From NCBI GenBank assembly GCA_016937945.1, contig JAFGVP010000051.1:1-64000 (forward strand): a stretch of DNA of 64,000 nucleotides, in the 5' to 3' direction. A program made the position numbers and the translations under genes. Shown here piece after piece: positions 1 to 64,000 of this stretch. Source of the DNA: Pontiellaceae bacterium (GTDB lineage: Bacteria; Verrucomicrobiota; Kiritimatiellia; Kiritimatiellales; Pontiellaceae). Below the pieces are notes generated by a model, which saw only the letters and a list, made by a program, of their open reading frames with translations, had not been told where the DNA came from and did no database searches. The first letter of the stretch is position 1; every line of letters starts with the position of its first letter.

Positions 1-110
1 ACAACCTTTAATAGCATTCAAATCTCCATGGCGGCTTTTATGAGGTTGAAATCTGCCGATCACGCGGACTCCGTAAGATTGCGGAAGAACTATTAATCAG
101 GGAGGGTATC

Positions 111-2522
111 ATGTTTAACACAGGTCAATTCGGTATAGTTCGGCTTTTTGTTTTTTTAACTTTGGCTGTGATCGTGAATATGGAGGCTCAGTCACAGACC
201 TATAATTTACTTGACTACCGGGGCTCTACAGCACCCGGTGCCTTATGGTTCTATTCCGGACGGGATTGGGACGGACTTCCTTCCGAGACCCGCGTGCAGG
301 TTGTTTCTAGCAATCAAGTCATAACCTGTTATACGGGGCAGTCATCTCCAGTTTCCTGTTCTCTGGAAACGGTGAACTATCTGTACGAAATAGGAACCCT
401 TCATACAAACGGTTCGTTTGCGGTGACTGATCAGTGGAACGAATTTCGCACCTATGACGGCGCTATGCGCTATCAGGGCGATGATATGGATGGCGAACAG
501 ACGCGTTTTGATGGAGGATTGAATATGGGCGGGACATTTGCCGTTGGACAGACGGTTACCAATTCCGCGAGCCTCTATCTGGATGGAATATATCGGAAAG
601 ATGTATCGATTAATGTGCAGTTGCTGGGAATAGAGACTGTAACTCTACTTGCTGGTACATTTGAGGATTGTTTGCACCTGCGCTTCAGTCCGGACAATGG
701 GAATCCTGATGATCAGGTTTGGGATGAGTGGCGCTCAATAACCTTGGGTATTGTAAAAATGAAGGGGATCTCTGGGCGGGGTAGCGACCGGTTGCGAGAG
801 TTGGAATGGTACCACGCTCCGGTTACTGGCATTTTCGCAGCTACGGCCTATGGGCATTTTAATATTCGGGATGGGGTGGATGGATTTAACGAACCCGATT
901 CCCTGACCCTATCGGTTTCAACTGTTGGCGGAAGCAACCATACGATTCGCGTGACCGGCGATGGTGGGGAATTTACTGCACCGGTGGTTCAGACCGGAGA
1001 GCAGGAAGGTGCAGTATTGAGGAATCTTTCGCCATTGGATTTCGACGGATGGAACATTCCTGAAATCTACTATCTGGCCGATGGCGGAAACCGGGTGTTC
1101 GCATTTCGCGGCCAAGAGGATGCCGATCTCTACGATCTGAGCATTATGGGTTCGGCCTTGTCTGACGCCGCGAGCGTAACGGTGGATGATTTTGTCGGGA
1201 CATGGGCGATGAAAGGATTCAGCAACGACAACCTGAAAAATCCGGCGGAAGTATTTTCACCTATGGCCTTTAACCTCACGGTTTCCAAGGTGGATGCCAC
1301 CCATCTCACGGCTTCCATCGAGGGAATGGATATTCCGCTGGTCATTAGCGGCCAAACGGCCATGCTTCAATCCGGTCCAGTATCCTTGCTGGGCTCCCGG
1401 GTGGTACATTTCCAGATGAGTACCGATGGCGCAGGGGTGTCGCTTTTTATGGGCACGACAGAGCGGGCGGATAATACTGATGCAAGCGCTTTTATAGGGT
1501 TGGGGAGCGTCGTTTCCTTGCCCGTTATTCGAGCGGCACTCTTTCCGACAGCAGGCGGGTTGGTGGTAAGTTGGAATGCCGTGGATGGGTATGCCTGTGA
1601 TGTGTTCTGGACATCGAATCTGACCAATACCTTCCAATCGATTGCGGCCGGACTCTTTTACCCGCAAGATAGCTATACCGACACGGTGCATTCCGCTACA
1701 TCAGTCGGCTACTATCGGGTTTCCGCCGCTAAAGGGTCTTCTGCTCCGGCGGGCATGGTGCTGATCCCTGCCGGAACCAACAGCGGAACCGTTCCCGAAT
1801 CCGGCGCTTATTCGCTGACAGTTACGAATTCGTTCTATATGGATGCGACGGAGGTGACTAAAGCGCAGTGGGACTCGGTTTATTCCTGGGCGATCACGAA
1901 TGGCTATAGCTTTAGAAATTCCGGTTTGGGCAAGGGAACTGATCATCCGGTGCATACCGTCAATTGGTACGACTGCGTAAAGTGGTGCAACGCCCGTAGT
2001 GAAAAGGATGGAAAAACTCCGTGTTATACCGTGAGCGGAAGCTCGTATAAAACCGGCGAAAGCGCACCGGACTGCAACTTTGACGCTAACGGTTATCGCT
2101 TGCCGACGAACGATGAATGGGAGTATGCCGCGCGCGGCGGGCAGTTCGGCAATCGCTTCCCGTGGGGCGACACAATCACGCACAGTGAGGCTAATTATTG
2201 GAGTTATTGGTCTGATGGTGAACCGTATTATTTCTACGATGAGAACTCAGCGAGCGGGTATCATCCAGACTATTATGACTTTTTTGAAGGCGGACCTCCG
2301 TACACGAGTCCGGCGGCGAGTTTTGCGTCGAATGGGTATGGTTTGTATGATATGAGCGGAAATGTGTGCGAATGGTGTTGGGATGCGATATACTCGTCCC
2401 ACCGGTACTTCCGGGGCGGGAGTTGGTTCCACCACGCGTACTACGCGCGTTGCGACTTCGCGTATTGGAACTACCCTTACTCCGCCTACGATTACTACGG
2501 GTTTCGGGCTGTCTGCCGTTAA
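111..2522 (+). CDS. Secreted protein with C-terminal SUMF1 (FGE-like) domain
   Basis: 803 aa. The N-terminus has a hydrophobic stretch (LFVFLTLAVIV) followed by a polar segment, consistent with a signal peptide, so the protein is probably exported. Residues about 30-235 form a beta-rich domain I cannot name with confidence. A middle region (about 240-545) looks like tandem beta domains. From about residue 549 (GMVLIPAG) to the end is a SUMF1/formylglycine-generating-enzyme fold, with the landmarks YRLPTNDEWEYAARGG, SGNVCEW, FRGGSW and GFRAVCR. The region after RGGSW reads FHHAYYARC and lacks the first of the paired cysteines that true sulfatase-activating enzymes use, so catalytic FGE activity is doubtful. 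The start is supported by GGAGGG at 101-106. It stands alone, with no flagellar link visible. Confidence 0.75.
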   Translation: MFNTGQFGIVRLFVFLTLAVIVNMEAQSQTYNLLDYRGSTAPGALWFYSGRDWDGLPSETRVQVVSSNQVITCYTGQSSPVSCSLETVNYLYEIGTLHTNGSFAVTDQWNEFRTYDGAMRYQGDDMDGEQTRFDGGLNMGGTFAVGQTVTNSASLYLDGIYRKDVSINVQLLGIETVTLLAGTFEDCLHLRFSPDNGNPDDQVWDEWRSITLGIVKMKGISGRGSDRLRELEWYHAPVTGIFAATAYGHFNIRDGVDGFNEPDSLTLSVSTVGGSNHTIRVTGDGGEFTAPVVQTGEQEGAVLRNLSPLDFDGWNIPEIYYLADGGNRVFAFRGQEDADLYDLSIMGSALSDAASVTVDDFVGTWAMKGFSNDNLKNPAEVFSPMAFNLTVSKVDATHLTASIEGMDIPLVISGQTAMLQSGPVSLLGSRVVHFQMSTDGAGVSLFMGTTERADNTDASAFIGLGSVVSLPVIRAALFPTAGGLVVSWNAVDGYACDVFWTSNLTNTFQSIAAGLFYPQDSYTDTVHSATSVGYYRVSAAKGSSAPAGMVLIPAGTNSGTVPESGAYSLTVTNSFYMDATEVTKAQWDSVYSWAITNGYSFRNSGLGKGTDHPVHTVNWYDCVKWCNARSEKDGKTPCYTVSGSSYKTGESAPDCNFDANGYRLPTNDEWEYAARGGQFGNRFPWGDTITHSEANYWSYWSDGEPYYFYDENSASGYHPDYYDFFEGGPPYTSPAASFASNGYGLYDMSGNVCEWCWDAIYSSHRYFRGGSWFHHAYYARCDFAYWNYPYSAYDYYGFRAVCR

Positions 2523-2630
2523 AACCATCGATCTGCTCACCCAGATCATGGGGATGAGCTTCAATGAAGTGATGAAACAACTGGAGAAATCCATGTAGCC
2601 GCAGACATCATAAATCGCATTAAACAATAC

Positions 2631-2664
2631 GACCGCAACGGCTCAGATGTTGATGCGGTCTTTT
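2631..2664 (+). terminator. Possible rho-independent terminator
   Basis: Arms GACCGCA (2631-2637) and TGCGGTC (2654-2660) are perfectly complementary and are followed by TTTT. The 16-nt loop is long, so it may be weak. It lies about 110 bp after the SUMF1-domain gene. Confidence 0.45.
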
Positions 2665-2861
2665 GCATTCGGCCACAGCCGTCATAAGTAGAGCGAGTCC
2701 CATTTGATCGGGTTTTCAGGGCAACTCGACCCAGTTCTTTAAAAGACCCGAGCCCTGGTGCGTAATGTCGCGGCAGCGAATGCGGCGAACCTTGATTTTG
2801 TATGGTTGGCATCGGATTTGGACGCACCCCTGTCTTTGAGGGAGGTGCGATTCGGTTAGAT

Positions 2862-2929
2862 TAGGCCCCGTCCCACATCACCGATCAAGCCCGCCAGACG
2901 GGCAGAACGGTTATGTGGGACGGGGCCTA
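2862..2929. repeat. 17-bp perfect inverted repeat with nested hairpin
   Basis: Arm 2862-2878 (TAGGCCCCGTCCCACAT) is the exact reverse complement of arm 2913-2929. The 34-nt loop contains a second hairpin, GCCCG (2889-2893) with CGGGC (2899-2903). No T-run follows, so it is not an ordinary terminator. It could be a structured RNA, a mobile-element relic or a protein binding site. Confidence 0.7.
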
Positions 2930-3426
2930 TGTATCCGCACTCCGTGTTGGGTATCAGCGGGTTCGTGAAACCGAAATGCTGACTGCAAACCACCAGATTG
3001 AAATTCAGACAGAACCGGAACGCAACCGGGCGGGTTTGCAGACCGCCGCGGCATCTCTTTCGGATGGTCGGCTGTGCTGGTTTCAATCGCGCTTGGTTTC
3101 CTTGCCGTGGTCCCGGTCGCGTTTGCGTCGTTCGTTCAGTCTTACAAAATCAGTTGTGAGGATCAATGAATGCCTGCATGGCCCGGTTTGATTCAGTGAT
3201 GATCGCGTAAATGCGTTTTGGTTTTGCCTCCTTCCGTCCCGGAAGCTGTCGGTTCGAATCATCCTTCGTTTAAAATGGCTTCGCTATTTGGCGACGACAC
3301 GCTAGCATAGTGAGGAAGTTGAATGCGATCGGGATTCTGAAGACAGGCTTTTCTGTTTTTTTTCGATACGATCGTTCTTTGCCGAATGGCGCGCATGCAG
3401 AACAAGGAACAGTTCGGGAGTTGCTC

Positions 3427-4083
3427 ATGCAGTTGGATGTAGCCGGTTTGGATCGGATGCGCAGAATGCTGCGTCATCGTTTGCTGAATTTTGTGTCGGG
3501 AGTGAAGTCCGCCAATGTGCTGCTGGCTTCCGAGCTAGAAGATCGTCTTGCTCCGCGCGAGCGCGAATATTTTTCCATGATTCAGAAGGAGTGCGATCTG
3601 ATTACCTTCATGACCGAGCGGCTGGAATCGCTTTTTGCGGTTCTGCCGGCTCCGGCGCCGGCGCGGCTGGAGGATGCGATCATGACAATTATGACGGATG
3701 TTCGCGGCGTGCATCCCATGGCTGATATTGCACTTGAGCTCGATCCAGCGTGCACTGGGCACGAGCTGAAAGTCTGCAGCTCTGCATTGCGGACAGCGCT
3801 TATGGAGTCGGTTTCCAATGCGTATGAGTTTTCGCGCAAACCGGTGTCCATTTCGATTGCCGACTCCGATCAGGCGTGCCGGATTCAGGTTCTGGATGAA
3901 GGGAGGCCGATGACGGATGAGGTGATTGCAATGGCCTTCGAGCCGTTCTATTCAACGCGTCCGCGGCATGTTGGAGTTGGACTTTCCATTGCAAAGCGAT
4001 ATGTTGAGGATCGATCTGGAGCAATGACCATCTCCAGCTGCGAGGATGGGAACTGCACAGCATTCGTGCTTCCTTACATGTAG
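3427..4083 (+). CDS. Soluble sensor histidine kinase, probable flagellar FlgS/FlrB role
   Basis: 218 aa from ATG 3427, chosen because GGGAG (3416-3420) sits at good spacing. An in-frame GTG at 3310 would add 39 residues but lacks a ribosome site. No transmembrane or separate sensor domain is visible. His17 in RHRLLNFVSG is the likely phospho-acceptor. The ATPase part shows the N box (ESVSNAYEFS, Asn131), a G1-like DEGRPM, and the F/G2 region FEPFYSTRPRHVGVGLSIAKR. It lies 23 nt before a sigma-54 activator gene, the arrangement of FlgS/FlgR and FlrB/FlrC pairs that switch on rod and hook genes. That role is inferred from the pairing and from the sigma-54 sites downstream. The signal it senses is unknown. 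Confidence 0.75.
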   Translation: MQLDVAGLDRMRRMLRHRLLNFVSGVKSANVLLASELEDRLAPREREYFSMIQKECDLITFMTERLESLFAVLPAPAPARLEDAIMTIMTDVRGVHPMADIALELDPACTGHELKVCSSALRTALMESVSNAYEFSRKPVSISIADSDQACRIQVLDEGRPMTDEVIAMAFEPFYSTRPRHVGVGLSIAKRYVEDRSGAMTISSCEDGNCTAFVLPYM

Positions 4084-4106
4084 GAAAGCGGGCCGAGGGG
4101 ATAAAG

Positions 4107-5504
4107 ATGTCAAAAAAGATTACGTTTAACGACATGAAGGTGCTGGTGGTGGATGACGACGACCTGCTCCGCCGCGTCATTTATGACAACCTGATCAATT
4201 GCGAGTGTGACGTCATGGCGGCGGATTCGCTGCATGACGCACGACGTTTGCTGGCATCCGATACGTTTGATGTCATGATTTGCGACATGCGTCTGCCCGA
4301 TGGTGATGGGCTCGACCTGATGAAGGAACAGCGAGAAAGTAATCCCGGCATGGAAGTGGTCGTTATGACGGCTTATGCGAATGTGGATACCGCGGTTGAA
4401 GCCATCAAAAACGGGGCTTTTGATTATCTCTCCAAGCCGTTTGAGGATGGTCAGCTTTTCAAGATCCTCCGGAATATTGAAGAAAAGCGCACGCTTTCGC
4501 GTAAGGTCGCCACACTGACCGACTATTCGATGCGCGAGTTTGACGGTTTCCTTCAGTTTGACCAGATGATCGGTACGTCTGCGATGACCGACATTTTTGA
4601 GATGGCCAAACGCGTCGCCAAAGTGGATGCCACGGTGCTGATCCTTGGAGAGAGCGGCTCCGGTAAGGGCATGCTTTCAAAAGCGATTCATCGCACCAGT
4701 CCGCGGGCCAGCGCGCCGTTTGTGGAGATCAACTGTTCCGCCATTCCGGAGCACCTGCTTGAAAGTGAGCTGTTCGGTTATGAAAAGGGTGCTTTTACCG
4801 ATGCCAAGGACAAGAAGGTTGGTCTTTTCGAGGTTGCAGAGGGCGGCACGATTTTTCTCGATGAGATTGGTGATATGGATCTGGCCCTTCAGGCAAAGGT
4901 TCTTAAGGTTCTTGAAGATAAGGAGTTCCGTCGGCTTGGGGCGCTTAAGCCGACGCATGTGGATGTGCGGATTCTGGCTGCAACCAATCGTAATCTGAAA
5001 GATCTGGTCAGCGAAGGTAAGTTTCGTGAAGACCTTTATTACCGCCTGTCGGTAGTGCCGATCCAGGTGCCGCCGCTACGTAAGCACCGCGACAGCATAA
5101 TTCCGATGTCCAACTATTTCCTCCAGCTCTTCGGTAAGCAGATGGGCAGCGGGGTGAAAGCATTTGAACCCGCGGCGCTGGAAGTGCTCACCAGTTATGA
5201 CTGGCCGGGCAATGTGCGAGAGCTGCGAAATGTGATTGAGCGAGGTCTGATTCTCAGTGAGGGTGAAAAGGTTAATGCCGGAGCGCTTGGCCTGAGTCTG
5301 GTTGGTCGTACTGCAACGCCTGTCACCGCGGGGCCGTCTGCTGAGGATGAAAATGAAGAGCTGCTTCCGCTGGCAGAAGTGGAAAAACGGTACATTCAGA
5401 AAGTGCTGGAGCGACATGGCGGTAATCGCAACGCGGCCGCCGATGTACTCAAGATTCATCGAACCACGCTCTATAAGAAGATCGAGACCTACAAGCTGGG
5501 CTGA
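4107..5504 (+). CDS. Sigma-54-dependent response regulator (FlgR/FlrC/NtrC type)
   Basis: 465 aa, with three domains in order. The receiver (about 7-125) has DDDD near the N-terminus, phospho-acceptor Asp60 in CDMRLP, and the conserved Lys in LSKPF. The AAA+ sigma-54 interaction domain (about 150-385) has Walker A GESGSGKG at 181-188 and Walker B TIFLDEIGD. Its loop-1 motif reads GAFTDA at 228-233, where most relatives have GAFTGA. A Fis-type helix-turn-helix ends the protein (GGNRNAAADVLKIHRTTLYKK). It follows the kinase gene and precedes a flagellar cluster with many -24/-12 promoters and rpoN, so it is the obvious candidate activator of that regulon. Confidence 0.88.
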   Translation: MSKKITFNDMKVLVVDDDDLLRRVIYDNLINCECDVMAADSLHDARRLLASDTFDVMICDMRLPDGDGLDLMKEQRESNPGMEVVVMTAYANVDTAVEAIKNGAFDYLSKPFEDGQLFKILRNIEEKRTLSRKVATLTDYSMREFDGFLQFDQMIGTSAMTDIFEMAKRVAKVDATVLILGESGSGKGMLSKAIHRTSPRASAPFVEINCSAIPEHLLESELFGYEKGAFTDAKDKKVGLFEVAEGGTIFLDEIGDMDLALQAKVLKVLEDKEFRRLGALKPTHVDVRILAATNRNLKDLVSEGKFREDLYYRLSVVPIQVPPLRKHRDSIIPMSNYFLQLFGKQMGSGVKAFEPAALEVLTSYDWPGNVRELRNVIERGLILSEGEKVNAGALGLSLVGRTATPVTAGPSAEDENEELLPLAEVEKRYIQKVLERHGGNRNAAADVLKIHRTTLYKKIETYKLG

Positions 5505-5530
5505 TTTTCCTTCATATATGGGTGAAAAGA

Positions 5531-5562
5531 GGGCGCGGAAACCACTGCGCCCTTTCTTTTTT
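5531..5562 (+). terminator. Rho-independent terminator after the activator gene
   Basis: GGGCGC (5531-5536) pairs with GCGCCC (5547-5552), followed by TTTCTTTTTT. It separates the regulatory pair from the fliS unit. Confidence 0.75.
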
Positions 5563-5601
5563 CATGTGCTGTGAAGAAGGTGTTTTCCTCATTTCCATCT
5601 G

Positions 5602-5618
5602 TGGCATCGCGCCTGCTA
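5602..5618 (+). promoter_or_regulatory. Sigma-54 promoter of fliS
   Basis: TGGCATCGCGCCTGCTA has the -24 GG and -12 GC at exact sigma-54 spacing. The C of the -12 GC is at 5616, so transcription should start near 5628. That gives fliS a leader of about 100 nt with its own ribosome site. Confidence 0.85.
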
Positions 5619-5725
5619 CCTTCTTGTCGGCGGTTTTTATCATACTTCTGATTCGCAAAAACTGCTGAAACCTGAGCCGGCGGAGACCGGCAAGCGAAAG
5701 AGGGAAGTTGAAAGGTGGAAATTTG

Positions 5726-6172
5726 ATGACTGAGATTAATCCTTATCAGAAAAGTGCGGTAACAACCGCAACAGCCATGGAGCTCGTGCTGATGGTGTAC
5801 GATGAGTGCATCCGCACGCTGGACCTGGCTGAGGAGGCGTTCAGCATCGAAGGCCCCGACTCCATTCAGGCCATCGGAAAGCAGATCATCCATGCGCAGG
5901 AAACAATCACCGAGCTCTCGCTTTCTCTGGATATGGAGCGTGGCGGAGATATTGCCATGAACCTGTACCGGGTGTATGACTTCATGATTTCGCACCTCAG
6001 TAAGGCCAATGCAAAGAAAGAGCTTAAGCCGATTCAGGAGGTTCGCGAAATGATGGTGGATCTTCGGGAAGCTTGGCAGCAGGTATCCGGGCAGGAAGCC
6101 ATGATGCAGGATGAAAATAACAATCCTTCTCCTCCCGGGAACAGCGGTGGACGCTTCCGTCTGGCTGGTTAG
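5726..6172 (+). CDS. fliS: Flagellin export chaperone FliS
   Basis: 148 aa, close to the usual FliS length. The N-terminus (INPYQKSAVTTATAMELVLMVYDECIRTLDLAEEAF) carries the family signature YQ...T...EL..MLYD. The body is predicted helical, with an acidic, Gly/Pro-rich tail. FliS binds the C-terminus of unpolymerised flagellin in the cytoplasm and hands it to the export gate. ATG 5726 is chosen because AAAGGTGG lies just upstream. A TTG at 5708 would leave no spacing for a ribosome site. It is the first gene after a sigma-54 promoter and is followed at 12 nt by a FliT-like gene. fliD, the usual neighbour, is absent here. Confidence 0.88.
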   Translation: MTEINPYQKSAVTTATAMELVLMVYDECIRTLDLAEEAFSIEGPDSIQAIGKQIIHAQETITELSLSLDMERGGDIAMNLYRVYDFMISHLSKANAKKELKPIQEVREMMVDLREAWQQVSGQEAMMQDENNNPSPPGNSGGRFRLAG

Positions 6173-6184
6173 GAGGGTTTCCGC

Positions 6185-6475
6185 ATGTCATTGATCAAAG
6201 AGCTGGAACTTATTGAATCCCGAATGAAGCGGGCTTTTGAACTGCGCCGCATGGATACCTTTCGGCAGTTGATGTCCGAGCGGGTTCTGCTGCTCCGGCG
6301 CGCTCCGGCATCACCGGAAAAAGAGCAGTTTCTTGAACGGGCGCTTCTGCAGGCGGAGCAATGGACCGAGCGGCTCGGGCGCGGCATGGGAGATGTGCGC
6401 ACGCGACAGGCTTATATGCGTGATCAGACGGCATATCGTGCCCGGTCCAGCCATCGGATCAACCGTTCCTGCTAG
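6185..6475 (+). CDS. Small FliT-like flagellar chaperone (tentative)
   Basis: 96 aa, helical and highly charged (ELIESRMKRAFELRRMDTFRQLMSERVLLLRR), with no membrane segment. Its length, charge and position directly after fliS match FliT-type chaperones, which bind the filament cap FliD. The sequence itself is not diagnostic. GGAGGG upstream supports the start. It ends about 25 bp before the fliO promoter. Confidence 0.5.
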   Translation: MSLIKELELIESRMKRAFELRRMDTFRQLMSERVLLLRRAPASPEKEQFLERALLQAEQWTERLGRGMGDVRTRQAYMRDQTAYRARSSHRINRSC

Positions 6476-6501
6476 CCTCTGTTTTTCCTCGCTTTTTCGC
6501 G

Positions 6502-6518
6502 TGGCATCAGCCCTGCTA
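6502..6518 (+). promoter_or_regulatory. Sigma-54 promoter of fliO operon, start-codon-proximal
   Basis: TGGCATCAGCCCTGCTA matches the local consensus. The C of the -12 GC is at 6516 and the fliO ATG begins at 6529, exactly 13 nt later. The predicted +1 (about 6528) abuts the ATG. An AAGGAG at 6518-6523 would lie outside this transcript and could serve only read-through mRNA from the fliS promoter. Confidence 0.85.
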
Positions 6519-6528
6519 AGGAGTGGGC

Positions 6529-6822
6529 ATGGACACGAATTCTATAGGTATGGGGCAGGACGGCCTGCTTGTTATCCGCATGCTTACTTCACTGATTCTG
6601 GTGCTGGGAGCAATGGCGGGCATCTATTTCTGGCTCAAACGCCGCGGCGGGGTTCCAGGAAGCGGTCAGCGCCGGATGCGTGTGATTGAACGACTGGCGG
6701 TTGATTCCCGCCGCAGTATCCTGCTCCTTCAGGTGGATGACGAGGAAATCGTCGTCGGTGTCGGAAATGACGGCATGTCGCGTATCAAAACCCTCAGTCC
6801 GAAGGGGGAGAGCGATGCGTAA
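6529..6822 (+). CDS. fliO: Flagellar export component FliO
   Basis: 97 aa. One membrane segment near the N-terminus (LVIRMLTSLILVLGAMAGIYFWL) is followed by a small cytoplasmic domain with the FliO pattern MRVIERLAVDSRRSILLLQVDDEEIVVGV. FliO helps assemble the FliP ring of the export gate. It is immediately followed by fliP with an 8-nt overlap. ATG 6529 is preferred over an in-frame GTG at 6523 because of the promoter spacing. Confidence 0.82.
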   Translation: MDTNSIGMGQDGLLVIRMLTSLILVLGAMAGIYFWLKRRGGVPGSGQRRMRVIERLAVDSRRSILLLQVDDEEIVVGVGNDGMSRIKTLSPKGESDA

Positions 6823-7573
6823 GTGGACCTGGATCATCCTGCTTTTTGTTCTTGGAGGAACGCTGGCGGCGTTTGGTCAGCAGACCAGCTCGGTCATGGG
6901 CCCCGGAATCAATATTCAGATCGGAACGCCAGGCGAAGAGCCCGAGGGTTTATCCCAGGCGATCCGCATTGTCATGCTGCTCACCGTGCTGAGTCTTGCG
7001 CCTTCATTTGTCATCATGACGACCTCCTTTACCCGCATTCTCGTGGTTTTCGGGTTTCTGCGCCGGGCGCTGGGAACCCAGTCTGCGCCGCCATCGCAGG
7101 TACTTGCCGGTCTTTCGCTGTTTTTGACCATCTTTATCATGCTTCCGGTCTGGAAGCAGATTAACGAGCAGGCGATTGTTCCCTATCAGGCAAAGGAAAT
7201 CACGGCGGAGCAGGCGTGGGAGGCCGGCTTCGGACCGCTTCGTGAATTCATGGCGCGGCAGACCGGCGAAACGGAATTTGCCCTGTTTGTCGAGCTAAGC
7301 GGAGAAGAAGCGGTTGAAATGGATCAGGCCGAGTTGAATATTCTCGTACCCGCTTTTGTGCTGAGTGAGCTCAAAACCTCCTTCAAGCTGGGATTTCTGA
7401 TCTATCTTCCTTTTCTCCTGATTGATCTGGTTTCTGCAACGGTACTGATGTCGCTGGGTATGATGATGCTTCCGCCGATGATGATATCACTGCCCATCAA
7501 GATTCTGTTTTTCGTGCTGGCCGATGGTTGGACCGTTCTGGTCCGGGGCCTGCTGGCAAGTTTTATGAGGTGA
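6815..7573 (+). CDS. fliP: Flagellar export gate protein FliP
   Basis: 252 aa, typical for FliP. A cleavable signal peptide (WIILLFVLGGTLAAFGQQ) precedes the mature part. Signature stretches include LAPSFVIMTTSFTRILVVFGFLRRALG and SVTVLMSLGM-type helices near the C-terminus (SATVLMSLGMMMLPPMMISLP). FliP forms the core of the export gate with FliQ and FliR in the inner membrane. The start overlaps the fliO end, and GGGGGAG (6804-6810) provides a strong ribosome site. Confidence 0.95.
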   Translation: MRKWTWIILLFVLGGTLAAFGQQTSSVMGPGINIQIGTPGEEPEGLSQAIRIVMLLTVLSLAPSFVIMTTSFTRILVVFGFLRRALGTQSAPPSQVLAGLSLFLTIFIMLPVWKQINEQAIVPYQAKEITAEQAWEAGFGPLREFMARQTGETEFALFVELSGEEAVEMDQAELNILVPAFVLSELKTSFKLGFLIYLPFLLIDLVSATVLMSLGMMMLPPMMISLPIKILFFVLADGWTVLVRGLLASFMR

Positions 7574-7577
7574 CGCC

Positions 7578-7841
7578 GTGACGCCTGAATCTGCATTGGA
7601 AATCTGTCATTACACCTTGGTAACTGCTGCGAAGCTGGCCGCTCCGCATCTGATTGCCACGATTGTAATCGGCATGCTGATGAATATTCTTCAGACCGTA
7701 ACGCAGTTGAAGGATCAGTCGCTCACGTTTGTTCCTAAAATCGTTGTTGTCGGAGCCGTCGGCCTGTTGGCCCTTCCGTGGGAAATGCAGGTGGTAAACG
7801 CCTACTTTACCTATATTCTGGATATGTTCGGCACGGTATAG
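7578..7841 (+). CDS. fliQ: Flagellar export gate protein FliQ
   Basis: 87 aa with two membrane helices (AAPHLIATIVIGMLMNILQTVTQ and IVVVGAVGLLALPWEM). The conserved LKDQSLTFVPKI between them is diagnostic of FliQ. GTG start 4 nt after fliP. Part of the FliPQR export gate. Confidence 0.94.
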   Translation: MTPESALEICHYTLVTAAKLAAPHLIATIVIGMLMNILQTVTQLKDQSLTFVPKIVVVGAVGLLALPWEMQVVNAYFTYILDMFGTV

Positions 7842-7850
7842 GAATTCGCG

Positions 7851-8633
7851 ATGCAGATGCACCTTCCCATATTACCGATTGCCATGTTGCTGGTGCTGTT
7901 CCGTTTCGGATCGCTGGTCGGCATGACGGCCATTTTCGGCCGCCAGCTGATTCCGGTCCGGATCCGGCTGACGATTGCGCTGGCGCTGACCTGGTTTACC
8001 GTGGTGCATCTTCCTCCGGAATGGATGGCTTACTGCGCCGGCATCGATAACCTGATTGCTCTCGTTGTTGCAGCTCTTGGAGAGGTTCTGCTGGGCGCTG
8101 CGATCGGTTTGGTCTGCGATCTCTTTTTCGCGATTCTGAATATGGCCGGCGCGCTGATCAGCCGCGGAAGTTCCCTGATGATGGCCCGTATGCTGGACCC
8201 CACCAGCAATGAGCAGAGCGAAATTATCACGCTGCTCTTCACCATGCTCTTTTCGCTGCTGATTCTGCTTTGGGACGGTCACCTGTTCCTGATCAAGATG
8301 ACGGTTGAAAGCTTCCGGGTTCTTCCGCCGGGCTTTTTCTGGTTCCGGGAAGAACTGCTCGAGATGGTGGTGGTGCTGGGCTCGGACGTCTTTCGCTGGG
8401 GTGTCCGTTATTCTCTTCCGGTCATGATGGGAGGGCTGCTGGTCTCTGTTTCAATGGGCCTGATGGCGCGCATCGCGCCGGAATTCAACGTGCTGTTTCT
8501 GTCGCTGCCGTTCCGGCTGGGAGTCGGTATCGGGCTGCTGACGCTGTTCCTGATGTATGGTTATGATCCGATGTTTCGGCTCTTTGAAACGATGATGATG
8601 CATCTGAAATACATTTTAGCCGGAGCCGTCTGA
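7851..8633 (+). CDS. fliR: Flagellar export gate protein FliR
   Basis: 260 aa with about six hydrophobic segments. Family features include FRFGSLVGMTAIFGRQ.IPVRIR near the start, the PEFNVLFLSLPFRLGVGIGLL block and the final YGYDP. Completes the FliPQR complex of the inner-membrane export gate. It starts 9 nt after fliQ and ends 2 nt before flhB. Confidence 0.93.
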   Translation: MQMHLPILPIAMLLVLFRFGSLVGMTAIFGRQLIPVRIRLTIALALTWFTVVHLPPEWMAYCAGIDNLIALVVAALGEVLLGAAIGLVCDLFFAILNMAGALISRGSSLMMARMLDPTSNEQSEIITLLFTMLFSLLILLWDGHLFLIKMTVESFRVLPPGFFWFREELLEMVVVLGSDVFRWGVRYSLPVMMGGLLVSVSMGLMARIAPEFNVLFLSLPFRLGVGIGLLTLFLMYGYDPMFRLFETMMMHLKYILAGAV

Positions 8634-8635
8634 CC

Positions 8636-9739
8636 ATGGGACTGCTACATCCAGAAGAAGGTACAGACGGTAAAACCGAACGCGGAACACAGCGCAAGCG
8701 CAAGGAAGCCCGCAAAGAGGGAAAGGTCGTAATTTCCAACGAAATCATCACCATTGTGGTGCTTGCCGGCGGGATGCTTGTGCTGATGGGCATGCTGCCT
8801 TTGATGAAATATTATCTCACCGGTTTCATGTATCAGTGGACGGAGATCGATGTAACCGGTTCCTGGTCTATCGAAATGGTTCAAGGCCTGATCCGTCAGA
8901 GCGCCATGATGTGCGTACTTGGAATCCTTCCCTTCGGCATTGTTGCCGTTTTGGGATCCACGGTCGCCTCGATGGCGCAGACCCAGCCGTTCTTCCAGCC
9001 GGAAGTCATGAAGCTCAATTTTAATGCGCTCAATCCGGTCAATGGAGCCAAACAGCTGTTTTCCATGGAGAGTATCGTCAAGCTGGTGCTCTCCATGTTG
9101 AAAGTGGCCGTGATTTCGCTGGTGGTCTGGAGCGTGGTCCGTAAGCAGCTCAATGAGCTGGCCTTTCTTAATCGGCTGGATATTTCCGAAGGCATTCAGT
9201 GGTTCATGACGCTGCTGATCCGCATCTGCATCCGCGTCCTCAGCCTCTTCATGCTTATTGCTGTCCTCGACTGGATCAAGGAGAAGCGCAAGTTTGAAAA
9301 AAGCATCATGATGACGAAGCAGGAAGTGAAGGAAGAGCACAAGAGCCAGCAGTCCAGCCCGCAGGTCAAGCAGAAGATGCGCAACAAGATGCGCCAGCTT
9401 TCCACGGCCCGCATGATGGCTGCCGTGCCCGATGCCACCGTTGTTGTTACCAACCCGACCTTTATCGCCATTGCCATCAAATATGATCCAGCATCCGGCG
9501 GAGCCCCGATTGTGGTGGCCAAGGGCAAACGCCTAACCGCGAAACGTATCCGTGCCATTGCCGAAGAAAACGGCGTTGCTATTGTTGAACGCAAGCCGCT
9601 GGCCCGTGCCATGTACAACAAGGTCGAAATCGGCAAGCCCGTTCCGGCAACATACTATCAGGCGATTGCCGAACTGCTGGCCTACCTCTACCGTATGGGC
9701 AACGCCCGCATCCGGCAGCAGATGGCGATGCGCCGCTAG
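8636..9739 (+). CDS. flhB: Flagellar export switch protein FlhB
   Basis: 367 aa. A charged N-terminus (TERGTQRKRKEARKEGKV) is followed by four membrane helices and a cytoplasmic FlhBc domain. FlhB switches export from rod/hook to filament substrates after self-cleavage between Asn and Pro of an NPTH motif. Here the site reads NPTF (Asn273-Phe276) inside the expected context VVVTNPTFIAIAIKYDP. Asn and Pro are kept but His is replaced. Downstream features (APIVVAKG, IVERKPLARAMY) are normal. It closes the fliO-fliP-fliQ-fliR-flhB run, and the next flagellar gene, flhA, is 6.8 kb away. Confidence 0.94.
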   Translation: MGLLHPEEGTDGKTERGTQRKRKEARKEGKVVISNEIITIVVLAGGMLVLMGMLPLMKYYLTGFMYQWTEIDVTGSWSIEMVQGLIRQSAMMCVLGILPFGIVAVLGSTVASMAQTQPFFQPEVMKLNFNALNPVNGAKQLFSMESIVKLVLSMLKVAVISLVVWSVVRKQLNELAFLNRLDISEGIQWFMTLLIRICIRVLSLFMLIAVLDWIKEKRKFEKSIMMTKQEVKEEHKSQQSSPQVKQKMRNKMRQLSTARMMAAVPDATVVVTNPTFIAIAIKYDPASGGAPIVVAKGKRLTAKRIRAIAEENGVAIVERKPLARAMYNKVEIGKPVPATYYQAIAELLAYLYRMGNARIRQQMAMRR

Positions 9740-9772
9740 GGCATGAAAGAATGAAAAGCGCCGCCGGGGCAT

Positions 9773-10276
9773 TCAGTCCAGCGTGCATTCCATGATAAAG
9801 TCATCCATGTAATAGCCGCTGCCAATATCTTTCTTTACCGTGTCGGCAATCGAAAATCCCTTGCCTTTGTACCAGCCGATCGTGCGCTCATTGTGCCGGT
9901 TGACGGTCAGCCAGACGGTGCCGGCTCCTGTATCCGCGGCCCGTTTTTTCGTGAGCGCAAGCAGGGCATTGCCGACTCCGGCGCCGCGTGCGGTGTCCTT
10001 TACATAAATTTTGCTCAGCATCATTTTTCCCGTCGGTTCGTTCGGGATGAGCCCGATATAGCCCACGGGTACGCCGTTCTGTCGCGCAATGTGATATTCA
10101 AACCGGTCCGCGAGCTGCGCTTGAATTGCTTCGGCACTCTGAAAGCGTTCCAGCATGTAGTTGATCTGATGAGGCCCGATGATACTCATGTAATGCTGCG
10201 TCCAGATTTCTCTGGCCAGTTGGGCCACGGTCAGGATTCCGTCGCGATTGCTAACCGGTTCAATGGTCACATTCAT
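9773..10276 (-). CDS. GNAT-family N-acetyltransferase
   Basis: 167 aa with the GNAT fold signature: beta4 KIYVKDTARGAGVGNALLALTKKRA contains the acetyl-CoA-binding R/Q-x-x-G-x-G/A loop (RGAGVG), and the C-terminal part has NERTIGWYKGKGF. The substrate is unknown. It is convergent with flhB and begins the stretch of non-flagellar genes that separates flhB from flhA. Confidence 0.85.
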   Translation of the reverse strand: MNVTIEPVSNRDGILTVAQLAREIWTQHYMSIIGPHQINYMLERFQSAEAIQAQLADRFEYHIARQNGVPVGYIGLIPNEPTGKMMLSKIYVKDTARGAGVGNALLALTKKRAADTGAGTVWLTVNRHNERTIGWYKGKGFSIADTVKKDIGSGYYMDDFIMECTLD

Positions 10277-10618
10277 GAATTATTATCCCCTTCTAAGTAA
10301 TGCTGATCTATTTCCATTGTTTCGTTTGCCGCATCTTTCTGTCTTTTGGGCTTCGTGATCTGAATATGGATTCGAATCACTTGTAAACGATACGTACATT
10401 TGATGGGTTGCGGAATCGTTTTCGTAAATATGTTGTTCGCTGTGTTCTGTTTTGAAGAGGAGGAGCGGCTGATATAATCGCACCGTTGTACATGCCGGCA
10501 TGCGGACGCAGTGATGCGGGACGTATGCGGTTTTCGAATTTCCGGGAACGTGGTTGTTTATCCATGTTTCTGGATTGTAAATTTTTATGTGTGTAGCGCC
10601 GGTTATGCGGGAGCAGAA
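10277..10618. other. Intergenic region before the pectin cassette
   Basis: About 340 bp between the divergent GNAT gene and a GH28 remnant. No gene was recognised. A TGTA-N9-TACA element at 10382-10398 could be a LacI-type operator half-pair, but the match is poor. The left part is the GNAT leader. The right part is probably decayed GH28 sequence. Confidence 0.35.
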
Positions 10619-10996
10619 ATGAATATGCTGGTCATCAGTAGTGCAGCAATGCGACGTTCGGTCAATGATGACTGTATTGCGCTGAAGGGCTCCAAGGGGC
10701 CTTTTGCCATGGAGGATAAATCCAGTCCGCCGGTGGAGTGCGTGCATGTGGAAGACTGCATGTTCCACCGCGGCCACGGCGTGGTGACCTGCGGGAGCGA
10801 GGCCACGATTGTTCGCGACTTGCTGGTGGAAAACTGCACGGTTGAGGGAAATGCTGAAACACAGTTTGGTCCCATCTGGCTGGAGGATGTTGAAGTACAG
10901 GCTGAAAGCAGTGATTTCAAGGTCTGTGATGCGGTTCGGGAATTATATCTGGATCGGGTTTTTGTTAATAGGGGTCAGTACGAGCTTAAACGATGA
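10619..10996 (+). pseudogene. GH28 polygalacturonase-family remnant
   Basis: The reading frame contains a clear GH28 core: NDDCIALKG, VHVEDCMFHRGHGVVTCGSEAT and VENCTVEGN. These correspond to the DD catalytic pair, the catalytic GHG segment and a parallel beta-helix coil. GH28 enzymes are usually 400-500 aa, while this frame is about 125 aa. It lacks the whole N-terminal half and jumps from the helix core to a short C-terminus, so it is best read as a truncated, internally deleted gene. It sits before pectin-related genes, which fits an ancestral pectin or rhamnogalacturonan locus. Confidence 0.7.
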
Positions 10997-11083
10997 AGAA
11001 AGAAGTGTTTGCAATGCTGCCGGGGTCGGGGATTCAGGAGAATCGACTGAAACGATATTATTCATAAAGATAGAGAGGACAGG

Positions 11084-12331
11084 ATGACGACGATACCTAA
11101 ATATACGCTGGGCTGCGGCGACCGCTTTGCCCGAGAAGGACAAGCCCAGCTGACGGCCTACATGGAGGCCGGAAAACAGGGCATCACCATTTCGCCGGTC
11201 TGGAATAAATCGTACCGGGAGCACATGACCGTTCACACGGAACCGGCGTCCGTCCGGGCGGAAGCCGATGCGGCCGTGAAAGCCCTTGGCTGGCGCGGTG
11301 ACTATTATGTGGATGCCGACCATATTTCCCTTAAGAGCGTCGACCGCTTTATCGAGCCCTCCAATTTCTTCACGCTCGATGTCGCCGATTTTATCGGCGA
11401 AAAGGCCGACGCTGCGTCGATTGATGCTTTTGCCGCGGCCATGGCGGACATGGTGGGCGAGATTACCCTGCCGGGGCTGGAAGAGTCGCTGGTGGTTTCA
11501 GAAGCGGATATCCGCGCTTTTGCTGAAAAATATCTCTATGCCGTCCAGGAAGCCGGCCGGATTTACCGGCATATTGAAGCGAATAAGTCCGGCGCCTTCG
11601 AGGTGGAGGTTTCCATGGATGAAACCGACGATCCGCAAACGCCGCTCGAAATGCTCTTTATTCTGGCGATGATTGCCCGTGAAGGCATTCCGGTGGACAC
11701 GGTGGCTCCGAAGTTCAGCGGCCGCTTTAACAAGGGTGTTGATTATGTCGGCGATGTCGCCCAGTTTGAGAAGGAATTCGAGCAGGATGTTGCGGCGCTG
11801 AAGTTTGCGGCTGAAAAATTCGGACTGAAAGAGAGCCTGCGGCTGAGCGTGCACTCCGGCAGCGACAAGTTTTCCATCTATCCCGCCATGAACCGCATCA
11901 TTCGGAAATGGGGCGTCGGCCTGCATGTTAAGACCGCCGGAACCTCCTGGCTTGAAGAGGTGATCGGGCTGGCGGAAGCCGGCGGCGAAGGGCTGGATGT
12001 CGCGAAAAAAATCTATGCCCGGGCGCTGGCGCGTTACGACGAACTGGCCGCTCCGTATGCGACCGTGCTCGATATCAATCCCGATCGGCTCCCATCGGCG
12101 GAAATTGTGGATGGATGGGACAGCGATGCCTATGTAAAGGCGCTGCGCCATGATCTGGACTGTCCGGAATATAATGCGGACTTCCGTCAGCTGATTCACG
12201 TGGCCTACAAGGTCGCCTATGAGCTGGGTGACGAATATTTTGCGGCGCTCGAAAAGTCTGCGGATATCGTGGGGCGCAACGTGACGCACAATATCCTGAA
12301 CCGTCACATTCTACCGATTTTCGGCGCATAA
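11084..12331 (+). CDS. Tagaturonate epimerase family protein (UxaE-like)
   Basis: 415 aa. The N-terminal block YTLGCGDRFAREGQAQLTAY, followed by SPVWNKSYREHMTVHTEPASVRAEADAAVKALGW and YYVDADHISLKSVDRF, matches my recollection of the UxaE (tagaturonate C4-epimerase) family. His and Asp residues in the last block and KFSGRFNKGVDYVGD, HSGSDKFSIYP look like metal and substrate sites. Such enzymes convert D-tagaturonate to D-fructuronate in galacturonate breakdown. Genes for pectin side-chain attack follow it, which supports the call. The exact substrate is inferred. Confidence 0.7.
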   Translation: MTTIPKYTLGCGDRFAREGQAQLTAYMEAGKQGITISPVWNKSYREHMTVHTEPASVRAEADAAVKALGWRGDYYVDADHISLKSVDRFIEPSNFFTLDVADFIGEKADAASIDAFAAAMADMVGEITLPGLEESLVVSEADIRAFAEKYLYAVQEAGRIYRHIEANKSGAFEVEVSMDETDDPQTPLEMLFILAMIAREGIPVDTVAPKFSGRFNKGVDYVGDVAQFEKEFEQDVAALKFAAEKFGLKESLRLSVHSGSDKFSIYPAMNRIIRKWGVGLHVKTAGTSWLEEVIGLAEAGGEGLDVAKKIYARALARYDELAAPYATVLDINPDRLPSAEIVDGWDSDAYVKALRHDLDCPEYNADFRQLIHVAYKVAYELGDEYFAALEKSADIVGRNVTHNILNRHILPIFGA

Positions 12332-12338
12332 ATCTGTT

Positions 12339-12362
12339 TTCAGCGCCGGACGGGACGCTGAA
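12339..12362 (+). other. Hairpin between UxaE-like and esterase genes
   Basis: TTCAGCG (12339-12345) pairs perfectly with CGCTGAA (12356-12362). No T-run follows. It could be an mRNA processing or stability element between two cassette genes. Confidence 0.4.
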
Positions 12363-12385
12363 CTATGAGAATTCAGGAGTTAATA

Positions 12386-13648
12386 ATGAAACGGAACCTT
12401 GCTCGTTTATTCCTGCTGGCTCCCGTGCTGGCCATGACGGCCTGCGCAGCCATGCCGAAAGGGGAACACTTTTATTTCGGAGAGGGCCGTCTTCCGAACG
12501 GATTCACCCGGGTGACGGATCGCAGCGATTATCCGGCCGATCGAGGATTCGGATGGCTGAACGGTCATGATAATCACTTTGCCGTGGAGCTGCCTGAAGG
12601 AAACTACACGGTCACGGTCGCCTACACCTCGCCCGAAGCGGCCGCCGCCGCAACCGTCAAGGCCGAGGCCCGCCGCCTGATGCTTCTAAAGCAGGAGAAC
12701 AGCGGAGAAAAGATTCGTTCGTTCACGGTCAATATCCGGCGACCGGAAATCAAAGGCGGTGGCCGTGTTAAGCTCAACAAGCGTGAAACCGATCCGGAAA
12801 TGGTGGCGCACTGGGATAATCTCCTGACGCTTGAATTCCTGCCGGATGTCAAGGATGTGGCCGGCATCAGCATTGAACCGGTGCCGGAGGCGATCACTGT
12901 TTACATTGCCGGCGACTCCACCGTAACCGACCAGCGGGCCGAGCCGTGGTCCGGCTGGGGACAGGCGCTTCCGAGTTTCTTTGAGCCGGGCGTAGCCGTG
13001 GCAAACTATGCGGAATCGGGCCGTGCCCTGTTCAGCTTCCTCTGGGAAAAGCGACTGGAAAAGATTCTCAGCGAGATCAAGCCGGGCGACTATCTATTCA
13101 TTCAGTTCGGTCATAACGACCAGAAGGATAAGCGCGAAGGTGCCGGTCCGTTCACAACGTATAAACAGGAGCTTGAACAGTATATTGCCGCCGTGGAAGC
13201 AAAAGAGGCGCATGCCGTATTGGTTACCCCGATGGAACGCCGCCGCTGGAACGGAGGCAAGCCGACGGAAACGCTGACGGATTATGCCGCGGCGATACGG
13301 CAGGTTGGCGCGGAGAAGAAGGTGCCGGTCATTGACCTGCATGCCATGAGTCTCAGGTTTTATGCGGCATTGGGCGAAGCGGATTCTACGAAGGCGTTTG
13401 TACACTATCCGGCCAATTCCTTCCCGAATCAGGACAAAGCATTGAAGGATGATACCCACCACAATGTGTATGGCGCCTATGAACTCGCGCGTTGCGTGGT
13501 GGAAGGGATTAAATCGGAGGTGCCGGAGCTTGCGAAGAAGCTGCGATCGGATGTCGGAACCTTTGATCCGTCAAAGCCGGATGCACCGGAGTCGCTCGAT
13601 ATTCCGGCCAGCTCCGATGCCGGGGCGGAAACACCGGAAGGCAGTTAG
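12386..13648 (+). CDS. SGNH-fold rhamnogalacturonan acetylesterase-like lipoprotein
   Basis: 420 aa. The start at 12386 is chosen for the CAGGAG at 12374-12379. An ATG at 12365 lies upstream of that site. The N-terminus ends in MTAC (Cys20), an acceptable lipobox, so it is probably a lipoprotein. Residues 25-165 form a beta domain. The SGNH domain shows block I YIAGDSTVTDQ (nucleophile Ser178), a Gly/Asn block NYAESGRALFSF, block III IQFGHNDQKD and a C-terminal DDTHHN Asp/His pair near 355-358. The pattern is that of CE12-type rhamnogalacturonan acetylesterases (RhgT/YesT). It lies between a uronate epimerase gene and a GH78 rhamnosidase gene, so acetylated rhamnogalacturonan I is a plausible substrate. 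Confidence 0.82.
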   Translation: MKRNLARLFLLAPVLAMTACAAMPKGEHFYFGEGRLPNGFTRVTDRSDYPADRGFGWLNGHDNHFAVELPEGNYTVTVAYTSPEAAAAATVKAEARRLMLLKQENSGEKIRSFTVNIRRPEIKGGGRVKLNKRETDPEMVAHWDNLLTLEFLPDVKDVAGISIEPVPEAITVYIAGDSTVTDQRAEPWSGWGQALPSFFEPGVAVANYAESGRALFSFLWEKRLEKILSEIKPGDYLFIQFGHNDQKDKREGAGPFTTYKQELEQYIAAVEAKEAHAVLVTPMERRRWNGGKPTETLTDYAAAIRQVGAEKKVPVIDLHAMSLRFYAALGEADSTKAFVHYPANSFPNQDKALKDDTHHNVYGAYELARCVVEGIKSEVPELAKKLRSDVGTFDPSKPDAPESLDIPASSDAGAETPEGS

Positions 13649-13701
13649 CCGGACACATACCGCACAATGCCGCTGAAACGCAATGAGTCTATGGAGGGTC
13701 G

Positions 13702-16455
13702 ATGAAGAAGGTGAGTGACCGAGGTCGGATTGTGTTTGGCAGCGTAGCGGGTGCGGTTGTGCTTTTCGGGGGTGTTTTCTGTCGTGCCGGAGCTCCGGGG
13801 GCGCCGGATCAACTGCGGGTGTGCGACGTTGCGGTTCCGGTTGGAACCGGCGCTTCACCGTCCTTCGGCTGGCACGTAAATGATACCGATTCGGACGAGA
13901 TTCAGGCGGCTTATCAGGTGTTGGTCTCTTCTGCCCCGGAAGGTGCCGGTGATTTGTGGGACAGCGGAAAGGTTGCCAGCCGACTGCAGAATCATATCGC
14001 CTATGCGGGCATTCCGCTTTCGAGTGATCAGGCCTGCTTCTGGAAAGTGCGCACGTGGGATAAAGACGGTCATGAAGGCGCATGGTCCGGGACACAGCGC
14101 TTCGTGGTCGGCCTGCTGGATAATGCGGAGTGGTCCGGCGCAAAATGGATCCGGCGCAATACGGATGATGCCGATGACTACACCTATTACCGGAAATCTC
14201 TGGAGATTCCGGCAAAACCCATTGAGCGTGCCACGGCCTATGTGACCGGCGTGCATAAATATGCCCTCTATGTGAACGGCACTCTGGTCGGCAAGGGCCC
14301 GGCCTATCACCACCCGCAGTATCAGTATTACAACGCCTTCGACATAACGGCGCAGTTGAAATCCGGCGCGGCCAACCAGCTTGCCGTTTTCAACCACTGG
14401 TTTGGCGGCGGGCAGGGGCGTCCAGAAAGTGCACGCGGGATTCTGTTCAAGGCGATTATTCATTATACCGACGGCAGCTGCACGGAAACCGGATCGGACG
14501 GCAGTTGGAAGCAGTGCCGCGCAGAGGCATGGATGCTGTCCGGACTCGCGCACCGCAACAAGGGAGAGGGGATCGGTTATGTCGAAAAAATCGATGCACG
14601 TAAACTGATCCCTGACTGGATGTCGTTGGGTTTTGATGATTCGTCGTGGGAATTCGCCTCGGAAATCGGTGCTCCTCCGGTTGAGCCGTGGACCGGGATT
14701 CCGGCGCCGGACCTGACGCGAATTCAGGAATATGAAATCAAGCCGGTCTCCATCACCCGCGAGTCCGGCAAACGTTATCTGGTGGATTTCGGAAAGGTGT
14801 ATGCCGGTCGGCCTCGGATTGCCTTTTCCGGAGGCGCAGCAAATGAACAGGTTGAAATGCTCGGCGGCTATGTGGTTGATAAGTCGGGACGCGTGGATCC
14901 GGCGGGTAACCAGTCGACCGATCTGCACTATTTTGTCACGCTCAGCGGAGAAGACTTTGTCTTTGAGCCGGAGGAATATCTGGGCATGCGCTATCTGCAG
15001 GTGGATGATTCGCCGATGCCCCTGACCGCAGATAATGTCTCTTTTATTGTGCGCCACAGCGTCATGGCTCCGGATGCGTCGTCGTTTGAATCGCCGGACG
15101 AAACCCTGAACGCCGTCTGGGAACTGATGAAGCATTCGCTGCTCACCTGCGCCATGGAGGAATTCGTCGATACGCCCACCCGCGAAAAGGGCGGATTCCT
15201 CGCGGATTCCATTATTCAGAGTACGGTGGCGATGCCGGTCATGAACGAGCGGGCGCTGACGCAGCGGACGCTTGTTGAATTTATTCAGTCGATGGAGCAG
15301 TACTGGTCGGATCCGGCAAACCGCGGCCGCATGAATGCCGTCTATCCCAACCACGACGGAGCGCGCGATATTCCCGACTTTACGCAGGCTTACCCGGTTT
15401 GGGTCTGGAACTACTACATGGAAACCGGCGATCGGACATTTCTCGAAACGTGTTATGACCGGCTGAAAGATATTGCCGACTATGTGTATCGCCACCAGAA
15501 TGACGACACCGGGCTGGTCACCAACCTGACCGGCGGGAAGGGTCCTTATGAGTATGGGATCGTCGATTGGCCGGCCACGATGCGCTACGGCTATGAGATG
15601 ACCGCAGCCCGAACGGTGGTCAATGGGTGGGCTTATGCCGATTACCGGGTTCTCGGTCAGGTTGCCGGCGTACTGGATCGGAAGGACGATCAGAAGACAT
15701 TTGAAAAACGGGCGGAAAAGCTGGCTGCCGCCATGAATGAAGAGCTCACCCAAAGCTCCGGAGTCTATGTGGACGGACTTTCGGAATGCGGTGCAAAAAG
15801 TTCCCGCGTTTCGCAGCATGCCAATATGTTCCCGCTGGCGCTGGGCATCGTGCCGAATGAACGGCGTACGGCGGTTCTTGATGTGGTGAAGGAGCAGGGA
15901 ATCCGTGTCGGGATGGTGACGATGCCGATGCTGATTCGAGCGCTTGGCGAGTCCGGCGCCGGTGATCAGCTGGTTGAAATCCTAACCGATGAAAAAGAGC
16001 CCGGCTGGGCGCAATGCCTGGCTAAAGGGGCCACGGCGACCTGGGAAGCCTGGGATGCCGATACGACGAAACAGAGCCGGTCGCATGCCTGGGGCGCTTC
16101 CGGCCTCGAGGCCTATGTCCGCTATATTCTAGGGATCCGGCCTCTGGCGCCGCAGTATGAAGAGGTTCTGATCCAGCCGCTTGACTGCGGAAGCGATCTT
16201 GACTGGGCGAAAGGGCATATCACGACGGATCGCGGACCGATTTACGTGCATTGGAAGCTGCTGCCTGAAGGCTACGCTCTTCAGGTGACGCTGCCGGCCA
16301 ATGTTATCGCCCGTATCGCCCTGCCGAAAGGAAGCTCCTCCCGATTCTCCGTCTACCTGGATGGGAAAAAGGTCCGGACCGATACGGATGGCAATTTTGT
16401 CATCGTTTCGCGTGTCGGATCGGGTGAACATACGCTCGTCAGGAAAGACGGATAG
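13702..16455 (+). CDS. Alpha-L-rhamnosidase, GH78
   Basis: 917 aa, usual for multidomain GH78 enzymes. A signal peptide (VFGSVAGAVVLFGGVFC) is followed by the family-typical Fn3-like start (PDQLRVCDVAVPVGTG...SFGWHV...AYQVLVSS). The beta-sandwich domain contains the conserved KYALYVNGTLVGKGPAYHHPQYQYYN. The (alpha/alpha)6 catalytic domain begins near residue 460. Its acid motif is EEFVDTPTREKGGFLADS, centred on Asp490. A WGASGLEAYVRYILGIRP block and a C-terminal beta-sandwich follow. It releases terminal rhamnose from rhamnogalacturonan or glycosides outside the cytoplasm. GGAGGG supports the start. Confidence 0.9.
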   Translation: MKKVSDRGRIVFGSVAGAVVLFGGVFCRAGAPGAPDQLRVCDVAVPVGTGASPSFGWHVNDTDSDEIQAAYQVLVSSAPEGAGDLWDSGKVASRLQNHIAYAGIPLSSDQACFWKVRTWDKDGHEGAWSGTQRFVVGLLDNAEWSGAKWIRRNTDDADDYTYYRKSLEIPAKPIERATAYVTGVHKYALYVNGTLVGKGPAYHHPQYQYYNAFDITAQLKSGAANQLAVFNHWFGGGQGRPESARGILFKAIIHYTDGSCTETGSDGSWKQCRAEAWMLSGLAHRNKGEGIGYVEKIDARKLIPDWMSLGFDDSSWEFASEIGAPPVEPWTGIPAPDLTRIQEYEIKPVSITRESGKRYLVDFGKVYAGRPRIAFSGGAANEQVEMLGGYVVDKSGRVDPAGNQSTDLHYFVTLSGEDFVFEPEEYLGMRYLQVDDSPMPLTADNVSFIVRHSVMAPDASSFESPDETLNAVWELMKHSLLTCAMEEFVDTPTREKGGFLADSIIQSTVAMPVMNERALTQRTLVEFIQSMEQYWSDPANRGRMNAVYPNHDGARDIPDFTQAYPVWVWNYYMETGDRTFLETCYDRLKDIADYVYRHQNDDTGLVTNLTGGKGPYEYGIVDWPATMRYGYEMTAARTVVNGWAYADYRVLGQVAGVLDRKDDQKTFEKRAEKLAAAMNEELTQSSGVYVDGLSECGAKSSRVSQHANMFPLALGIVPNERRTAVLDVVKEQGIRVGMVTMPMLIRALGESGAGDQLVEILTDEKEPGWAQCLAKGATATWEAWDADTTKQSRSHAWGASGLEAYVRYILGIRPLAPQYEEVLIQPLDCGSDLDWAKGHITTDRGPIYVHWKLLPEGYALQVTLPANVIARIALPKGSSSRFSVYLDGKKVRTDTDGNFVIVSRVGSGEHTLVRKDG

Positions 16456-16518
16456 GCGTCATCCCGATGGGCGGATTTTATACGCGTTCCGGCACCCGCT
16501 TTTCGTCTGTTTTTTGCG

Positions 16519-16535
16519 TGGCACCGGGCATGCTA
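16519..16535 (+). promoter_or_regulatory. Sigma-54 promoter of flhA, start-codon-proximal
   Basis: TGGCACCGGGCATGCTA, with the -12 C at 16533. The flhA ATG at 16546 is exactly 13 nt downstream. No ribosome binding site lies in between. A 9-bp direct repeat, GGGCATGCT, occurs at 16526-16534 (over the -12 element) and 16542-16550 (over the ATG). Confidence 0.83.
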
Positions 16536-16545
16536 TCACGTGGGC

Positions 16546-18666
16546 ATGCTGAATATTAGAAAGTCCGATATTGTAACCTCGCTGGTCCTGCTGCTGGTCC
16601 TGGCGGTCATGTTTATTCCGATCCCGACCGCGTTGCTGGACATGCTGCTGGTGATCAATGTCGCGATCGGTATCCTGATGATGGTCTACATTATCAGCAT
16701 CAAGGACCCGCTGGAGTTCTCCTCCTTCCCGAGCGTCCTGCTGATGGTTACGTTGATGCGGCTTTCGGTGAATGTGTCTTCAACCCGTTCGATTCTGCTG
16801 AATGCTTTTGCCGGTAACGTGATTGAGTCGTTCGGGTCGTTCGTTGCCGGTGGTAATTATCTCGTTGGTCTCGTGATTTTTACAATTATTGTTGTGATCA
16901 ATTTCAAGGTGATCACCAAGGGTTCCGGCCGCGTGGCCGAAGTGGCCGCCCGCTTTACCCTCGACGCTTTGCCCGGTAAGCAGATGAGTATCGATGCCGA
17001 CCTGAACCAAGGTATCATTGATGAGAAGGAAGCGGTCCTTCGTCGTGAAAAGCTGGTACAGGAAACCGATTTCTACGGAGCCATGGACGGTGCCAGTAAG
17101 TTTGTGAGCGGGGATGCCATCGCCGGTCTGATCATCATTGTCATCAATATTCTTGCCGGTTTTGCCATCGGAATGACCCAGAAGGGGATGAGTGCCGGCG
17201 AAGCCCTTTCGCGCTACACCATTCTGACCATCGGTGACGGTCTGGTGTCGCAGATTCCGGCACTGGTGATCTCCACAGCGGCCGGTGTGCTCGTAACACG
17301 TGCCACCAGCGACGGCGACCTGGGTTCCAATGTGAAGGCCCAGCTGTTCTGCCGCCCGCGTCCGCTGATGCTGACCGGATCAATGCTGATTGCCGCCGGA
17401 CTGGTTCCAGGCCTTCCGTTTCTTCCGTTTTTCACAATCGGCGGCGTTTTTGCCGGTATGGGCTATGCCATCGGCGTCCGCCAGAAGCGTGCCGAGGCCG
17501 AAGCGGCCCAACCAGCCAAGAGCAGCGGCGGCAAGCTGGATGCCGGTTCAGCCGGTAAAAAAGCGGCGCCGGCACAGATCGGTGAGCCGACCGCGAAAGC
17601 CTATAAGGAAGTGCTGCAGGTGGCCGCGCTTGAGCTGCGGATCGGATTCGGTCTCGTGGGACTGGTGGATCGTCAGCAGGGAGGAAATCTGATCGACCGT
17701 ATCGGAAATGTGCGCAACCAGGTGGCCGAAGAGATGGGCATCGTGATTCCTCCGGTTAATGTGCAGGACGACATGTCACTTTCGAGCGGAGATTACCGCG
17801 TATATGTCCGCGGCCTGGAGATTGCCCGCTATAATATTTCGCCGAACTGCCTGCTGGCCATCGATCCCGGTGGCGGCCGGGAGCTCGAAGGATTCAGGGA
17901 AACGAAGGATCCGTCTTTTGGATTCAGGGCGTGGTGGGTGCCGGAAAACCGTCGCAGTGCCGTTGAGGCGCGCGGGTTTACGTTGGTAGATGCGGCCAGT
18001 GTGATTACCACCCATCTGGCCACGTTGGTGCGCAGTCATGCGGCGCAGCTGCTGAGCCGGCAGAACGTGAGCGAGCTGATCGAGCAGGTCAAGGATCAGA
18101 ACAAGGCGGTTGTGGAAGAATTGATTCCCAACAAGCTGGAGATCGGTCCGGTGCACCGCGTTCTGCAGGAACTGCTGAAGGAGCAGGTTTCCATTCGCGA
18201 TCTTCCCGTCATTCTTGAAACCCTTTCAGATAGCGCCGGACAGACCAAGGATGTTGGACTTTTAACCGAATTGTGCAGAAGTTCGCTTGGCGGAACGATC
18301 ACTCAGCCTTATCTTTCTCCGGAAGGAACACTGAAGGCAATCGGGCTTCATCCGGATCTCGAGAGACTGCTGAAGGAGTCCGGCTCAAGCATTGGCGCAA
18401 CCACGAGTTTGAGAATGGACCCGGAAACGGCACGAAGTGTGCTCGACTATTTGGCGGAAGCCGTTGGAAAGGCACGTCGTGCCGGCATTGAACCGGTGCT
18501 GATCGCCAGTCCTGCAGTTCGTCGCATGGCGCGCCAGCTGGCGCAGTGCGAAATCAAGGAGCTGCCGGTATTGTCGCTCGGTGAAGTTCCGGAATGGGTG
18601 AATGTCGATATTATCAACATGCTTCCGATACCCCGGCCCAGGGAGCCGGAAATGGCATCGGCCTAG
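16546..18666 (+). CDS. flhA: Flagellar export ring protein FlhA
   Basis: 706 aa. The N-terminal half has about eight membrane segments and the FHIPEP-family loop (RVAEVAARFTLDALPGKQMSIDADL, then EAVLRREKLVQETDFYGAMDGASKFV). The C-terminal cytoplasmic domain (about 340-700) is complete and serves as the docking ring for chaperone-substrate complexes. ATG 16546 gives a 13-nt distance from the promoter -12 C. An in-frame GTG at 16540 is possible but less likely. It restarts the flagellar gene order after the inserted carbohydrate genes. Confidence 0.95.
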   Translation: MLNIRKSDIVTSLVLLLVLAVMFIPIPTALLDMLLVINVAIGILMMVYIISIKDPLEFSSFPSVLLMVTLMRLSVNVSSTRSILLNAFAGNVIESFGSFVAGGNYLVGLVIFTIIVVINFKVITKGSGRVAEVAARFTLDALPGKQMSIDADLNQGIIDEKEAVLRREKLVQETDFYGAMDGASKFVSGDAIAGLIIIVINILAGFAIGMTQKGMSAGEALSRYTILTIGDGLVSQIPALVISTAAGVLVTRATSDGDLGSNVKAQLFCRPRPLMLTGSMLIAAGLVPGLPFLPFFTIGGVFAGMGYAIGVRQKRAEAEAAQPAKSSGGKLDAGSAGKKAAPAQIGEPTAKAYKEVLQVAALELRIGFGLVGLVDRQQGGNLIDRIGNVRNQVAEEMGIVIPPVNVQDDMSLSSGDYRVYVRGLEIARYNISPNCLLAIDPGGGRELEGFRETKDPSFGFRAWWVPENRRSAVEARGFTLVDAASVITTHLATLVRSHAAQLLSRQNVSELIEQVKDQNKAVVEELIPNKLEIGPVHRVLQELLKEQVSIRDLPVILETLSDSAGQTKDVGLLTELCRSSLGGTITQPYLSPEGTLKAIGLHPDLERLLKESGSSIGATTSLRMDPETARSVLDYLAEAVGKARRAGIEPVLIASPAVRRMARQLAQCEIKELPVLSLGEVPEWVNVDIINMLPIPRPREPEMASA

Positions 18667-18682
18667 CTAACAAGGGATGGGA

Positions 18683-19567
18683 ATGGAACAGGTTATGGAA
18701 AATCAGAACAGGACGACGAACGATTGTCCAGCCGTGGCAAGGCAGCTTCGCTGCATCGCGATCGGCAGCGGAAAGGGCGGGGTCGGTAAGACAACGGTCT
18801 CCGTCGGGCTTTCGCATGCGCTGGTCGATCTGGGATACCGTGTTCTTCTTTTTGATGCTGACATGGGGCTGGCCAACGTGGATTTGCAAATGGGCCTGGA
18901 ACCGAAGTTTACGCTGCAGGACGTCGTGTATGGCGGATGTTCGCTGGAGCGGGCCATTATTGCTTCGCCCGGTGCTCCCGATGTGCTGGCGTCCTCCTCC
19001 GGTGCCCGCGAAATGGTTTCTCTCAACGAAGTCCGTCGCGAAATGCTCGTGGATGAACTGATCAGTTTTTCAGCCCGCTATGATTTTCTTATTATCGATA
19101 CCGAGGCCGGAATCGGCCCGGGGGCCATCGCATTCCTGCAAACCATGCCCCAGGTGAATATTGTGGTCATGAATGAGCCGACTTCGGTGATGGATGCCTA
19201 TTCGCTGATCAAGATTCTTTCCGGTATGCCGCATCCGCCGGAAGTCCGGCTGATCATCAACAACGTCAAATCGGAGCGGGAAGGGCTTATTCTGGCCTCG
19301 CGCCTGAACGAGGCGACCAAGCGTTTCCTCGGACGTACGTTTGAAGTTTCGGGGATTATTCTTCATGACCTAGTGGTTGGCGATGCGATTCGCGCCCGCC
19401 AGAGCGTGCTTCATTTTGCGCCGGAGTCTGCTCCGGCCCTCGGGCTGCGCAATCTGGCCCGGTCCGTACTGGCTGCCAACAAGGCCCGCGAAAGCAGCAA
19501 GGCGCTCAGCCGCAGTGCCTTTGAGACGATTACAAAGATCGGCAACGATGGAAAGGTCTCTGCATGA
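18683..19567 (+). CDS. flhG: FlhG/MinD-type flagellar number ATPase
   Basis: 294 aa. Deviant Walker A GSGKGGVGKT at 28-37, switch I LLFDADMGLANVDLQMG, and switch II DTEAGIGPGAIAFLQ. The PTSVMDAYSLIKIL segment is typical of FlhG rather than MinD. FlhG sets flagellar number and feeds C-ring assembly, usually with the GTPase FlhF, but no flhF is found here. ATG 18683 is preferred over 18677 because AAGGG (18672-18676) then has proper spacing. It lies between flhA and the fliA region. Confidence 0.88.
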   Translation: MEQVMENQNRTTNDCPAVARQLRCIAIGSGKGGVGKTTVSVGLSHALVDLGYRVLLFDADMGLANVDLQMGLEPKFTLQDVVYGGCSLERAIIASPGAPDVLASSSGAREMVSLNEVRREMLVDELISFSARYDFLIIDTEAGIGPGAIAFLQTMPQVNIVVMNEPTSVMDAYSLIKILSGMPHPPEVRLIINNVKSEREGLILASRLNEATKRFLGRTFEVSGIILHDLVVGDAIRARQSVLHFAPESAPALGLRNLARSVLAANKARESSKALSRSAFETITKIGNDGKVSA

Positions 19568-19824
19568 GTACAGTGCTGGTCAACCTGGCGATGGCTGTGG
19601 GCTTTCTCCTTTGCCTGCTCAGCTTTGCGGTTGGTCTCCTGCGCGGAGTCCCGCTCTGGACGGCTTTGTTCCGTTCAGCCATCGTCCTGTCGATCGGTAC
19701 TGTGGTCGTGATGGCCTTTTTCCGGTATTTTAATGTCGTCCTGTACCGATTCCTTGAGCAGAAGATTCGCGAGCATCGCGAAAAGGCCGAAGCCGCCGAG
19801 CTGGCCGAAGGGGCTGAAGAATGA
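19564..19824 (+). CDS. Small two-helix membrane protein, unknown
   Basis: 86 aa. Two predicted membrane helices (VNLAMAVGFLLCLLSFAVGLL and SAIVLSIGTVVVMAFFRYFNVVL) are followed by a charged, Glu/Ala-rich cytoplasmic tail. It overlaps the ends of flhG (4 nt) and fliA (4 nt), so translation is probably coupled. I do not recognise the family. The tight position between flhG and fliA suggests a role in flagellar regulation or placement. Confidence 0.7.
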   Translation: MSTVLVNLAMAVGFLLCLLSFAVGLLRGVPLWTALFRSAIVLSIGTVVVMAFFRYFNVVLYRFLEQKIREHREKAEAAELAEGAEE

Positions 19825-20606
19825 TCGCCTTCCCGAAATCTTCTCCGGAATCCTGGGATCATCTGAGCCATATCGTGCTCTGGACGGAGTATCTGAATAA
19901 CGGCAAACTCGCGGTCGATGCCCTGATCCATGCGTATCTTCCGCTGGTCAACCGGGTGCTGGAGCGCATTTCCATGCGGCTTCCGTCCCACGTTGCTCTG
20001 GAGGACCTTTCACAGTCGGCGCTGATCGGGCTCTATAAGTCCATCGTGGATTTTGATCCGGAGCGAGGCATTCCTTTTGAAGGGTATGCCTATCCGCGTA
20101 TTCGCGGCGCCGTACTTGATGAGTTGCGTTCGAACGACCATCTTTCCCGCGGAAAACGCGAAAAGGTGGAGCGTATTGAAACGATTATCGCTACGTGGGT
20201 TGCAGAGTATGGTGAGCTTCCGACCGATGTGGAAATCGCGGCGGAGCTGGGGCTTTCGGAAGATGAGTTCTGCCGGTTGATGGATGAGGCCAAGCCGTGG
20301 TGCTCGCTGGATGCGGCCGAGAGCGTTGACCGTTCCCTGCATGAAACCCTGGCGGATCCGGCTGCCGATGCGGTGAGCGGGATTCATAAGCACGATCTGC
20401 AGCAGCTGTTGCGCGAAGGATTCCGTCATCTGGATACCCGCGAACAGAAGATTCTGTATCTCTACTATTTTGAAGATCTGCGCCTGAGCGAAATAGCGGC
20501 GCTTTTTAATCTGACGGAAGCACGGATTTCGCAAATCCATGCCCTCAGTGTCATTCGGCTGCGTACCGCACTTTCCAGTCGTTTTCCTAACGAGTTCGTA
20601 GCCTAG
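19821..20606 (+). CDS. fliA: RNA polymerase sigma factor FliA (sigma-28)
   Basis: 261 aa. Region 2 (about 35-110) contains ALEDLSQSALIGLYKSIVDFDPERGIPFEGYAYPRIRGAVLDELR, the FliA/WhiG signature. Region 3 follows (ELPTDVEIAAELGLSEDEF). Region 4 at the end has REQKILYLYYFEDLRLSEIAALFNLTEARISQIHALSV. FliA transcribes late flagellar genes such as flagellin once the anti-sigma factor FlgM is exported. A FlgM-like gene is present at 46124-46396. Confidence 0.93.
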   Translation: MIAFPKSSPESWDHLSHIVLWTEYLNNGKLAVDALIHAYLPLVNRVLERISMRLPSHVALEDLSQSALIGLYKSIVDFDPERGIPFEGYAYPRIRGAVLDELRSNDHLSRGKREKVERIETIIATWVAEYGELPTDVEIAAELGLSEDEFCRLMDEAKPWCSLDAAESVDRSLHETLADPAADAVSGIHKHDLQQLLREGFRHLDTREQKILYLYYFEDLRLSEIAALFNLTEARISQIHALSVIRLRTALSSRFPNEFVA

Positions 20607-20674
20607 GCCTTCCTGTGCCGATCGGCTCGTTTCCCCGCATAATCTCCTGCAATTCCTGACGCGCTTCCGGGCCG

Positions 20675-20691
20675 TGGCATTGGGTCTGCTA
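20675..20691 (+). promoter_or_regulatory. Sigma-54 promoter of flgB operon, start-codon-proximal
   Basis: TGGCATTGGGTCTGCTA. The -12 C is at 20689 and the flgB ATG is at 20702, exactly 13 nt later. The intervening bases contain no usable ribosome site. It should drive the long flgB-flgC-fliE-fliF run. Confidence 0.85.
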
Positions 20692-20701
20692 TACAGGACG
20701 C

Positions 20702-21052
20702 ATGAATGAAACAATTGCAGTTCTAGGCAAGTTAATGGATGCCACCGCCCTTCGCCAGAAGGTGCTTTCGAACAATCTGGCCAATGCCAACACGCCCGGT
20801 TACATCCGCAAGGATGTCCATTTCAGCGAAGCGTTGGCGGATGCGCTCGGTAAGGGGCCGGATGAGATTTCCAGCGTGAAACCGGAAGTCGTTGATGATG
20901 AAGAGGCTCAGGTGAATGCACACGGCAACAGCGTGTCGCTTCAGAAAGAGCTTGCTGCCATTGCCCAGAACGAACTGCTCTATAATTTTGCCGCGGAAAT
21001 GACGAACCAGAAGTTTGCCGGACTCCGCAAGGCCATTACGGGGACCAAGTAG
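20702..21052 (+). CDS. flgB: Flagellar basal-body rod protein FlgB
   Basis: 116 aa. The N-terminal rod motif reads LRQKVLSNNLANANTPGYIRKDVHF, and the C-terminal helix (LLYNFAAEMTNQKFAGLRKAITG) is the partner of the coiled rod core. FlgB forms the proximal rod next to FliE. It is first in its unit, directly on the sigma-54 promoter. Confidence 0.94.
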   Translation: MNETIAVLGKLMDATALRQKVLSNNLANANTPGYIRKDVHFSEALADALGKGPDEISSVKPEVVDDEEAQVNAHGNSVSLQKELAAIAQNELLYNFAAEMTNQKFAGLRKAITGTK

Positions 21053-21065
21053 GAGAGGGTGAGCC

Positions 21066-21500
21066 ATGTCTGAAATTACATTAATGCCCGGAATCGGAAT
21101 CTGCGCCACCGGTCTGGAGGCTGAAAGCCGCCGGATGGAAGTGATTGCCAATAACGTAGCCAACGCGCAGACCACCCGAGGTCCTGATGGCAAGGTATTC
21201 AGGCGTCAGGACGTGGTTTTCGGACAGAAGCTTAATGATGCTTTCGGTAAAAAAGACAGCATGGCCGGTGTTGAGATCCGCGACGTCGTGGAAGACAACA
21301 CGCCGGGCCGTCGTGTGTATCGTCCGGGGCACCCGGATGCCGGTCCTGATGGATATATTGAAATGCCGAATGTGAATACCGTGGCGGAAATGGTGGACAT
21401 GATGAGTTCATCCCGGGCGTTCGAGGCCAACCTTTCGGCCATGAAAACCTCCCGCACCATGGCGACCAAGGCACTTGGAATTTTGAACGGTAACCACTAG
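21066..21500 (+). CDS. flgC: Flagellar basal-body rod protein FlgC
   Basis: 144 aa. LEAESRRMEVIANNVANAQTTRGPDGKVFRRQDVVF is the FlgC N-terminal signature, and the C-terminus (VNTVAEMVDMMSSSRAFEANLSAMKTSRTMATKALGI) is the conserved rod helix. Proximal rod. GGAGAGG upstream gives a normal ribosome site, unlike flgB. Confidence 0.94.
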   Translation: MSEITLMPGIGICATGLEAESRRMEVIANNVANAQTTRGPDGKVFRRQDVVFGQKLNDAFGKKDSMAGVEIRDVVEDNTPGRRVYRPGHPDAGPDGYIEMPNVNTVAEMVDMMSSSRAFEANLSAMKTSRTMATKALGILNGNH

Positions 21501-21510
21501 GTCACGAATC

Positions 21511-21819
21511 ATGGATATTTCAGCAATCACTCCCAACAGTATAACCCCGCTCCAGCCGGCCGCCGGCGGTGGCGTCGGGCAGGTGGGCAAAGCGTCCGGA
21601 CAGGGCTTCGGCGAGCTGCTCGGCAACCTGGTGGAGAAGGTGGATGGATTGCAGAAAGGGGCGGACGCCTCCGTGGCGGACGTTGTTTCAGGACGTGTGA
21701 CCGATGTGCATCAGGTGGCCGTGAAGGTACAGGAGGCCGGCGTGGCATTTGACCTGATGCTGGGTGTGCGTAACCGACTTATGGACGCATACAATGAATT
21801 GATGAGGATGCAACTCTAA
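21511..21819 (+). CDS. fliE: Hook-basal body protein FliE
   Basis: 102 aa. The low-complexity N-terminus is followed by the FliE core GFGELLGNLVEKVDGLQKGAD and the C-terminal VHQVAVKVQEAGVAFDLMLGVRNRLMDAYNELMRMQL. It joins the MS ring (FliF) to the rod. It lies 10 nt after flgC and 15 nt before fliF. Confidence 0.93.
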   Translation: MDISAITPNSITPLQPAAGGGVGQVGKASGQGFGELLGNLVEKVDGLQKGADASVADVVSGRVTDVHQVAVKVQEAGVAFDLMLGVRNRLMDAYNELMRMQL

Positions 21820-21834
21820 GGAGTACGGGGGACG

Positions 21835-23385
21835 ATGCGAGACTCAGTCAACATGTTAAAGAAGCAGGTGCAGGAAATCTGGCGGCAGTTCGGTGCTCCG
21901 CAGCGGATGAGCGTGATTACCTCGCTGCTTGTTGCCATCGCCGTGATCAGCGGCCTGATCTATTGGGGATCACGGCCCGATTTCCGGCTGCTCTATGGAA
22001 GCCTTTCTCTCGAGGATGCCGCCCAGATCCGCGAGAAGCTCGAAGACGCCAAGATTCCTGTCCGTATCGGACAGTCCGGAACCTCCATCTCCGTTCCGGC
22101 ATCGGAACTGTATACCGCCCGCCTGATGCTCGCCTCCGCCGGCCTGCCGAAGGACAGCTCCACCGGATTTGAACTGTTTGAACAGCCCAAGTTCGGTCTG
22201 ACCGATTTTGCCCAGAAGGTAAACTATCAGCGCGCCCTGCAGGGCGAACTCGAACGCACCATCTCCTCCATGCAGGGCATTCGCTCCGCCCGCGTGATGC
22301 TGGTGCTCCCCAAGGAACATCTCTTTGCTTCCGAAGACGAGCGCAAGGCACAGGCCTCGGTCCTGATCACTCTTAACGGGTCCGGCGCAGTTGGTTCCGC
22401 TCAGGTTCAGAGCATCGTGCATCTTCTTGCCAGTTCCGTTCAGAGCCTCGATCCTTCCCAGGTTACGGTTTCCGACCAGACCGGCCGACTTCTTACGCAG
22501 TCCATGAGCTCCGACAGCGTTATGCAGAGCGGAAGCGAACAGCTTGAGGTTCAGGAACGCACCGAGCAGCGTCTGGTTGCCAAGGCTCAGGATATTCTCG
22601 ATCGCGCTCTCGGTCTCGGCAACTCGATTGTCCGCGTGAATGTGGCGCTCGATTTCAGCGATCAGGAACAGCGGAACCAGACCTACGATGCCGAAAGCCG
22701 CGTGGCTCTTTCCGAACGGATCGTGTCCGAAGATAAAAGCGGCGGCAGCAGCGGCGGTGCAGGCGGCGCGGCGGGTGTTACCGCCAGCGTATCGGTCAGC
22801 GATCCTTCCAATATGAAAGTCGATAATGGCGGCGGTAAAGACAAGACCGAAGAAACTTATGCCGAATACGTTGTGCCGACCACGGTGACCACGATCCGCC
22901 AGAAAGGGGTCCGGATGGATAAACTGTCCGTAGCCGTTTGTATTGCGCAGGGCGAATCGCCGCGTACGCCGGAACAGATGAAAGCCATTTCTGATCTCGT
23001 AGCCAGCGCCCTCGGTGTCGATCCGTCCCGCTCTGACACGATCCAGATCGCTGAAATGCCGTTCGTTGCTCCGCAGGAACCCGCCAAAGCCAACTGGTGG
23101 GAAGATCTGCCGGTCAGCTATGACTCCCTCTTTAAAGGCGTGGGCGGAATTGTCGCCCTCGGTTTTGTGTTCGGTGCCAGCCGCAAGGTCAAATCGGCCC
23201 TGCTGGCGAGCAATCCCTCCATCGAAGTGCCGATTAACGAGGCTCAGGAGCAGGAGCAGGAACGCATTATGAAGGAAGAGCCTTTTGAATTGGAAGATCA
23301 GTTGGCACGGGTCAATGAAATGGCCCGCGGCAACCCGAAGACCGTGGCGGCGTGGATTTCCAACGCTGCGGACTGGAGCGCGTAA
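21835..23385 (+). CDS. fliF: Flagellar MS-ring protein FliF
   Basis: 516 aa. The first membrane helix is near residues 25-45 (ITSLLVAIAVISGLIYWG), and the second is near 435-455 (VGGIVALGFVFGASRKV). The periplasmic ring-building motifs lie between them (LLYGSLSLEDAAQIREKLEDAKIPVRIG; FAQKVNYQRALQGELERTISSMQGIRSARVMLVLPK). The cytoplasmic tail binds FliG. A Ser/Gly-rich linker occurs near residue 303. Confidence 0.95.
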   Translation: MRDSVNMLKKQVQEIWRQFGAPQRMSVITSLLVAIAVISGLIYWGSRPDFRLLYGSLSLEDAAQIREKLEDAKIPVRIGQSGTSISVPASELYTARLMLASAGLPKDSSTGFELFEQPKFGLTDFAQKVNYQRALQGELERTISSMQGIRSARVMLVLPKEHLFASEDERKAQASVLITLNGSGAVGSAQVQSIVHLLASSVQSLDPSQVTVSDQTGRLLTQSMSSDSVMQSGSEQLEVQERTEQRLVAKAQDILDRALGLGNSIVRVNVALDFSDQEQRNQTYDAESRVALSERIVSEDKSGGSSGGAGGAAGVTASVSVSDPSNMKVDNGGGKDKTEETYAEYVVPTTVTTIRQKGVRMDKLSVAVCIAQGESPRTPEQMKAISDLVASALGVDPSRSDTIQIAEMPFVAPQEPAKANWWEDLPVSYDSLFKGVGGIVALGFVFGASRKVKSALLASNPSIEVPINEAQEQEQERIMKEEPFELEDQLARVNEMARGNPKTVAAWISNAADWSA

Positions 23386-23397
23386 AGGAGTTTTGTT

Positions 23398-24408
23398 GTG
23401 GCGAATCAGGCATTGATTACCCAGACCATGGATCCCCGGAAGCGGGTGGCGGCCGTATTGGCCAGCCTTGATCCGGATGTAGCGGCACAGGTGATGCAGG
23501 AGCTGGACCCGCAGATCATGACCAAGGCGGCGGAGAGTATCCGCAGTCTCGGCATTGTTCCCGGTAACATGCTGCGTCAGGCCGTGGCTGAAAGCCTTCA
23601 GGAGCTCAATGCCTACGGCAACGCCATCAGCGGAGATGCAACCCTGGCGGCCACGCTGCTCAGCAAGGTGGTCGGCGAACAGCAGGCGGCATCGATGCTG
23701 GAACTCGGACAGATGGCCGGCAACCGGTTTGGTCCGCTGGCATCGCGCCGGGCCGAGGATATTGCCAAGATGCTGGCTGCGGAAACCGCCAGCGTGGTTT
23801 CGATTGTTCTGCGCTTTCTTCCTTCGCAGCTGGCATCCGATACGCTCAACCTGCTGGACGATACCATTCGCCGCAAGGTCGTCATCCAGATGGCAACCGC
23901 TGAACTTCCGCCCGAACGGGTGATCGATCAGATTGAAAAGCACCTGCTTTCCCGTCTTCCGGTGTCATCGCAACGGAAATCGGGCGACCAGAACCGGCTC
24001 GACGCCGTGGTGGCCATCATGCAGCGCTCCTCCAAGGATGCGCAGGAAGCCATGCTCGACGAACTGAGCAAGAAGGATCCGGCGCTGGCCGACAAGGTTC
24101 GTGACCAGATGTTTGTTTTTGAAGATATCGGCCGTCTGGACGACGCCTCCGTACGCCGCATCATGCAGGAACTCGAAAACGGAGTTCTGGCCATTGCCCT
24201 GCGCAAGGCCCCGGAAGATGTAAAGCAGCGTTTCTTCGGCAACATGTCCCGCCGCGCCGCCGACGGTGTTCTCGAAGAAATGGAATATGCCGGAAAAATG
24301 CCCTTCTCCGAAGTGCAGGCGAAGCAGAAGGAGATCGTACAGATCGCCCGTTCACTGGCGGAAAAGGGCGACATTAAACTTGGAATGCAGGAGGAAGAAT
24401 ATGTCTAG
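23398..24408 (+). CDS. fliG: Flagellar motor switch protein FliG
   Basis: 336 aa. The N-terminal domain contacts FliF, and the middle domain contains the armadillo-like AVVAIMQRSSKDAQEAMLDELSKKDPALADKVRDQMFVFEDI signature. The C-terminal torque domain has VLAIALRKAPEDVKQRFFGNMSRRAADGVLEEMEYAG. It transmits MotA force to the rotor. GTG start at 23398 with AAAGGAG (23386-23391) upstream. The end overlaps fliH by 8 nt. Confidence 0.95.
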   Translation: MANQALITQTMDPRKRVAAVLASLDPDVAAQVMQELDPQIMTKAAESIRSLGIVPGNMLRQAVAESLQELNAYGNAISGDATLAATLLSKVVGEQQAASMLELGQMAGNRFGPLASRRAEDIAKMLAAETASVVSIVLRFLPSQLASDTLNLLDDTIRRKVVIQMATAELPPERVIDQIEKHLLSRLPVSSQRKSGDQNRLDAVVAIMQRSSKDAQEAMLDELSKKDPALADKVRDQMFVFEDIGRLDDASVRRIMQELENGVLAIALRKAPEDVKQRFFGNMSRRAADGVLEEMEYAGKMPFSEVQAKQKEIVQIARSLAEKGDIKLGMQEEEYV

Positions 24409-25030
24409 GTCGCTCTTTATCGGTGCCAACGTACTTGCATTTGTTCCCGCATCGGAACGCGAGGAAGAGCCGGTCGCCGCGCCGGTCGATACCGCCGCTA
24501 TCGAGCGCGAAGTCCGCGCCGAACTCGAATCGGAATATACCGCCCGTCTTGAACGCGAAGTGGCTGCACGCACGGCTGAAGAGCGCGCCTGGTTTGAGCA
24601 GAGCCTCAGGAAATACATGGCCGGATTTGATGAATGCATCACCTCGCTCCGCCGGGACATCCAGCTCAATGTCGTGGATCTCTCCCTGCGCCTGGCCGAA
24701 GTCATTGTCCGCCACGAACTGCCGGATCGCGACATGCTCCATAATCTTATTGTAAAATCGCTCGAACCGGTATCCGACCTGCAGGGCGCCTGCGTCCGTA
24801 TCAGTTCCCACGACTGGGCCCTGTTCGGAGCGGAAATTTCCTCCGGCGATCACCTGGGCGTCGGAAGCACCGTACAGTTTGCCGAAGATCCGAATCTTTC
24901 GGCCGGCGATGTGATTATTGAAAGCCGTAACGGCATTTTTGATGCCCGTCTCGAAGAACGAATCAAACTCTTAAAGGAATCACTGAATGACCGCAGCGGC
25001 CGATCAGACAAACAGCAAGCTGAACTTTGA
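24401..25030 (+). CDS. fliH: Flagellar export stator FliH
   Basis: 209 aa. The N-terminal half is Glu/Ala/Arg-rich and coiled (EREVRAELESEYTARLEREVAARTAEERAWFEQSL). The C-terminal half is the FliH/HrpE-like domain (DIQLNVVDLSLRLAEVIVRHEL). FliH regulates the FliI ATPase and ties it to the C-ring. The start at 24401 has AGGAGG upstream and overlaps the fliG stop. The end overlaps fliI by 44 nt, unusually long for this cluster. Confidence 0.85.
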   Translation: MSRSLFIGANVLAFVPASEREEEPVAAPVDTAAIEREVRAELESEYTARLEREVAARTAEERAWFEQSLRKYMAGFDECITSLRRDIQLNVVDLSLRLAEVIVRHELPDRDMLHNLIVKSLEPVSDLQGACVRISSHDWALFGAEISSGDHLGVGSTVQFAEDPNLSAGDVIIESRNGIFDARLEERIKLLKESLNDRSGRSDKQQAEL

Positions 25031-26327
25031 TTCTCTGCTTGATGGACTCGAATCCGCAACGCTTGCCCGATGCGAAGGGCGCGTGGTGGAAGTGGCTGGC
25101 CAGACCGTAAAATCGGTCGGGCCGCACAGTGCTATCGGCGATCTCGTCTGGCTTGAACCGCGTTATGGCGACGGTGGCCGGCGCATTCCGTGCGAAGTGG
25201 TCGGATTCCACGACCGCTATGTGATCTCCATGCCGGTTGAGCGGCTGGGGCGCGTCCATCCCGGCGCCCGGGTGATTCCCGGCGGCCGCATCAAGGTGGG
25301 CGTAGGACGCGAACTGCTGGGTCGTGTCGTGGATTTTATGGGTCGTCCGATCGATAACGGACCGCCGCTGCAGGGACTGACCCAGGTGGATATCGATCGC
25401 GAGGCGCCTCCGGCTATGGATCGTCAGTCGCTCTCCTCCGTTTTTGAAACCGGCGTCCGCGCCATCGACGGAATCCTGACGCTTGCCAAGGGCCAGCGCG
25501 TCGGCATCTTTGCCGGCAGCGGGGTGGGTAAGAGCGTATTGCTCGGGAGTCTGGCGCGCAATGCTCGGTCGGGCGTCAACGTGATTGCACTGATCGGCGA
25601 ACGTGGCCGGGAAGTGAAGGAATTCATTGAAAAGAACCTCGGGGAAGAGGGGCTGAAGCGCAGCGTTGTGGTTGCCGTAACGTCGGACCAGTCGCCCGTC
25701 AGCCGTCTGAAAGGTGCATCCACCGCCATGGCGATTGCGGAATATTTTCGCGATCAGGGAGAAGACGTGATGCTCATGATGGATTCGGTTACCCGCTATG
25801 CCATGGCCCAGCGTGAAATCGGCCTGTCCGTCGGTGAACCGCCGACCACGCGCGGATATCCGCCGAGCGTCTTCAGCCTGCTTCCGCAACTGCTCGAACG
25901 CGCCGGCGCCGCGAATCGCGGAACCATTACGGCGTTTTATACGGTGCTTGTTGAATCCGACGACATGAACGATCCGATCGGCGACACCGTACGCGGTATT
26001 CTCGACGGTCATATCGTGCTGTCCCGTAAAATTGCGGCGATGGCGCACTATCCGGCCATTGATATTCCCGTCAGCCTCAGCCGTCTCATGAACGATATTG
26101 CGACGCCTGATCACAAGGCGCTTGCCACCCGTCTGCGTTCGCTGCTGGCGGTTTATCAGAAGGCGCAGGATCTGGTGAATGTCGGGGCCTACGTGAAGGG
26201 CAGCAATCAGGAAATCGAAGCCGCGCTGAAACATATTGATGGAATTAATGCATTTCTCCGGCAACGGCCGGAAGAACACGAAGGATTTGAAAGCATGCTG
26301 CAGACACTCAAGGGGGCCATTGAATGA
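24987..26327 (+). CDS. fliI: Flagellar export ATPase FliI
   Basis: 446 aa. Walker A GSGVGKS at 177-183, then the F1-beta-like blocks IALIGERGREVKEFIE, VVVAVTSDQSPVSRLKGASTAMAIAEYFRDQGEDVMLMMDSVTRYAMAQREIGLSVGEPPTTRGYPPSVFSLLPQL split over several strands. The DQSP and PPTTRGYPPSVF motifs mark FliI. It energises unfolding of export substrates. AAAGGA precedes the ATG. Confidence 0.95.
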   Translation: MTAAADQTNSKLNFDSLLDGLESATLARCEGRVVEVAGQTVKSVGPHSAIGDLVWLEPRYGDGGRRIPCEVVGFHDRYVISMPVERLGRVHPGARVIPGGRIKVGVGRELLGRVVDFMGRPIDNGPPLQGLTQVDIDREAPPAMDRQSLSSVFETGVRAIDGILTLAKGQRVGIFAGSGVGKSVLLGSLARNARSGVNVIALIGERGREVKEFIEKNLGEEGLKRSVVVAVTSDQSPVSRLKGASTAMAIAEYFRDQGEDVMLMMDSVTRYAMAQREIGLSVGEPPTTRGYPPSVFSLLPQLLERAGAANRGTITAFYTVLVESDDMNDPIGDTVRGILDGHIVLSRKIAAMAHYPAIDIPVSLSRLMNDIATPDHKALATRLRSLLAVYQKAQDLVNVGAYVKGSNQEIEAALKHIDGINAFLRQRPEEHEGFESMLQTLKGAIE

Positions 26328-26773
26328 AAAAGTTCGCGTTTAGTTTACAGTATTTGCTGGATGCCCACGCGGCCCGTGAACAGGCGGCCGAACAGGCTCT
26401 CCAGCTGGCGATACGGGAACGGATCGATGCCGAACGCGGGCTGGAAAAGGTTCAGGCGGCCCGCGGCCGTCAGGTGGTTGCCATGGAAAAGATTTCGGGT
26501 GTCGTTAAACGCGGTGACCTCGCCACGCTTGTCCGGAATCTGGAGATCTATGACCGCGAAGTAACCCTTTGGGAAAGCCAGTGTGCCGCACGGAACAAGG
26601 CGGTGGAAAACTGCCGGAATGATCTGCGCAAGGAGCGGACCGCCCGCCTGCAGCTCGAAAATCTCTGCGAGCGTGAACGCGAGGAATGGGTGGCCGAAAT
26701 GCAGGTGATGGAGCAGAAACAGATGGATGAAACGGCCGCCGGCCGATGGCATCGACAGGAGATGATGCGATGA
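26324..26773 (+). CDS. fliJ: Flagellar export chaperone FliJ
   Basis: 149 aa, almost entirely helical coiled coil (FSLQYLLDAHAAREQAAEQALQLA at the start). The charged heptads run throughout. FliJ is the central stalk in the FliI ring and recycles export chaperones. It overlaps fliI by 4 nt and the next gene by 4 nt. Sequence identity in this family is low, so length, coil and position carry the call. Confidence 0.8.
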   Translation: MKKFAFSLQYLLDAHAAREQAAEQALQLAIRERIDAERGLEKVQAARGRQVVAMEKISGVVKRGDLATLVRNLEIYDREVTLWESQCAARNKAVENCRNDLRKERTARLQLENLCEREREEWVAEMQVMEQKQMDETAAGRWHRQEMMR

Positions 26774-27351
26774 AAGCAATGAATGTGATGTTGTGTCTGG
26801 TGATTGCCGCTCTGGCCGGATTTCTGGCCTTTGCCTTTCAGAGCGGACGGCTGGTCATGAATCCGGCGCTTGAAACAGTTGTCGGCGAAGGCGAGCCCCG
26901 GAAGCCGATTATCAGTGCGCAGGTTCAGCTCATCGATGAGCTTATGCTGGCACTCGAATCGGCCCAGGCGGATGTCGATGCCCGAAGCCGCCAGCTCAAT
27001 AAGCGCGAAGCTGAAGTGGAAGAGCAGCTGATGGCCTACAACCAGCTCCGAAAGGAGGTGGACTCCCTTATGTCGTTGCTCGAAGAGCGCATGGTCAAGG
27101 TGAAAGACAGCGATATGAAGACATCGAAGCAGATGGCCAGTGTTTACTCCAAGATGGATCCGGCATCGGCGGCGCAGGCTTTCCGCAACATGGAGAGTGA
27201 GCGCGTGGCTATGGTGCTCAGCCAGATGGATGGACGTTCCATGGCAGCCATTCTCGATGCCGCCGTGCGTACAACCGCAGATGGAAGCCAGTATGTGGCT
27301 GAATGGTCCGACGCAATGCGCCGGCTGGCCGATGACAAGGATGGCGTATAA
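26770..27351 (+). CDS. MotE-like protein with MgtE N-terminal fold
   Basis: 193 aa from ATG 26770, which overlaps the fliJ stop. A membrane helix (VMLCLVIAALAGFLAFAFQ) is followed by a coiled coil (about 55-115) and a C-terminal MgtE-N-like domain (VYSKMDPASAAQAFRNMESERVAMVLSQMDGRSMAAILD). This layout matches MotE/YlxF proteins coded between fliJ and fliK in many bacteria, which help fold or place periplasmic motor parts. Confidence 0.75.
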   Translation: MKAMNVMLCLVIAALAGFLAFAFQSGRLVMNPALETVVGEGEPRKPIISAQVQLIDELMLALESAQADVDARSRQLNKREAEVEEQLMAYNQLRKEVDSLMSLLEERMVKVKDSDMKTSKQMASVYSKMDPASAAQAFRNMESERVAMVLSQMDGRSMAAILDAAVRTTADGSQYVAEWSDAMRRLADDKDGV

Positions 27352-28553
27352 TGAACCCGGCAGAATTAATTTCCGTTTCCGCAGAATCCCCTGCGAAGGT
27401 CGGTAAATCCTCCGCCAAGAGCGAAAGCGATGCGCAGGATGGAAGCTTCATGACCCTGTTTGACGGCGTCCTTGATTTCACTCAGCAACAGCAGTTGCCG
27501 ACACTCTTCCTCAAGGGAATGATTTCCGGCGACGCGACTCCTGCAGAATCGGAATCCGGCGCGACTTCCGGACTGAAGAAAATGTCGGCCCGGATCATGG
27601 ATGGAGTGGTCGAAGGCATGGCCGGCAGGAGCCAGCCGCAACTTGTGGGTGGCGTGTCTGAAATATTGCCGGAGGGCGCTTTTTTGACGGGACAGGCTGC
27701 TTCGGAACTTTCTGCTGAGGAGCCGGTTGCGGCCTCGCAGGCGTCGATGGGAGAAGCCCTCTTTGAAATGATGGGAATCACGGCGCAATCCATCCTGAAG
27801 GCGGCGCCGGCAGAGGATGCGCAGTCGCTGGTTGAGCTGGTGAAATCGCAGGCTGCTGAAGTCGGGGGAGAGGCGGCTCCGGCGGAGCAGCTTCCTCTGG
27901 TAGAGTCCGGCGATGTTGCCGCTTCCGGAACAGAAACCGGCGAGCGGGTTCAGGCGGGGATTCCCGTTGCGGATGTGATGCTGCATCTGACGAAGCCGGA
28001 TCGCAGTAAGCTTGAGCAGAAACTGACAGCGCCGGTTTCGGTTGAATCGGAAAATACCACTCAGCAGACCGCACCGCGCCCGGCCGGCGTCATGCAGCCT
28101 TCCGTTCCGGTTGCCGTTCCTAACAACGAGACCATGGTTCGAATCGAAGAGCTTTCCGAAAAGTTTGACCAGCGCCTGCTCTCCATGGTGCAGCGCAATG
28201 AACAGGTCATGAAGATTACGGTTGAGCCGGCGACGCTGGGTAAGGTGACGGTGCTGTGCAAGCAGGAGAAGGATTCGGTCAGTGTGGAAATCCACGTGCA
28301 GAATCAGGGTGTGCGCGACCTGATCGCCCGTCAGGAAAATGATATCCGCCGGGTCTTGATGGAATCCGATATCGATATGAGCGGTTTTGACGTGATGCTC
28401 GGACAGCAACGTGACGGGCGGGACTCTTCTGCGTCGGGGCAGGGTGAATTTACGCAGGAGGCACGTGGCATCGTGCCTGCTTCGGAAGACGATGGAGATA
28501 TGGAGCCCGTCCAGAACCTTCGTCATAAACAGGCCGCAAAATGGGTCGCCTAA
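27351..28553 (+). CDS. fliK: Hook-length control protein FliK
   Basis: 400 aa. A long low-complexity, Ala/Glu/Ser-rich molecular-ruler region (1-255) is followed by the Flg_hook C-terminal domain: LSMVQRNEQVMKITVEPATLGKVTVLCKQEKDSVSVEIHVQNQGVRDLIARQENDIRRVL in several strands. It is exported to measure the hook and trigger FlhB switching. The ATG overlaps the stop of the preceding gene. The 3' part of the gene contains a sigma-54 promoter for flgD. Confidence 0.85.
   Translation: MNPAELISVSAESPAKVGKSSAKSESDAQDGSFMTLFDGVLDFTQQQQLPTLFLKGMISGDATPAESESGATSGLKKMSARIMDGVVEGMAGRSQPQLVGGVSEILPEGAFLTGQAASELSAEEPVAASQASMGEALFEMMGITAQSILKAAPAEDAQSLVELVKSQAAEVGGEAAPAEQLPLVESGDVAASGTETGERVQAGIPVADVMLHLTKPDRSKLEQKLTAPVSVESENTTQQTAPRPAGVMQPSVPVAVPNNETMVRIEELSEKFDQRLLSMVQRNEQVMKITVEPATLGKVTVLCKQEKDSVSVEIHVQNQGVRDLIARQENDIRRVLMESDIDMSGFDVMLGQQRDGRDSSASGQGEFTQEARGIVPASEDDGDMEPVQNLRHKQAAKWVA
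28466..28482 (+). promoter_or_regulatory. Sigma-54 promoter for flgD, inside fliK
   Basis: TGGCATCGTGCCTGCTT, a full match to the local consensus, lies within the last 90 bp of the fliK coding sequence. The -12 C is at 28480 and the predicted start is near 28492. The flgD leader would be about 73 nt with an AAGGAG ribosome site. Confidence 0.75.
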
Positions 28554-28564
28554 GGAGAATGTAG

Positions 28565-29002
28565 ATGGAAATTCATGGTTTAACCAGTACGAGCAGCACG
28601 ACGGATTATGTTACCGGAGAAGCCGGCGGTCTGTTGGGCAAGGACGAGTTCATGCAGATGCTTGTCACGCAGATGCAGAATCAGGATCCCATGAATCCGA
28701 CCGATAATGCCGAGATGACCGCGCAGCTGGCGCAGTTCAGTGCGTTGGAGCAGATGACGAATCTTAATTCCCGGTTCGAGGAACTTCAGCAGGGATCCAT
28801 TGCCGCGATGTCGCTGATGAATTCCGGCAAGTCGGTTGAACTGGAACTCAACAGCGGAGCGACGGTCAGCGGTATTCTGGAAAAAGTTCAGTGGGCTGAC
28901 GGATCAGCCCAGTTTGTGGTGGATGGGTCGGCCTACGACGTGAGTGATGTCTTCAGTCTGCAGTCTGCCGAAACGACAACCACCGAAGAAGAAGTGATTT
29001 AA
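28565..29002 (+). CDS. flgD: Hook-capping protein FlgD
   Basis: 145 aa, a short FlgD. The N-terminal signature LGKDEFMQMLVTQMQNQDPMNPTDNAEMTAQLAQFSALEQMTNL is clear. The C-terminal part is small, so the Ig-like hook-cap domains of the enteric protein are mostly missing. Short FlgD forms are common outside Proteobacteria. It builds the cap under which FlgE polymerises. Confidence 0.92.
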   Translation: MEIHGLTSTSSTTDYVTGEAGGLLGKDEFMQMLVTQMQNQDPMNPTDNAEMTAQLAQFSALEQMTNLNSRFEELQQGSIAAMSLMNSGKSVELELNSGATVSGILEKVQWADGSAQFVVDGSAYDVSDVFSLQSAETTTTEEEVI

Positions 29003-29018
29003 TTGAAAGGAGCAAGCC

Positions 29019-29825
29019 ATGATTAACAGCATGTGGAGCGGAGTTTCAGGTCTGCGGTCGCATCAGACCAGCCTGGATGTAATTGGTAACGATATTGCCA
29101 ACGTGAATACGGTGGCGTTTAAGCAAAGTAATGTGGCGTTTCAGGACGCATTTTATGAATCTCTCTCGAGCGCCGGTAAGGCAACGACCGGTAAGCAGGT
29201 CGGTCTCGGCGTATCTGTCGGGAAAATCACCAAGGACTTTAATGCGGGGTCTCTGCAGGAAACCGGCGTGGTCAGCCATATGGCGATCTCCGGCGACGGA
29301 TTCTTTGTTATGCGCGACAGCGCCGGCCAGAATGCCACGTATACCCGTGCAGGTAACTTTGAGGTAACTTTTAATACGGATACAAATCAGCTTAACCTGA
29401 TGGGGCCGGACGGTAAATATCTCTACGGAACGGCCGGCGGATCCCGCGGAACGGCATCAGACCTGATTGCGCTGCCGCCCGATATCCAGGACATGATGAT
29501 CTCTTCCGGAGGGGTGATTTCCTACATCGATGGTACCGGCGCTCTGGTGGAAGATGCCTTCACGGTGGATATTGCCACGTTTTCCGGATCTGCCGGTTTG
29601 TCGCAGATCGGCGGCAACCAGTATATCGAAACCACAGCTTCGGGATCGCCGCTCTATACTTCGACCGATTATTCACTGGTGCAGTATCACCTGGAAAACT
29701 CGAATGTGGACCTGTCGAAGGAATTTACAGAAATGATTGTGGCCGAACGCGGGTTCCAGGCGAACTCCCGTACGGTGACCACGTCCGATTCCCTGCTGCA
29801 GGAACTGCTCAACCTGAAGCGCTAA
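29019..29825 (+). CDS. flgE: Flagellar hook protein FlgE (short form)
   Basis: 268 aa. The N-terminus (MWSGVSGLRSHQTSLDVIGNDIANVNTVAFK) and C-terminus (SNVDLSKEFTEMIVAERGFQANSRTVTTSDSLLQELLNLKR) are the conserved D0/D1 ends of hook and rod proteins. It is much shorter than the 402-aa enteric hook, lacking the outer D2 domain, and resembles the roughly 264-aa Bacillus FlgE. It directly follows flgD, and separate flgF and flgG genes exist at 36.2-37.7 kb, so FlgE is preferred over FlgG. Confidence 0.85.
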   Translation: MINSMWSGVSGLRSHQTSLDVIGNDIANVNTVAFKQSNVAFQDAFYESLSSAGKATTGKQVGLGVSVGKITKDFNAGSLQETGVVSHMAISGDGFFVMRDSAGQNATYTRAGNFEVTFNTDTNQLNLMGPDGKYLYGTAGGSRGTASDLIALPPDIQDMMISSGGVISYIDGTGALVEDAFTVDIATFSGSAGLSQIGGNQYIETTASGSPLYTSTDYSLVQYHLENSNVDLSKEFTEMIVAERGFQANSRTVTTSDSLLQELLNLKR

Positions 29826-29843
29826 CCGTCGGGGGACTGAACC

Positions 29844-30062
29844 ATGATTAAGCTAACCGATTTGCATGGCGTGGAATATCTGCTGAATCCGGACCAGATT
29901 GAAAAAGTGGAACAGAATCCGGATACGCAGATCATGCTGCTCAACGGTCATCGCTATTATGTGCGTGAAACGCTCGATGAGGTGATCGACAAAGTGGTCA
30001 CCTTCCGGGCCGTTTATCGTGCCGCAGCCGCCAAACTGGGCGGAGATGCGGCAGAAAGGTAA
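29844..30062 (+). CDS. flbD: FlbD/SwrD-family flagellar protein
   Basis: 72 aa. The pattern IKLTDLHGVEYLLNPDQIEKVEQNPDTQIMLLNGHRYYVRET, broken by short gaps, is typical of the small FlbD/SwrD family that is usually coded between flgE and motA. SwrD supports motor power in Bacillus. It lies 4 nt before motA. Confidence 0.85.
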   Translation: MIKLTDLHGVEYLLNPDQIEKVEQNPDTQIMLLNGHRYYVRETLDEVIDKVVTFRAVYRAAAAKLGGDAAER

Positions 30063-30065
30063 CCC

Positions 30066-30830
30066 ATGGATATTGGAAGTATAGTCGGTGCTGTTCTGGG
30101 ATGGCTGCTGGTCTTCGTGGCAATTGCCATGGGAGGCGGACGCGGATTCCTGAACATTCCCTCCATTCTGATTACCGTTGGCGGCGCCATCGCCGCCACG
30201 CTGATCCACTACCCGCTCCCTCAGGTTACGGCGGTCATGCGCGTTGCGCGCAAAGCGCTGTTCATGAAGGAGCTGGATTATATGAAGGTCTATGAAGAGT
30301 TGACCGACTATGCTGTGCGCGCCCGTCGTGACGGCCTGCTGGCTCTGGAAGGAGATATCGAGAAGATCGAGGATCCTTTCATGAAAAAGGGACTTCAGAT
30401 GGCTGTGGACGGCAACAGCATGGAAGTGCTTCGCTCGGTGCTGGAGGATGAAATGGCTGCCATGCAGGAACGCCATATCATTGGTCAGGGCATCTTCAAG
30501 GCGCTGGGCAACTATGCACCGGCCTTCGGTATGATCGGTACGCTGGTGGGTCTTGTGGCCATGTTGCAGAACATGTCTGACCCGGCCTCTCTCGGCAGCG
30601 GTATGGCCGTGGCATTGCTGACGACCATGTACGGTGCGATGGTCGCCAACCTGGTTGCGCTTCCGACGGCCGGTAAGCTGGAGCAGCGCTCGCAGGAGGA
30701 GGTGGCTCTGAAGACCATGGTTCTCGAGGGAATCGTGGCGATTCTTGAAGGACACAGTCCGCGCATTGTTGAAGAAAAGCTGAGAGCCTTTATGCCGCCG
30801 AGCGTTCGCAACAAGACCGTGAAGGAATAA
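30066..30830 (+). CDS. motA: Flagellar stator protein MotA
   Basis: 254 aa with four membrane helices. The N-terminal helices (IGSIVGAVLGWLLVFVAIAMGG and IPSILITVGGAIAATLIHYP) and the later pair (YAPAFGMIGTLVGLVAML and MAVALLTTMYGAMVANLVALPTAGKL) are the MotA signature. The cytoplasmic loop between helices 2 and 3 carries the charged residues that drive FliG. It is followed by two MotB-like genes. Confidence 0.95.
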   Translation: MDIGSIVGAVLGWLLVFVAIAMGGGRGFLNIPSILITVGGAIAATLIHYPLPQVTAVMRVARKALFMKELDYMKVYEELTDYAVRARRDGLLALEGDIEKIEDPFMKKGLQMAVDGNSMEVLRSVLEDEMAAMQERHIIGQGIFKALGNYAPAFGMIGTLVGLVAMLQNMSDPASLGSGMAVALLTTMYGAMVANLVALPTAGKLEQRSQEEVALKTMVLEGIVAILEGHSPRIVEEKLRAFMPPSVRNKTVKE

Positions 30831-30839
30831 TGAGACATT

Positions 30840-31652
30840 ATGAAAAAACGCCCTGATCCGGATGAAGGTGGTTGCCCCCTCTGGGTCGTGACCTTCGGCG
30901 ACGCCATGTCGCTGCTGGTCACGTTTTTCGTGATGCTCGTCTCTTTTGCCGACTTTGAGGAGCACGCACTGCAGGATATGCTCGGGGCCATGAAAGGCGG
31001 TTTGCGTGCGGTTCCCATGCCGATGGCGACGGCGCAGAACCGGGTGGATCATTCGATCGCGGAGGATGACTCGGAAAACGTGGCCACGCTGACCAGCGAA
31101 GATGTGGCCATCGATACGGGGCAGGGCGTGATTCTTGAGCAGGCCGTCGGCCATGACCTGCAGTCGCACATGCCGGATTACTATATCCAGCTCCTCGATA
31201 ACGGAATTTCGCTGGTGATCAACCAGCAGGCGGTCTTTGAATATGGGACGGCCCGGCTGTTGAACGGTGCCGAAGAACCCTGGCTACTGGCGGCCGGTCT
31301 GATGCGAGCCGTGAATAACGAGGTGCGCGTGACTGTGATTCTGCCGCGCAATGCCGTTGTGCTGGAGCGTGGATGCCATACCGCCTGGGGACTGGGCGTT
31401 GAGCAGGCTTTGTCGGCTCAGCGCCAGCTGGTTTCCATGAGCGGCGAGGCGGCGGAGCAGCTGGGTACCAGCGTGCAGGTGGTGGATCATATGCCATCTT
31501 ACACCTCGTACTCTTATGAAGGCTGCATTGAAATCCGTTTTGTCGGTTCCGTGAAGGCGTTGATGGACTGCATGCCCGCGCGCATCCTGAATGGCGAGTG
31601 GCTGCGCAAGACCGTGATGACGGAGGAGGCGCCTTATGGGCAAAGAAGTTAG
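30840..31652 (+). CDS. motB: MotB stator protein with ion-binding Asp
   Basis: 270 aa. The single N-terminal membrane helix has the MotB motif WVVTFGDAMSLLVTFFVMLVSFA, and Asp21 is the predicted ion-binding residue. The C-terminal OmpA-like region (about 120-260) is recognisable by position but its peptidoglycan motif is degenerate (AWGLGVEQALSAQRQLVSMSG). It overlaps the next MotB-like gene by 17 nt. It is the likely functional stator partner of MotA, with anchoring less certain. Confidence 0.85.
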   Translation: MKKRPDPDEGGCPLWVVTFGDAMSLLVTFFVMLVSFADFEEHALQDMLGAMKGGLRAVPMPMATAQNRVDHSIAEDDSENVATLTSEDVAIDTGQGVILEQAVGHDLQSHMPDYYIQLLDNGISLVINQQAVFEYGTARLLNGAEEPWLLAAGLMRAVNNEVRVTVILPRNAVVLERGCHTAWGLGVEQALSAQRQLVSMSGEAAEQLGTSVQVVDHMPSYTSYSYEGCIEIRFVGSVKALMDCMPARILNGEWLRKTVMTEEAPYGQRS

Positions 31653-32346
31653 TAAACCCAAGGAACAGCTGGCTCCGGCTTACTTTGTTCAGTATTCGGC
31701 CCTCTGGTGTGTGCTGCTTGGATTTTTCGTTATGCTGCTGAGTCTGGGGCGTACGCAGCGCGGTCCGGGCGTGGAAGGGGTCGGCGAGGTCCGCGATGCC
31801 TTCGGAACCAGCGGGGGGCTCGGCCTGCTCGCCTTCGCAAAAAATGTGGTGTTCGGTCGTAACGATGGCGGCTCGAGTACCTTCCGGATTCGCCAAAATC
31901 TGACGGGCGGCGATGACTCGATGGATGGCTATGTTCGCGGGTTGCTGCGTAAACAGGGATTATCCGATATATCCAGCATGGTCCTGCTTGAAACAGAGCG
32001 TGGCGAAAAAGTGATCCTGAAGCTGCCGGTCGGATTCCGCAGCGATGATCAGCTCGATCAGAAATCCGTTAAGTTGCTTGAGCAGTTTTCGGAAGTACTA
32101 GTAGATTTGAAGGAGTGCGATCTGGAAGTGATTGCGGTATGCGACGACCGGGCGGATGCCCAGGCCTGCAAGCGCGGTGCGCTGATGCAGTCGGCTGTGG
32201 TGGCCCGCTTTTTGTCGGATTCGGCATCACTGATTCCGGAGCGTGTTAAGGCCGTCGGTTATTCCGACACAAGCTGGGTTGATGTCTATGGCATGGAGCC
32301 TGTTAAAGGACATGTATTGATTGCGATTCATCGGGACACCCGATAG
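31636..32346 (+). CDS. Second MotB-like protein lacking the ion-binding Asp
   Basis: 236 aa. It has a MotB-like N-terminal helix (AYFVQYSALWCVLLGFFVMLLSLG). At the place where MotB has Tyr-Gly/Ser-Asp, it reads Tyr-Ser-Ala, so the essential Asp is missing. The C-terminal half resembles an OmpA/MotB domain (LEVIAVCDDRADAQACKRGALMQSAVVARFLSD, then RVKAVGYSD). It cannot conduct ions by the known mechanism. It may form a mixed stator with the preceding MotB or have a structural role. Confidence 0.75.
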   Translation: MGKEVSKPKEQLAPAYFVQYSALWCVLLGFFVMLLSLGRTQRGPGVEGVGEVRDAFGTSGGLGLLAFAKNVVFGRNDGGSSTFRIRQNLTGGDDSMDGYVRGLLRKQGLSDISSMVLLETERGEKVILKLPVGFRSDDQLDQKSVKLLEQFSEVLVDLKECDLEVIAVCDDRADAQACKRGALMQSAVVARFLSDSASLIPERVKAVGYSDTSWVDVYGMEPVKGHVLIAIHRDTR

Positions 32347-32382
32347 CGGATCGCCTGAACAGAGAGCCACGAGGAGTATCAA

Positions 32383-32865
32383 ATGGCGGAACAAAACGAT
32401 AAAACGATTGAAGTGGATGGCGAAGGTGCCCCGAAAAAAGGGAAGGGCATGATTATTATCATCGTCATCGGCGTGGTCCTGATTGCAGGCGGCGTGGGTG
32501 CCGGTATGATGCTTGGCATGAAAAACAAACCGCAGCCGACGAAGAAGGTGGAGGCCCCGATTATTCTGGAGTTTCAGGATGTCTTCGTGAATGTGGCGGA
32601 AACCAAGGCCACCCGGGTCCTGAAGCTGACGCCCGTGCTGGAACTCAGCGAAGCCAAGCTTGGACCGCTGCTCGAAGCAGAACGCCCGATTATCCGCGAT
32701 CTGATTTCCGAGACGGCCTCCAAGATGACGATTGACGAACTCGAAGGCCAGAACGGCCGTGAAATCCTCAAACGCGAGATCAAGAACAAGATTAACGATC
32801 TGGCGAACGACTGGATGGCCGGCGCCGTTGTTAAAGTCTATTTTTCCGACTTCCTGATTCAGTAA
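32383..32865 (+). CDS. fliL: Flagellar basal-body-associated protein FliL
   Basis: 160 aa. A Lys-rich cytoplasmic start, one helix (GMIIIIVIGVVLIAGGVGAGMMLGM), and a periplasmic stomatin-like domain (ILEFQDVFVNVAETKATRVLKLTPVLEL ... LISETASKMTIDELEG). FliL surrounds and stabilises the stator. It is followed at 8 nt by fliM. Confidence 0.93.
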   Translation: MAEQNDKTIEVDGEGAPKKGKGMIIIIVIGVVLIAGGVGAGMMLGMKNKPQPTKKVEAPIILEFQDVFVNVAETKATRVLKLTPVLELSEAKLGPLLEAERPIIRDLISETASKMTIDELEGQNGREILKREIKNKINDLANDWMAGAVVKVYFSDFLIQ

Positions 32866-32873
32866 TACCGACC

Positions 32874-33851
32874 ATGACCTCTTCCGAACAACCTCTCTCC
32901 AACGACGAAATGGCCGCACTCAGCGGGGTTTCGGTGGCTGATAAATCGCCCGAAGAAGCCCGCATCCAGGCGGCCAAAGTGAAAGTGGAGTCCTATAATT
33001 TCCGTCAGCCCGGGCGCCTGAGCGTGGCACAGCTACGGGCCCTGAAAGTGGTTCATGAGTTTTTCGCGAAGCGTCTTTCCGAAGGGCATTCAGGCTCCGG
33101 CGATCTGATTTTTGACCTGACGCTGGTATCGGTTGAGACGGTTTCATACAGCAACTTCATGGGATCGCTGAGCAATCCCTGTTTTCTCGCACAGCTTACC
33201 AGCCGGTTTGAGCAGGATACACTGATGGAGATTGAGCTGCCGGTTGCCCGCATGCTGGTCGGCCGCATTCTGGGCGACTCCGGCGACGACGAAGATGCCG
33301 GTAAAGCGCTGACTTCGATCGAACAGGCCATTGCCGGAAACTGGGTTGAAGGCCTGCTTCCGACACTGGGTGAGTCGTGGAATATGTCGGCGTCGGTGGA
33401 TTATAAGCTGAAGAGTATCGAATGTGATCCGCGCTTTGTTCAGATCATGCCCGACGATAATCCCGTCGTGAGCCTTGGATTTGTATTGCAGTCCGGCGAT
33501 CTGAAGGGCCAGCTGACCCTTTGCTATTCGCTGGATCAGCTGCAGGAACTGCTTGAAGGCATGAGCCTGAAGATGAGCGGCTCCGCTGATGAAGATACGG
33601 AGAGCGAAACGGGGGGCGCCCGGATTCTGGCGGCCCTCAAGAGCGTTCCGTTTGACCTGCGGGCGGAACTCGGATCCTGCGTGGTCCGGGCCAGCCAGCT
33701 GGCTTCGCTGCGCCGGGGTGATGTTCTCTGCCTGGACCGGTCGATTCATGATCCGGTGGATTTATATTTGGGAAATAACCTGGTTTACAAGGGCCGGCTC
33801 GGCCGCAAGGGCGATAACCTTGCCGTACAGCTCAGCAGCCGCCCCTCATAA
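32874..33851 (+). CDS. fliM: Flagellar motor switch protein FliM
   Basis: 325 aa. An N-terminal CheY-P binding-like peptide (LSNDEMAAL) precedes the CheC-like middle domain (YNFRQPGRLSVAQLRALKVVHEFFAKRLS; TLMEIELPVARMLVGRILGDSG). The C-terminal SpoA domain (about 255-325) has VRASQLASLRRGDVLCLDRSIHDPVDLYLG. It forms the C-ring and binds FliG and FliN. The intact N-terminal peptide suggests chemotactic control by a CheY. Confidence 0.93.
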   Translation: MTSSEQPLSNDEMAALSGVSVADKSPEEARIQAAKVKVESYNFRQPGRLSVAQLRALKVVHEFFAKRLSEGHSGSGDLIFDLTLVSVETVSYSNFMGSLSNPCFLAQLTSRFEQDTLMEIELPVARMLVGRILGDSGDDEDAGKALTSIEQAIAGNWVEGLLPTLGESWNMSASVDYKLKSIECDPRFVQIMPDDNPVVSLGFVLQSGDLKGQLTLCYSLDQLQELLEGMSLKMSGSADEDTESETGGARILAALKSVPFDLRAELGSCVVRASQLASLRRGDVLCLDRSIHDPVDLYLGNNLVYKGRLGRKGDNLAVQLSSRPS

Positions 33852-33869
33852 CCGATTGGGAGACACGTG

Positions 33870-34283
33870 ATGAGTGACGAAAACATGGATATTGAAAACG
33901 AAGAAACCCCGGTTGAACGTGTAGAGGAGCGCATGGAAGAACGTATGGCAGAACGCGTGGAAGTCGGTACAATCGCCCCGTCCCCGCTGAATGAACCGCC
34001 GGAAGGCGTAAGCGGCGTGAACGAAGAGTTCAGCCTTGATATGATCATGGACATTCCGGTCGATGTGCATGTCGAGATCGGCAACACCAGCCTGCCCGTA
34101 AAAGAATTCCTGCGCCTGGGCGTCGGATCCGTGGTGCAGCTGGATCGTCTGGTGGGCGAGCCGGCCGACCTGATTGTGAACGGCAAGCTGATCGGCCGCG
34201 GGGATGTCGTGGTGGTCGACGAAACCTTCGGAATCCGCATCAGCGACCTCGTCGGAGAAAAAGAGCTGCGCGCCGCCAGTTAA
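33870..34283 (+). CDS. fliN: Flagellar motor switch protein FliN
   Basis: 137 aa. An acidic, Glu-rich N-terminus is followed by the SpoA domain LDMIMDIPVDVHVEIGNTSLPVKEFLRLGVGSVVQLDRLVGEPADLIVNGKLIGRGDVVVVDETFGIRI, given here in pieces. It completes the C-ring with FliM. ATG 33870 is preferred over GTG 33867 by ribosome-site spacing. A strong terminator follows. Confidence 0.93.
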   Translation: MSDENMDIENEETPVERVEERMEERMAERVEVGTIAPSPLNEPPEGVSGVNEEFSLDMIMDIPVDVHVEIGNTSLPVKEFLRLGVGSVVQLDRLVGEPADLIVNGKLIGRGDVVVVDETFGIRISDLVGEKELRAAS

Positions 34284-34312
34284 CAATTTCGTTTGTATGT
34301 TTGTTGCAGACG

Positions 34313-34343
34313 CCTGCATGGGAAAGCCCATGCAGGTTTTTTT
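34313..34343 (+). terminator. Strong rho-independent terminator after fliN
   Basis: CCTGCATGGG (34313-34322) pairs perfectly with CCCATGCAGG (34327-34336) around an AAAG loop, followed by seven T. It ends the flgB-fliN run. Confidence 0.92.
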
Positions 34344-34474
34344 ATATCCTTATCATGTTCTAATCATTTCTTGATAAAGAACTGTTCCAAAGGTATCCTT
34401 ACAAGGTGTTTAGGTCGGCGATACTGCCTTTCAGCGGGTGTCGCTCCACGCGGGATAAACGAAGAAGGGGGATT

Positions 34475-36049
34475 ATGAAAACAACCATCATGCTATGCGG
34501 AATCCTGTTTTCCGTTGCGGCCCTGGCGTCGCCGGTCAACGATGATTTTACCAATGCATTGATCATTACCGGCAGCATGGGATCCTCGGAGATCATCGAT
34601 AACACCCTGGCATCTGCGGAGCCGGGTGAGCCGGAAGTGGCGGGTTATGATCCGGTGCACACGCTCTGGTGGGAATACACCGCGCCGACCCATGGAACCC
34701 TTATCGTGGATACGCTGCAGTCGGATCCCGGGCTGGACACGGTCATGGGCGTATACACCGGAAGTTATGTGGGCGCCCTTCAGGAGGTCGCCTATAATGA
34801 TGACAGTGATTTTGATGCCGAAGGTCTGAGCTGGATCAAGATGAACGTTTCTTCCGGAGTCACTTACCGGGTTGCTGTCGATGGCTATGGGGGTGCGGTC
34901 GGGGATATTGTGCTCAGCTGGATCGCCATGCCGGAAGTGAGTCCCGTTCCGGCTCATGACGATTTTACCAATGCGCTGGAAATTACGGAAAACACAGGCA
35001 TGTCGCCGGTCATTGACACAGCGCTGGCAACGGCCGAGCCCGGCGAGCCGACGCACGGCGGATCGGGCGGCTATTGTTCTGTCTGGTGGAAATATACGCC
35101 GATGGAAAACGGAGTGCTGGATATCAATACGACGGCTTCAGATCCGGATCTGGATACCGTGCTGGCCGTTTATACCGGCTCTTCCGTGTCAAATCTGATC
35201 GAGGTGGCCTCCAATGACGACAATGATCCGCTCGATGAATACCGAAGTCAGCTTAGTTTCGTCGCCACTGCCGGCGAGACCTATTGGATTGCGGCTGATG
35301 GATACAGAGGCGATACCGGTTTTTTGGTCTTTCGTTGGGAATGGATTGTTGGTTCCCCGGCTCCGGCCAATGACGATTTTGCCCATGCAATCCCCATCAC
35401 AGGGCCTTCAGGCATGGCGGATCCGGTGGATACCACGTATGCCACGGCAGAGCCCGGTGAGCCCGCGCATGTGTGGAATGACGCGGCTCACTCAGTCTGG
35501 TGGCAGTATACCGCTCCGAGCAATGCCATGCTGATCGCTTCGCTGGAAGGCTCCGGCGATTTGTTTGACACCGTAATGGGTGTCTATACCGGAAATTCGG
35601 TCAGTAATCTGACCGAGGTGACGTCGAACGACGATGACAGCGACCTTTCGTATCGTCGTCACAGCCGGGTCTATGTGCCGGTTGATTCCGGGACAACCTA
35701 CTGGATTGCCGTGGATGGATATGATTTCGATACCGGCGTGGCCCTGCTCAGCTGGGAGACCGTGCCACTGGATGCCGATGGCGACGGTGCGAATTATTAT
35801 GATGAGCTGATTGCCGGGACAGATCCCGACGATGCCGAAAGCCTGTTCAGGATAACGGGGTTTAACGGGGTGGATATGGAATTCGAATCGTTAAGCTCCA
35901 GAGAATACGGACTGTTCCGGTGCACGAACCTGACCGAGGGGATCTGGGTTCCGGTCGGGGAGTCTCAGCTCGGGGTTGACGGCGAAGATGCTTTCACGCT
36001 CTCGCCCACAAACCCGGTCGGCTATTACCGGATCGAGGTAGTGCGTTAG
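34475..36049 (+). CDS. Secreted protein with three PPC-like repeats
   Basis: 524 aa from ATG 34475, with AAGGGGG upstream. Signal peptide MLCGILFSVAALAS. Three tandem repeats of about 140 aa each begin NDDF.(N/H)A, pass through AEPGEP and WW(E/K/Q)YTAP-like segments, then DTVMGVYTG and an NDD motif, and end VDGY.G..G...LSW. This is the pre-peptidase C-terminal-like beta fold. The end carries DADGDGANYYDELIAGTDP, a calcium-binding-type segment, and a C-terminal beta domain. No catalytic domain is seen. It is flanked by terminators on both sides, so it is its own unit within the flagellar cluster. Confidence 0.75.
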   Translation: MKTTIMLCGILFSVAALASPVNDDFTNALIITGSMGSSEIIDNTLASAEPGEPEVAGYDPVHTLWWEYTAPTHGTLIVDTLQSDPGLDTVMGVYTGSYVGALQEVAYNDDSDFDAEGLSWIKMNVSSGVTYRVAVDGYGGAVGDIVLSWIAMPEVSPVPAHDDFTNALEITENTGMSPVIDTALATAEPGEPTHGGSGGYCSVWWKYTPMENGVLDINTTASDPDLDTVLAVYTGSSVSNLIEVASNDDNDPLDEYRSQLSFVATAGETYWIAADGYRGDTGFLVFRWEWIVGSPAPANDDFAHAIPITGPSGMADPVDTTYATAEPGEPAHVWNDAAHSVWWQYTAPSNAMLIASLEGSGDLFDTVMGVYTGNSVSNLTEVTSNDDDSDLSYRRHSRVYVPVDSGTTYWIAVDGYDFDTGVALLSWETVPLDADGDGANYYDELIAGTDPDDAESLFRITGFNGVDMEFESLSSREYGLFRCTNLTEGIWVPVGESQLGVDGEDAFTLSPTNPVGYYRIEVVR

Positions 36050-36073
36050 TCGCGTTGCCGCATAATCAGCGGG

Positions 36074-36099
36074 CGGCAGAGCGATCTGCCGTCTTTTTT
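36074..36099 (+). terminator. Rho-independent terminator after the repeat protein
   Basis: CGGCAGA (36074-36080) pairs with TCTGCCG (36085-36091) around GCGA, followed by TCTTTTTT. It isolates the repeat-protein gene from flgF. Confidence 0.9.
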
Positions 36100-36196
36100 G
36101 TCCACATTCCGGGAGTTCGGCTGCGGGGTGATGTCATCCGCACACCCGGATGTTGTGGTTTGCATCTGCCTCTGCAGATTCCTGCCTGAAATCCCG

Positions 36197-36213
36197 TGGC
36201 ATTTGGCCTGCTT
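36197..36213 (+). promoter_or_regulatory. Sigma-54 promoter of flgF operon, start-codon-proximal
   Basis: TGGCATTTGGCCTGCTT. The -12 C is at 36211 and the flgF ATG is at 36224, exactly 13 nt later. No ribosome site lies between them. Confidence 0.85.
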
Positions 36214-36223
36214 TGAACGGGGC

Positions 36224-36937
36224 ATGAACTCAGGATTCTATAACGCAGCCATACAGATGAGCACCGGAAGCATTGCCGAGATGGAGGCTCACTCCGAAAA
36301 TCTCGCGCACAGCACCATGCCGGGCTACAAGCGTATGGAGGTGAATGCCGACGTATTTGCGGCCATGATGAACAAGGAGATTCCGACCGAAGATCTCGGC
36401 GGACCGATCCGGATTAATCATGAACAGGGCGCACTCCGCGTAACGGAACGCCCGCTGGATTTTGCGATCGAAGGCGACGGCTTTTTCATGGTTTCCGATG
36501 GTCAACGGGATTTTCTTACCCGGAACGGACATTTCACCATGGCAGCGGACGGCACGGTCGTGAATTCACTGGGTATGCCCCTGCAAACCTCCTCCGGCGA
36601 CCTGCGTATTCCGCGCGGCTCCAGTGCCGAAGATCTGATTCTTGATGAGCAGATGAATCTTCGTATCGGGAAAAAGGTGATCGGACAGCTCAAGGTGGTT
36701 GCCGTGGAGAACCCGGACAAGCTCGAACAGGCCGGAACCACGCTGTTTTCCTGGAACGGGGATAATGAGATTGATGCCGAATGCATGGTCATGAACAAGG
36801 CGCTCGAGCAGAGCAATACCGGCGTATTCGAGGAGATGGTCGGTATCATGACCACCCTGCGGAATTACGAAGCCTGCCAGAAAATGCTGCGTCAGGTGGA
36901 TGAAGCAACTTCAAAAATGATGGACAAGCTCGCCTAG
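36224..36937 (+). CDS. flgF: Flagellar basal-body rod protein FlgF
   Basis: 237 aa. Rod-protein ends are clear: AAIQMSTGSIAEMEAHSENLAHSTMPGYKR at the start and EQSNTGVFEEMVGIMTTLRNYEACQKMLRQVDEATSKMMDKL at the end, with the FAIEGDGFFMVSDGQRDFLTRNGHFTM core. It forms distal rod with FlgG. Upstream codons in the same frame exist, but the promoter lies inside them, so ATG 36224 is the supported start. It heads flgF-flgG-flgA-flgH-flgI-flgJ. Confidence 0.9.
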   Translation: MNSGFYNAAIQMSTGSIAEMEAHSENLAHSTMPGYKRMEVNADVFAAMMNKEIPTEDLGGPIRINHEQGALRVTERPLDFAIEGDGFFMVSDGQRDFLTRNGHFTMAADGTVVNSLGMPLQTSSGDLRIPRGSSAEDLILDEQMNLRIGKKVIGQLKVVAVENPDKLEQAGTTLFSWNGDNEIDAECMVMNKALEQSNTGVFEEMVGIMTTLRNYEACQKMLRQVDEATSKMMDKLA

Positions 36938-36955
36938 CGGGCAAGGAGAACTACG

Positions 36956-37738
36956 ATGGAAAGAGCAATGTGGTCAGCAGTCACCGGTATGCGGGCGTCG
37001 GAGATGTCTCTCGACAATATCGCCAATAACCTGGCCAACCTCAATACCACCGCATACAAGCCCGGGCGTGTCGCATTTCAGGACATGCTCTATACAACCC
37101 TCAAGACGCCCGGTGCCACCAACGGCGACAGCGAGATTCCGGCAGGGATCCAGCTCGGCCACGGCACCAAGGTGGCCGAGGTTTCCAAGCAGTTTACCCA
37201 AGGCGCCCTTCGGGAAACCGGCGGGGATCTTGATTTGGCCATCGAAGGGCAGGGATTTTTTGAAGTTATCATGCCGGACGGAACCTCGGCCTACACCCGC
37301 GACGGCTCTTTTCGCGCCACCTCGACCGGTGAGGTCGTGACGGTGGAAGGCTATCGCGTGGCCAACTTCCCGGCAATCCCGACGGGCACCACCGATGTAA
37401 CGATTGCGCCGGATGGATCGGTAACGATGACGGTTGACGGGGCAACGGTTGCCGGCCAGCAGCTTTCACTTGCCCGCTTTGCGAATCCGGAAGGGCTTCG
37501 CAGCATGGGTCATAACCTCTTTCAGGAAACCGAGGCCAGCGGACCTGCGGAAACAGGCCTTGCAGCCGGTGAAAACGGCATGGGTCTGGTAATGCAGCGC
37601 TATCTTGAAGCCTCCAGCGTCAATGCCGCCGAGGAGCTGGTGAACATGATTCTGACGCAACGCGCCTATGAAGCAAATTCCAAGGCCATCAAGGCCAGTG
37701 ATGAAATGTCCTCGATGGCGAATAATCTGCAGCGGTAA
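36956..37738 (+). CDS. flgG: Flagellar distal rod protein FlgG
   Basis: 260 aa, standard FlgG length. MWSAVTGMRASEMSLDNIANNLANLNTTAYKPGRVAFQDMLYTTLK is the N-terminal signature, and the C-terminus reads SSVNAAEELVNMILTQRAYEANSKAIKASDEM. The internal LDLAIEGQGFFEV block is present. AAGGAG ribosome site 18 nt after flgF. Confidence 0.95.
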   Translation: MERAMWSAVTGMRASEMSLDNIANNLANLNTTAYKPGRVAFQDMLYTTLKTPGATNGDSEIPAGIQLGHGTKVAEVSKQFTQGALRETGGDLDLAIEGQGFFEVIMPDGTSAYTRDGSFRATSTGEVVTVEGYRVANFPAIPTGTTDVTIAPDGSVTMTVDGATVAGQQLSLARFANPEGLRSMGHNLFQETEASGPAETGLAAGENGMGLVMQRYLEASSVNAAEELVNMILTQRAYEANSKAIKASDEMSSMANNLQR

Positions 37739-37742
37739 TACG

Positions 37743-38687
37743 ATGAAACAGTTTCTTTCCATATTGATCCTGCTCGGCTTCCTCGCCGGTTCGGCTTCCG
37801 CCGCCGTGGTCATCAAGCTCAAGAAAACAGTCGAAGTCTGCTCCAAGGATATCCTGCTGGTCGATCTGGTCGACGAGTGGGGCGACCTTCCTTCCGAATG
37901 GAAAGCCCGCCGGGTGCTTGCCGCGCCTCCGGCCGGTGAAATGAGCTATCATGCGCTGACCGCGATTGCATATGCCCTGTCGCGTTTTGACGATATGCAG
38001 AATGTGACCCTGAGCGGGGAACCGGTGATTGCCGTTTCGCGCAAGGATCGCAAGATGGCGATGGAAGAATTTCATGATCCGATCCTCAGCTATCTGAAAG
38101 AAACCGACCCGTGGAAGGGGCAGGACATCGGTATCAAGGTTCTGAATATTCCTTCCAATACCCATGTTCCGGTCGGAGAGACCAAATACCGGATCCGCCG
38201 GATCGACCAGAAAACCTCCAAGGGCTACAGCCTGGCGCATGTGGCTGTCATCGTCGACGGTGTGGAAGCCGTTGAAGTGCCGGTCGGACTGGAAATTAAT
38301 CTGATGACCGAGGTCTGGGTCATCGCACACAATCTCGAAATGGGACACATTCTGGAGTCCAGCGACCTGCGCAGTGAAATGCATGAGGTGGATGCCACAG
38401 CCAACCATGTGTCCAGTACCGAAGATCTGGTCGGCTACGAAGTTACGCGCACGCTGACCGCCGGAAACATCCTTCGCAGCATCGATGTCAGTAAACCCCT
38501 TTGTGCAAAACGCGGCGAATGGGTCGCCATCAATGCTATCGGCAAGAACCTGCAGATTACCCTGCGCGGCAAGGCCATGGCAAACGGTCGTCTTGGCGAC
38601 CGCATCATGTGTGTAAACGAGCGATCCAACCGGCAGGTACTGGTGGAATTGACCGGAATGGGGAACGGCGTCCTGGTGCGCCTCTAA
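37743..38687 (+). CDS. flgA: P-ring assembly chaperone FlgA
   Basis: 314 aa. Signal peptide LSILILLGFLAGSASA. Periplasmic SAF-type domain at the C-terminus (VWVIAHNLEMGHILESSDLRSEMHE, then LVGYEVTRTLTAGNILRSIDV and LQITLRGKAMANGRLGDRIMCVN). FlgA assists FlgI assembly in the periplasm. The start follows the flgG stop by 4 nt without a strong ribosome site, so translation is probably coupled. Confidence 0.88.
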   Translation: MKQFLSILILLGFLAGSASAAVVIKLKKTVEVCSKDILLVDLVDEWGDLPSEWKARRVLAAPPAGEMSYHALTAIAYALSRFDDMQNVTLSGEPVIAVSRKDRKMAMEEFHDPILSYLKETDPWKGQDIGIKVLNIPSNTHVPVGETKYRIRRIDQKTSKGYSLAHVAVIVDGVEAVEVPVGLEINLMTEVWVIAHNLEMGHILESSDLRSEMHEVDATANHVSSTEDLVGYEVTRTLTAGNILRSIDVSKPLCAKRGEWVAINAIGKNLQITLRGKAMANGRLGDRIMCVNERSNRQVLVELTGMGNGVLVRL

Positions 38688-38696
38688 GGAGAGACC

Positions 38697-39284
38697 ATGC
38701 AACGAATTATCGCAATATTGATTCTGACAACTCTCGGCGTCCATGCCGAGGACCGGCTGCTCAGCCGGCTCTATTCCGATCGTACAGCCCGTCAGGTGGG
38801 GGATTTGGTCACCATTCAGATTGAAGAACAATCTTCGGTTCAGAAGGATTCCACGAACGATCGGGATAAAACACTCTCCGGCGGAATGTCGTTTGATCTG
38901 CCCGGAATGACTGCCAACAATCGTGCGCTCTGGAATGCGCTGTCTCTTCCGGAATGGAATGTGGATGCGAACAAATCCTTTGCCGCATCCGGCAGCAAGG
39001 CTTCGTCCGATGCCTTTTCCGCATCAATCACGGTCTATGTGACCGAAGTGCTGCCTAACGGAAACCTGCTGATCTGCGGGGACCGCAAGGTCAACATCGA
39101 CGGCGACGTTGTTCAGTTCACCCTGACCGGCACAGTCCGCCCGGACGATATCGACCGTGAAAACAATGTGCTTTCGTCCCGCGTAGCGGATGCCCTCATC
39201 ACCTACAAAACCACCGGAGAATTCAGCAAGAGCCAGCGCAAAGGACTCATCTCCCGCGTCGTTGACTGGATTATCCCCTTCTAA
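38697..39284 (+). CDS. flgH: L-ring protein FlgH, no lipid-attachment Cys
   Basis: 195 aa. The core motifs are LYSDRTARQVGDLVTIQIEEQSSVQK near the start and LPNGNLLICGDRKVNIDG, ...TGTVRPDDIDRENNVLSSRVADALITY near the end. The signal peptide (IIAILILTTLGVHA) ends before ED with no Cys, so the usual lipobox of FlgH is absent and signal peptidase I cleavage is predicted. The protein is otherwise normal. It forms the outer-membrane L-ring around the rod. Confidence 0.92.
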   Translation: MQRIIAILILTTLGVHAEDRLLSRLYSDRTARQVGDLVTIQIEEQSSVQKDSTNDRDKTLSGGMSFDLPGMTANNRALWNALSLPEWNVDANKSFAASGSKASSDAFSASITVYVTEVLPNGNLLICGDRKVNIDGDVVQFTLTGTVRPDDIDRENNVLSSRVADALITYKTTGEFSKSQRKGLISRVVDWIIPF

Positions 39285-39290
39285 AAAATC

Positions 39291-40436
39291 ATGAAAACAT
39301 CACTCTCCAGCATACTCATCCACGGACTGCTTCTGGTGGCGGTCATAACCGCTCCGGCGGCCGGTGCCGCCACGGCCCAGATCGGCACCGCCCAGGTGCG
39401 GCTGAAGGATCTTGTCCGGATCAACGGGTGCGAACGCATTGATCTGATCGGCTACGGGGTGGTGGTGGGTCTCAATAAAACCGGCGACAAAGATATCGAG
39501 CTGGCCAAGCGGACCGTCTCGAACCTGATGAAAAACTTTAACATATTCATCGATCCGGCGGATATCACCAGTAAGAACGCCGCCGTGGTGATGTTGACCG
39601 CCGCAGTGAACCCCTTCCACCGCAAGGGCGACCGCGTTGATATTCAGGTCGCTTCGATGGGGGATGCGACCTCCCTTCAGGGCGGAATTCTCCTGATGAC
39701 CCCGCTGCTGGATGCTGACGGCCGCACGTATGCGGTGGCACAGGGCGCATTGACGGTCGGGGGCTACAGCGCCGGCGTCGGAGGCCCCGGCGGTGCCACG
39801 GAAACCAAGAATTTTCCGACCGTAGGACGTATTCCGAGCGGCGGTACCCTGAAATATGACGATACCGTCGATTTTGTGAAAGAGGGTAAGCTTGAGCTGA
39901 TCCTGCGACACCCCGACTTTACCACGGCCCAGCGGATTGCCGAAGTTATTGAAACGGTCTGCCCTGGTGGTTCCCTGGCGCGCGATGCCGGCACCGTAAG
40001 TGTAATAATTCCTTCCGAGTTTCTGGATGTCGGACATGCCAGCGAATTTGTCTCCACGATTGAAGCCCTGCGGGTTACGCCCGACAGTTGCGCCCGCGTG
40101 GTCGTGAACGAACGCACGGGAACCGTGGTACTTGGCGGCGAGGTCAGCATTGGAACGGCGATTGTGGCCCACGGCAACCTGACGGTGCGTGTCGGGTCCA
40201 GTCTGGGCGTGTCGCAGCCGGCGCCGCTTTCGCAGGGGGAAACCGTGGTGGTTGAGGATGTGCAGGTTGAGGTAAGCGAAGATCCTTCCCGCGTCATGCT
40301 CGTACCCCAGACGTCGAACGTCCAGGAGCTGGCTGATGTGCTGAATCAGCTTGGTGCTTCGCCCCGCGACCTGATTTCCATTCTGGAAGCACTGCAGAGC
40401 ATGGGCTCCCTGCAGATGGAACTGATTACCCTTTAG
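39291..40436 (+). CDS. flgI: P-ring protein FlgI
   Basis: 381 aa with a signal peptide (ILIHGLLLVAVITAPAAGA). The FlgI blocks are all present: VRLKDLVRINGCERIDLIGYGVVVGLNKTGD, NPFHRKGDRVDIQVASMGDATSLQGGILLMTPL, and AQGALTVGGYSAG. It builds the peptidoglycan-level ring. No strong ribosome site lies in the 6-nt gap after flgH. Confidence 0.95.
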   Translation: MKTSLSSILIHGLLLVAVITAPAAGAATAQIGTAQVRLKDLVRINGCERIDLIGYGVVVGLNKTGDKDIELAKRTVSNLMKNFNIFIDPADITSKNAAVVMLTAAVNPFHRKGDRVDIQVASMGDATSLQGGILLMTPLLDADGRTYAVAQGALTVGGYSAGVGGPGGATETKNFPTVGRIPSGGTLKYDDTVDFVKEGKLELILRHPDFTTAQRIAEVIETVCPGGSLARDAGTVSVIIPSEFLDVGHASEFVSTIEALRVTPDSCARVVVNERTGTVVLGGEVSIGTAIVAHGNLTVRVGSSLGVSQPAPLSQGETVVVEDVQVEVSEDPSRVMLVPQTSNVQELADVLNQLGASPRDLISILEALQSMGSLQMELITL

Positions 40437-40446
40437 GAGCATGGTA

Positions 40447-40710
40447 ATGGAACTTACGTCTACAACCCCCGTCGAATCCGGCGCATTCAACCGGGAAGAG
40501 GCCAGGCTTCAGGAAGCGTGCAACGCGGTTGAAGGGATGTTCCTCAAGATTTTGCTGAAGCAGGGTATGCAGGAAATGCTCGATAATGCGGAAGGACACT
40601 CCTCGTCCGCACTGGGTTATGCCCTTGAGCAGACGGCCGACGAAATCGCCCGCGAAGGCGATCTGGGCATTGCGGATAATATTTACAAACAGCTTTCCGC
40701 CAATCTTTAG
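40447..40710 (+). CDS. flgJ: Rod-capping protein, FlgJ N-terminal domain only
   Basis: 87 aa. LQEACNAVEGMFLKILLKQGMQEMLDN and LGYALEQTADEIAREGDLGIADNIYKQL match the FlgJ rod-cap domain. The peptidoglycan hydrolase half of enteric FlgJ is missing, as in many bacteria. ATG 40447 is chosen over 40441 for distance to AGGAG (40435-40439). Confidence 0.85.
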   Translation: MELTSTTPVESGAFNREEARLQEACNAVEGMFLKILLKQGMQEMLDNAEGHSSSALGYALEQTADEIAREGDLGIADNIYKQLSANL

Positions 40711-40725
40711 AATCAGGAATGAACA

Positions 40726-41106
40726 ATGGATGATTATGTTTTAAAAGCGCTGCTTGAAGAGTTCGAAGCTGCCGCCAAAGCACTGCAGCAGAGCCTGCTA
40801 AAGCGGAATGTCGATCATATCTGGAGTGCGATTGATCAGCAGGACCAGGCTGCCAACCGGCTGAATGAGATGGTGCGCGGTAACGTGGAGGCCTTCCGGG
40901 GAATTATAAAAAGCAACCCGGCGGTTCAGCGCACCCTGAACCGAAGTCAGTCGCTGATGCGCACCAACCGCGCCATGGCTACCCGTTTTCTCGATGTAAT
41001 GGATAAGACGCTATCGCAGCTCGGCGGGAATTCCGCTCCTGCGCGTGGATATGGATATGGCGGGGTTCGCCGGTCCGGTCCAATGCTTGTGCGTCAGATG
41101 GGATAA
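40726..41106 (+). CDS. FlgN-like chaperone (tentative)
   Basis: 126 aa, helical and charged, with a Gly/Tyr/Arg-rich tail. Its position right before flgK, its size and its helical nature match FlgN, the export chaperone for FlgK and FlgL. The family is too variable to be certain from sequence. Confidence 0.6.
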   Translation: MDDYVLKALLEEFEAAAKALQQSLLKRNVDHIWSAIDQQDQAANRLNEMVRGNVEAFRGIIKSNPAVQRTLNRSQSLMRTNRAMATRFLDVMDKTLSQLGGNSAPARGYGYGGVRRSGPMLVRQMG

Positions 41107-41110
41107 AATC

Positions 41111-42487
41111 ATGTCTGCTATCAATGATTTAATGAATATCGGCGGGAGCGGCCTGCAGGCGTATCAGAATCAGATTAACGTCTATGGTAATAATATCGCA
41201 AACGTTGATACCGATGGTTACAGCCGCCGTCAGATCGGCCTTGAAGCCGGTGCCTCGACCTACAGCGGCGTGGGATCTGGCGTTCGCGCCGGTGATGTGA
41301 CCCGTCTTTTCAATGCACTCGGCCAGAACGCATTGCTTGGAGAGCAGTCCACGCTGGGTTACCATGGGGCGACGGCATCGTATCTTTCGCAGCTTGAAAC
41401 GCTGGTCGGGAGTGAAGGTGCAAGCGGATTGGAAGCGGCATTGGCCTCGTATCAGGATTCGTTGCAGGATGTGATCACCTCTCCGGCGGACCTCTCCGTT
41501 CGGACCTCTCTGCTGCAGCGTGCATCATCGCTCGCCTCCGAGCTGAACCAGCTGGATGGCCGGATTCAGGATATTCTCGCCGATGACGGCCTGCTCGGTT
41601 CGGCCGGCAGTGTGGTTGATGATATCAACTCCCTGACAGAACAGCTGCAGGTCGTGAATAAAAGTATTTCCAAGGCCGAGTCCATGGGGCGTTCCGTGCC
41701 GGACCTGCTTGACCAGCGCGATCAGTTGGTTCGTGAGCTTTCCGGGCAGGTGAACATTACCGTCGGTGCCGACTATTCAATCAGCCTCGGCGGCGAAGAG
41801 CTGGTTTCTTCCGATGGCGTGACTCGTTCCGAACTGGTTGTGGATGCTGCCAATGTTTTCTCGGTAAACGGAAACGATGTCAGCGCTTCGATCAGCAGCG
41901 GGCGCCTGGGCGGTTTCCTGGTTGCCCAGAATGCGGCGAAAACGCTTAACAGTCAGCTTGATGCTCTGGCCGGCGCTTTGATTACCCAGACCAATGCCGC
42001 CTTTGACGGTGCCTACAACCTGAACGGCGCACATCCTTCGGACGAAGGCTACACATTTTTTACCGGCACCGATGCCGGCGACATAGCGGTAGATTCCGCG
42101 CTCTATAATCCTGATAACCCGCTGGATGTTCATCCTGAGCTGCTGGCCCTTGGTACAACAGCATACGCGGGGGATAACTCGGCGGCGCAGGTCATGTACA
42201 GCGTAACCCAGCTGTCCTCATCGGATCTGGGCGGACAGTCGATTTCCGGCTTCTGGTCCTACGTTGAATCCTCGCTGGGCGGTGCTGTGAGCGAAGCCCA
42301 GCAGATGGAGGAAAACAGTCAGGCCGTTGTGGATTCGCTTGAGAACGAGATGCTTTCGGTTTCGGGCGTCAACATGGATGAAGAGCTGATGAATCTGATG
42401 AGCGCGCAGAAGGCCTATCAGGCCTGCGCGCGGGTGATGTCTACGGCAACGGACCTGCTGGATGAGCTTATCAACCTGGCAAGATAA
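41111..42487 (+). CDS. flgK: Hook-filament junction protein FlgK
   Basis: 458 aa from ATG 41111. IGGSGLQAYQNQINVYGNNIANVDTDGYSRRQIGLEAG is the FlgK N-terminal signature. The C-terminus (VSGVNMDEELMNLMSAQKAYQACARVMSTATDLLDELINL) is the D0 helix. It links hook to filament with FlgL. A short upstream extension in frame overlaps the FlgN-like gene and is not used. Confidence 0.94.
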   Translation: MSAINDLMNIGGSGLQAYQNQINVYGNNIANVDTDGYSRRQIGLEAGASTYSGVGSGVRAGDVTRLFNALGQNALLGEQSTLGYHGATASYLSQLETLVGSEGASGLEAALASYQDSLQDVITSPADLSVRTSLLQRASSLASELNQLDGRIQDILADDGLLGSAGSVVDDINSLTEQLQVVNKSISKAESMGRSVPDLLDQRDQLVRELSGQVNITVGADYSISLGGEELVSSDGVTRSELVVDAANVFSVNGNDVSASISSGRLGGFLVAQNAAKTLNSQLDALAGALITQTNAAFDGAYNLNGAHPSDEGYTFFTGTDAGDIAVDSALYNPDNPLDVHPELLALGTTAYAGDNSAAQVMYSVTQLSSSDLGGQSISGFWSYVESSLGGAVSEAQQMEENSQAVVDSLENEMLSVSGVNMDEELMNLMSAQKAYQACARVMSTATDLLDELINLAR

Positions 42488-42500
42488 GGAGAGGTGACAG

Positions 42501-42641
42501 ATGAAGAAAAAAAGAACAGAACAGAAAACCAAGCGTGGTAAAAAACAGGCCGTCGAGCCGAACAAGGGATGCCTTGAATCACTTTCGCAATACTTTGGAT
42601 CCTACCTCGACGCGCTTGAGCTTGTACGTGCCCGGCAGTGA
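42501..42641 (+). CDS. 46-aa basic small protein after flgK
   Basis: A short frame with a good ribosome site (AGGAGAGG, 42487-42494) 13 nt after flgK. The N-terminal half is Lys/Arg-rich (MKKKRTEQKTKRGKKQ), and the C-terminal half could form an amphipathic helix (CLESLSQYFGSYLDALELVRAR). No family is recognised. Its translation signals and linkage to flgK make it a credible gene rather than chance. Confidence 0.5.
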   Translation: MKKKRTEQKTKRGKKQAVEPNKGCLESLSQYFGSYLDALELVRARQ

Positions 42642-42783
42642 TGTCGTCGAATGTCGGATGTTGCTCATTATCTTGTCGGTAATGACAACATCCGGAGCAT
42701 TCTGAATGGGACCGGATGAGTCATCATTTTTGAATGCGAATTTTTTAAATCACTGTTGTACAGGCAGAAACGGGTGGTTTCGG

Positions 42784-42807
42784 GGTCCGGCACAGATTTG
42801 CCGGACC
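42784..42807 (+). other. Perfect hairpin upstream of rpoN
   Basis: GGTCCGGC (42784-42791) pairs with GCCGGACC (42800-42807) around an 8-nt loop. No T-run follows. It lies about 50 bp before rpoN in a 217-bp gap and could be an attenuator, weak terminator or operator. Confidence 0.45.
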
Positions 42808-42858
42808 GACTTGGTCCACCTTATGCTCTAAGACAGCCATCAGCTACAGGAGGGCGTC

Positions 42859-44340
42859 ATGAGTGGGAATGTTTCAATGTACAACAGCAATAATCTTAAC
42901 CAGCAGCTTAACCTTGCACCGCAGTTACTGAACTGGTTGAAGATCCTTCAGGCATCCCGTCTTGACCTCACCCAGATGATCCACGAAGAGCTCGCGAGCA
43001 ACCCGGCTCTCGAAGAGGGTTCCTCCGACAGCGACTCCGTGATGGATGACTGGTCTTCCGATGAAATGCCCCTCGATTCCTCCGAAATGTATCTGGATGG
43101 GTCCGATGTTGGCACCCGGCTTTCCGTGCTGGCTGATATTGATGAAGAATGGCGCAGTGCCGACGACCAGCCGCTGGCAAGCAGTCAGGTTCTTCAGGAA
43201 AAACACGATTTCATGATCGATCATCTGGTCAAGGCCTCCAGCCTTCGGGACGAGTTGGAAGACATGATTCTCTTCTCGGATCTCGACGGAATCGAAGCAC
43301 GCATCGCAGGTATTATTGCCGGATCAATCGACGACCGCGGCTATCTGGATGCTCGGGTTGAAGATATTGCCCTCATGACCGATTCCGCTGTTGAAACGGT
43401 TGAGCGTGTTCTGGATGTATTCCAGCAAATGGCGCCGGCCGGAATCGCTGCCCGGGACCTGCGCGAATGCCTCCTTCTTCAGTTAAAAGCCATGGATGCA
43501 GACACCGGCCTGGCCGAAGAGCTGGCCGGCAACTGGCTGGAAAACCTGGCCATGAAGCAGCACAAGGCGCTGGCGGACCACCTAGGTGTTTCGCTGGATG
43601 CGCTGAATGAAGCCTTCGATCTGATCCGTACGCTCGATCCCGAACCGGGCCGCAGCTATAGCAGTGCGCCGGTTGAGTATGTGGAAGCCGATATGGAAAT
43701 TTTCATGAAATCCGGAGAGCTACAGGTGGAACTGCTGGATGCACGTCTGCCGCGGCTTCAGCTGAGCAGCTACTGCAAGATGCTGCTGGAAGCGAGAAAG
43801 GGCAGCAAGGAGGACCTGCATTTTATCCGGATGAAGGTTCGCGAAGCCAACTTCCTGATCCAGGGCATTTCGCAACGGCAGGATACGATGCTCAAGGTGG
43901 CGCATGAAATCATGCGGGTTCAGCGTTCATTCCTGACCACGAAAGACGGCCGCATGCAGCCGCTGACCATGAACAAGGTGGCGTCAATGATCGGCGTGCA
44001 CGAAACGACCGTCAGCCGGGCCATTGCCAACAAGTATATCCGTACGCAGCGCGGCCTGATCGAAATGAGGGCCTTCTTCAAGGTGGGTTACCGTTGCGCC
44101 GACGGTTCCTCGGTCGCGCCCGAACGCGTTCGGGAAATGGTGGCTGAGCTGATTCACGATGAAGATCCCCTCAAGCCGTTGATTGATTCGACCATTTCCG
44201 ACCACTTCAAGAAAATGGGGCTGAAAGTGGCCCGCCGCACGGTTGCCAAATACCGTGAAGAACTTGATATCCCGTCCTCCAAGGAACGGCTTGCTTCGGC
44301 CCGCCGCCGGAAAAATATGAAGCTGGCCATGGCCGTTTGA
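42859..44340 (+). CDS. rpoN: RNA polymerase sigma-54 factor RpoN
   Basis: 493 aa. Region I (LNQQLNLAPQLLNWLKILQASRLDLTQMIHEELASNPALE) interacts with activators. An acidic region II follows, then the core-binding domain (about 110-300). The DNA-binding part includes TMNKVASMIGVHETTVSRAIANKYIRTQRG. The RpoN box ARRTVAKYREEL lies at 458-469. AGGAGGG supports the start. A sigma-54 gene inside a flagellar cluster whose genes carry -24/-12 promoters suggests that flagella are a main use of this factor here. Confidence 0.95.
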   Translation: MSGNVSMYNSNNLNQQLNLAPQLLNWLKILQASRLDLTQMIHEELASNPALEEGSSDSDSVMDDWSSDEMPLDSSEMYLDGSDVGTRLSVLADIDEEWRSADDQPLASSQVLQEKHDFMIDHLVKASSLRDELEDMILFSDLDGIEARIAGIIAGSIDDRGYLDARVEDIALMTDSAVETVERVLDVFQQMAPAGIAARDLRECLLLQLKAMDADTGLAEELAGNWLENLAMKQHKALADHLGVSLDALNEAFDLIRTLDPEPGRSYSSAPVEYVEADMEIFMKSGELQVELLDARLPRLQLSSYCKMLLEARKGSKEDLHFIRMKVREANFLIQGISQRQDTMLKVAHEIMRVQRSFLTTKDGRMQPLTMNKVASMIGVHETTVSRAIANKYIRTQRGLIEMRAFFKVGYRCADGSSVAPERVREMVAELIHDEDPLKPLIDSTISDHFKKMGLKVARRTVAKYREELDIPSSKERLASARRRKNMKLAMAV

Positions 44341-44441
44341 GTATGGCGCGCCGCCGGATCCCTGCATAGATTGATATGTCTTGAAAAGTTTATTGAGGTG
44401 GGGCCGGTGGTCGGTTATATCTTTTGCTTGGGGACAAAACA

Positions 44442-44831
44442 ATGATTGGCAAGACATGGCAGAAAGGGGTCGGCACCGTTATGGTCGTCGACGATGAAGA
44501 GTGCCTTCGGCATGTTGCGGGCATCGCCCTGACGGCTTCCGGGTATAACGTTCTGAATGCCGGATCGGCCGAGGCGGCTCTGGAAATGGCCTGCCTGCAT
44601 GAGGGGCGCATTGATCTGCTCCTGACCGATGTACGCCTGCCGAATGCCAATGGAATCCAGCTCGCCAACCGAATCCGGCAAGCCCACCCCGATATTCGTA
44701 TTGTCTTCATGACCGCCTACTGCCGGGAAGAGGTTGAAGCCTGGATCCCCGGCGAAGACATCCTGACCAAGCCATTTGACCTTGAGGCGCTTTGTACCAT
44801 GGTCGGGCGCTCCATCAGCAAAGTCGCCTGA
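44442..44831 (+). CDS. Stand-alone receiver-domain response regulator
   Basis: 129 aa, one receiver domain only. Acidic pocket VVDDEE, phospho-acceptor Asp63 (LLTDVRLP), Thr91 in FMTAY and Lys110 in ILTKPF. There is no output domain. ATG 44442 has GGGGA at 44428-44432, and a TTG at 44424 is less likely. It could be a CheY-like signal to FliM, but no other che genes are nearby. It resembles receivers of NtrC or hybrid kinases as much as CheY. Confidence 0.8.
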   Translation: MIGKTWQKGVGTVMVVDDEECLRHVAGIALTASGYNVLNAGSAEAALEMACLHEGRIDLLLTDVRLPNANGIQLANRIRQAHPDIRIVFMTAYCREEVEAWIPGEDILTKPFDLEALCTMVGRSISKVA

Positions 44832-44847
44832 TATCATGCGCTCCAAT

Positions 44848-44864
44848 GGCATCGGCCCTGCTAT
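44848..44864 (+). promoter_or_regulatory. Sigma-54 promoter of flgL
   Basis: TGGCATCGGCCCTGCTA, with the -12 C at 44862. The flgL GTG at 44894 is 32 nt further on, and a GGAGG ribosome site (44883-44887) lies between, so the mRNA has a short normal leader. Confidence 0.85.
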
Positions 44865-44893
44865 CAATGGGTAGCTAATAATGGAGGTCGATT

Positions 44894-45808
44894 GTGCGTA
44901 TTTCTAATCAGATGCAGAACCAGATGCTGTCGGATAATATCAGCCGAAGCCAGTCTGCCGTGTATGAGCAGACGGAGCGGATATCATCCGGAAAACGGCT
45001 CCAGCGAGCATCCGACGATGCCACCGGCTGGGCGCGGGCCGCAGAACTGACGTCGCTTCAGGAGCGGTTGGAACAGTTCGAGCGCAATTCCGACTATCTG
45101 CAATCCCAACTTGAATCGGTCGATCAGACCCTCAGCACAATCAGCGATATTCTGCAGAATGCTTCTGAGATTGCGGTAACAGCCTCCGATGCCACCCTGA
45201 ATGAGAGCGATCGCGTTGCAATGGCCAATGAAGTGGATCAGTTTCTGGAGGCCCTGGTGCTGAATGCCAACAATTCATATGGTAGCCAATATCAGTTTGG
45301 CGGGGTTGCAAACACCGCTCCGCCGTTTGAGGTGACGCGCAATGCAAATGGACAGATTGATTCCGTGACTTATGTCGGGGCTGCAATTTCCGCCCAGATT
45401 AATATTGCCGATGGCGATGCGCTGCCGGGCCAGATGGTCGGGGGCGATGCCGATAACGGCGTTCTTCTATCTGATTCCAGTGATGCGTTTGCCGCACTGA
45501 TTGAGATGCGCGATCGTCTCGCCAATGGCGAAAACCTAGCTGAAACCAATGTGCAGAATCAGGTCGATAATGCGTTTGAACGTGTGATTGTAGGGCGCGC
45601 CAGCATCGGGGCTTATTTGGAACATATTTCGTTTGTGGACGAGGTCCGCACCAGCCAGGTGGAGCAGGTCATGACCGATATCGCAACGATTGAGGATATC
45701 GATCTCGCTCAGGCAGCCACCGAGCTCTCCGAAAAACAGAGTGCTTACGAGGCCGCTCTGGCAATGACCTCGAAAACCCTGCGCACATCGCTCCTCGACT
45801 ATCTCTAG
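44894..45808 (+). CDS. flgL: Hook-filament junction protein FlgL
   Basis: 304 aa, GTG start after GGAGG. The N-terminus (RISNQMQNQMLSDNISRSQSAVYEQTERISSGKRLQRASDDA) and C-terminus (EDIDLAQAATELSEKQSAYEAALAMTSKTLRTSLLDYL) are flagellin-like D0/D1 ends. Length and the ISSGKRL...ASDD motif fit FlgL rather than flagellin, and it follows flgK and rpoN. Confidence 0.9.
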   Translation: MRISNQMQNQMLSDNISRSQSAVYEQTERISSGKRLQRASDDATGWARAAELTSLQERLEQFERNSDYLQSQLESVDQTLSTISDILQNASEIAVTASDATLNESDRVAMANEVDQFLEALVLNANNSYGSQYQFGGVANTAPPFEVTRNANGQIDSVTYVGAAISAQINIADGDALPGQMVGGDADNGVLLSDSSDAFAALIEMRDRLANGENLAETNVQNQVDNAFERVIVGRASIGAYLEHISFVDEVRTSQVEQVMTDIATIEDIDLAQAATELSEKQSAYEAALAMTSKTLRTSLLDYL

Positions 45809-46069
45809 TCGCACCCCGCATCGTTTGAAATCGATCGATGGCCTTTAGGTCGATGGTCTTGGAATCCGTCTGAACTGTCCGGGCGTTTTTCCTTAAGAAT
45901 GGGAAGCGTTTCCTGCTCTCTCCGTTTCACTTCGAGGGCGCTTAAGAAGGGTCCGTCTATTTGTCGTGCGCTCGCGACGGAGGCGCAGAGCGGATTCCAA
46001 ATAAAAGAGGTCGGTCCAACCCTTTGTTTCATGACCTCACCAGACTGTTTCCTAAAAAGCGGGGCACGC
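45809..46069. other. Intergenic region between flgL and flgM
   Basis: About 260 bp between convergent transcription units. No gene or clear plus-strand terminator was found. Short frames look like chance. Confidence 0.4.
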
Positions 46070-46105
46070 AAAAAAAGCGTCTTGACGGCATGAGGTCCAG
46101 ACGCT
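46070..46105 (-). terminator. Terminator of the flgM operon, minus strand
   Basis: Read on the minus strand, AGCGTCT and AGACGCT (46099-46105 and 46076-46082) form a 7-bp stem followed by a run of T (46070-46075). It lies just after the flgM stop. Confidence 0.7.
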
Positions 46106-46123
46106 GAAAACAGGATCGGTTGC

Positions 46124-46396
46124 TTATTTCTGCATCTTGTCAAGGATGCTGTCGATGGTTGCATCATCCAGTTCAAACGGGGCAGCGGCGATTCCCGCAT
46201 ATTTACTCAGCACTTCGGGCCGGACATCGGTATTTTCGCGCAGGGCTTCCATGTTGCGGGAAAGCATCAGCGCGCGGTCGGAGGTGCGAATCTGATCGCC
46301 TGCGGCCTCTTGGGCGTTGGTTGGCACCTTTTTCTGGGGCGCGGCATCATTTTTGATGCCGGTCATTTGACTGAGATTATTGAGTTCTATTCTCAT
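46124..46396 (-). CDS. flgM: Anti-sigma-28 factor FlgM
   Basis: 90 aa, typical FlgM length. A polar, unstructured N-terminal half is followed by the C-terminal helical part (VRPEVLSKYAGIAAAPFELDDATIDSILDKM), which aligns in pattern with the FliA-binding region of FlgM. AGGAG precedes the start. FlgM holds FliA inactive until the hook is complete and FlgM is exported. It is the last gene of a minus-strand operon with a sigma-54 promoter, which fits middle-class timing. Confidence 0.72.
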   Translation of the reverse strand: MRIELNNLSQMTGIKNDAAPQKKVPTNAQEAAGDQIRTSDRALMLSRNMEALRENTDVRPEVLSKYAGIAAAPFELDDATIDSILDKMQK

Positions 46397-46406
46397 GGCT
46401 ATGCTC

Positions 46407-47075
46407 CTAAAACATCAGTTTTTCGGCCAGTACAGTACTGCTCGTGTCGGCTGCAAAAGCCTGGAAGGTGCTCGGCGATTTCAGCCTGAAGCTGAGGTCC
46501 GTTTCCTCTTCCGGCTCTTTCTTGTTCGCTTTACAGAATTCGTTGAAATATTCGACCACATCGCGGTCCTGTGCATCAAAAACAGCAGAAAGTTCTGCGC
46601 AGACCGTGTCGGTTCTTGCATTAATTACTACGATGCGCAAGTCAATACATTGGGGATGATAGATGCGGATGCTTCGCACATGAGGACAGATTACATAGCT
46701 GGCGCCCATTAGGTTGCCGATAATCGCAATCTCTTTCAGGTTGAGTGTTCCGTCGCTCAGCAGCAGGTTCCCGCCGGTGATATAGGGCGCATAGGCGCTG
46801 TCTGGTGCGATTTCCTTGACCGGCGTTGAAAAACGGCGAAGCATGGCTCGGGAGAGTTGCTCATGAAATCGGGAACGCTGCGTTTCATCTTCCATTCCGA
46901 GCGGGGGCAGGAGAAGCAGTCCATTGATAATGGTCGGGTCAAAATTGTCATACTTGTGCATCCGTATGGGCGAGTGACGTTCGGTTTCGATCTCGACCAA
47001 CGTTGATGTCGTTGTGTGTGCGCATCCGGTCAGCAGGCCGGCGCCGCAGATCAGGCTCAGCCACCGGGGGGTCAT
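46407..47075 (-). CDS. Lipoprotein of unknown function in flgM operon
   Basis: 222 aa from ATG 47075, which has GGAAGGAG upstream. Lipobox LTGC with Cys18. The body has an alternating alpha/beta pattern (LLLPPLGMEDETQRSRFHEQLSRAMLRRF; ASYVICPHVRSIRIYHPQCIDLRIVVINARTDTVCAELS) that resembles CsgG/FlgO-like or TolB-N-like folds, but I cannot assign a family. Operon with flgM suggests an envelope part of the flagellum. Confidence 0.65.
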   Translation of the reverse strand: MTPRWLSLICGAGLLTGCAHTTTSTLVEIETERHSPIRMHKYDNFDPTIINGLLLLPPLGMEDETQRSRFHEQLSRAMLRRFSTPVKEIAPDSAYAPYITGGNLLLSDGTLNLKEIAIIGNLMGASYVICPHVRSIRIYHPQCIDLRIVVINARTDTVCAELSAVFDAQDRDVVEYFNEFCKANKKEPEEETDLSFRLKSPSTFQAFAADTSSTVLAEKLMF

Positions 47076-47359
47076 GCGGCGGCTCCTTCCTGCTGATACT
47101 GGATATCGAAGGTCGCTTCGCATCCGCAGGTGCAGCTTACTCGCAGTGACTTGATTTTTCCGTTTTCGAAAATCGGGGTGACCCGGATGTTGTCCTGCGG
47201 TTCTCCGATCGGAACCGGATCCTTGCGATAGACAATCTGGTCTGCACGAATAATCGTGGAAAATCGTCGGGGCGCGCGGGTTTTCGCCCGTTTTTTATGA
47301 TGCACGTGCGCAGCACTCACAAAGGTGCTCTTTTCCCATTGGTGATTGGATGTTTTCAT
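47072..47359 (-). CDS. Small protein with CxCxC motif, first gene of flgM operon
   Basis: 95 aa. The N-terminus is rich in His and basic residues (HVHHKKRAKTRAPRR), and the C-terminal part has SLRVSCTCGCEATFDIQY, three close Cys that could bind metal. There is no signal peptide. The ATG at 47359 has no ribosome site but is exactly 13 nt after the promoter -12 C. The end overlaps the lipoprotein ATG by 4 nt. Family unknown. Confidence 0.62.
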   Translation of the reverse strand: MKTSNHQWEKSTFVSAAHVHHKKRAKTRAPRRFSTIIRADQIVYRKDPVPIGEPQDNIRVTPIFENGKIKSLRVSCTCGCEATFDIQYQQEGAAA

Positions 47360-47369
47360 GCCCCGAAAG

Positions 47370-47386
47370 AAGCAGTCTGCATGCCA
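47370..47386 (-). promoter_or_regulatory. Sigma-54 promoter of flgM operon, start-codon-proximal
   Basis: On the minus strand TGGCATGCAGACTGCTT. The -12 C is at 47372 and the ATG begins at 47359, exactly 13 nt downstream. It is divergent from the glycan-operon promoter, with only 57 bp between the two elements. Confidence 0.83.
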
Positions 47387-47443
47387 CGCAAATGCGTTCG
47401 GCTTTTCTGTCGGTCGGAGGGAAGGGCCGGGACTTTCCCGGCG

Positions 47444-47460
47444 TGGCAAGGGGCCTGCTA
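47444..47460 (+). promoter_or_regulatory. Sigma-54 promoter of the glycan operon
   Basis: TGGCAAGGGGCCTGCTA, with the -12 C at 47458. The first gene starts at 47514, so the leader is about 44 nt. It ties the sugar-modification genes to the flagellar sigma-54 regulon. Confidence 0.8.
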
Positions 47461-47513
47461 AAGGGAGGGCGTAGATAAATAAATGAAATCGAAACGCTTG
47501 AGACGACAGGCAT

Positions 47514-48119
47514 ATGATTATTTGCGACAAGAACCACTATGTGTACATCGATGTTCCCAAAACGGGGAGCACCTCGCTTGATGAATTCTTCCTGCGCGGC
47601 GGCGGCCGGCGCTTTCTGCCGAATAACGGAAACAAGAAGCACTGTCGGGAAATTCCACCATATGCGGCGGACTACGACATCATTGTATCCGTGCGGAATC
47701 CCTACAAGCGCATCGTCTCGCAATATTTTTTCTATCAGTACATCAATGACTGGTTCAAGGGGCTGACTTTTGAGGAATTCATGGACTGCTTCCTCGAAAA
47801 CCTCGCGACCGAAGAAAAGTATGTACTCTTTCCCATCTGGAAATATATCGAGCCGATCGGGCAACCCGACTATGTGATCCGCATGGAGCACATGGAGGAA
47901 GATCTGGCTCGGCTTCCCTATCTGAAGGGGATGGAGCTGGCGCATCGCAACAAGACAAAAGGGAAGGGCTCGATCGAGCTGACGCCGGAACGCATTGAAA
48001 AGATCAACCAATGGGCCGGTAAGGATTTTGAACTGTTCGGTTATCTGAAGCTGAACCATATGAAGGGGTTCAGTGACTGGTGCCGGCTGGGTGCTGCAGC
48101 GGATGTCGTGTGCAGATAA
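47514..48119 (+). CDS. Sulfotransferase family protein
   Basis: 201 aa. The PAPS 5'-phosphosulfate motif PKTGSTSL lies at residues 15-22, and the 3'-phosphate motif (VSVRNPYKRIVSQYFF) at about 60-75. These are the two hallmarks of sulfotransferases that act on carbohydrates. There is no signal peptide, so it is probably cytoplasmic. The likely acceptor is a sugar built by the same operon. Confidence 0.82.
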   Translation: MIICDKNHYVYIDVPKTGSTSLDEFFLRGGGRRFLPNNGNKKHCREIPPYAADYDIIVSVRNPYKRIVSQYFFYQYINDWFKGLTFEEFMDCFLENLATEEKYVLFPIWKYIEPIGQPDYVIRMEHMEEDLARLPYLKGMELAHRNKTKGKGSIELTPERIEKINQWAGKDFELFGYLKLNHMKGFSDWCRLGAAADVVCR

Positions 48120-48135
48120 AAGTAAGGATTGAAGA

Positions 48136-48810
48136 ATGCAGGTATTTCATCATTACAACGAAGACCATAACGAAACCTCGGCACGGCAGGTGGTTCCCTA
48201 TCTTCTGGGACTGGTTCCCGCGCAGAGTGCCATCGATCTCGGTTGCGGTCCCGGACAATGGCTCTCCGTTCTGAAACAGCACGGGGTCCGGCGCATTCAG
48301 GGCGTCGACGGCGCCCATGTTCCGGCGGAAGCGAGGCGCATTGCCGAATTCCTGGAAGCGGATCTGCGCGACCTGCAGGGTGTGCGTCCTCGGCTGAACC
48401 TGCCTGAAAACCGATATGACCTTGCGATTTCGCTGGAAGTGGCCGAGCACCTGCCGCCGGAAAATGCACAGGCTTTCGTGGAACTTCTGACCGATTTGAG
48501 CGACTGCATCCTGTTCTCCGCAGCGATTCCCGGCCAGACCGGTGAGCATCACGTGAATGAGCAGTATCCGGAATACTGGCGGGATCTGTTTCTCGCGCGG
48601 GGCTATGTCTACATGGATCCATTTCGTAAGATGTTCTGGAATAACCAGAACGTTAACTGGTGGTATCGGCAGAACATGTTTCTCGTCGTAAAGCGAGAGC
48701 TGGCCCGCTGGGTGGATGCGCCGCTTTGGGACGGCCGCTTCTACGTCGCGCCGGAACTGTTTCGCTGGTATGTCTCAAAATTTAAAACGCGTAACAAGGA
48801 GCGTCTGTAG
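48136..48810 (+). CDS. SAM-dependent methyltransferase
   Basis: 224 aa. Motif I AIDLGCGPGQWL near residues 33-43, motif II-like IQGVDGAHV, and motif IV YDLAISLEVAEHLPPENA. A class I methyltransferase, with substrate probably a sugar or glycan. It is second in the glycan operon, 16 nt after the sulfotransferase gene. Confidence 0.8.
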   Translation: MQVFHHYNEDHNETSARQVVPYLLGLVPAQSAIDLGCGPGQWLSVLKQHGVRRIQGVDGAHVPAEARRIAEFLEADLRDLQGVRPRLNLPENRYDLAISLEVAEHLPPENAQAFVELLTDLSDCILFSAAIPGQTGEHHVNEQYPEYWRDLFLARGYVYMDPFRKMFWNNQNVNWWYRQNMFLVVKRELARWVDAPLWDGRFYVAPELFRWYVSKFKTRNKERL

Positions 48811-48812
48811 TC

Positions 48813-49817
48813 ATGGCCGATCTTTCTGTAATCATTCCGACGGCGAACCGCTCCGGCCTGCTGGCCAAGACGCTGCAATCGCTTCTTCAGTGCAGTGGAT
48901 GCCTAGGTTACGATGTGATCGTGGTGGACAACGGATCGACAGATGACACCGCCGCAGTTGTTGAATCGTTCAGGAATCGCTTCAGTCAGCTACGTTATTT
49001 CTACGATGCCACGCCGGGGCTGCATGTCGGCCGGCACATCGGCATGCGGGAAGCCCGGACGGATATCCTCTGTTTTCTGGATGATGATGTCGTCGTAATG
49101 CCGACCTGGAGCACGGCGGTTCTGTTGGCTTTTGAATCGCCGGATGTCGCCATGGTCGGCGGAAAAAATCTGCCGGAATTTGAGTGCGATCCTCCGCAGT
49201 GGCTCGTGGAATTCTGGCAGGAAAACCGGCGCGGTGAACGCAAGTTCGGCCCGCTGAGTATTATCGATCTCGGCAATCTGGTGAAAGAGATCAATCCCAA
49301 GCTGATCTGGGGCTGTAATTTTTCGATCCGCAAATCGGTGCTGGAATCGGCCGGCGGATTCCATCCCGACAGCATGCCGGAAGAGCTGATTCATTTTCGC
49401 GGCGATGGAGAAACCTACGTTTCTGAATATGTGTCCGGCGCCGGACTCAAGGCGGTCTATCACCCCATGGCTTCGGTGTATCACTATGTGCCGAAATCCC
49501 GGATGACGCATGCCTATCTGCAGCGCCGCTATTTCAACCAGGGTATTTCTGATTCGTTCACTCATCTGCGGGAATCAAACGGTGATTTGTCCGCTGCATC
49601 CAAAAACCTCGATCAGCGCGTAAAGCAGTTCTGGCAGGGGCGGCGTCCGACTGCATCCGTGGATCCGTATTACCTGCAGCAGAAAATGAATGCGGCGTAT
49701 ATCAGCGGCTACATGTTTCATCTGAGTGCCGTCAAGGATTCCGCCGAGGTGCGGGAGTGGGTGTTGAGAGAGAACTATGTCGGAGACGCATTGCGACAGC
49801 CGTGCGCCGCGGTCTAA
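48813..49817 (+). CDS. Family 2 glycosyltransferase
   Basis: 334 aa. GT-A fold: VIIPTANRSGLLAKTL at the start, VIVVDNGSTDDTAAVV, and metal-binding DDD in CFLDDDVVV (Asp90-92). The GCNFSIRKSVLESAGGF segment is common in GT2. It transfers a sugar from a nucleotide donor. Donor and acceptor are unknown. Confidence 0.87.
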   Translation: MADLSVIIPTANRSGLLAKTLQSLLQCSGCLGYDVIVVDNGSTDDTAAVVESFRNRFSQLRYFYDATPGLHVGRHIGMREARTDILCFLDDDVVVMPTWSTAVLLAFESPDVAMVGGKNLPEFECDPPQWLVEFWQENRRGERKFGPLSIIDLGNLVKEINPKLIWGCNFSIRKSVLESAGGFHPDSMPEELIHFRGDGETYVSEYVSGAGLKAVYHPMASVYHYVPKSRMTHAYLQRRYFNQGISDSFTHLRESNGDLSAASKNLDQRVKQFWQGRRPTASVDPYYLQQKMNAAYISGYMFHLSAVKDSAEVREWVLRENYVGDALRQPCAAV

Positions 49818-49832
49818 ACAAAGGAGCACATT

Positions 49833-50294
49833 ATGTTGGAACATATTATTGTAGGCGAAAAACTGCTGGCGATCATCATCCGGACCTCTTTCCGTAAAGA
49901 GGGTATTCAGTTTTTCACCGATGGGGATTTTTCCCAGCAGCTCGGTTACATGAACCGGCCGGAAGGCTATCAGATTCCTCCGCATGTGCATAATCCGGTG
50001 GAGCGCAAAGTCACGCTGACCCAGGAAGTCCTCTTCATCAAGAGCGGCCGGGTGCGGGTCGATTTTTATGCCGATGACCAACGCTATCTGGAAAGCCGGA
50101 CGCTGGCGCAGGGCGATGTGATTCTCCTGGCTTCGGGCGGGCACGGATTCAAGATGCTTGAGCAGTCCGAGATGATTGAAGTCAAGCAGGGACCTTATTG
50201 CGGCGATATGGACAAGATCCGGTTTGATGCCGATCCCTTTCTTGAAAACGGCAAGGTTTCGGTGCGCGAACGCTCGGTGTGTGCCGGCGCCTGA
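49833..50294 (+). CDS. Cupin-fold protein
   Basis: 153 aa. Cupin motif 1 is seen in YQIPPHVHNPVERKVTLTQEVLFIKSGRVRVDFY, and motif 2 in GDVILLASGGHGFKMLE. The histidines could bind a metal. It could be a sugar isomerase or epimerase, or a regulatory cupin. Its role here is inferred only from the operon. Confidence 0.7.
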   Translation: MLEHIIVGEKLLAIIIRTSFRKEGIQFFTDGDFSQQLGYMNRPEGYQIPPHVHNPVERKVTLTQEVLFIKSGRVRVDFYADDQRYLESRTLAQGDVILLASGGHGFKMLEQSEMIEVKQGPYCGDMDKIRFDADPFLENGKVSVRERSVCAGA

Positions 50295-50341
50295 CGCGGG
50301 CTGAAATATTTAATGCAGGAAAAACCAGTTAGGATCCGCTT

Positions 50342-51163
50342 ATGATCACGGTCAACAAAAGCCGGCAGAGTTATCACCAGAACATCCGGAACATCCGGTT
50401 CATCGTGAAAGCGTTCGAGTTGATGAAGGTTCCGGTCAGGGAAGAGCACATTGATATCGAGGATTTTCTGGTCTGGATGCATGCGTATCAGGATCTCACC
50501 CGCCGGTATGCAAAATCCGGGGATGTGTTTATTGAAAAGTGTCTGGAGCATTATGTTTCCACTCGTCTCCTGAATCTGAAACCCGGACATGTCTATATCG
50601 ATGTCGCCGGCTCAAACAGTAATTTTGCACCCGTTCTTTGCGACCGGGGCATCGATGCCTATCAGCTTGACCTGGATTATCCCGATGGCGTGCACGGCCG
50701 TAAAATCGGCGCCGATGCGGGCAATACCGGTTTGCCGACGGAGTCGGTTAACGGCATGTCGCTGCAGTGTGCGTTTGAGTGTTTTCAGGGCGATGCGGAT
50801 ATCCGCTTTATCCGGGAGGCGCAGCGGATTCTGTGTCGGGGCGGCCGGACGATCATCAACCCGCTTTATGTCGACCACGAACATTTCATTATCACGCATC
50901 CTGACTGCAATCAGGATGAAATCCCGTTTGATGAAGGTGCGCTGAAGGTGTGGCGTGAAGACCGCTATGTTGCGCCGTTTTCCCGACACTATTCCCCGAA
51001 AGCTTTCCGCGACCGGATTGTCAGTCAGATCCTTCCCGGAAATGATTTTTATGTGATTCATTTCAACAATCTCGATGAGCTGAAACTGCGTTTCCCGGAG
51101 CAGCGCATTTACTGCGATCTCGCATTTGTCCTGGAAAAACGTGTCAGCTATCCGGCGGCCTGA
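50342..51163 (+). CDS. Probable SAM-dependent methyltransferase
   Basis: 273 aa. The central region has a methyltransferase-like motif I (VYIDVAGSNSNFAPVLCDRG), YQLDLDYPDG, then SVNGMSLQCAFECFQGDADIRFIREAQRILCRGG, which resembles the class I methyltransferase post-motif. The Gly-rich loop is atypical (AGSNSN), so activity is less sure. Third methyltransferase-like gene in this operon. Confidence 0.65.
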   Translation: MITVNKSRQSYHQNIRNIRFIVKAFELMKVPVREEHIDIEDFLVWMHAYQDLTRRYAKSGDVFIEKCLEHYVSTRLLNLKPGHVYIDVAGSNSNFAPVLCDRGIDAYQLDLDYPDGVHGRKIGADAGNTGLPTESVNGMSLQCAFECFQGDADIRFIREAQRILCRGGRTIINPLYVDHEHFIITHPDCNQDEIPFDEGALKVWREDRYVAPFSRHYSPKAFRDRIVSQILPGNDFYVIHFNNLDELKLRFPEQRIYCDLAFVLEKRVSYPAA

Positions 51164-51181
51164 TTAACGGAGAATGACGAC

Positions 51182-52297
51182 ATGATACCTGTCAATACAC
51201 CTCGGTTATGCGGGAACGAAAAGAAATATCTGTTGGAGTGTATCGAAACCGGATGGATCTCATCCGAAGGGCCGTTTGTTCAGCGTTTTGAATCAGAGTT
51301 CTCCGCCTATTGCAATCGGAAGCACGGCGTGGCTGTCGCCAACGGTTCGGCGGCGCTTGATATTGCGGTCAAGGCGATCGGAATCGGCGCCGGCGATGAA
51401 GTTATCATGCCGACCTTTACCATCATTTCTCCGGCGCAGTCGGTTGTGCAGCAGGGCGGTATTCCGGTGCTGGTGGATTCGGATCCGGAAACGTGGAACA
51501 TGGATGTCTCCCAACTCGAAGAAAAAATTACGCCGCGCACCAAGGCGATTCTGGTGGTGCATATTTACGGGCTTCCGGTGGATATGGATCCGGTCATTGA
51601 ACTGGCCCGGAAGCATGGATTAAAAATTATCGAAGATGCCGCCGAAATGCATGGGCAGACCTATAAGGGACGGAAGTGCGGATCGTTCGGCGATATCAGT
51701 GTTTTCAGTTTTTATCCCAACAAGCATATCACCACCGGCGAAGGCGGCATGCTTGTGATAGACGATGACGAGCTGGCGGAAAAATGCCGGGGGTATCGCA
51801 ACCTCTGCTTCCAACCGCAAAAGCGTTTTGTGCATTCGGATCTGGGCTGGAATTATCGCATGACCAATATGCAGGCCGCCCTCGGCTGCGCACAGTTGGA
51901 ACAGATTGACGACACGGTAAAACGCAAACGCGAAATCGGTGCGCTGTACACCGAAAAGCTCAAGGGTATTCCCGGGCTGCAGCTTCCTCAGGTGCGCACG
52001 GAGTATGCGGAAAATATTTACTGGGTCTATGGAATCGTGGTGGAGGATTCGGCACCGTTTTCGGTCGACGATCTGGTGGCGCATCTTGGCTCCAAACGGA
52101 TCGGCACGCGGCCGTTTTTCTGGTGCATGCACGAGCAGCCGGTTTTCCAGACGATGGGACTGTTTGATGGTACGTCGTATCCGGTCGCGGAAAACATGGC
52201 TCGCAACGGATTTTATGTTCCTTCGGGACTGGGCATGAGTAATGACGACATTGATGCCGTCGTTGCCGCATTGCGGGAGAGGATTGGGAATGATTGA
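51182..52297 (+). CDS. DegT/DnrJ/EryC1 sugar aminotransferase (perosamine-synthase-like)
   Basis: 371 aa. PLP-dependent fold with GVAVANGSAALDIAVKAIGIGAGDEVIMPTFTIISPAQSV, IEDAAEMHGQTYKG, and the Schiff-base Lys181 in FYPNKHITTGEGGML. These features match GDP-perosamine synthase and related C4 aminotransferases. It adds an amino group to a keto-sugar nucleotide. The following gene is an N-methyltransferase candidate, so a methylamino or dimethylamino sugar is a plausible product. Confidence 0.88.
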   Translation: MIPVNTPRLCGNEKKYLLECIETGWISSEGPFVQRFESEFSAYCNRKHGVAVANGSAALDIAVKAIGIGAGDEVIMPTFTIISPAQSVVQQGGIPVLVDSDPETWNMDVSQLEEKITPRTKAILVVHIYGLPVDMDPVIELARKHGLKIIEDAAEMHGQTYKGRKCGSFGDISVFSFYPNKHITTGEGGMLVIDDDELAEKCRGYRNLCFQPQKRFVHSDLGWNYRMTNMQAALGCAQLEQIDDTVKRKREIGALYTEKLKGIPGLQLPQVRTEYAENIYWVYGIVVEDSAPFSVDDLVAHLGSKRIGTRPFFWCMHEQPVFQTMGLFDGTSYPVAENMARNGFYVPSGLGMSNDDIDAVVAALRERIGND

Positions 52298-53048
52298 AAA
52301 CTTTGTGAACAGCGCCCGCTACTATGATCTGCTGTACAAGGACAAGGACTACCTGTCCGAGGTTCGTTATGTGCTCGACCTGATTAAGCAGACCAATCCC
52401 GATGCAAAATCGATCCTCAGCCTTGGATGCGGAACCGGGCGGCATGATATCTTGTTTGCACAGGCCGGCTATCGTGTTCAGGGAATCGATCTTTCAAGCA
52501 GCATGACCGATATCGCCACGGCCCGCGCGGCAGGAAGGGGGCTGGATATCTCATTTGCCCAGGGCGACATTCGCGAGCTGGAGCTCGGCGAAAAATTTGA
52601 TGCCGTCATCTCCCTGTTTCATGTAATGAGCTATCAGACGGCAAATGAAGACCTCGAAAAGGTTTTTGCCGTGGCGCGGAATCATCTCAATCCCGGCGGC
52701 TGTTTTATCTTCGATACATGGCATGGCCCGGGTGTCCTGACAGATCGGCCAAGCGAGCGTACCAAAGTAGTCGAGGACGACGATATCTGTTTTGAGCGTA
52801 TTGCCCGGCCGGTTCTGCATGCGGAAGAGAATGTGGTGGATGTTCATTTTTTCATCACCGTTCGTGACAAAGAAAGCGGGCAGGTTGACCAGATGGATGA
52901 GCTGCACCGCATGCGCTATATCTTTACGCCGGAAGTGAAATCACTTGCGCAACGACATGGGTTTGATTATCGCGCAGGCTATGCCTGGATGACGGATATC
53001 AAGCCGGACTTTTCATCATGGAATGCGGTGCATGTGCTCGGAACATAA
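52290..53048 (+). CDS. Class I methyltransferase, possible sugar N-methyltransferase
   Basis: 252 aa from ATG 52290, overlapping the aminotransferase gene by 8 nt. Motif I ILSLGCGTGRHDILFAQAGYRVQGIDLSSSM and motif IV KFDAVISLFHVMSYQTANEDL. The combination of length, motif and tight coupling to a DegT aminotransferase resembles the DesVI/TylM1 N,N-dimethyltransferases that act on amino sugars. Substrate inferred. Confidence 0.75.
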   Translation: MIENFVNSARYYDLLYKDKDYLSEVRYVLDLIKQTNPDAKSILSLGCGTGRHDILFAQAGYRVQGIDLSSSMTDIATARAAGRGLDISFAQGDIRELELGEKFDAVISLFHVMSYQTANEDLEKVFAVARNHLNPGGCFIFDTWHGPGVLTDRPSERTKVVEDDDICFERIARPVLHAEENVVDVHFFITVRDKESGQVDQMDELHRMRYIFTPEVKSLAQRHGFDYRAGYAWMTDIKPDFSSWNAVHVLGT

Positions 53049-54213
53049 CAGACTCCTGATCATTCATCCCGAAGGTAACTTTCACAACAACCCGAACCTG
53101 TTCGGGATTGTGGAACTGCTGCTCGAACGAGGCGTGGGGATCGACTACGTCTGCGAACATCAGTCGTGGAATGCAACGCTGCCGGTGCTTTCCGGCCTGC
53201 GCGTTTTCAAGGCGATGCGCGGCCGGATTCCGGAGACGCTGGCGCCACTGGCGGAGTCCAATCACTACCAACTGATTATCGGGATTGATCAGGGTATTCT
53301 GGACGGGGCAGGAACTGCGCGCCGCCTTGGCATTCCGCTGGGATACATCTCTTACGAAATCCTGTTTGCAAGTGAGTCCGGCGCCGATAAAAAAGCCCCC
53401 GAAATCGAAGCCTGTTCAAGCATTCGTTTTGCCGTGGTTCAGGATGAAATCCGTGGACGCTGCCTGCATGAAGAAAACCGGATTCCGCTGGAAAAGATGA
53501 TTCATATTCCCGTCGCCTATCGCGGTATTCCGGAAATAAAAAAGAGCTCTTTTGTGCATGATGCGCTGAAGATTCCGCACGATAAAAAAATCGCGCTCTA
53601 CATGGGCGCGGTAAATGAGCGCGGTATGATTTCATCCATCCTTCAGTCGCTGCAGCACTGCCCTGATGACTGGGTGCTGCTCCTGCATGATCGCTATGGA
53701 AAGCGCATGAATACCGCGTCCATTCCCGAATCAATCCGCGAGCGCATCTATATCTCCAATCTACAGTTTGATGACTTCCGAACCTCGGCCGACCTGTTGT
53801 GCGGCGTCGATGTCGGGCTGGCATTTTACAACCCGCTCTACACCTCGGAGCTGAACGGAAAAAACATTGCCAATATTGGCATGGCCGGCGGCAAGATCTC
53901 GACCTATCTGCAGTACGGCGTTCCGGTGGTAATCAATGATATTGATCCAATGACCCGGTATGTGGCGCAGTTTAACCTGGGCTCCGTCTGCCATGATTTC
54001 AGCCATCTCTGGGATTCCATTTGCGAGGCCTATGCCACCAGCTCGGCTCAATCCTGTCAGGCATTTTTTGATGCCCACCTCAACCTCGATCGACTCATCG
54101 ATCCCTTCATGGAACAGGTGATGGACTTAATGGGTCCGGCGCTAAAAACGCCGCCACCGCAAACACGCCCGCTAAGCTTCAAGGAATTCCTCACGCAGCA
54201 ACAGCGCAGGTAG
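53023..54213 (+). CDS. GT-B-type glycosyltransferase (putative)
   Basis: 396 aa. The C-terminal half has a GT-B pattern: KKIALYMGAVNERGMISSILQSLQ, VLLLHDRYGK, and a donor-site-like GGKISTYLQYGVPVVIND. The N-terminus is less clear. It overlaps the methyltransferase stop by 26 nt, or 17 nt if the ATG at 53032 is used. Last gene of the operon. Confidence 0.65.
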   Translation: MRCMCSEHNRLLIIHPEGNFHNNPNLFGIVELLLERGVGIDYVCEHQSWNATLPVLSGLRVFKAMRGRIPETLAPLAESNHYQLIIGIDQGILDGAGTARRLGIPLGYISYEILFASESGADKKAPEIEACSSIRFAVVQDEIRGRCLHEENRIPLEKMIHIPVAYRGIPEIKKSSFVHDALKIPHDKKIALYMGAVNERGMISSILQSLQHCPDDWVLLLHDRYGKRMNTASIPESIRERIYISNLQFDDFRTSADLLCGVDVGLAFYNPLYTSELNGKNIANIGMAGGKISTYLQYGVPVVINDIDPMTRYVAQFNLGSVCHDFSHLWDSICEAYATSSAQSCQAFFDAHLNLDRLIDPFMEQVMDLMGPALKTPPPQTRPLSFKEFLTQQQRR

Positions 54214-54386
54214 GGTTACGCTATCGAGCGGTAAGATCTTATTACCACGAACTCTTCTTGATGGGGCTTGATTTGAACACTTGTTTCAATGATGCCTATT
54301 TCCGGCAAGCGACATCTCAACTGATCATGGAATGATGAACCACATGCACTGGAATAGCCTCTGCGAAGCTGATCTCGAAAAATGTG

Positions 54387-56273
54387 TTATTGTGCTCGTA
54401 CGCGAAAAAACCTGGTTGCAGATTTGTTCCATTGCGAGGTGTCACAATAAAGTGAACCTGAACTGAGAGTATTTGTAAGGAGAGGAATCCACGGCTTACG
54501 AAGCTGTTCTCTTGATTCAAGGATGATCTCTTTGTTGTGAGCCCAGGTTATTGTGAATCCAAAATTTGTCTCATCAATTTGTTCATCAAGTATCATAACG
54601 GGTAACCACAAAACAGTTGGCATTTCACTGAATGTAGATGTCCATCCACTTTGCCCAGGAAGATAATAGATGATTGCGTTTGTTACGCCCGAGAACACTG
54701 AAGTTCCGAGTGTCGGAGCATCCCCTCGGAAGTAGATTCTGGAAAGGTTTGTGCAATCCTCGAAGGTCGAATCACGAATTTCAGAAATGCTGGCGCTAAT
54801 TTCAATTTCCGATAGATTTGTGCAACTCTCGAACGCAGAATACCCGATTGTCTCGACGCTATCGGGAATCACCATAGACGATAGGTTTTCACAATACTGG
54901 AATGCATAGCGTCCAATGGAAGTTATATTTTCGTGTATGGTGAGATTGGTAAGGCTGTAGCAACAGGTAAATGTACTTTCAAATATATTTGTTACACCTT
55001 CAGGAATTACTAAATTCGAGAGGCTCTCGCAATGGGCAAATGCTCCAAAACCAATGTAGGTGGTCGCTTTGGGAATAATGACATTTGTCAGACTGGTGCA
55101 ATTTCGAAATACATCAAACCCAATGCGGGTGATGCTGTCTGGAATCAAGATGCTTACAAGGTTGTGGCATCCATAGAACGCTCGGTCTCCTGTTGATGTG
55201 AAGCTGTCTGGGAGTGCGATGCTTGTAAGTCCATCGCAATTGTAGAACACAAAGTCCGGCAGATCGGTCAACCCTTCAGAAATCCTTATATCCTTCAATC
55301 CAGAGCAGGATCCAAAGACATATGAGCCTAGGCGGTTAATACTGTCTGGTAGAAATATGTTAGTCAGTCCTGAGCAATATTGAAAAGCAGATGATCCGAT
55401 TGAGATTAATGTGGTCGGGAATTCAATTTCCTGCAAGCTTGAGCAGTACTTGAACGCATCATAACTGATGGAAGTAAGTTCTGATGAGAAGACAACATTG
55501 CTCAGTTGAGTGCACTGAAGGAACGTTCCCTCTGGAATGATTGTGATATTCTGGGGAAGTTCTACATAATTGAGCTTTCCGCAACTTCTAAATACCCGTG
55601 TTCCGAGGTTTGTAACACTGTTTGGAATGATGATGCTTGTCAGGTGCTCACAATCCTGAAATGCGCTGTCACCTATAGATGTAAGTGTTTCAGGTAATGT
55701 GATATCAACCAGTTTTGTGCAACCGTAAAATGCTGCACGGTCAATGCATTTGATGCCGCTGGTAAAAATTACGTTAGTCAGGTATGCGCAGTCATAAAAT
55801 GCTGCTTTGTCAATTGCGGCAATGTTTGAGGGGATTGTGATCTCTTTTAAAGCTGAGTCTTGAAAGGCATATTCGGGAAGGTTAGTGAGGCCGGCACCAA
55901 TCGTACAGTCCGTCATCGAGGCACAACCGTCAAAAGTTTTAATTCCAAGCGTCCTAACACTGTCAGGAATAATAAATTGTCGTAATCCCCAGCAATCGGC
56001 AAAGGCTTCTTCTCCGATATCCTTAATCGTATCTGGAAGTGTTATGCTATACAGATTATATTTCCGTTCAAAGGCATTGTTCCCAATAGACGTAACGGGA
56101 AGGCCTTCAATCGTATCAGGAATGACAATGGTTTTATTTGTTCCAGTGTAACCCGTAATTGTAATCGTTCTTCCTTCGTTCGTGTATGCATAGTCGAGTG
56201 CAAATACTATGGGTGGAAACATTACAAGTATGAGTATTCCTAGCAGATGAGCCTTTTCAGTAATTCGAACCAT
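54387..56273 (-). CDS. BspA-like leucine-rich repeat surface protein
   Basis: 628 aa from ATG 56273, with GGAG upstream. Signal-like start (AHLLGILILVMFPPIVFA). Then about 18 or more repeats of 23 residues of the LRR_5/BspA type, such as TSIGDSAFQDCEHLTSIIIPNSV. The C-terminal 100 aa is a non-repeat beta domain. Proteins of this kind are exported and mediate adhesion in other bacteria. The gene is clearly more AT-rich than its neighbours, suggesting recent transfer. Confidence 0.88.
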   Translation of the reverse strand: MVRITEKAHLLGILILVMFPPIVFALDYAYTNEGRTITITGYTGTNKTIVIPDTIEGLPVTSIGNNAFERKYNLYSITLPDTIKDIGEEAFADCWGLRQFIIPDSVRTLGIKTFDGCASMTDCTIGAGLTNLPEYAFQDSALKEITIPSNIAAIDKAAFYDCAYLTNVIFTSGIKCIDRAAFYGCTKLVDITLPETLTSIGDSAFQDCEHLTSIIIPNSVTNLGTRVFRSCGKLNYVELPQNITIIPEGTFLQCTQLSNVVFSSELTSISYDAFKYCSSLQEIEFPTTLISIGSSAFQYCSGLTNIFLPDSINRLGSYVFGSCSGLKDIRISEGLTDLPDFVFYNCDGLTSIALPDSFTSTGDRAFYGCHNLVSILIPDSITRIGFDVFRNCTSLTNVIIPKATTYIGFGAFAHCESLSNLVIPEGVTNIFESTFTCCYSLTNLTIHENITSIGRYAFQYCENLSSMVIPDSVETIGYSAFESCTNLSEIEISASISEIRDSTFEDCTNLSRIYFRGDAPTLGTSVFSGVTNAIIYYLPGQSGWTSTFSEMPTVLWLPVMILDEQIDETNFGFTITWAHNKEIILESREQLRKPWIPLLTNTLSSGSLYCDTSQWNKSATRFFRVRAQ

Positions 56274-56568
56274 TGTTGATCTCCAATCAATCATTCTTAT
56301 GTAGTAACAGATTGGTGATGCAAGGTGATAATAATTCTTTGTGCCTGATTGGCCGTGCGGTTCACTCCTTTGCAATGGATCAATTCAGTCATTCTGCAGT
56401 CTCTATTTCAATTTTCCCTCGCGGAGGATATGTCGGGAATGAAATCATTGCAGGCGGGGCGTCCTCGGTACCTATTGCAACTGTCCCGGCTTCTTTGTCT
56501 TTTAAACGAAGCGAAGCAAGGAAAACGTGCGGATCCAAAAAAGTCTTCCCCGCAGAGGGAACACTCGC
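56274..56568. other. Gap upstream of the BspA-like gene
   Basis: About 295 bp. The left part is the leader of the minus-strand BspA-like gene. The right part holds a possible minus-strand terminator (56537-56561). No gene is seen. Confidence 0.45.
56537..56561 (-). terminator. Possible terminator of the minus-strand glycan operon
   Basis: TTCCC (56546-56550) and GGGAA (56557-56561) form a short stem. On the minus strand it is followed after 3 nt by TTTTTT (56542-56537). The stem is only 5 bp. Confidence 0.45.
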
Positions 56569-57339
56569 CTATTTTTTTGCGGCGTAAGTCTGCCGTTCCT
56601 CCCGGATCGGGTAGAGGCCCCTGCTCTGGAGGGAGCGGTAGATGCCTTTGCGATCATCATCAATCGCAGCAAACAGTTCATCCTTGGAAATGCAGGTATT
56701 GACCGGCAGCCAGTCCAGTCCGTTGTGGATGTTCTTTTCGAAATCAAACGGCGTGGCCGTGGACCAACGGCGCTCTTTTCGGGAGCATGGATTCAGTACT
56801 ACTTTACGGAACAGCTCTGTCTTCATGATGGAGGGATAAATGATGAAATAATAAAGGGGTTCGTTTTGCGCGATGAGCGCATGATTTTCGGTGTCATTCG
56901 CAAAGTGCAGGATGCTTCCGCCTTCCTGCATTTCAACCACGGCATAGCGCTTCATCAGGACCGAGTGAAAGGAGTAGCACATCATGTCGGCATTATGCCG
57001 ACGCATGTCGTGGATGACGTTGTTCATATATTCCGGCGACGCCACGCAGATATGATCCTCCACCCAGCAGAGCACATAGTCCGTCGGGATTTCATCCAGC
57101 AGCTCCGTCGTATCAAAGAACCAGCCTTCCTTCGACTCTTTGAAGCTGAGATGCAGCGGTTCATCTACGTGCATTTCCAGAAACCAGGCCGCCTTTTTTC
57201 GATGCCGTCCGCGAATGTTGATCACCCATTTTTCAGGACGAACGCCCTGGAACGATTGAAAGGAATCAATCATTCGAAGCAGGCGTTCGTCGGTATCGAT
57301 GAAGAAATTTGCAAATACGGTTAGCCCAGACGCATTCAT
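56569..57339 (-). CDS. Putative glycosyltransferase
   Basis: 256 aa from ATG 57339, whose ATGA overlaps the preceding gene's stop. LTVFANFFIDTDERLLRMIDSFQSFQG at the N-terminus and WVEDHICVASPEYMNNVIHDM in the middle suggest a GT-A-like fold with an acidic motif (VEDH). The family is not certain. Confidence 0.6.
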   Translation of the reverse strand: MNASGLTVFANFFIDTDERLLRMIDSFQSFQGVRPEKWVINIRGRHRKKAAWFLEMHVDEPLHLSFKESKEGWFFDTTELLDEIPTDYVLCWVEDHICVASPEYMNNVIHDMRRHNADMMCYSFHSVLMKRYAVVEMQEGGSILHFANDTENHALIAQNEPLYYFIIYPSIMKTELFRKVVLNPCSRKERRWSTATPFDFEKNIHNGLDWLPVNTCISKDELFAAIDDDRKGIYRSLQSRGLYPIREERQTYAAKK

Positions 57340-58472
57340 TCCCAAAACTCGATCCGGTCGTTAATGTTCTCGAGAATATCCTTCTTGATTTCCTCGTTGT
57401 AGACACCGGCCTTCAGGATCACTGCCGCGCGATCAAGACTCTTCAGGTGCTTCGGAGAATAGACGAGCTGGCCGGTTCCGTAGAGACGCTTTCCCTGTTT
57501 CAGGGGATCGTTATCCAGCAGGCCCTGCAATCGCTCTTCCGAAAGGCCGAACATCAAAAGGTATTGTGCAAAAACGTGAGCGCCAAATAGGAAGACCGGA
57601 ACGTCGCAGGCTTCGATCCGTTGGTTCAGCTCGGCCACCAGCTGTTCATGGTATGCAATGTAATCCCTATACAGGCGGACATTGGATTCATACAGTCCTG
57701 CCGGCAGCGGTTGTTCGGTCACGGAGGCATCCTTGACGGCGCAGTAAAAGATGCTGTGGTCCTCCATGAAATATTTCTGAGCCTCGATCCTGAAGCCATT
57801 CTTTGCGAGCAGGTATTCAATATAGGGTTCCGTCAGGAAAATCGTGTGCTCAAAGTTGATACAGTTGGTGTATTTCCGCTTGAGCATTTCCGCCATGCGG
57901 GGCAGGGAGAAGATCAGATATTTTCCTTCCGGAATGAAGGATGACAGCTGTTTAAGGAACGTGTCCGGATGATACATATGTTCCAGAACATGCGAATGAA
58001 CGACCGCATCAAAGCTGCCTTCAAAGGCAAATGACTCATCAAAGAAGCCCTTGATGTATTGCGCCGGTGTTCCTTCAACCGGTGACGGATTCGGCTCAAG
58101 AATCGTCCATGGAATGGATTGATACTTTGCATGTTCCCGCGCCAGCACACCGTGCCCTCCGCCGATTTCAAAAACGGAGCCGGGGAGATAGTTGTGAATG
58201 AATGCGGCAAAGGATGCGTGATGCTTCAGCCACAGTCCGCCAATGCTTCCTGCATTGTGCGACTCGGCATAGAGCACCTCCGGCGGAATCAGTTTTTTCA
58301 GCTGGATCGCGCCGGAGCTGCGGCTTACCACCCATTCCATGTCGGCGGTTTTATCCTGCCCGGCGGCGGCATCCGTGCATCCCATGTAAATCGGAAAATC
58401 GGAGAAGGTGTAGAGCTCTTCCAGGTCCTGTGCATGAGTGACGGCACACGCTGTTCTTTCCTCGCAATTCAT
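57336..58472 (-). CDS. C-methyltransferase-type sugar methyltransferase
   Basis: 378 aa. A Cys-containing N-terminal region (FPIYMGCTDAA) precedes a Rossmann methyltransferase domain (VFEIGGGHGVLAREHAKYQSIPWTILEPNPSPV; FDAVVHSHVLEHMYHPDTFLKQL). The C-terminal domain (VPVFLFGAHVFAQYLLMFGLSEERLQGLLDNDPLKQGKRLYGTG) is the second Rossmann-like domain of TylC3-type C-methyltransferases. These add a C-methyl branch to keto-sugar nucleotides. Confidence 0.8.
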   Translation of the reverse strand: MNCEERTACAVTHAQDLEELYTFSDFPIYMGCTDAAAGQDKTADMEWVVSRSSGAIQLKKLIPPEVLYAESHNAGSIGGLWLKHHASFAAFIHNYLPGSVFEIGGGHGVLAREHAKYQSIPWTILEPNPSPVEGTPAQYIKGFFDESFAFEGSFDAVVHSHVLEHMYHPDTFLKQLSSFIPEGKYLIFSLPRMAEMLKRKYTNCINFEHTIFLTEPYIEYLLAKNGFRIEAQKYFMEDHSIFYCAVKDASVTEQPLPAGLYESNVRLYRDYIAYHEQLVAELNQRIEACDVPVFLFGAHVFAQYLLMFGLSEERLQGLLDNDPLKQGKRLYGTGQLVYSPKHLKSLDRAAVILKAGVYNEEIKKDILENINDRIEFWE

Positions 58473-58473
58473 C

Positions 58474-60042
58474 TTATTTCCTCAGTTCGTTGTAGAGCAT
58501 GGTTTTTCCCAGAGCATACAGCATCAGGGAGTAGGGGAAGTGGTGCAGCGCGGCAATATTCAGGTAGATCAGCGCCGTCAGAACCCGCACCTTTTTCAGG
58601 TCATACCCATTGGCTCCAAGCCATTCGCAAAAATAGGCTTCGCACTCGATCAACTCCGGCTTGCGTGCCAGCTCGAAGGTTACCGTATTGCCATCCCACG
58701 TTGCACTGTACTGATCATCGGCAATCAGTTCATGGCAGACAATCATGCCGTGCAGCAGCTTGGCAAAATCATAGTACAGATCGCCGACCGTTTTGATTCC
58801 GCCGAAATCCTGCCGCCAATCCAGGAACTTAAACGTGCAACCGTCCGGCAGCACCATGATATTTTCAAAATGGAAGTCACCATGAAAGCGGCAGGCAATC
58901 CCGTCAGAGATCCAGCCCCAATCCAGTTCGTTCAACAGTTCATCGAGGGACGGGTAGACTTCTCCATTAATGATCTCGGCATTGTCGGTCTGCCCGAAGT
59001 TTTTGTAAAACAGAGCGACGCGGTCGAAGGTCTTCTTTTCATAGAACTTCCTGCAGACGGCATCAAACTCCGTACGCTCCTCCGTGCTCAGTTCAGCGGT
59101 CGTCCAGAAGGTCTTTGAATATTCGAGTAGCTTGTCCAGCAGGGGAACGTCGGCGACTTTCGACATCACGTCTCCATCGATCAGATCGCAGGAATACATA
59201 AACTCCGTACTGCCGGTGGTGCGGGGTACAAATCCATCCAGTTCTATCGCGCGCTGCACGCGGCCTTTGATAAATTCGGCGTCGGCGGAAAACTTGATTA
59301 CCGTGTCGTTCACAAACCAGATGGCTTCATTTTCCTTTTCCAGAATGTTCGGATTGATCGTGGCGCGATAGACCGATTCGGCCTTTTTCAAGGCCTCCAG
59401 ATTGCCGGTGTCATACCAGTCAAATGCATAAGCCGCCACGTTATTACCGAGCAGCGCTTTCATGCCATAGGCCTCGCCCGTCTGGATGGCGGTGGTGCCG
59501 CCGGATTCCATGGCACGCCAGAACGCTTCCCAATCCTTGATCGCCGCGAGGCCGATGTAGGCCTTGTGCCGGCTGCCGGTGTCCGTGGACTTTTCACAGA
59601 TGTCGGAAACATGCTGTCCGTCGAGCTGCAACGTTCGGTATTGCGACAACTCGTCCACCTCGGCATAGCCCATCCAGTTTTCATTCAGCGGGGGAATCGT
59701 TTGCCGAACCAGGGTGTCGCTGGAGATAAAATAGAACGGCCGCCGGAGGTATTCCCTGCAACACAGCATGGTCCATCCCAATCCTGATCCGGGGCCCTCA
59801 AACGGATCCACGGATACATATTGGAAAGACCTTTCAGGATAGGCCAGCGAAAGAAACTCCTTGATCAGATGCCCCTTGTAGCCCAGCGCGATCACGAATT
59901 CGCTGTCTTCCGGAAACTGTTCGATGAGGTGGGAAAGAATGGGTCGGTGCGCAAGCGTCACCAATGATTTATTCAGGTGCTTCGTCTTGTTCTCAAGCCG
60001 GGTGCCCAGCCCCGCCGCCGGAATGAATACGCAGTCTGCCAT
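58474..60042 (-). CDS. Nucleotidyltransferase-kinase fusion
   Basis: 522 aa, two domains. Residues 1-240 are a sugar-phosphate nucleotidyltransferase with the pyrophosphorylase signature IPAAGLGTRLENKTKHLNKSLV. Residues about 250-520 are a choline/aminoglycoside-kinase-like domain with the catalytic loop HGDFHFENIM (Asp389) and the metal site FKFLDWR. A fused enzyme could phosphorylate a sugar or small alcohol and then activate it with a nucleotide. Substrate unknown. It lies 1 nt before the C-methyltransferase gene. Confidence 0.8.
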   Translation of the reverse strand: MADCVFIPAAGLGTRLENKTKHLNKSLVTLAHRPILSHLIEQFPEDSEFVIALGYKGHLIKEFLSLAYPERSFQYVSVDPFEGPGSGLGWTMLCCREYLRRPFYFISSDTLVRQTIPPLNENWMGYAEVDELSQYRTLQLDGQHVSDICEKSTDTGSRHKAYIGLAAIKDWEAFWRAMESGGTTAIQTGEAYGMKALLGNNVAAYAFDWYDTGNLEALKKAESVYRATINPNILEKENEAIWFVNDTVIKFSADAEFIKGRVQRAIELDGFVPRTTGSTEFMYSCDLIDGDVMSKVADVPLLDKLLEYSKTFWTTAELSTEERTEFDAVCRKFYEKKTFDRVALFYKNFGQTDNAEIINGEVYPSLDELLNELDWGWISDGIACRFHGDFHFENIMVLPDGCTFKFLDWRQDFGGIKTVGDLYYDFAKLLHGMIVCHELIADDQYSATWDGNTVTFELARKPELIECEAYFCEWLGANGYDLKKVRVLTALIYLNIAALHHFPYSLMLYALGKTMLYNELRK

Positions 60043-60047
60043 GAAAC

Positions 60048-60389
60048 CTACCTGTTGTAATCGTCTGAAATACGCACGACATCATTTCCGTCGTCCGGCA
60101 GGCTCGCTTCCAGATACACGCTGGTTTCAACGGCTTCCATTCGATGGATATACTTCGGCTCGATGGTTACGAATTCATTTGCTGTGTAATCGATCGCTTC
60201 AAGTGTTTCCGGTGTGCTGCCGGAATAGATACGAAGCACTCCGGAGAGCACATAGATCGTTTCCATTTTATAGTTGTGATACTGCAGGCTGCAGCGATGC
60301 CCCTTGTTCATGGTCAGTCGCTTTACCATGTATTTTTCATTGATCTCAAGGATCTCTTCGCAACCCCACGGTTTTTCTATTCTCGTCAT
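60048..60389 (-). CDS. Mannose-6-phosphate isomerase type II-like cupin
   Basis: 113 aa. EKPWGCEEILEINEKYMVKRLTMNKGHRCSLQYHNYKMETIYVLSGVLRIYSG, read across cupin motif 1, is the cupin part of ManA/ManC-type enzymes. The HRCSLQYH segment carries the usual metal-site His and Gln. It is only the cupin domain, as in small stand-alone sugar isomerases. Confidence 0.8.
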   Translation of the reverse strand: MTRIEKPWGCEEILEINEKYMVKRLTMNKGHRCSLQYHNYKMETIYVLSGVLRIYSGSTPETLEAIDYTANEFVTIEPKYIHRMEAVETSVYLEASLPDDGNDVVRISDDYNR

Positions 60390-60399
60390 CGTATGTGCC

Positions 60400-61224
60400 T
60401 CACAGTTGGAACCGATGGTATTCGGGTCTCAGTTTAAAGAAATCATCATAGAAGAGCTTGGCATACTGCTGCATGTACCAGTGGCTCTTAAATCCATACT
60501 TGGCCTTCATCCACTGCTTGCCTTCCTCGATATACAGCTTCAGATTTTCGTCGTAAGACTCGGTTTTGATGATGTCCGCTTTATTCAACAAATGACTTTC
60601 GTTCTCGGATACATGGACTTCGTTGGTGATGGCGGCCGCCCAGTCGTTGACATAGGCCTTTGCGATCAGTTCGGTTTCATTGCAATAGCCCCGGAAGTTT
60701 TTTCCGTCGAACAGGAAATGCATGTAGTCCGGCTCTTCATGATTGCAGATGTCTTCCACGAATTCGCGCCGCAGCATCAGGGCGTTGTTGTGGATGAACC
60801 AGAAGTATTTGGTCGGCTCCCGGTTCAGCAGAAAGCGTTCGCCCCATCGGGGTGAGCAGGGAGACAGGATGCCGACACGCCTGTGTTCTTCCAGAATATT
60901 CATCAACGGCCGGATGGTCTGCCGGTTCTCAAATTCCGTATCATTGGTAAGCAGGAAAAAGGCACTGTATTGCGAGAATATTCCTTCTTTCCACAACTGG
61001 GCCAGACCGTAATTCATGCCCCGCGCGTAACGCAGTCCATGCTTCTTCGCATCATCCCACGCGGCGTGCCACGTGCAGTATTTGGAGAGGTTTTCCTCGT
61101 CAGACCCGGCTTCGACCACAAAGACATCCGTATTGTCGCCGTCGTAGTGCCGGATATGTTCCACCAGCGCCTCGGTGGGTTCCGGAAGGTTCCGGTTCAG
61201 GATAATGGTTGCAACCTTGTTCAT
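60400..61224 (-). CDS. Glycosyltransferase, GT2-like
   Basis: 274 aa from ATG 61224, whose ATGA overlaps the preceding gene stop. VATIILNRNLPEPTEALVEHIRHYD, VFVVEAGSDEE and LTNDTEFENRQTI (acidic motif) resemble GT2 enzymes. An in-frame extension upstream lies inside the neighbouring gene and is not used. Confidence 0.75.
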   Translation of the reverse strand: MNKVATIILNRNLPEPTEALVEHIRHYDGDNTDVFVVEAGSDEENLSKYCTWHAAWDDAKKHGLRYARGMNYGLAQLWKEGIFSQYSAFFLLTNDTEFENRQTIRPLMNILEEHRRVGILSPCSPRWGERFLLNREPTKYFWFIHNNALMLRREFVEDICNHEEPDYMHFLFDGKNFRGYCNETELIAKAYVNDWAAAITNEVHVSENESHLLNKADIIKTESYDENLKLYIEEGKQWMKAKYGFKSHWYMQQYAKLFYDDFFKLRPEYHRFQL

Positions 61225-62387
61225 GCTGCACCTACCAATCGAAATGCATTCATATATCTCAAAATGCTGCCCTTGATTTCCTTGCGCAGCTCGCGATCCA
61301 GATCGACTCCTTTTTCGCCCAGTCTTTTTCCGGCGATAAGTTTGATCTCTGCGGCTTCCGGCAACGCCGTGATATAGTGGCCGGCAATGATGGCCCGGTC
61401 GCGATCCGTCGCTGTGGTATCCGACAGCATCCACTTTTTCCACTTGCGGGATTCATATGAAATCTTCAGCCACTCATCGGCCAGCGCATTGAGTTCATGC
61501 TCTTCAAGCAGCCGGATAAAAGCCCGCGTCTCTACAACGCCGAACTCCGGTGCAACATTTGCGGCATGAATACCCAGTCGCGGGTACCACATCAATGCGT
61601 CGCTCGAAAGATAATCGGTATTGTGGGCCTTGATGTTGATGCCGTATTTCTGGCATAGCTCCACCATTTTCGGCACCTGGATTTCCGGTGCAATTTCGTC
61701 GGCTACGCGGACGGGCGAATCAAACGAACCGACATTCCGCGTTTCCATCACGCGTGTTCCGGTCTGGACGACAACAAACGTCGGAAGCGGGAGATGATTC
61801 TTTTTGCAGAAGCGCTGGATTTCGCTCAGGGAATAGTCGACCTCTTCCTGTTTGTTGGTGCTGCCGGTCTGTTCCTCGGTGCCGATCTCGAACAGGATGC
61901 GCTGCTTCTTTTCCGATGCATAGCTCCAGCAGAATTCATAGAGCTCAAAGACGCGGTCCATGATCTCTTCAACGCCCAGCTTCTGATGAATGTCGACGCT
62001 CGGGTCGATGTGAAGGATCTGGATGCCCGCATCGATGTCGTCCCGATACGATTTCTTTGCCGATTCCATGGCCCGTCGCAGGCACAGGGAACTCTCGACC
62101 TCTTTCGGGCTCTGCCACGGTCCGCCGTGATCACGGGCCAGGATAACCTTTCCCTTTTTATCGCGACTGAACACATAGTCGGCAAATTCGGCGGTTGTCC
62201 AATTGTTCACATATCCGCCGCCGAACGTTTCGGAATCGATCTGCCGTCGGCTGGCCACCAGCATGATCGGCACATCATACTCCTCCGTCAGCTCAATCAC
62301 AGCATCGACACAGTTTACGCTCATCGGGCCGACGCCCAGAATGGTGCGATGCTGATCGACGAGCCGTTCTATTTTGCTCTCAATCAT
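61221..62387 (-). CDS. GatZ/KbaZ-like (tagatose-bisphosphate aldolase subunit family)
   Basis: 388 aa. ILGVGPMSVNCVDAVIELTEEYDVPIMLVASRRQIDSETFGGGYVNNWTTAEFADYV followed by VILARDHGGPW resembles the GatZ/KbaZ TIM-barrel family, which is usually the non-catalytic partner of tagatose-1,6-bisphosphate aldolase. Here no GatY/KbaY partner is nearby. It overlaps a KdsC-like phosphatase gene by 4 nt and sits in a glycan operon, so a role in making an unusual sugar is more likely than tagatose use. Confidence 0.72.
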   Translation of the reverse strand: MIESKIERLVDQHRTILGVGPMSVNCVDAVIELTEEYDVPIMLVASRRQIDSETFGGGYVNNWTTAEFADYVFSRDKKGKVILARDHGGPWQSPKEVESSLCLRRAMESAKKSYRDDIDAGIQILHIDPSVDIHQKLGVEEIMDRVFELYEFCWSYASEKKQRILFEIGTEEQTGSTNKQEEVDYSLSEIQRFCKKNHLPLPTFVVVQTGTRVMETRNVGSFDSPVRVADEIAPEIQVPKMVELCQKYGINIKAHNTDYLSSDALMWYPRLGIHAANVAPEFGVVETRAFIRLLEEHELNALADEWLKISYESRKWKKWMLSDTTATDRDRAIIAGHYITALPEAAEIKLIAGKRLGEKGVDLDRELRKEIKGSILRYMNAFRLVGAA

Positions 62388-62872
62388 TGGATTTCAACTC
62401 CGCCAAAATATCGGTTGATCAGATAGAGGCAGGCATCGAGTACCGCGCCTTCGCCGGATTTGGAGTCTGTCACGAAATCTGCAGCGTTCCGGGCCTCCAC
62501 CCGGGCATTGCTCGGCGCGATTCCGCACAGGCACTTTTTGAGAATGGGAGCGTCATAGAATCCGTCTCCGATGTACGCGGACTGCTCCAGTCCGAACGTC
62601 GAATCGATGTATGAAAGCCGATCGCCTTCGCTCACAAGAAACAGCTCGTGGTGCATGTCATCGACGATGCGTTTGTGCGAGATCGGGAAACCCCGTTTGT
62701 CAGCGGTCACAAAGACTATTTTGATATGGTTCCGGATCAGTTTGATTCCGTCATTATCGTGCGGGCCGAATACCTTGTATTCCTTCCCTTCGACGGAGTA
62801 GAGAAACTGTCCGGTCGTCATGACGCCGTCCACATCGATAATCAGGTATTCCGGTATCTTGTCATTCATCAT
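62384..62872 (-). CDS. KdsC-like HAD sugar phosphatase
   Basis: 162 aa. HAD motif I IIDVDGVMTTG, motif II VFVTADKRG, and the C-terminal IGDGFYDAPIL of motif IV. KdsC-type enzymes dephosphorylate KDO-8-phosphate or nonulosonate-9-phosphate after a condensing enzyme. Short HAD without a cap fits KdsC. Confidence 0.85.
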   Translation of the reverse strand: MMNDKIPEYLIIDVDGVMTTGQFLYSVEGKEYKVFGPHDNDGIKLIRNHIKIVFVTADKRGFPISHKRIVDDMHHELFLVSEGDRLSYIDSTFGLEQSAYIGDGFYDAPILKKCLCGIAPSNARVEARNAADFVTDSKSGEGAVLDACLYLINRYFGGVEIQ

Positions 62873-62890
62873 TGTTACCTATGTCCCGAT

Positions 62891-64000
62891 CTATTTGCTG
62901 ACCTCAAGTTCTTCAACCGGCTCATCGGATGCGGCATTCTCCTTCATCAGGATTTCCCGGATGTGTGCCTTGCCCTTCGGTCCGGTCCAGTGAATGACCC
63001 GCTTGCCGGAGTGGTCGCGTTTTTTTGTGAGTAGCTGGCGTGACCACAGATAGTCCTGCGGCAGTTCCACAATCTCTGCATTTCTTTCCGGGTGCCGGGT
63101 CAGCAACAGGCGCAGGGATTCACGATCATCACGAACCGATGTTTTTGCGGCGTTGTCATGCCAGTCGGTCAGCAGTCCGGGGGTGCCGCAAATCAGGCTG
63201 ATTCCCGTTGACCATCCTTGTTCCTTTGAATCCTGCTGTACATGTACGTGATCAGCAATCAGGCCGATGATTCCCGGCTGCGCATAGTCGAAAATGTCAT
63301 TGATGGGCTTCAGCACTTCGCAATTAACGTCAACCCAGCAGGTATAGGCATACGGACTGTCAATCATGGCCCGGGTTTTGAGATCGCCCGCGGAGCATTC
63401 ACCCTCCGGATACTGAATGAAGCAGTTTGCGTGGCGCTTTGCCCACACCTGGATCTCGTCGGACATGCCGCCGAAGTCGCAGATGGTGACATGGGCATCC
63501 GGATTGTGTTTCGTGATGTTCCGGTACCACCATTTCAGCATCCACTCCTGATTTCCGGTCACGCCGGTCATGAAGGTTTGGATTGTTTTTTTCGGGCGCT
63601 CCGCCGGGGTCGGCATGTCTGTTTCCGGCAGCCTAGAGGATTCCTGAACCTGATGGATGGCGTTGGCCGCATGGCGCGCAAAGTAGCTGCCTTCCGGGAA
63701 TGCGCCGTACCGGTTCTGGAGATCTGCAAAGAGGACGGTCATTTCCTGCGCGTTAAAGTCGCGATACGCCTGGTTGTCGACGCTTTTCCATTGCATATCA
63801 TCGCCCAGATGGCGCGTTACCTTCAGGTCTCGGAAGCAGTTCATTCCTTTCCCGAGGCAGGCCATGTTGACCAACATGGCAACACCGATCCATGGCGCGC
63901 CTACGATCACGTGACCGAGATTGAACTGTTCGATCCAGCGCCGGGGAAATACAAAGCAGTCGTGCCCGCCATGGGCTTTGCCTTCCTGCTTAAAGATGGC
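62891..64000 (-). CDS. Glycosyltransferase-like protein, 5' end outside window
   Basis: At least 369 aa. The frame is open through position 64000, so the true N-terminus lies beyond the window. The first visible residues read KQEGKAHGGHDCFVFPRRW, not a start. FMTGVTGNQEWMLKWWYRNITKHNPDAHVTICDFGG and the acidic CWVDVNCEVLKPI suggest a GT-A-like glycosyltransferase. First visible gene of the minus-strand glycan operon. Confidence 0.65.
   Translation of the reverse strand, partial: AIFKQEGKAHGGHDCFVFPRRWIEQFNLGHVIVGAPWIGVAMLVNMACLGKGMNCFRDLKVTRHLGDDMQWKSVDNQAYRDFNAQEMTVLFADLQNRYGAFPEGSYFARHAANAIHQVQESSRLPETDMPTPAERPKKTIQTFMTGVTGNQEWMLKWWYRNITKHNPDAHVTICDFGGMSDEIQVWAKRHANCFIQYPEGECSAGDLKTRAMIDSPYAYTCWVDVNCEVLKPINDIFDYAQPGIIGLIADHVHVQQDSKEQGWSTGISLICGTPGLLTDWHDNAAKTSVRDDRESLRLLLTRHPERNAEIVELPQDYLWSRQLLTKKRDHSGKRVIHWTGPKGKAHIREILMKENAASDEPVEELEVSK

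Follow-up and report, generated by a model that had tools for sequence, protein, structure and literature searches.

The window, by which we mean the whole stretch of 64,000 nucleotides that was analysed, carries a flagellar gene cluster that encodes both RpoN and an AAA+ activator (Table 1). Family models back the assignment of FliO, FliP, FlhA, FlgB, FlgG, FlgK, FlgD, FliF, FliG, FliE and FliS. The product of the gene called flgF scores best against the FlgEFG subfamily, under the flgF cut-off, and owes its name to its position before flgG. FlhA is 81 and 80% identical to the proteins of the nearest named contigs, from Pontiellaceae bacteria B12219 and B1224; the Pontiellaceae are placed in Kiritimatiellota, Kiritimatiellia in the NCBI taxonomy. 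The cultured Pontiella species P. agarivorans is reported to carry flagellar genes, yet to show neither motility nor flagella (PMC10880615). The minus-strand operon had been labelled flgM in the preliminary description, a name without family support: neither Pfam nor NCBIfam gives a match for the proposed flgM (46124-46396) or for the 95-aa gene that opens the operon.

Table 1. Sigma-54 sites and associated features of the window. Spacing is counted between the -12 C and the first letter of the start codon.
Feature	Position	Strand	Sequence	-12 C	Start codon	Spacing (nt)	Remarks
sigma-54 promoter of fliO	6502..6517	+	TGGCATCAGCCCTGCT	6516	ATG 6529	13	
sigma-54 promoter of flhA	16519..16534	+	TGGCACCGGGCATGCT	16533	ATG 16546	13	
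sigma-54 promoter of flgB	20675..20690	+	TGGCATTGGGTCTGCT	20689	ATG 20702	13	
sigma-54 promoter of flgF	36197..36212	+	TGGCATTTGGCCTGCT	36211	ATG 36224	13	
sigma-54 promoter, minus-strand operon	47371..47386	-	TGGCATGCAGACTGCT	47372	ATG 47359	13	
control sigma-54 site, fliS	5602..5617	+			TTG 5708 (listed)	92	FliS family
control sigma-54 site, flgD	28466..28481	+				85	leadered, Shine-Dalgarno present
control sigma-54 site, flgL-like gene	44847..44862	+			GTG	33	leadered, Shine-Dalgarno present
control sigma-54-like site, sulfotransferase gene	47444..47459	+	TGGCAA			56	divergent
terminator-like hairpin	36071..36094	+					10 pairs, T tail; between preceding gene and flgF promoter
RpoN (sigma-54)	42859..44340	+					three Sigma54 Pfam domains
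flagellar sigma-54 activator, probable	4107..5504	+					Pfam: receiver, Sigma54_activat, Fis-type HTH
first gene, minus-strand operon, 95 aa	47072..47359	-					no family match

Five sigma-54 promoters in the window stand at one and the same distance from the ATG that follows. On re-reading of the sequence, the promoters, coordinates and exact 13-nt spacing given in the preliminary description all proved correct, as did the GC directly 5' of every ATG (GGGC in four of the five) and the presence of a ribosome site in fliO alone, where AAGGAG lies inside the promoter-to-ATG spacer. The GG and GC doublets are 10 nt apart in all five, in the context TGGCAY-N5-YTGCW, with A replacing a Y in flhA. 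The five units had been called unlinked, which is loose wording, since all of them sit on a single contig and no more than 41 kb apart. Ten sites in the window score at least 15 and lie at most 130 nt upstream of gene starts, and five of these share one distance. Since five sites at one distance did not arise once when positions were drawn uniformly over 10-100 nt 200,000 times, a chance origin of the shared spacing is rejected, in line with the original judgement. The longer-leader sites of fliS, flgD, the flgL-like gene and the sulfotransferase gene were also placed correctly. Within the genus the spacing of two of them varies (85-88 nt for flgD and 33-37 nt for the flgL-like gene), and both these genes have Shine-Dalgarno sites.

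Misassigned start codons are rejected for fliO, flhA, flgB and flgF, because the genus alignments of these proteins start at residue 1. When the whole genome (4.28 Mb) was scanned with TGGCAY-N5-YTGC-N0-30-ATG, 33 matches were obtained, with some sites counted twice, and 8 of the 33 had a spacing of 13 nt; the reversed control pattern gave 8 matches in all. The promoters of fliO, flgB, flgF and the minus-strand operon are among the matches, and that of flhA is absent because its -14 base is A. A further site at 18667 (TGGCATCGGCCTAGCT), 10 nt before a ParA-like gene at 18677, has no counterpart in five aligned relatives and is probably not a promoter. Among the matches off the flagellar contig no further convincing leaderless gene was found; one match (L003) has an ORF at 13 nt whose start is a candidate only.

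Is the spacing kept in relatives? Of the 43 genomes in the order, 7 gave an FlhA match, that in G150 being weak (E 9.8e-4), and the genus set consists of the five genus genomes with FlhA (our own, G000, and G061, G108, G120 and G141). In these five genomes the spacing of fliO, flhA, flgB and flgF is 13 in every one of the 20 gene/genome cases. The 95-aa minus-strand gene has spacings of 13, 14 (G061) and 14 (G141) in the three genomes aligned, and 14 in G120. A histogram of offsets for 229 homology-assigned starts has 21 at 13 nt, 2 at 14 nt and at most 2 at any other value. Between genomes the promoter cores are 88-95% identical and the spacers 49-72%; the spacers thus diverge more than the promoters, so that spacer length is kept while the letters change. 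The most conserved parts are the promoter core and the last spacer letters. Some genus spacers contain Shine-Dalgarno-like motifs (AAGGAG, GGAGG) very near the ATG.

The survey was extended over one GTDB phylum, which we take to be Verrucomicrobiota. In G136, from another family of the order, flhA, flgB and flgF all have a spacing of 14, and fliO has one of 15, counted from a weaker site, CGGCAT. In six genomes from other families of the class, whose flgF products are 34-43% identical, the flgF spacings are 13, 13, 14, 14, 14 and 16. A flgF family match was present in 48 of 387 phylum genomes. From these the flgF count leaves out G238, G420 and G428, adds G030, G042 and G140, and drops G382, whose weak site is 65 nt from the start, and G028, whose contig is truncated, for a total of 46; the spacing is 13-19 in 37 of them and 36-53 in the other nine. 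Outside the class, the short flgF spacings come mostly from family f53, with 16 the commonest value. The flgB gene has a spacing of 14 in G060 and of 25-40 in five other genomes, four of which reach -4.4 kcal/mol of anti-Shine-Dalgarno pairing upstream of the start (G140 does not). For flhA in other families (L034, L046-L051) no close sigma-54 site was found, and these cases stand outside the counts that follow.

Taken together, 81 sigma-54/gene cases divide into 59 with spacings of 13-19, none at 20-24, and 22 at 25 or more. This set admits sites scoring down to 13 (G331 at 13.5; G180, G213, G225 and several long cases at 14; G440 at 14.5), and its start codons in other families were picked by eye. 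In the flagellar regions of G232, G239, G327, G366, G257, G234 and G136, an ATG-started ORF lies at 13-20 nt for 23 of the 31 printed sites, a set that is restricted to sites before an ORF of at least 55 aa, includes starts that were identified by eye as those of flgB and flhB, and overlaps the 81 cases for flgF and G136. A spacing of exactly 13 nt is therefore mainly a genus trait, and elsewhere the range is 13-20. Variable promoter-to-ATG spacing in relatives had been named in advance as refuting the leaderless proposal, and the variation found here is part of that.

The preliminary description predicted, as an internal control, that longer spacings would carry ribosome sites and short ones would not, and this is borne out. 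The mean energy of the anti-Shine-Dalgarno duplex is -2.8 kcal/mol for the short class (n=59), vs -6.7 for the long class (n=22) and -6.3 for operon-internal genes (n=156). The short class differs from the long and internal classes with P values of 7e-9 and 4e-15, which are overstated because the genomes are related and not independent. An energy of -4.4 kcal/mol or lower is reached by 17% of short cases (34% when shuffled), 91% of long cases (29%) and 72% of internal genes (43%); the 20 of 22 long cases that reach it leave flgB of G140 and flgF of G252 as exceptions. For flgF alone, taken once per genome, the means are -2.6 (n=37) for short and -5.7 (n=9) for long spacings (P 4e-4). The 16S end used (GGATCACCTCCTTTC) was found in four of the nine genomes tried, all four of the genus; the five f53 genomes gave no exact match, and our own assembly gave none to a shorter pattern, so that the anti-Shine-Dalgarno sequence is assumed for the rest. 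As a point on the other side, some Verrucomicrobia have been described as Shine-Dalgarno-scarce (PMC10783764). The start codon of the short class is ATG in 58 of 59 cases and GTG in one. A pyrimidine precedes the ATG in 23/23 genus short cases, 48/59 of all short cases and 97/156 internal genes. The A content of early codons does not differ between short (0.353) and internal (0.356) genes.

Published sigma-54 starts have GC at -12, with RNA synthesis beginning some 12 nt past that C (PMC4842269), and mapped starts in C. jejuni lie 8-13 nt downstream of the sigma-54 motif (PMC3847290). With initiation at about 12 nt, a spacing of 13 puts the A of the ATG at +2, or at +1 with one base of drift, and spacings of 14-20 give leaders of a few nucleotides. 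The promoter sequences, the conserved spacing and the split of Shine-Dalgarno sites between the short and long classes are shown here; where transcription starts, how the messages are translated and which activator acts are inferred. In what we regard as quite probably the correct reading, sigma-54 transcription starts on the start codon or no more than a few nucleotides from it, and the first cistron is leaderless or has an ultra-short leader, without a Shine-Dalgarno site. The RpoN-RNA polymerase would be held at the -24/-12 element until opened by the enhancer-binding protein, with RNA synthesis then beginning roughly 12 nt downstream of the -12 C. Ribosomes would then initiate at the 5'-proximal AUG of the first cistron, while downstream cistrons would use ordinary Shine-Dalgarno sites. 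A leader of zero to a few nucleotides would leave no room for a Shine-Dalgarno site inside the transcript. Transcription tends to begin just after a pyrimidine, and the pyrimidine before every ATG in the genus short cases fits initiation at the A. Considering the range of 13-20 over the phylum, AUG cannot be at exactly +1 everywhere unless the start point drifts, and it is safer to speak of a leader between 0 and about 8 nt. Of the original leaderless proposal, an exact start at +1/+2 is not supported as stated, and the leaderless or near-leaderless reading appears well supported by comparison, through the 20 genus cases, the short spacing in other families and the exclusion of Shine-Dalgarno sites.

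Could the operons be carried mainly on longer transcripts, from read-through or another promoter, with leadered mRNAs translated without a Shine-Dalgarno site and the near-ATG sigma-54 element playing a minor part? Upstream of fliO, flhA and flgB there is a gene on the same strand, with no terminator-like hairpin found in between, and read-through into these three operons may occur. No sigma-70-like match was found in four of the five promoter regions; the minus-strand operon has a weak one upstream (47545-47517, 9/12), one of two in the region vs 0.3 expected. Against longer transcripts stand the hairpin before flgF, the divergent orientation of the minus-strand operon, the conservation of the promoter cores, and the fact that same-strand internal genes do have Shine-Dalgarno sites. 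Considering both sides, we hold this explanation unlikely.

Two further explanations accept the sigma-54 promoters and differ on what the spacer does. If transcription started a few nucleotides earlier than usual, the G-rich stretch before the ATG might serve as a tightly spaced Shine-Dalgarno site, and indeed G occurs at -2 in 21 of the 23 genus short cases and at -3 in 18, with GGAGG in some spacers. This would need a start closer than about 8 nt to the -12 C; moreover, upstream of -3 no more than 2 of these 23 cases (0.09) have an energy as low as -4.4 kcal/mol, vs 41% of shuffles, and the spacers of other families contain no G run, which makes the idea improbable. Perhaps, instead, the fixed spacing serves transcription, through the initial transcribed sequence or promoter escape, with the placement of the ATG a by-product. 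The conservation of the last spacer letters along with the core would be in keeping with this. Equally strong sigma-54 sites in the same genomes have their starts 33-92 nt away, however, so promoter function needs no ATG at short spacing, and we give this the least credence. A leaderless or nearly leaderless first cistron remains the preferred reading.

Both leaderless mRNAs and sigma-54 promoters of flagellar genes are known separately. In the parts of the literature accessible to us, the leaderless mRNAs of Campylobacter jejuni (PMC3847290) and Bradyrhizobium japonicum (PMC4842269) resemble the present cases in that the promoter lies a short, constant distance before the ATG and no Shine-Dalgarno site is present; their promoters are of the sigma-70 type (with a -10 box), unlike the -24/-12 promoters here. 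The C. jejuni leaderless genes are little conserved relative to H. pylori, whereas here different families keep the short spacing at the same genes. The available portions of other reports state that motility genes are under-represented among leaderless mRNAs of Leptospira interrogans, a further system of the sigma-70 type, at one temperature, name one leaderless gene in Caulobacter, with CtrA and SciP motifs, and count 171 leaderless starts and 112 sigma-54 promoters in S. meliloti, with no statement on any coincidence of the two. The RpoN-dependent flagellar operons of Campylobacter, Vibrio and Caulobacter share with this cluster the RpoN plus response-regulator activator and -24/-12 promoters in front of the rod and hook operons, and differ in that the sources covered reported no leaderless sigma-54 flagellar mRNA there. 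The preliminary description knew of no described class of sigma-54 leaderless flagellar operons, and a partial literature search, with subscription journals mostly outside it, likewise found no description. Within that coverage, the conserved combination looks undescribed.

With somewhat less assurance, we favour a broader interpretation, in which sigma-54 operon heads across the phylum (flagellar rod, export and hook genes, and some pilus-like genes and genes of unknown function) form a distinct, enhancer-gated leaderless class. In these operons the gating promoter would also fix the translation start; the class would be old, and flgB and flgF would have switched between leaderless and Shine-Dalgarno initiation from one family to another. 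Such a set would be gene-specific, widely conserved and driven by the bacterial promoter type with the tightest gating, and switches at a single gene would make the reasons why genes become leaderless a testable question. A translational layer in the order of flagellar assembly is also suggested, and the short spacing offers a practical rule for locating gene starts in these genomes.

The underlying short-spacing rule, as sequence comparison has it, extends further than the preliminary description proposed, and its purely flagellar class was drawn too narrowly. Among 20 regions chosen for short spacing, and so a selected set, 10 have an ATG at 13-14 nt that opens an ORF of at least 40 aa. In genomes without FlhA, a 110-112-aa protein, with no Pfam match in the one copy scanned, starts at 14 nt in four regions (L234, L236, L237 and L238) and at 13 nt in a fifth (L241). 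In G114 (L242) the start at 13 nt is that of an N_methyl (type IV pilin-like) gene. Genomes of the genus and of the same family that are without flagella have a modest excess at 14-15 nt, with 10 and 6 among the 73 matches listed, own-genome, G108 and nested matches being left out.

The -12 element differs between the two classes of flgF. In seven of the nine genomes with leadered flgF, in which the sigma-54 site lies 36-53 nt before the start, the upstream region carries TGCG at this element (G337, G439, G443, G415, G252, G260 and G441), while nearly all of the short-spacing flgF genes have TGCT or TGCA. The bases before the ATG are also biased in the short-spacing genes of the genus: G occupies -2 in 21 of 23 cases and -3 in 18 of 23, and a pyrimidine follows immediately before the ATG (GGY).

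Short spacing is also found at non-flagellar genes. Genus members without FlhA encode a family of 110-112-aa proteins containing DMDVGLFVSYE (loci L234, L236, L237, L238 and L241), and the ATG of these genes lies 13-14 nt after the same kind of sigma-54 site. A Pfam scan of one copy gave no match. At another locus, the ATG of a pilin-like gene lies 13 nt after a sigma-54 site (see table).

Coordinates of features
Feature	Sequence	Position
Unrelated genes separating flhA from the FlhB-position gene	window	9773-16455
Type IV pilin-like gene (N_methyl)	L242	304-765

The genes separating flhA from the FlhB-position gene include one for an alpha-L-rhamnosidase. Their homologues are absent from the flagellar regions of four relatives, where flhA lies about 50 nt downstream of the FlhB-position gene.

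Pontiella agarivorans is reported to have a full flagellar gene set, yet neither motility nor flagella were seen (PMC10880615). Because of this reported phenotype, the sigma-54 promoters of these flagellar genes may be silent under usual culture conditions.

Elsewhere in the window's own genome, outside the flagellar contig, two loci (L003 and L029, on contigs C11 and C153) share ACGTTAGGGA just 3' of a sigma-54-like site.
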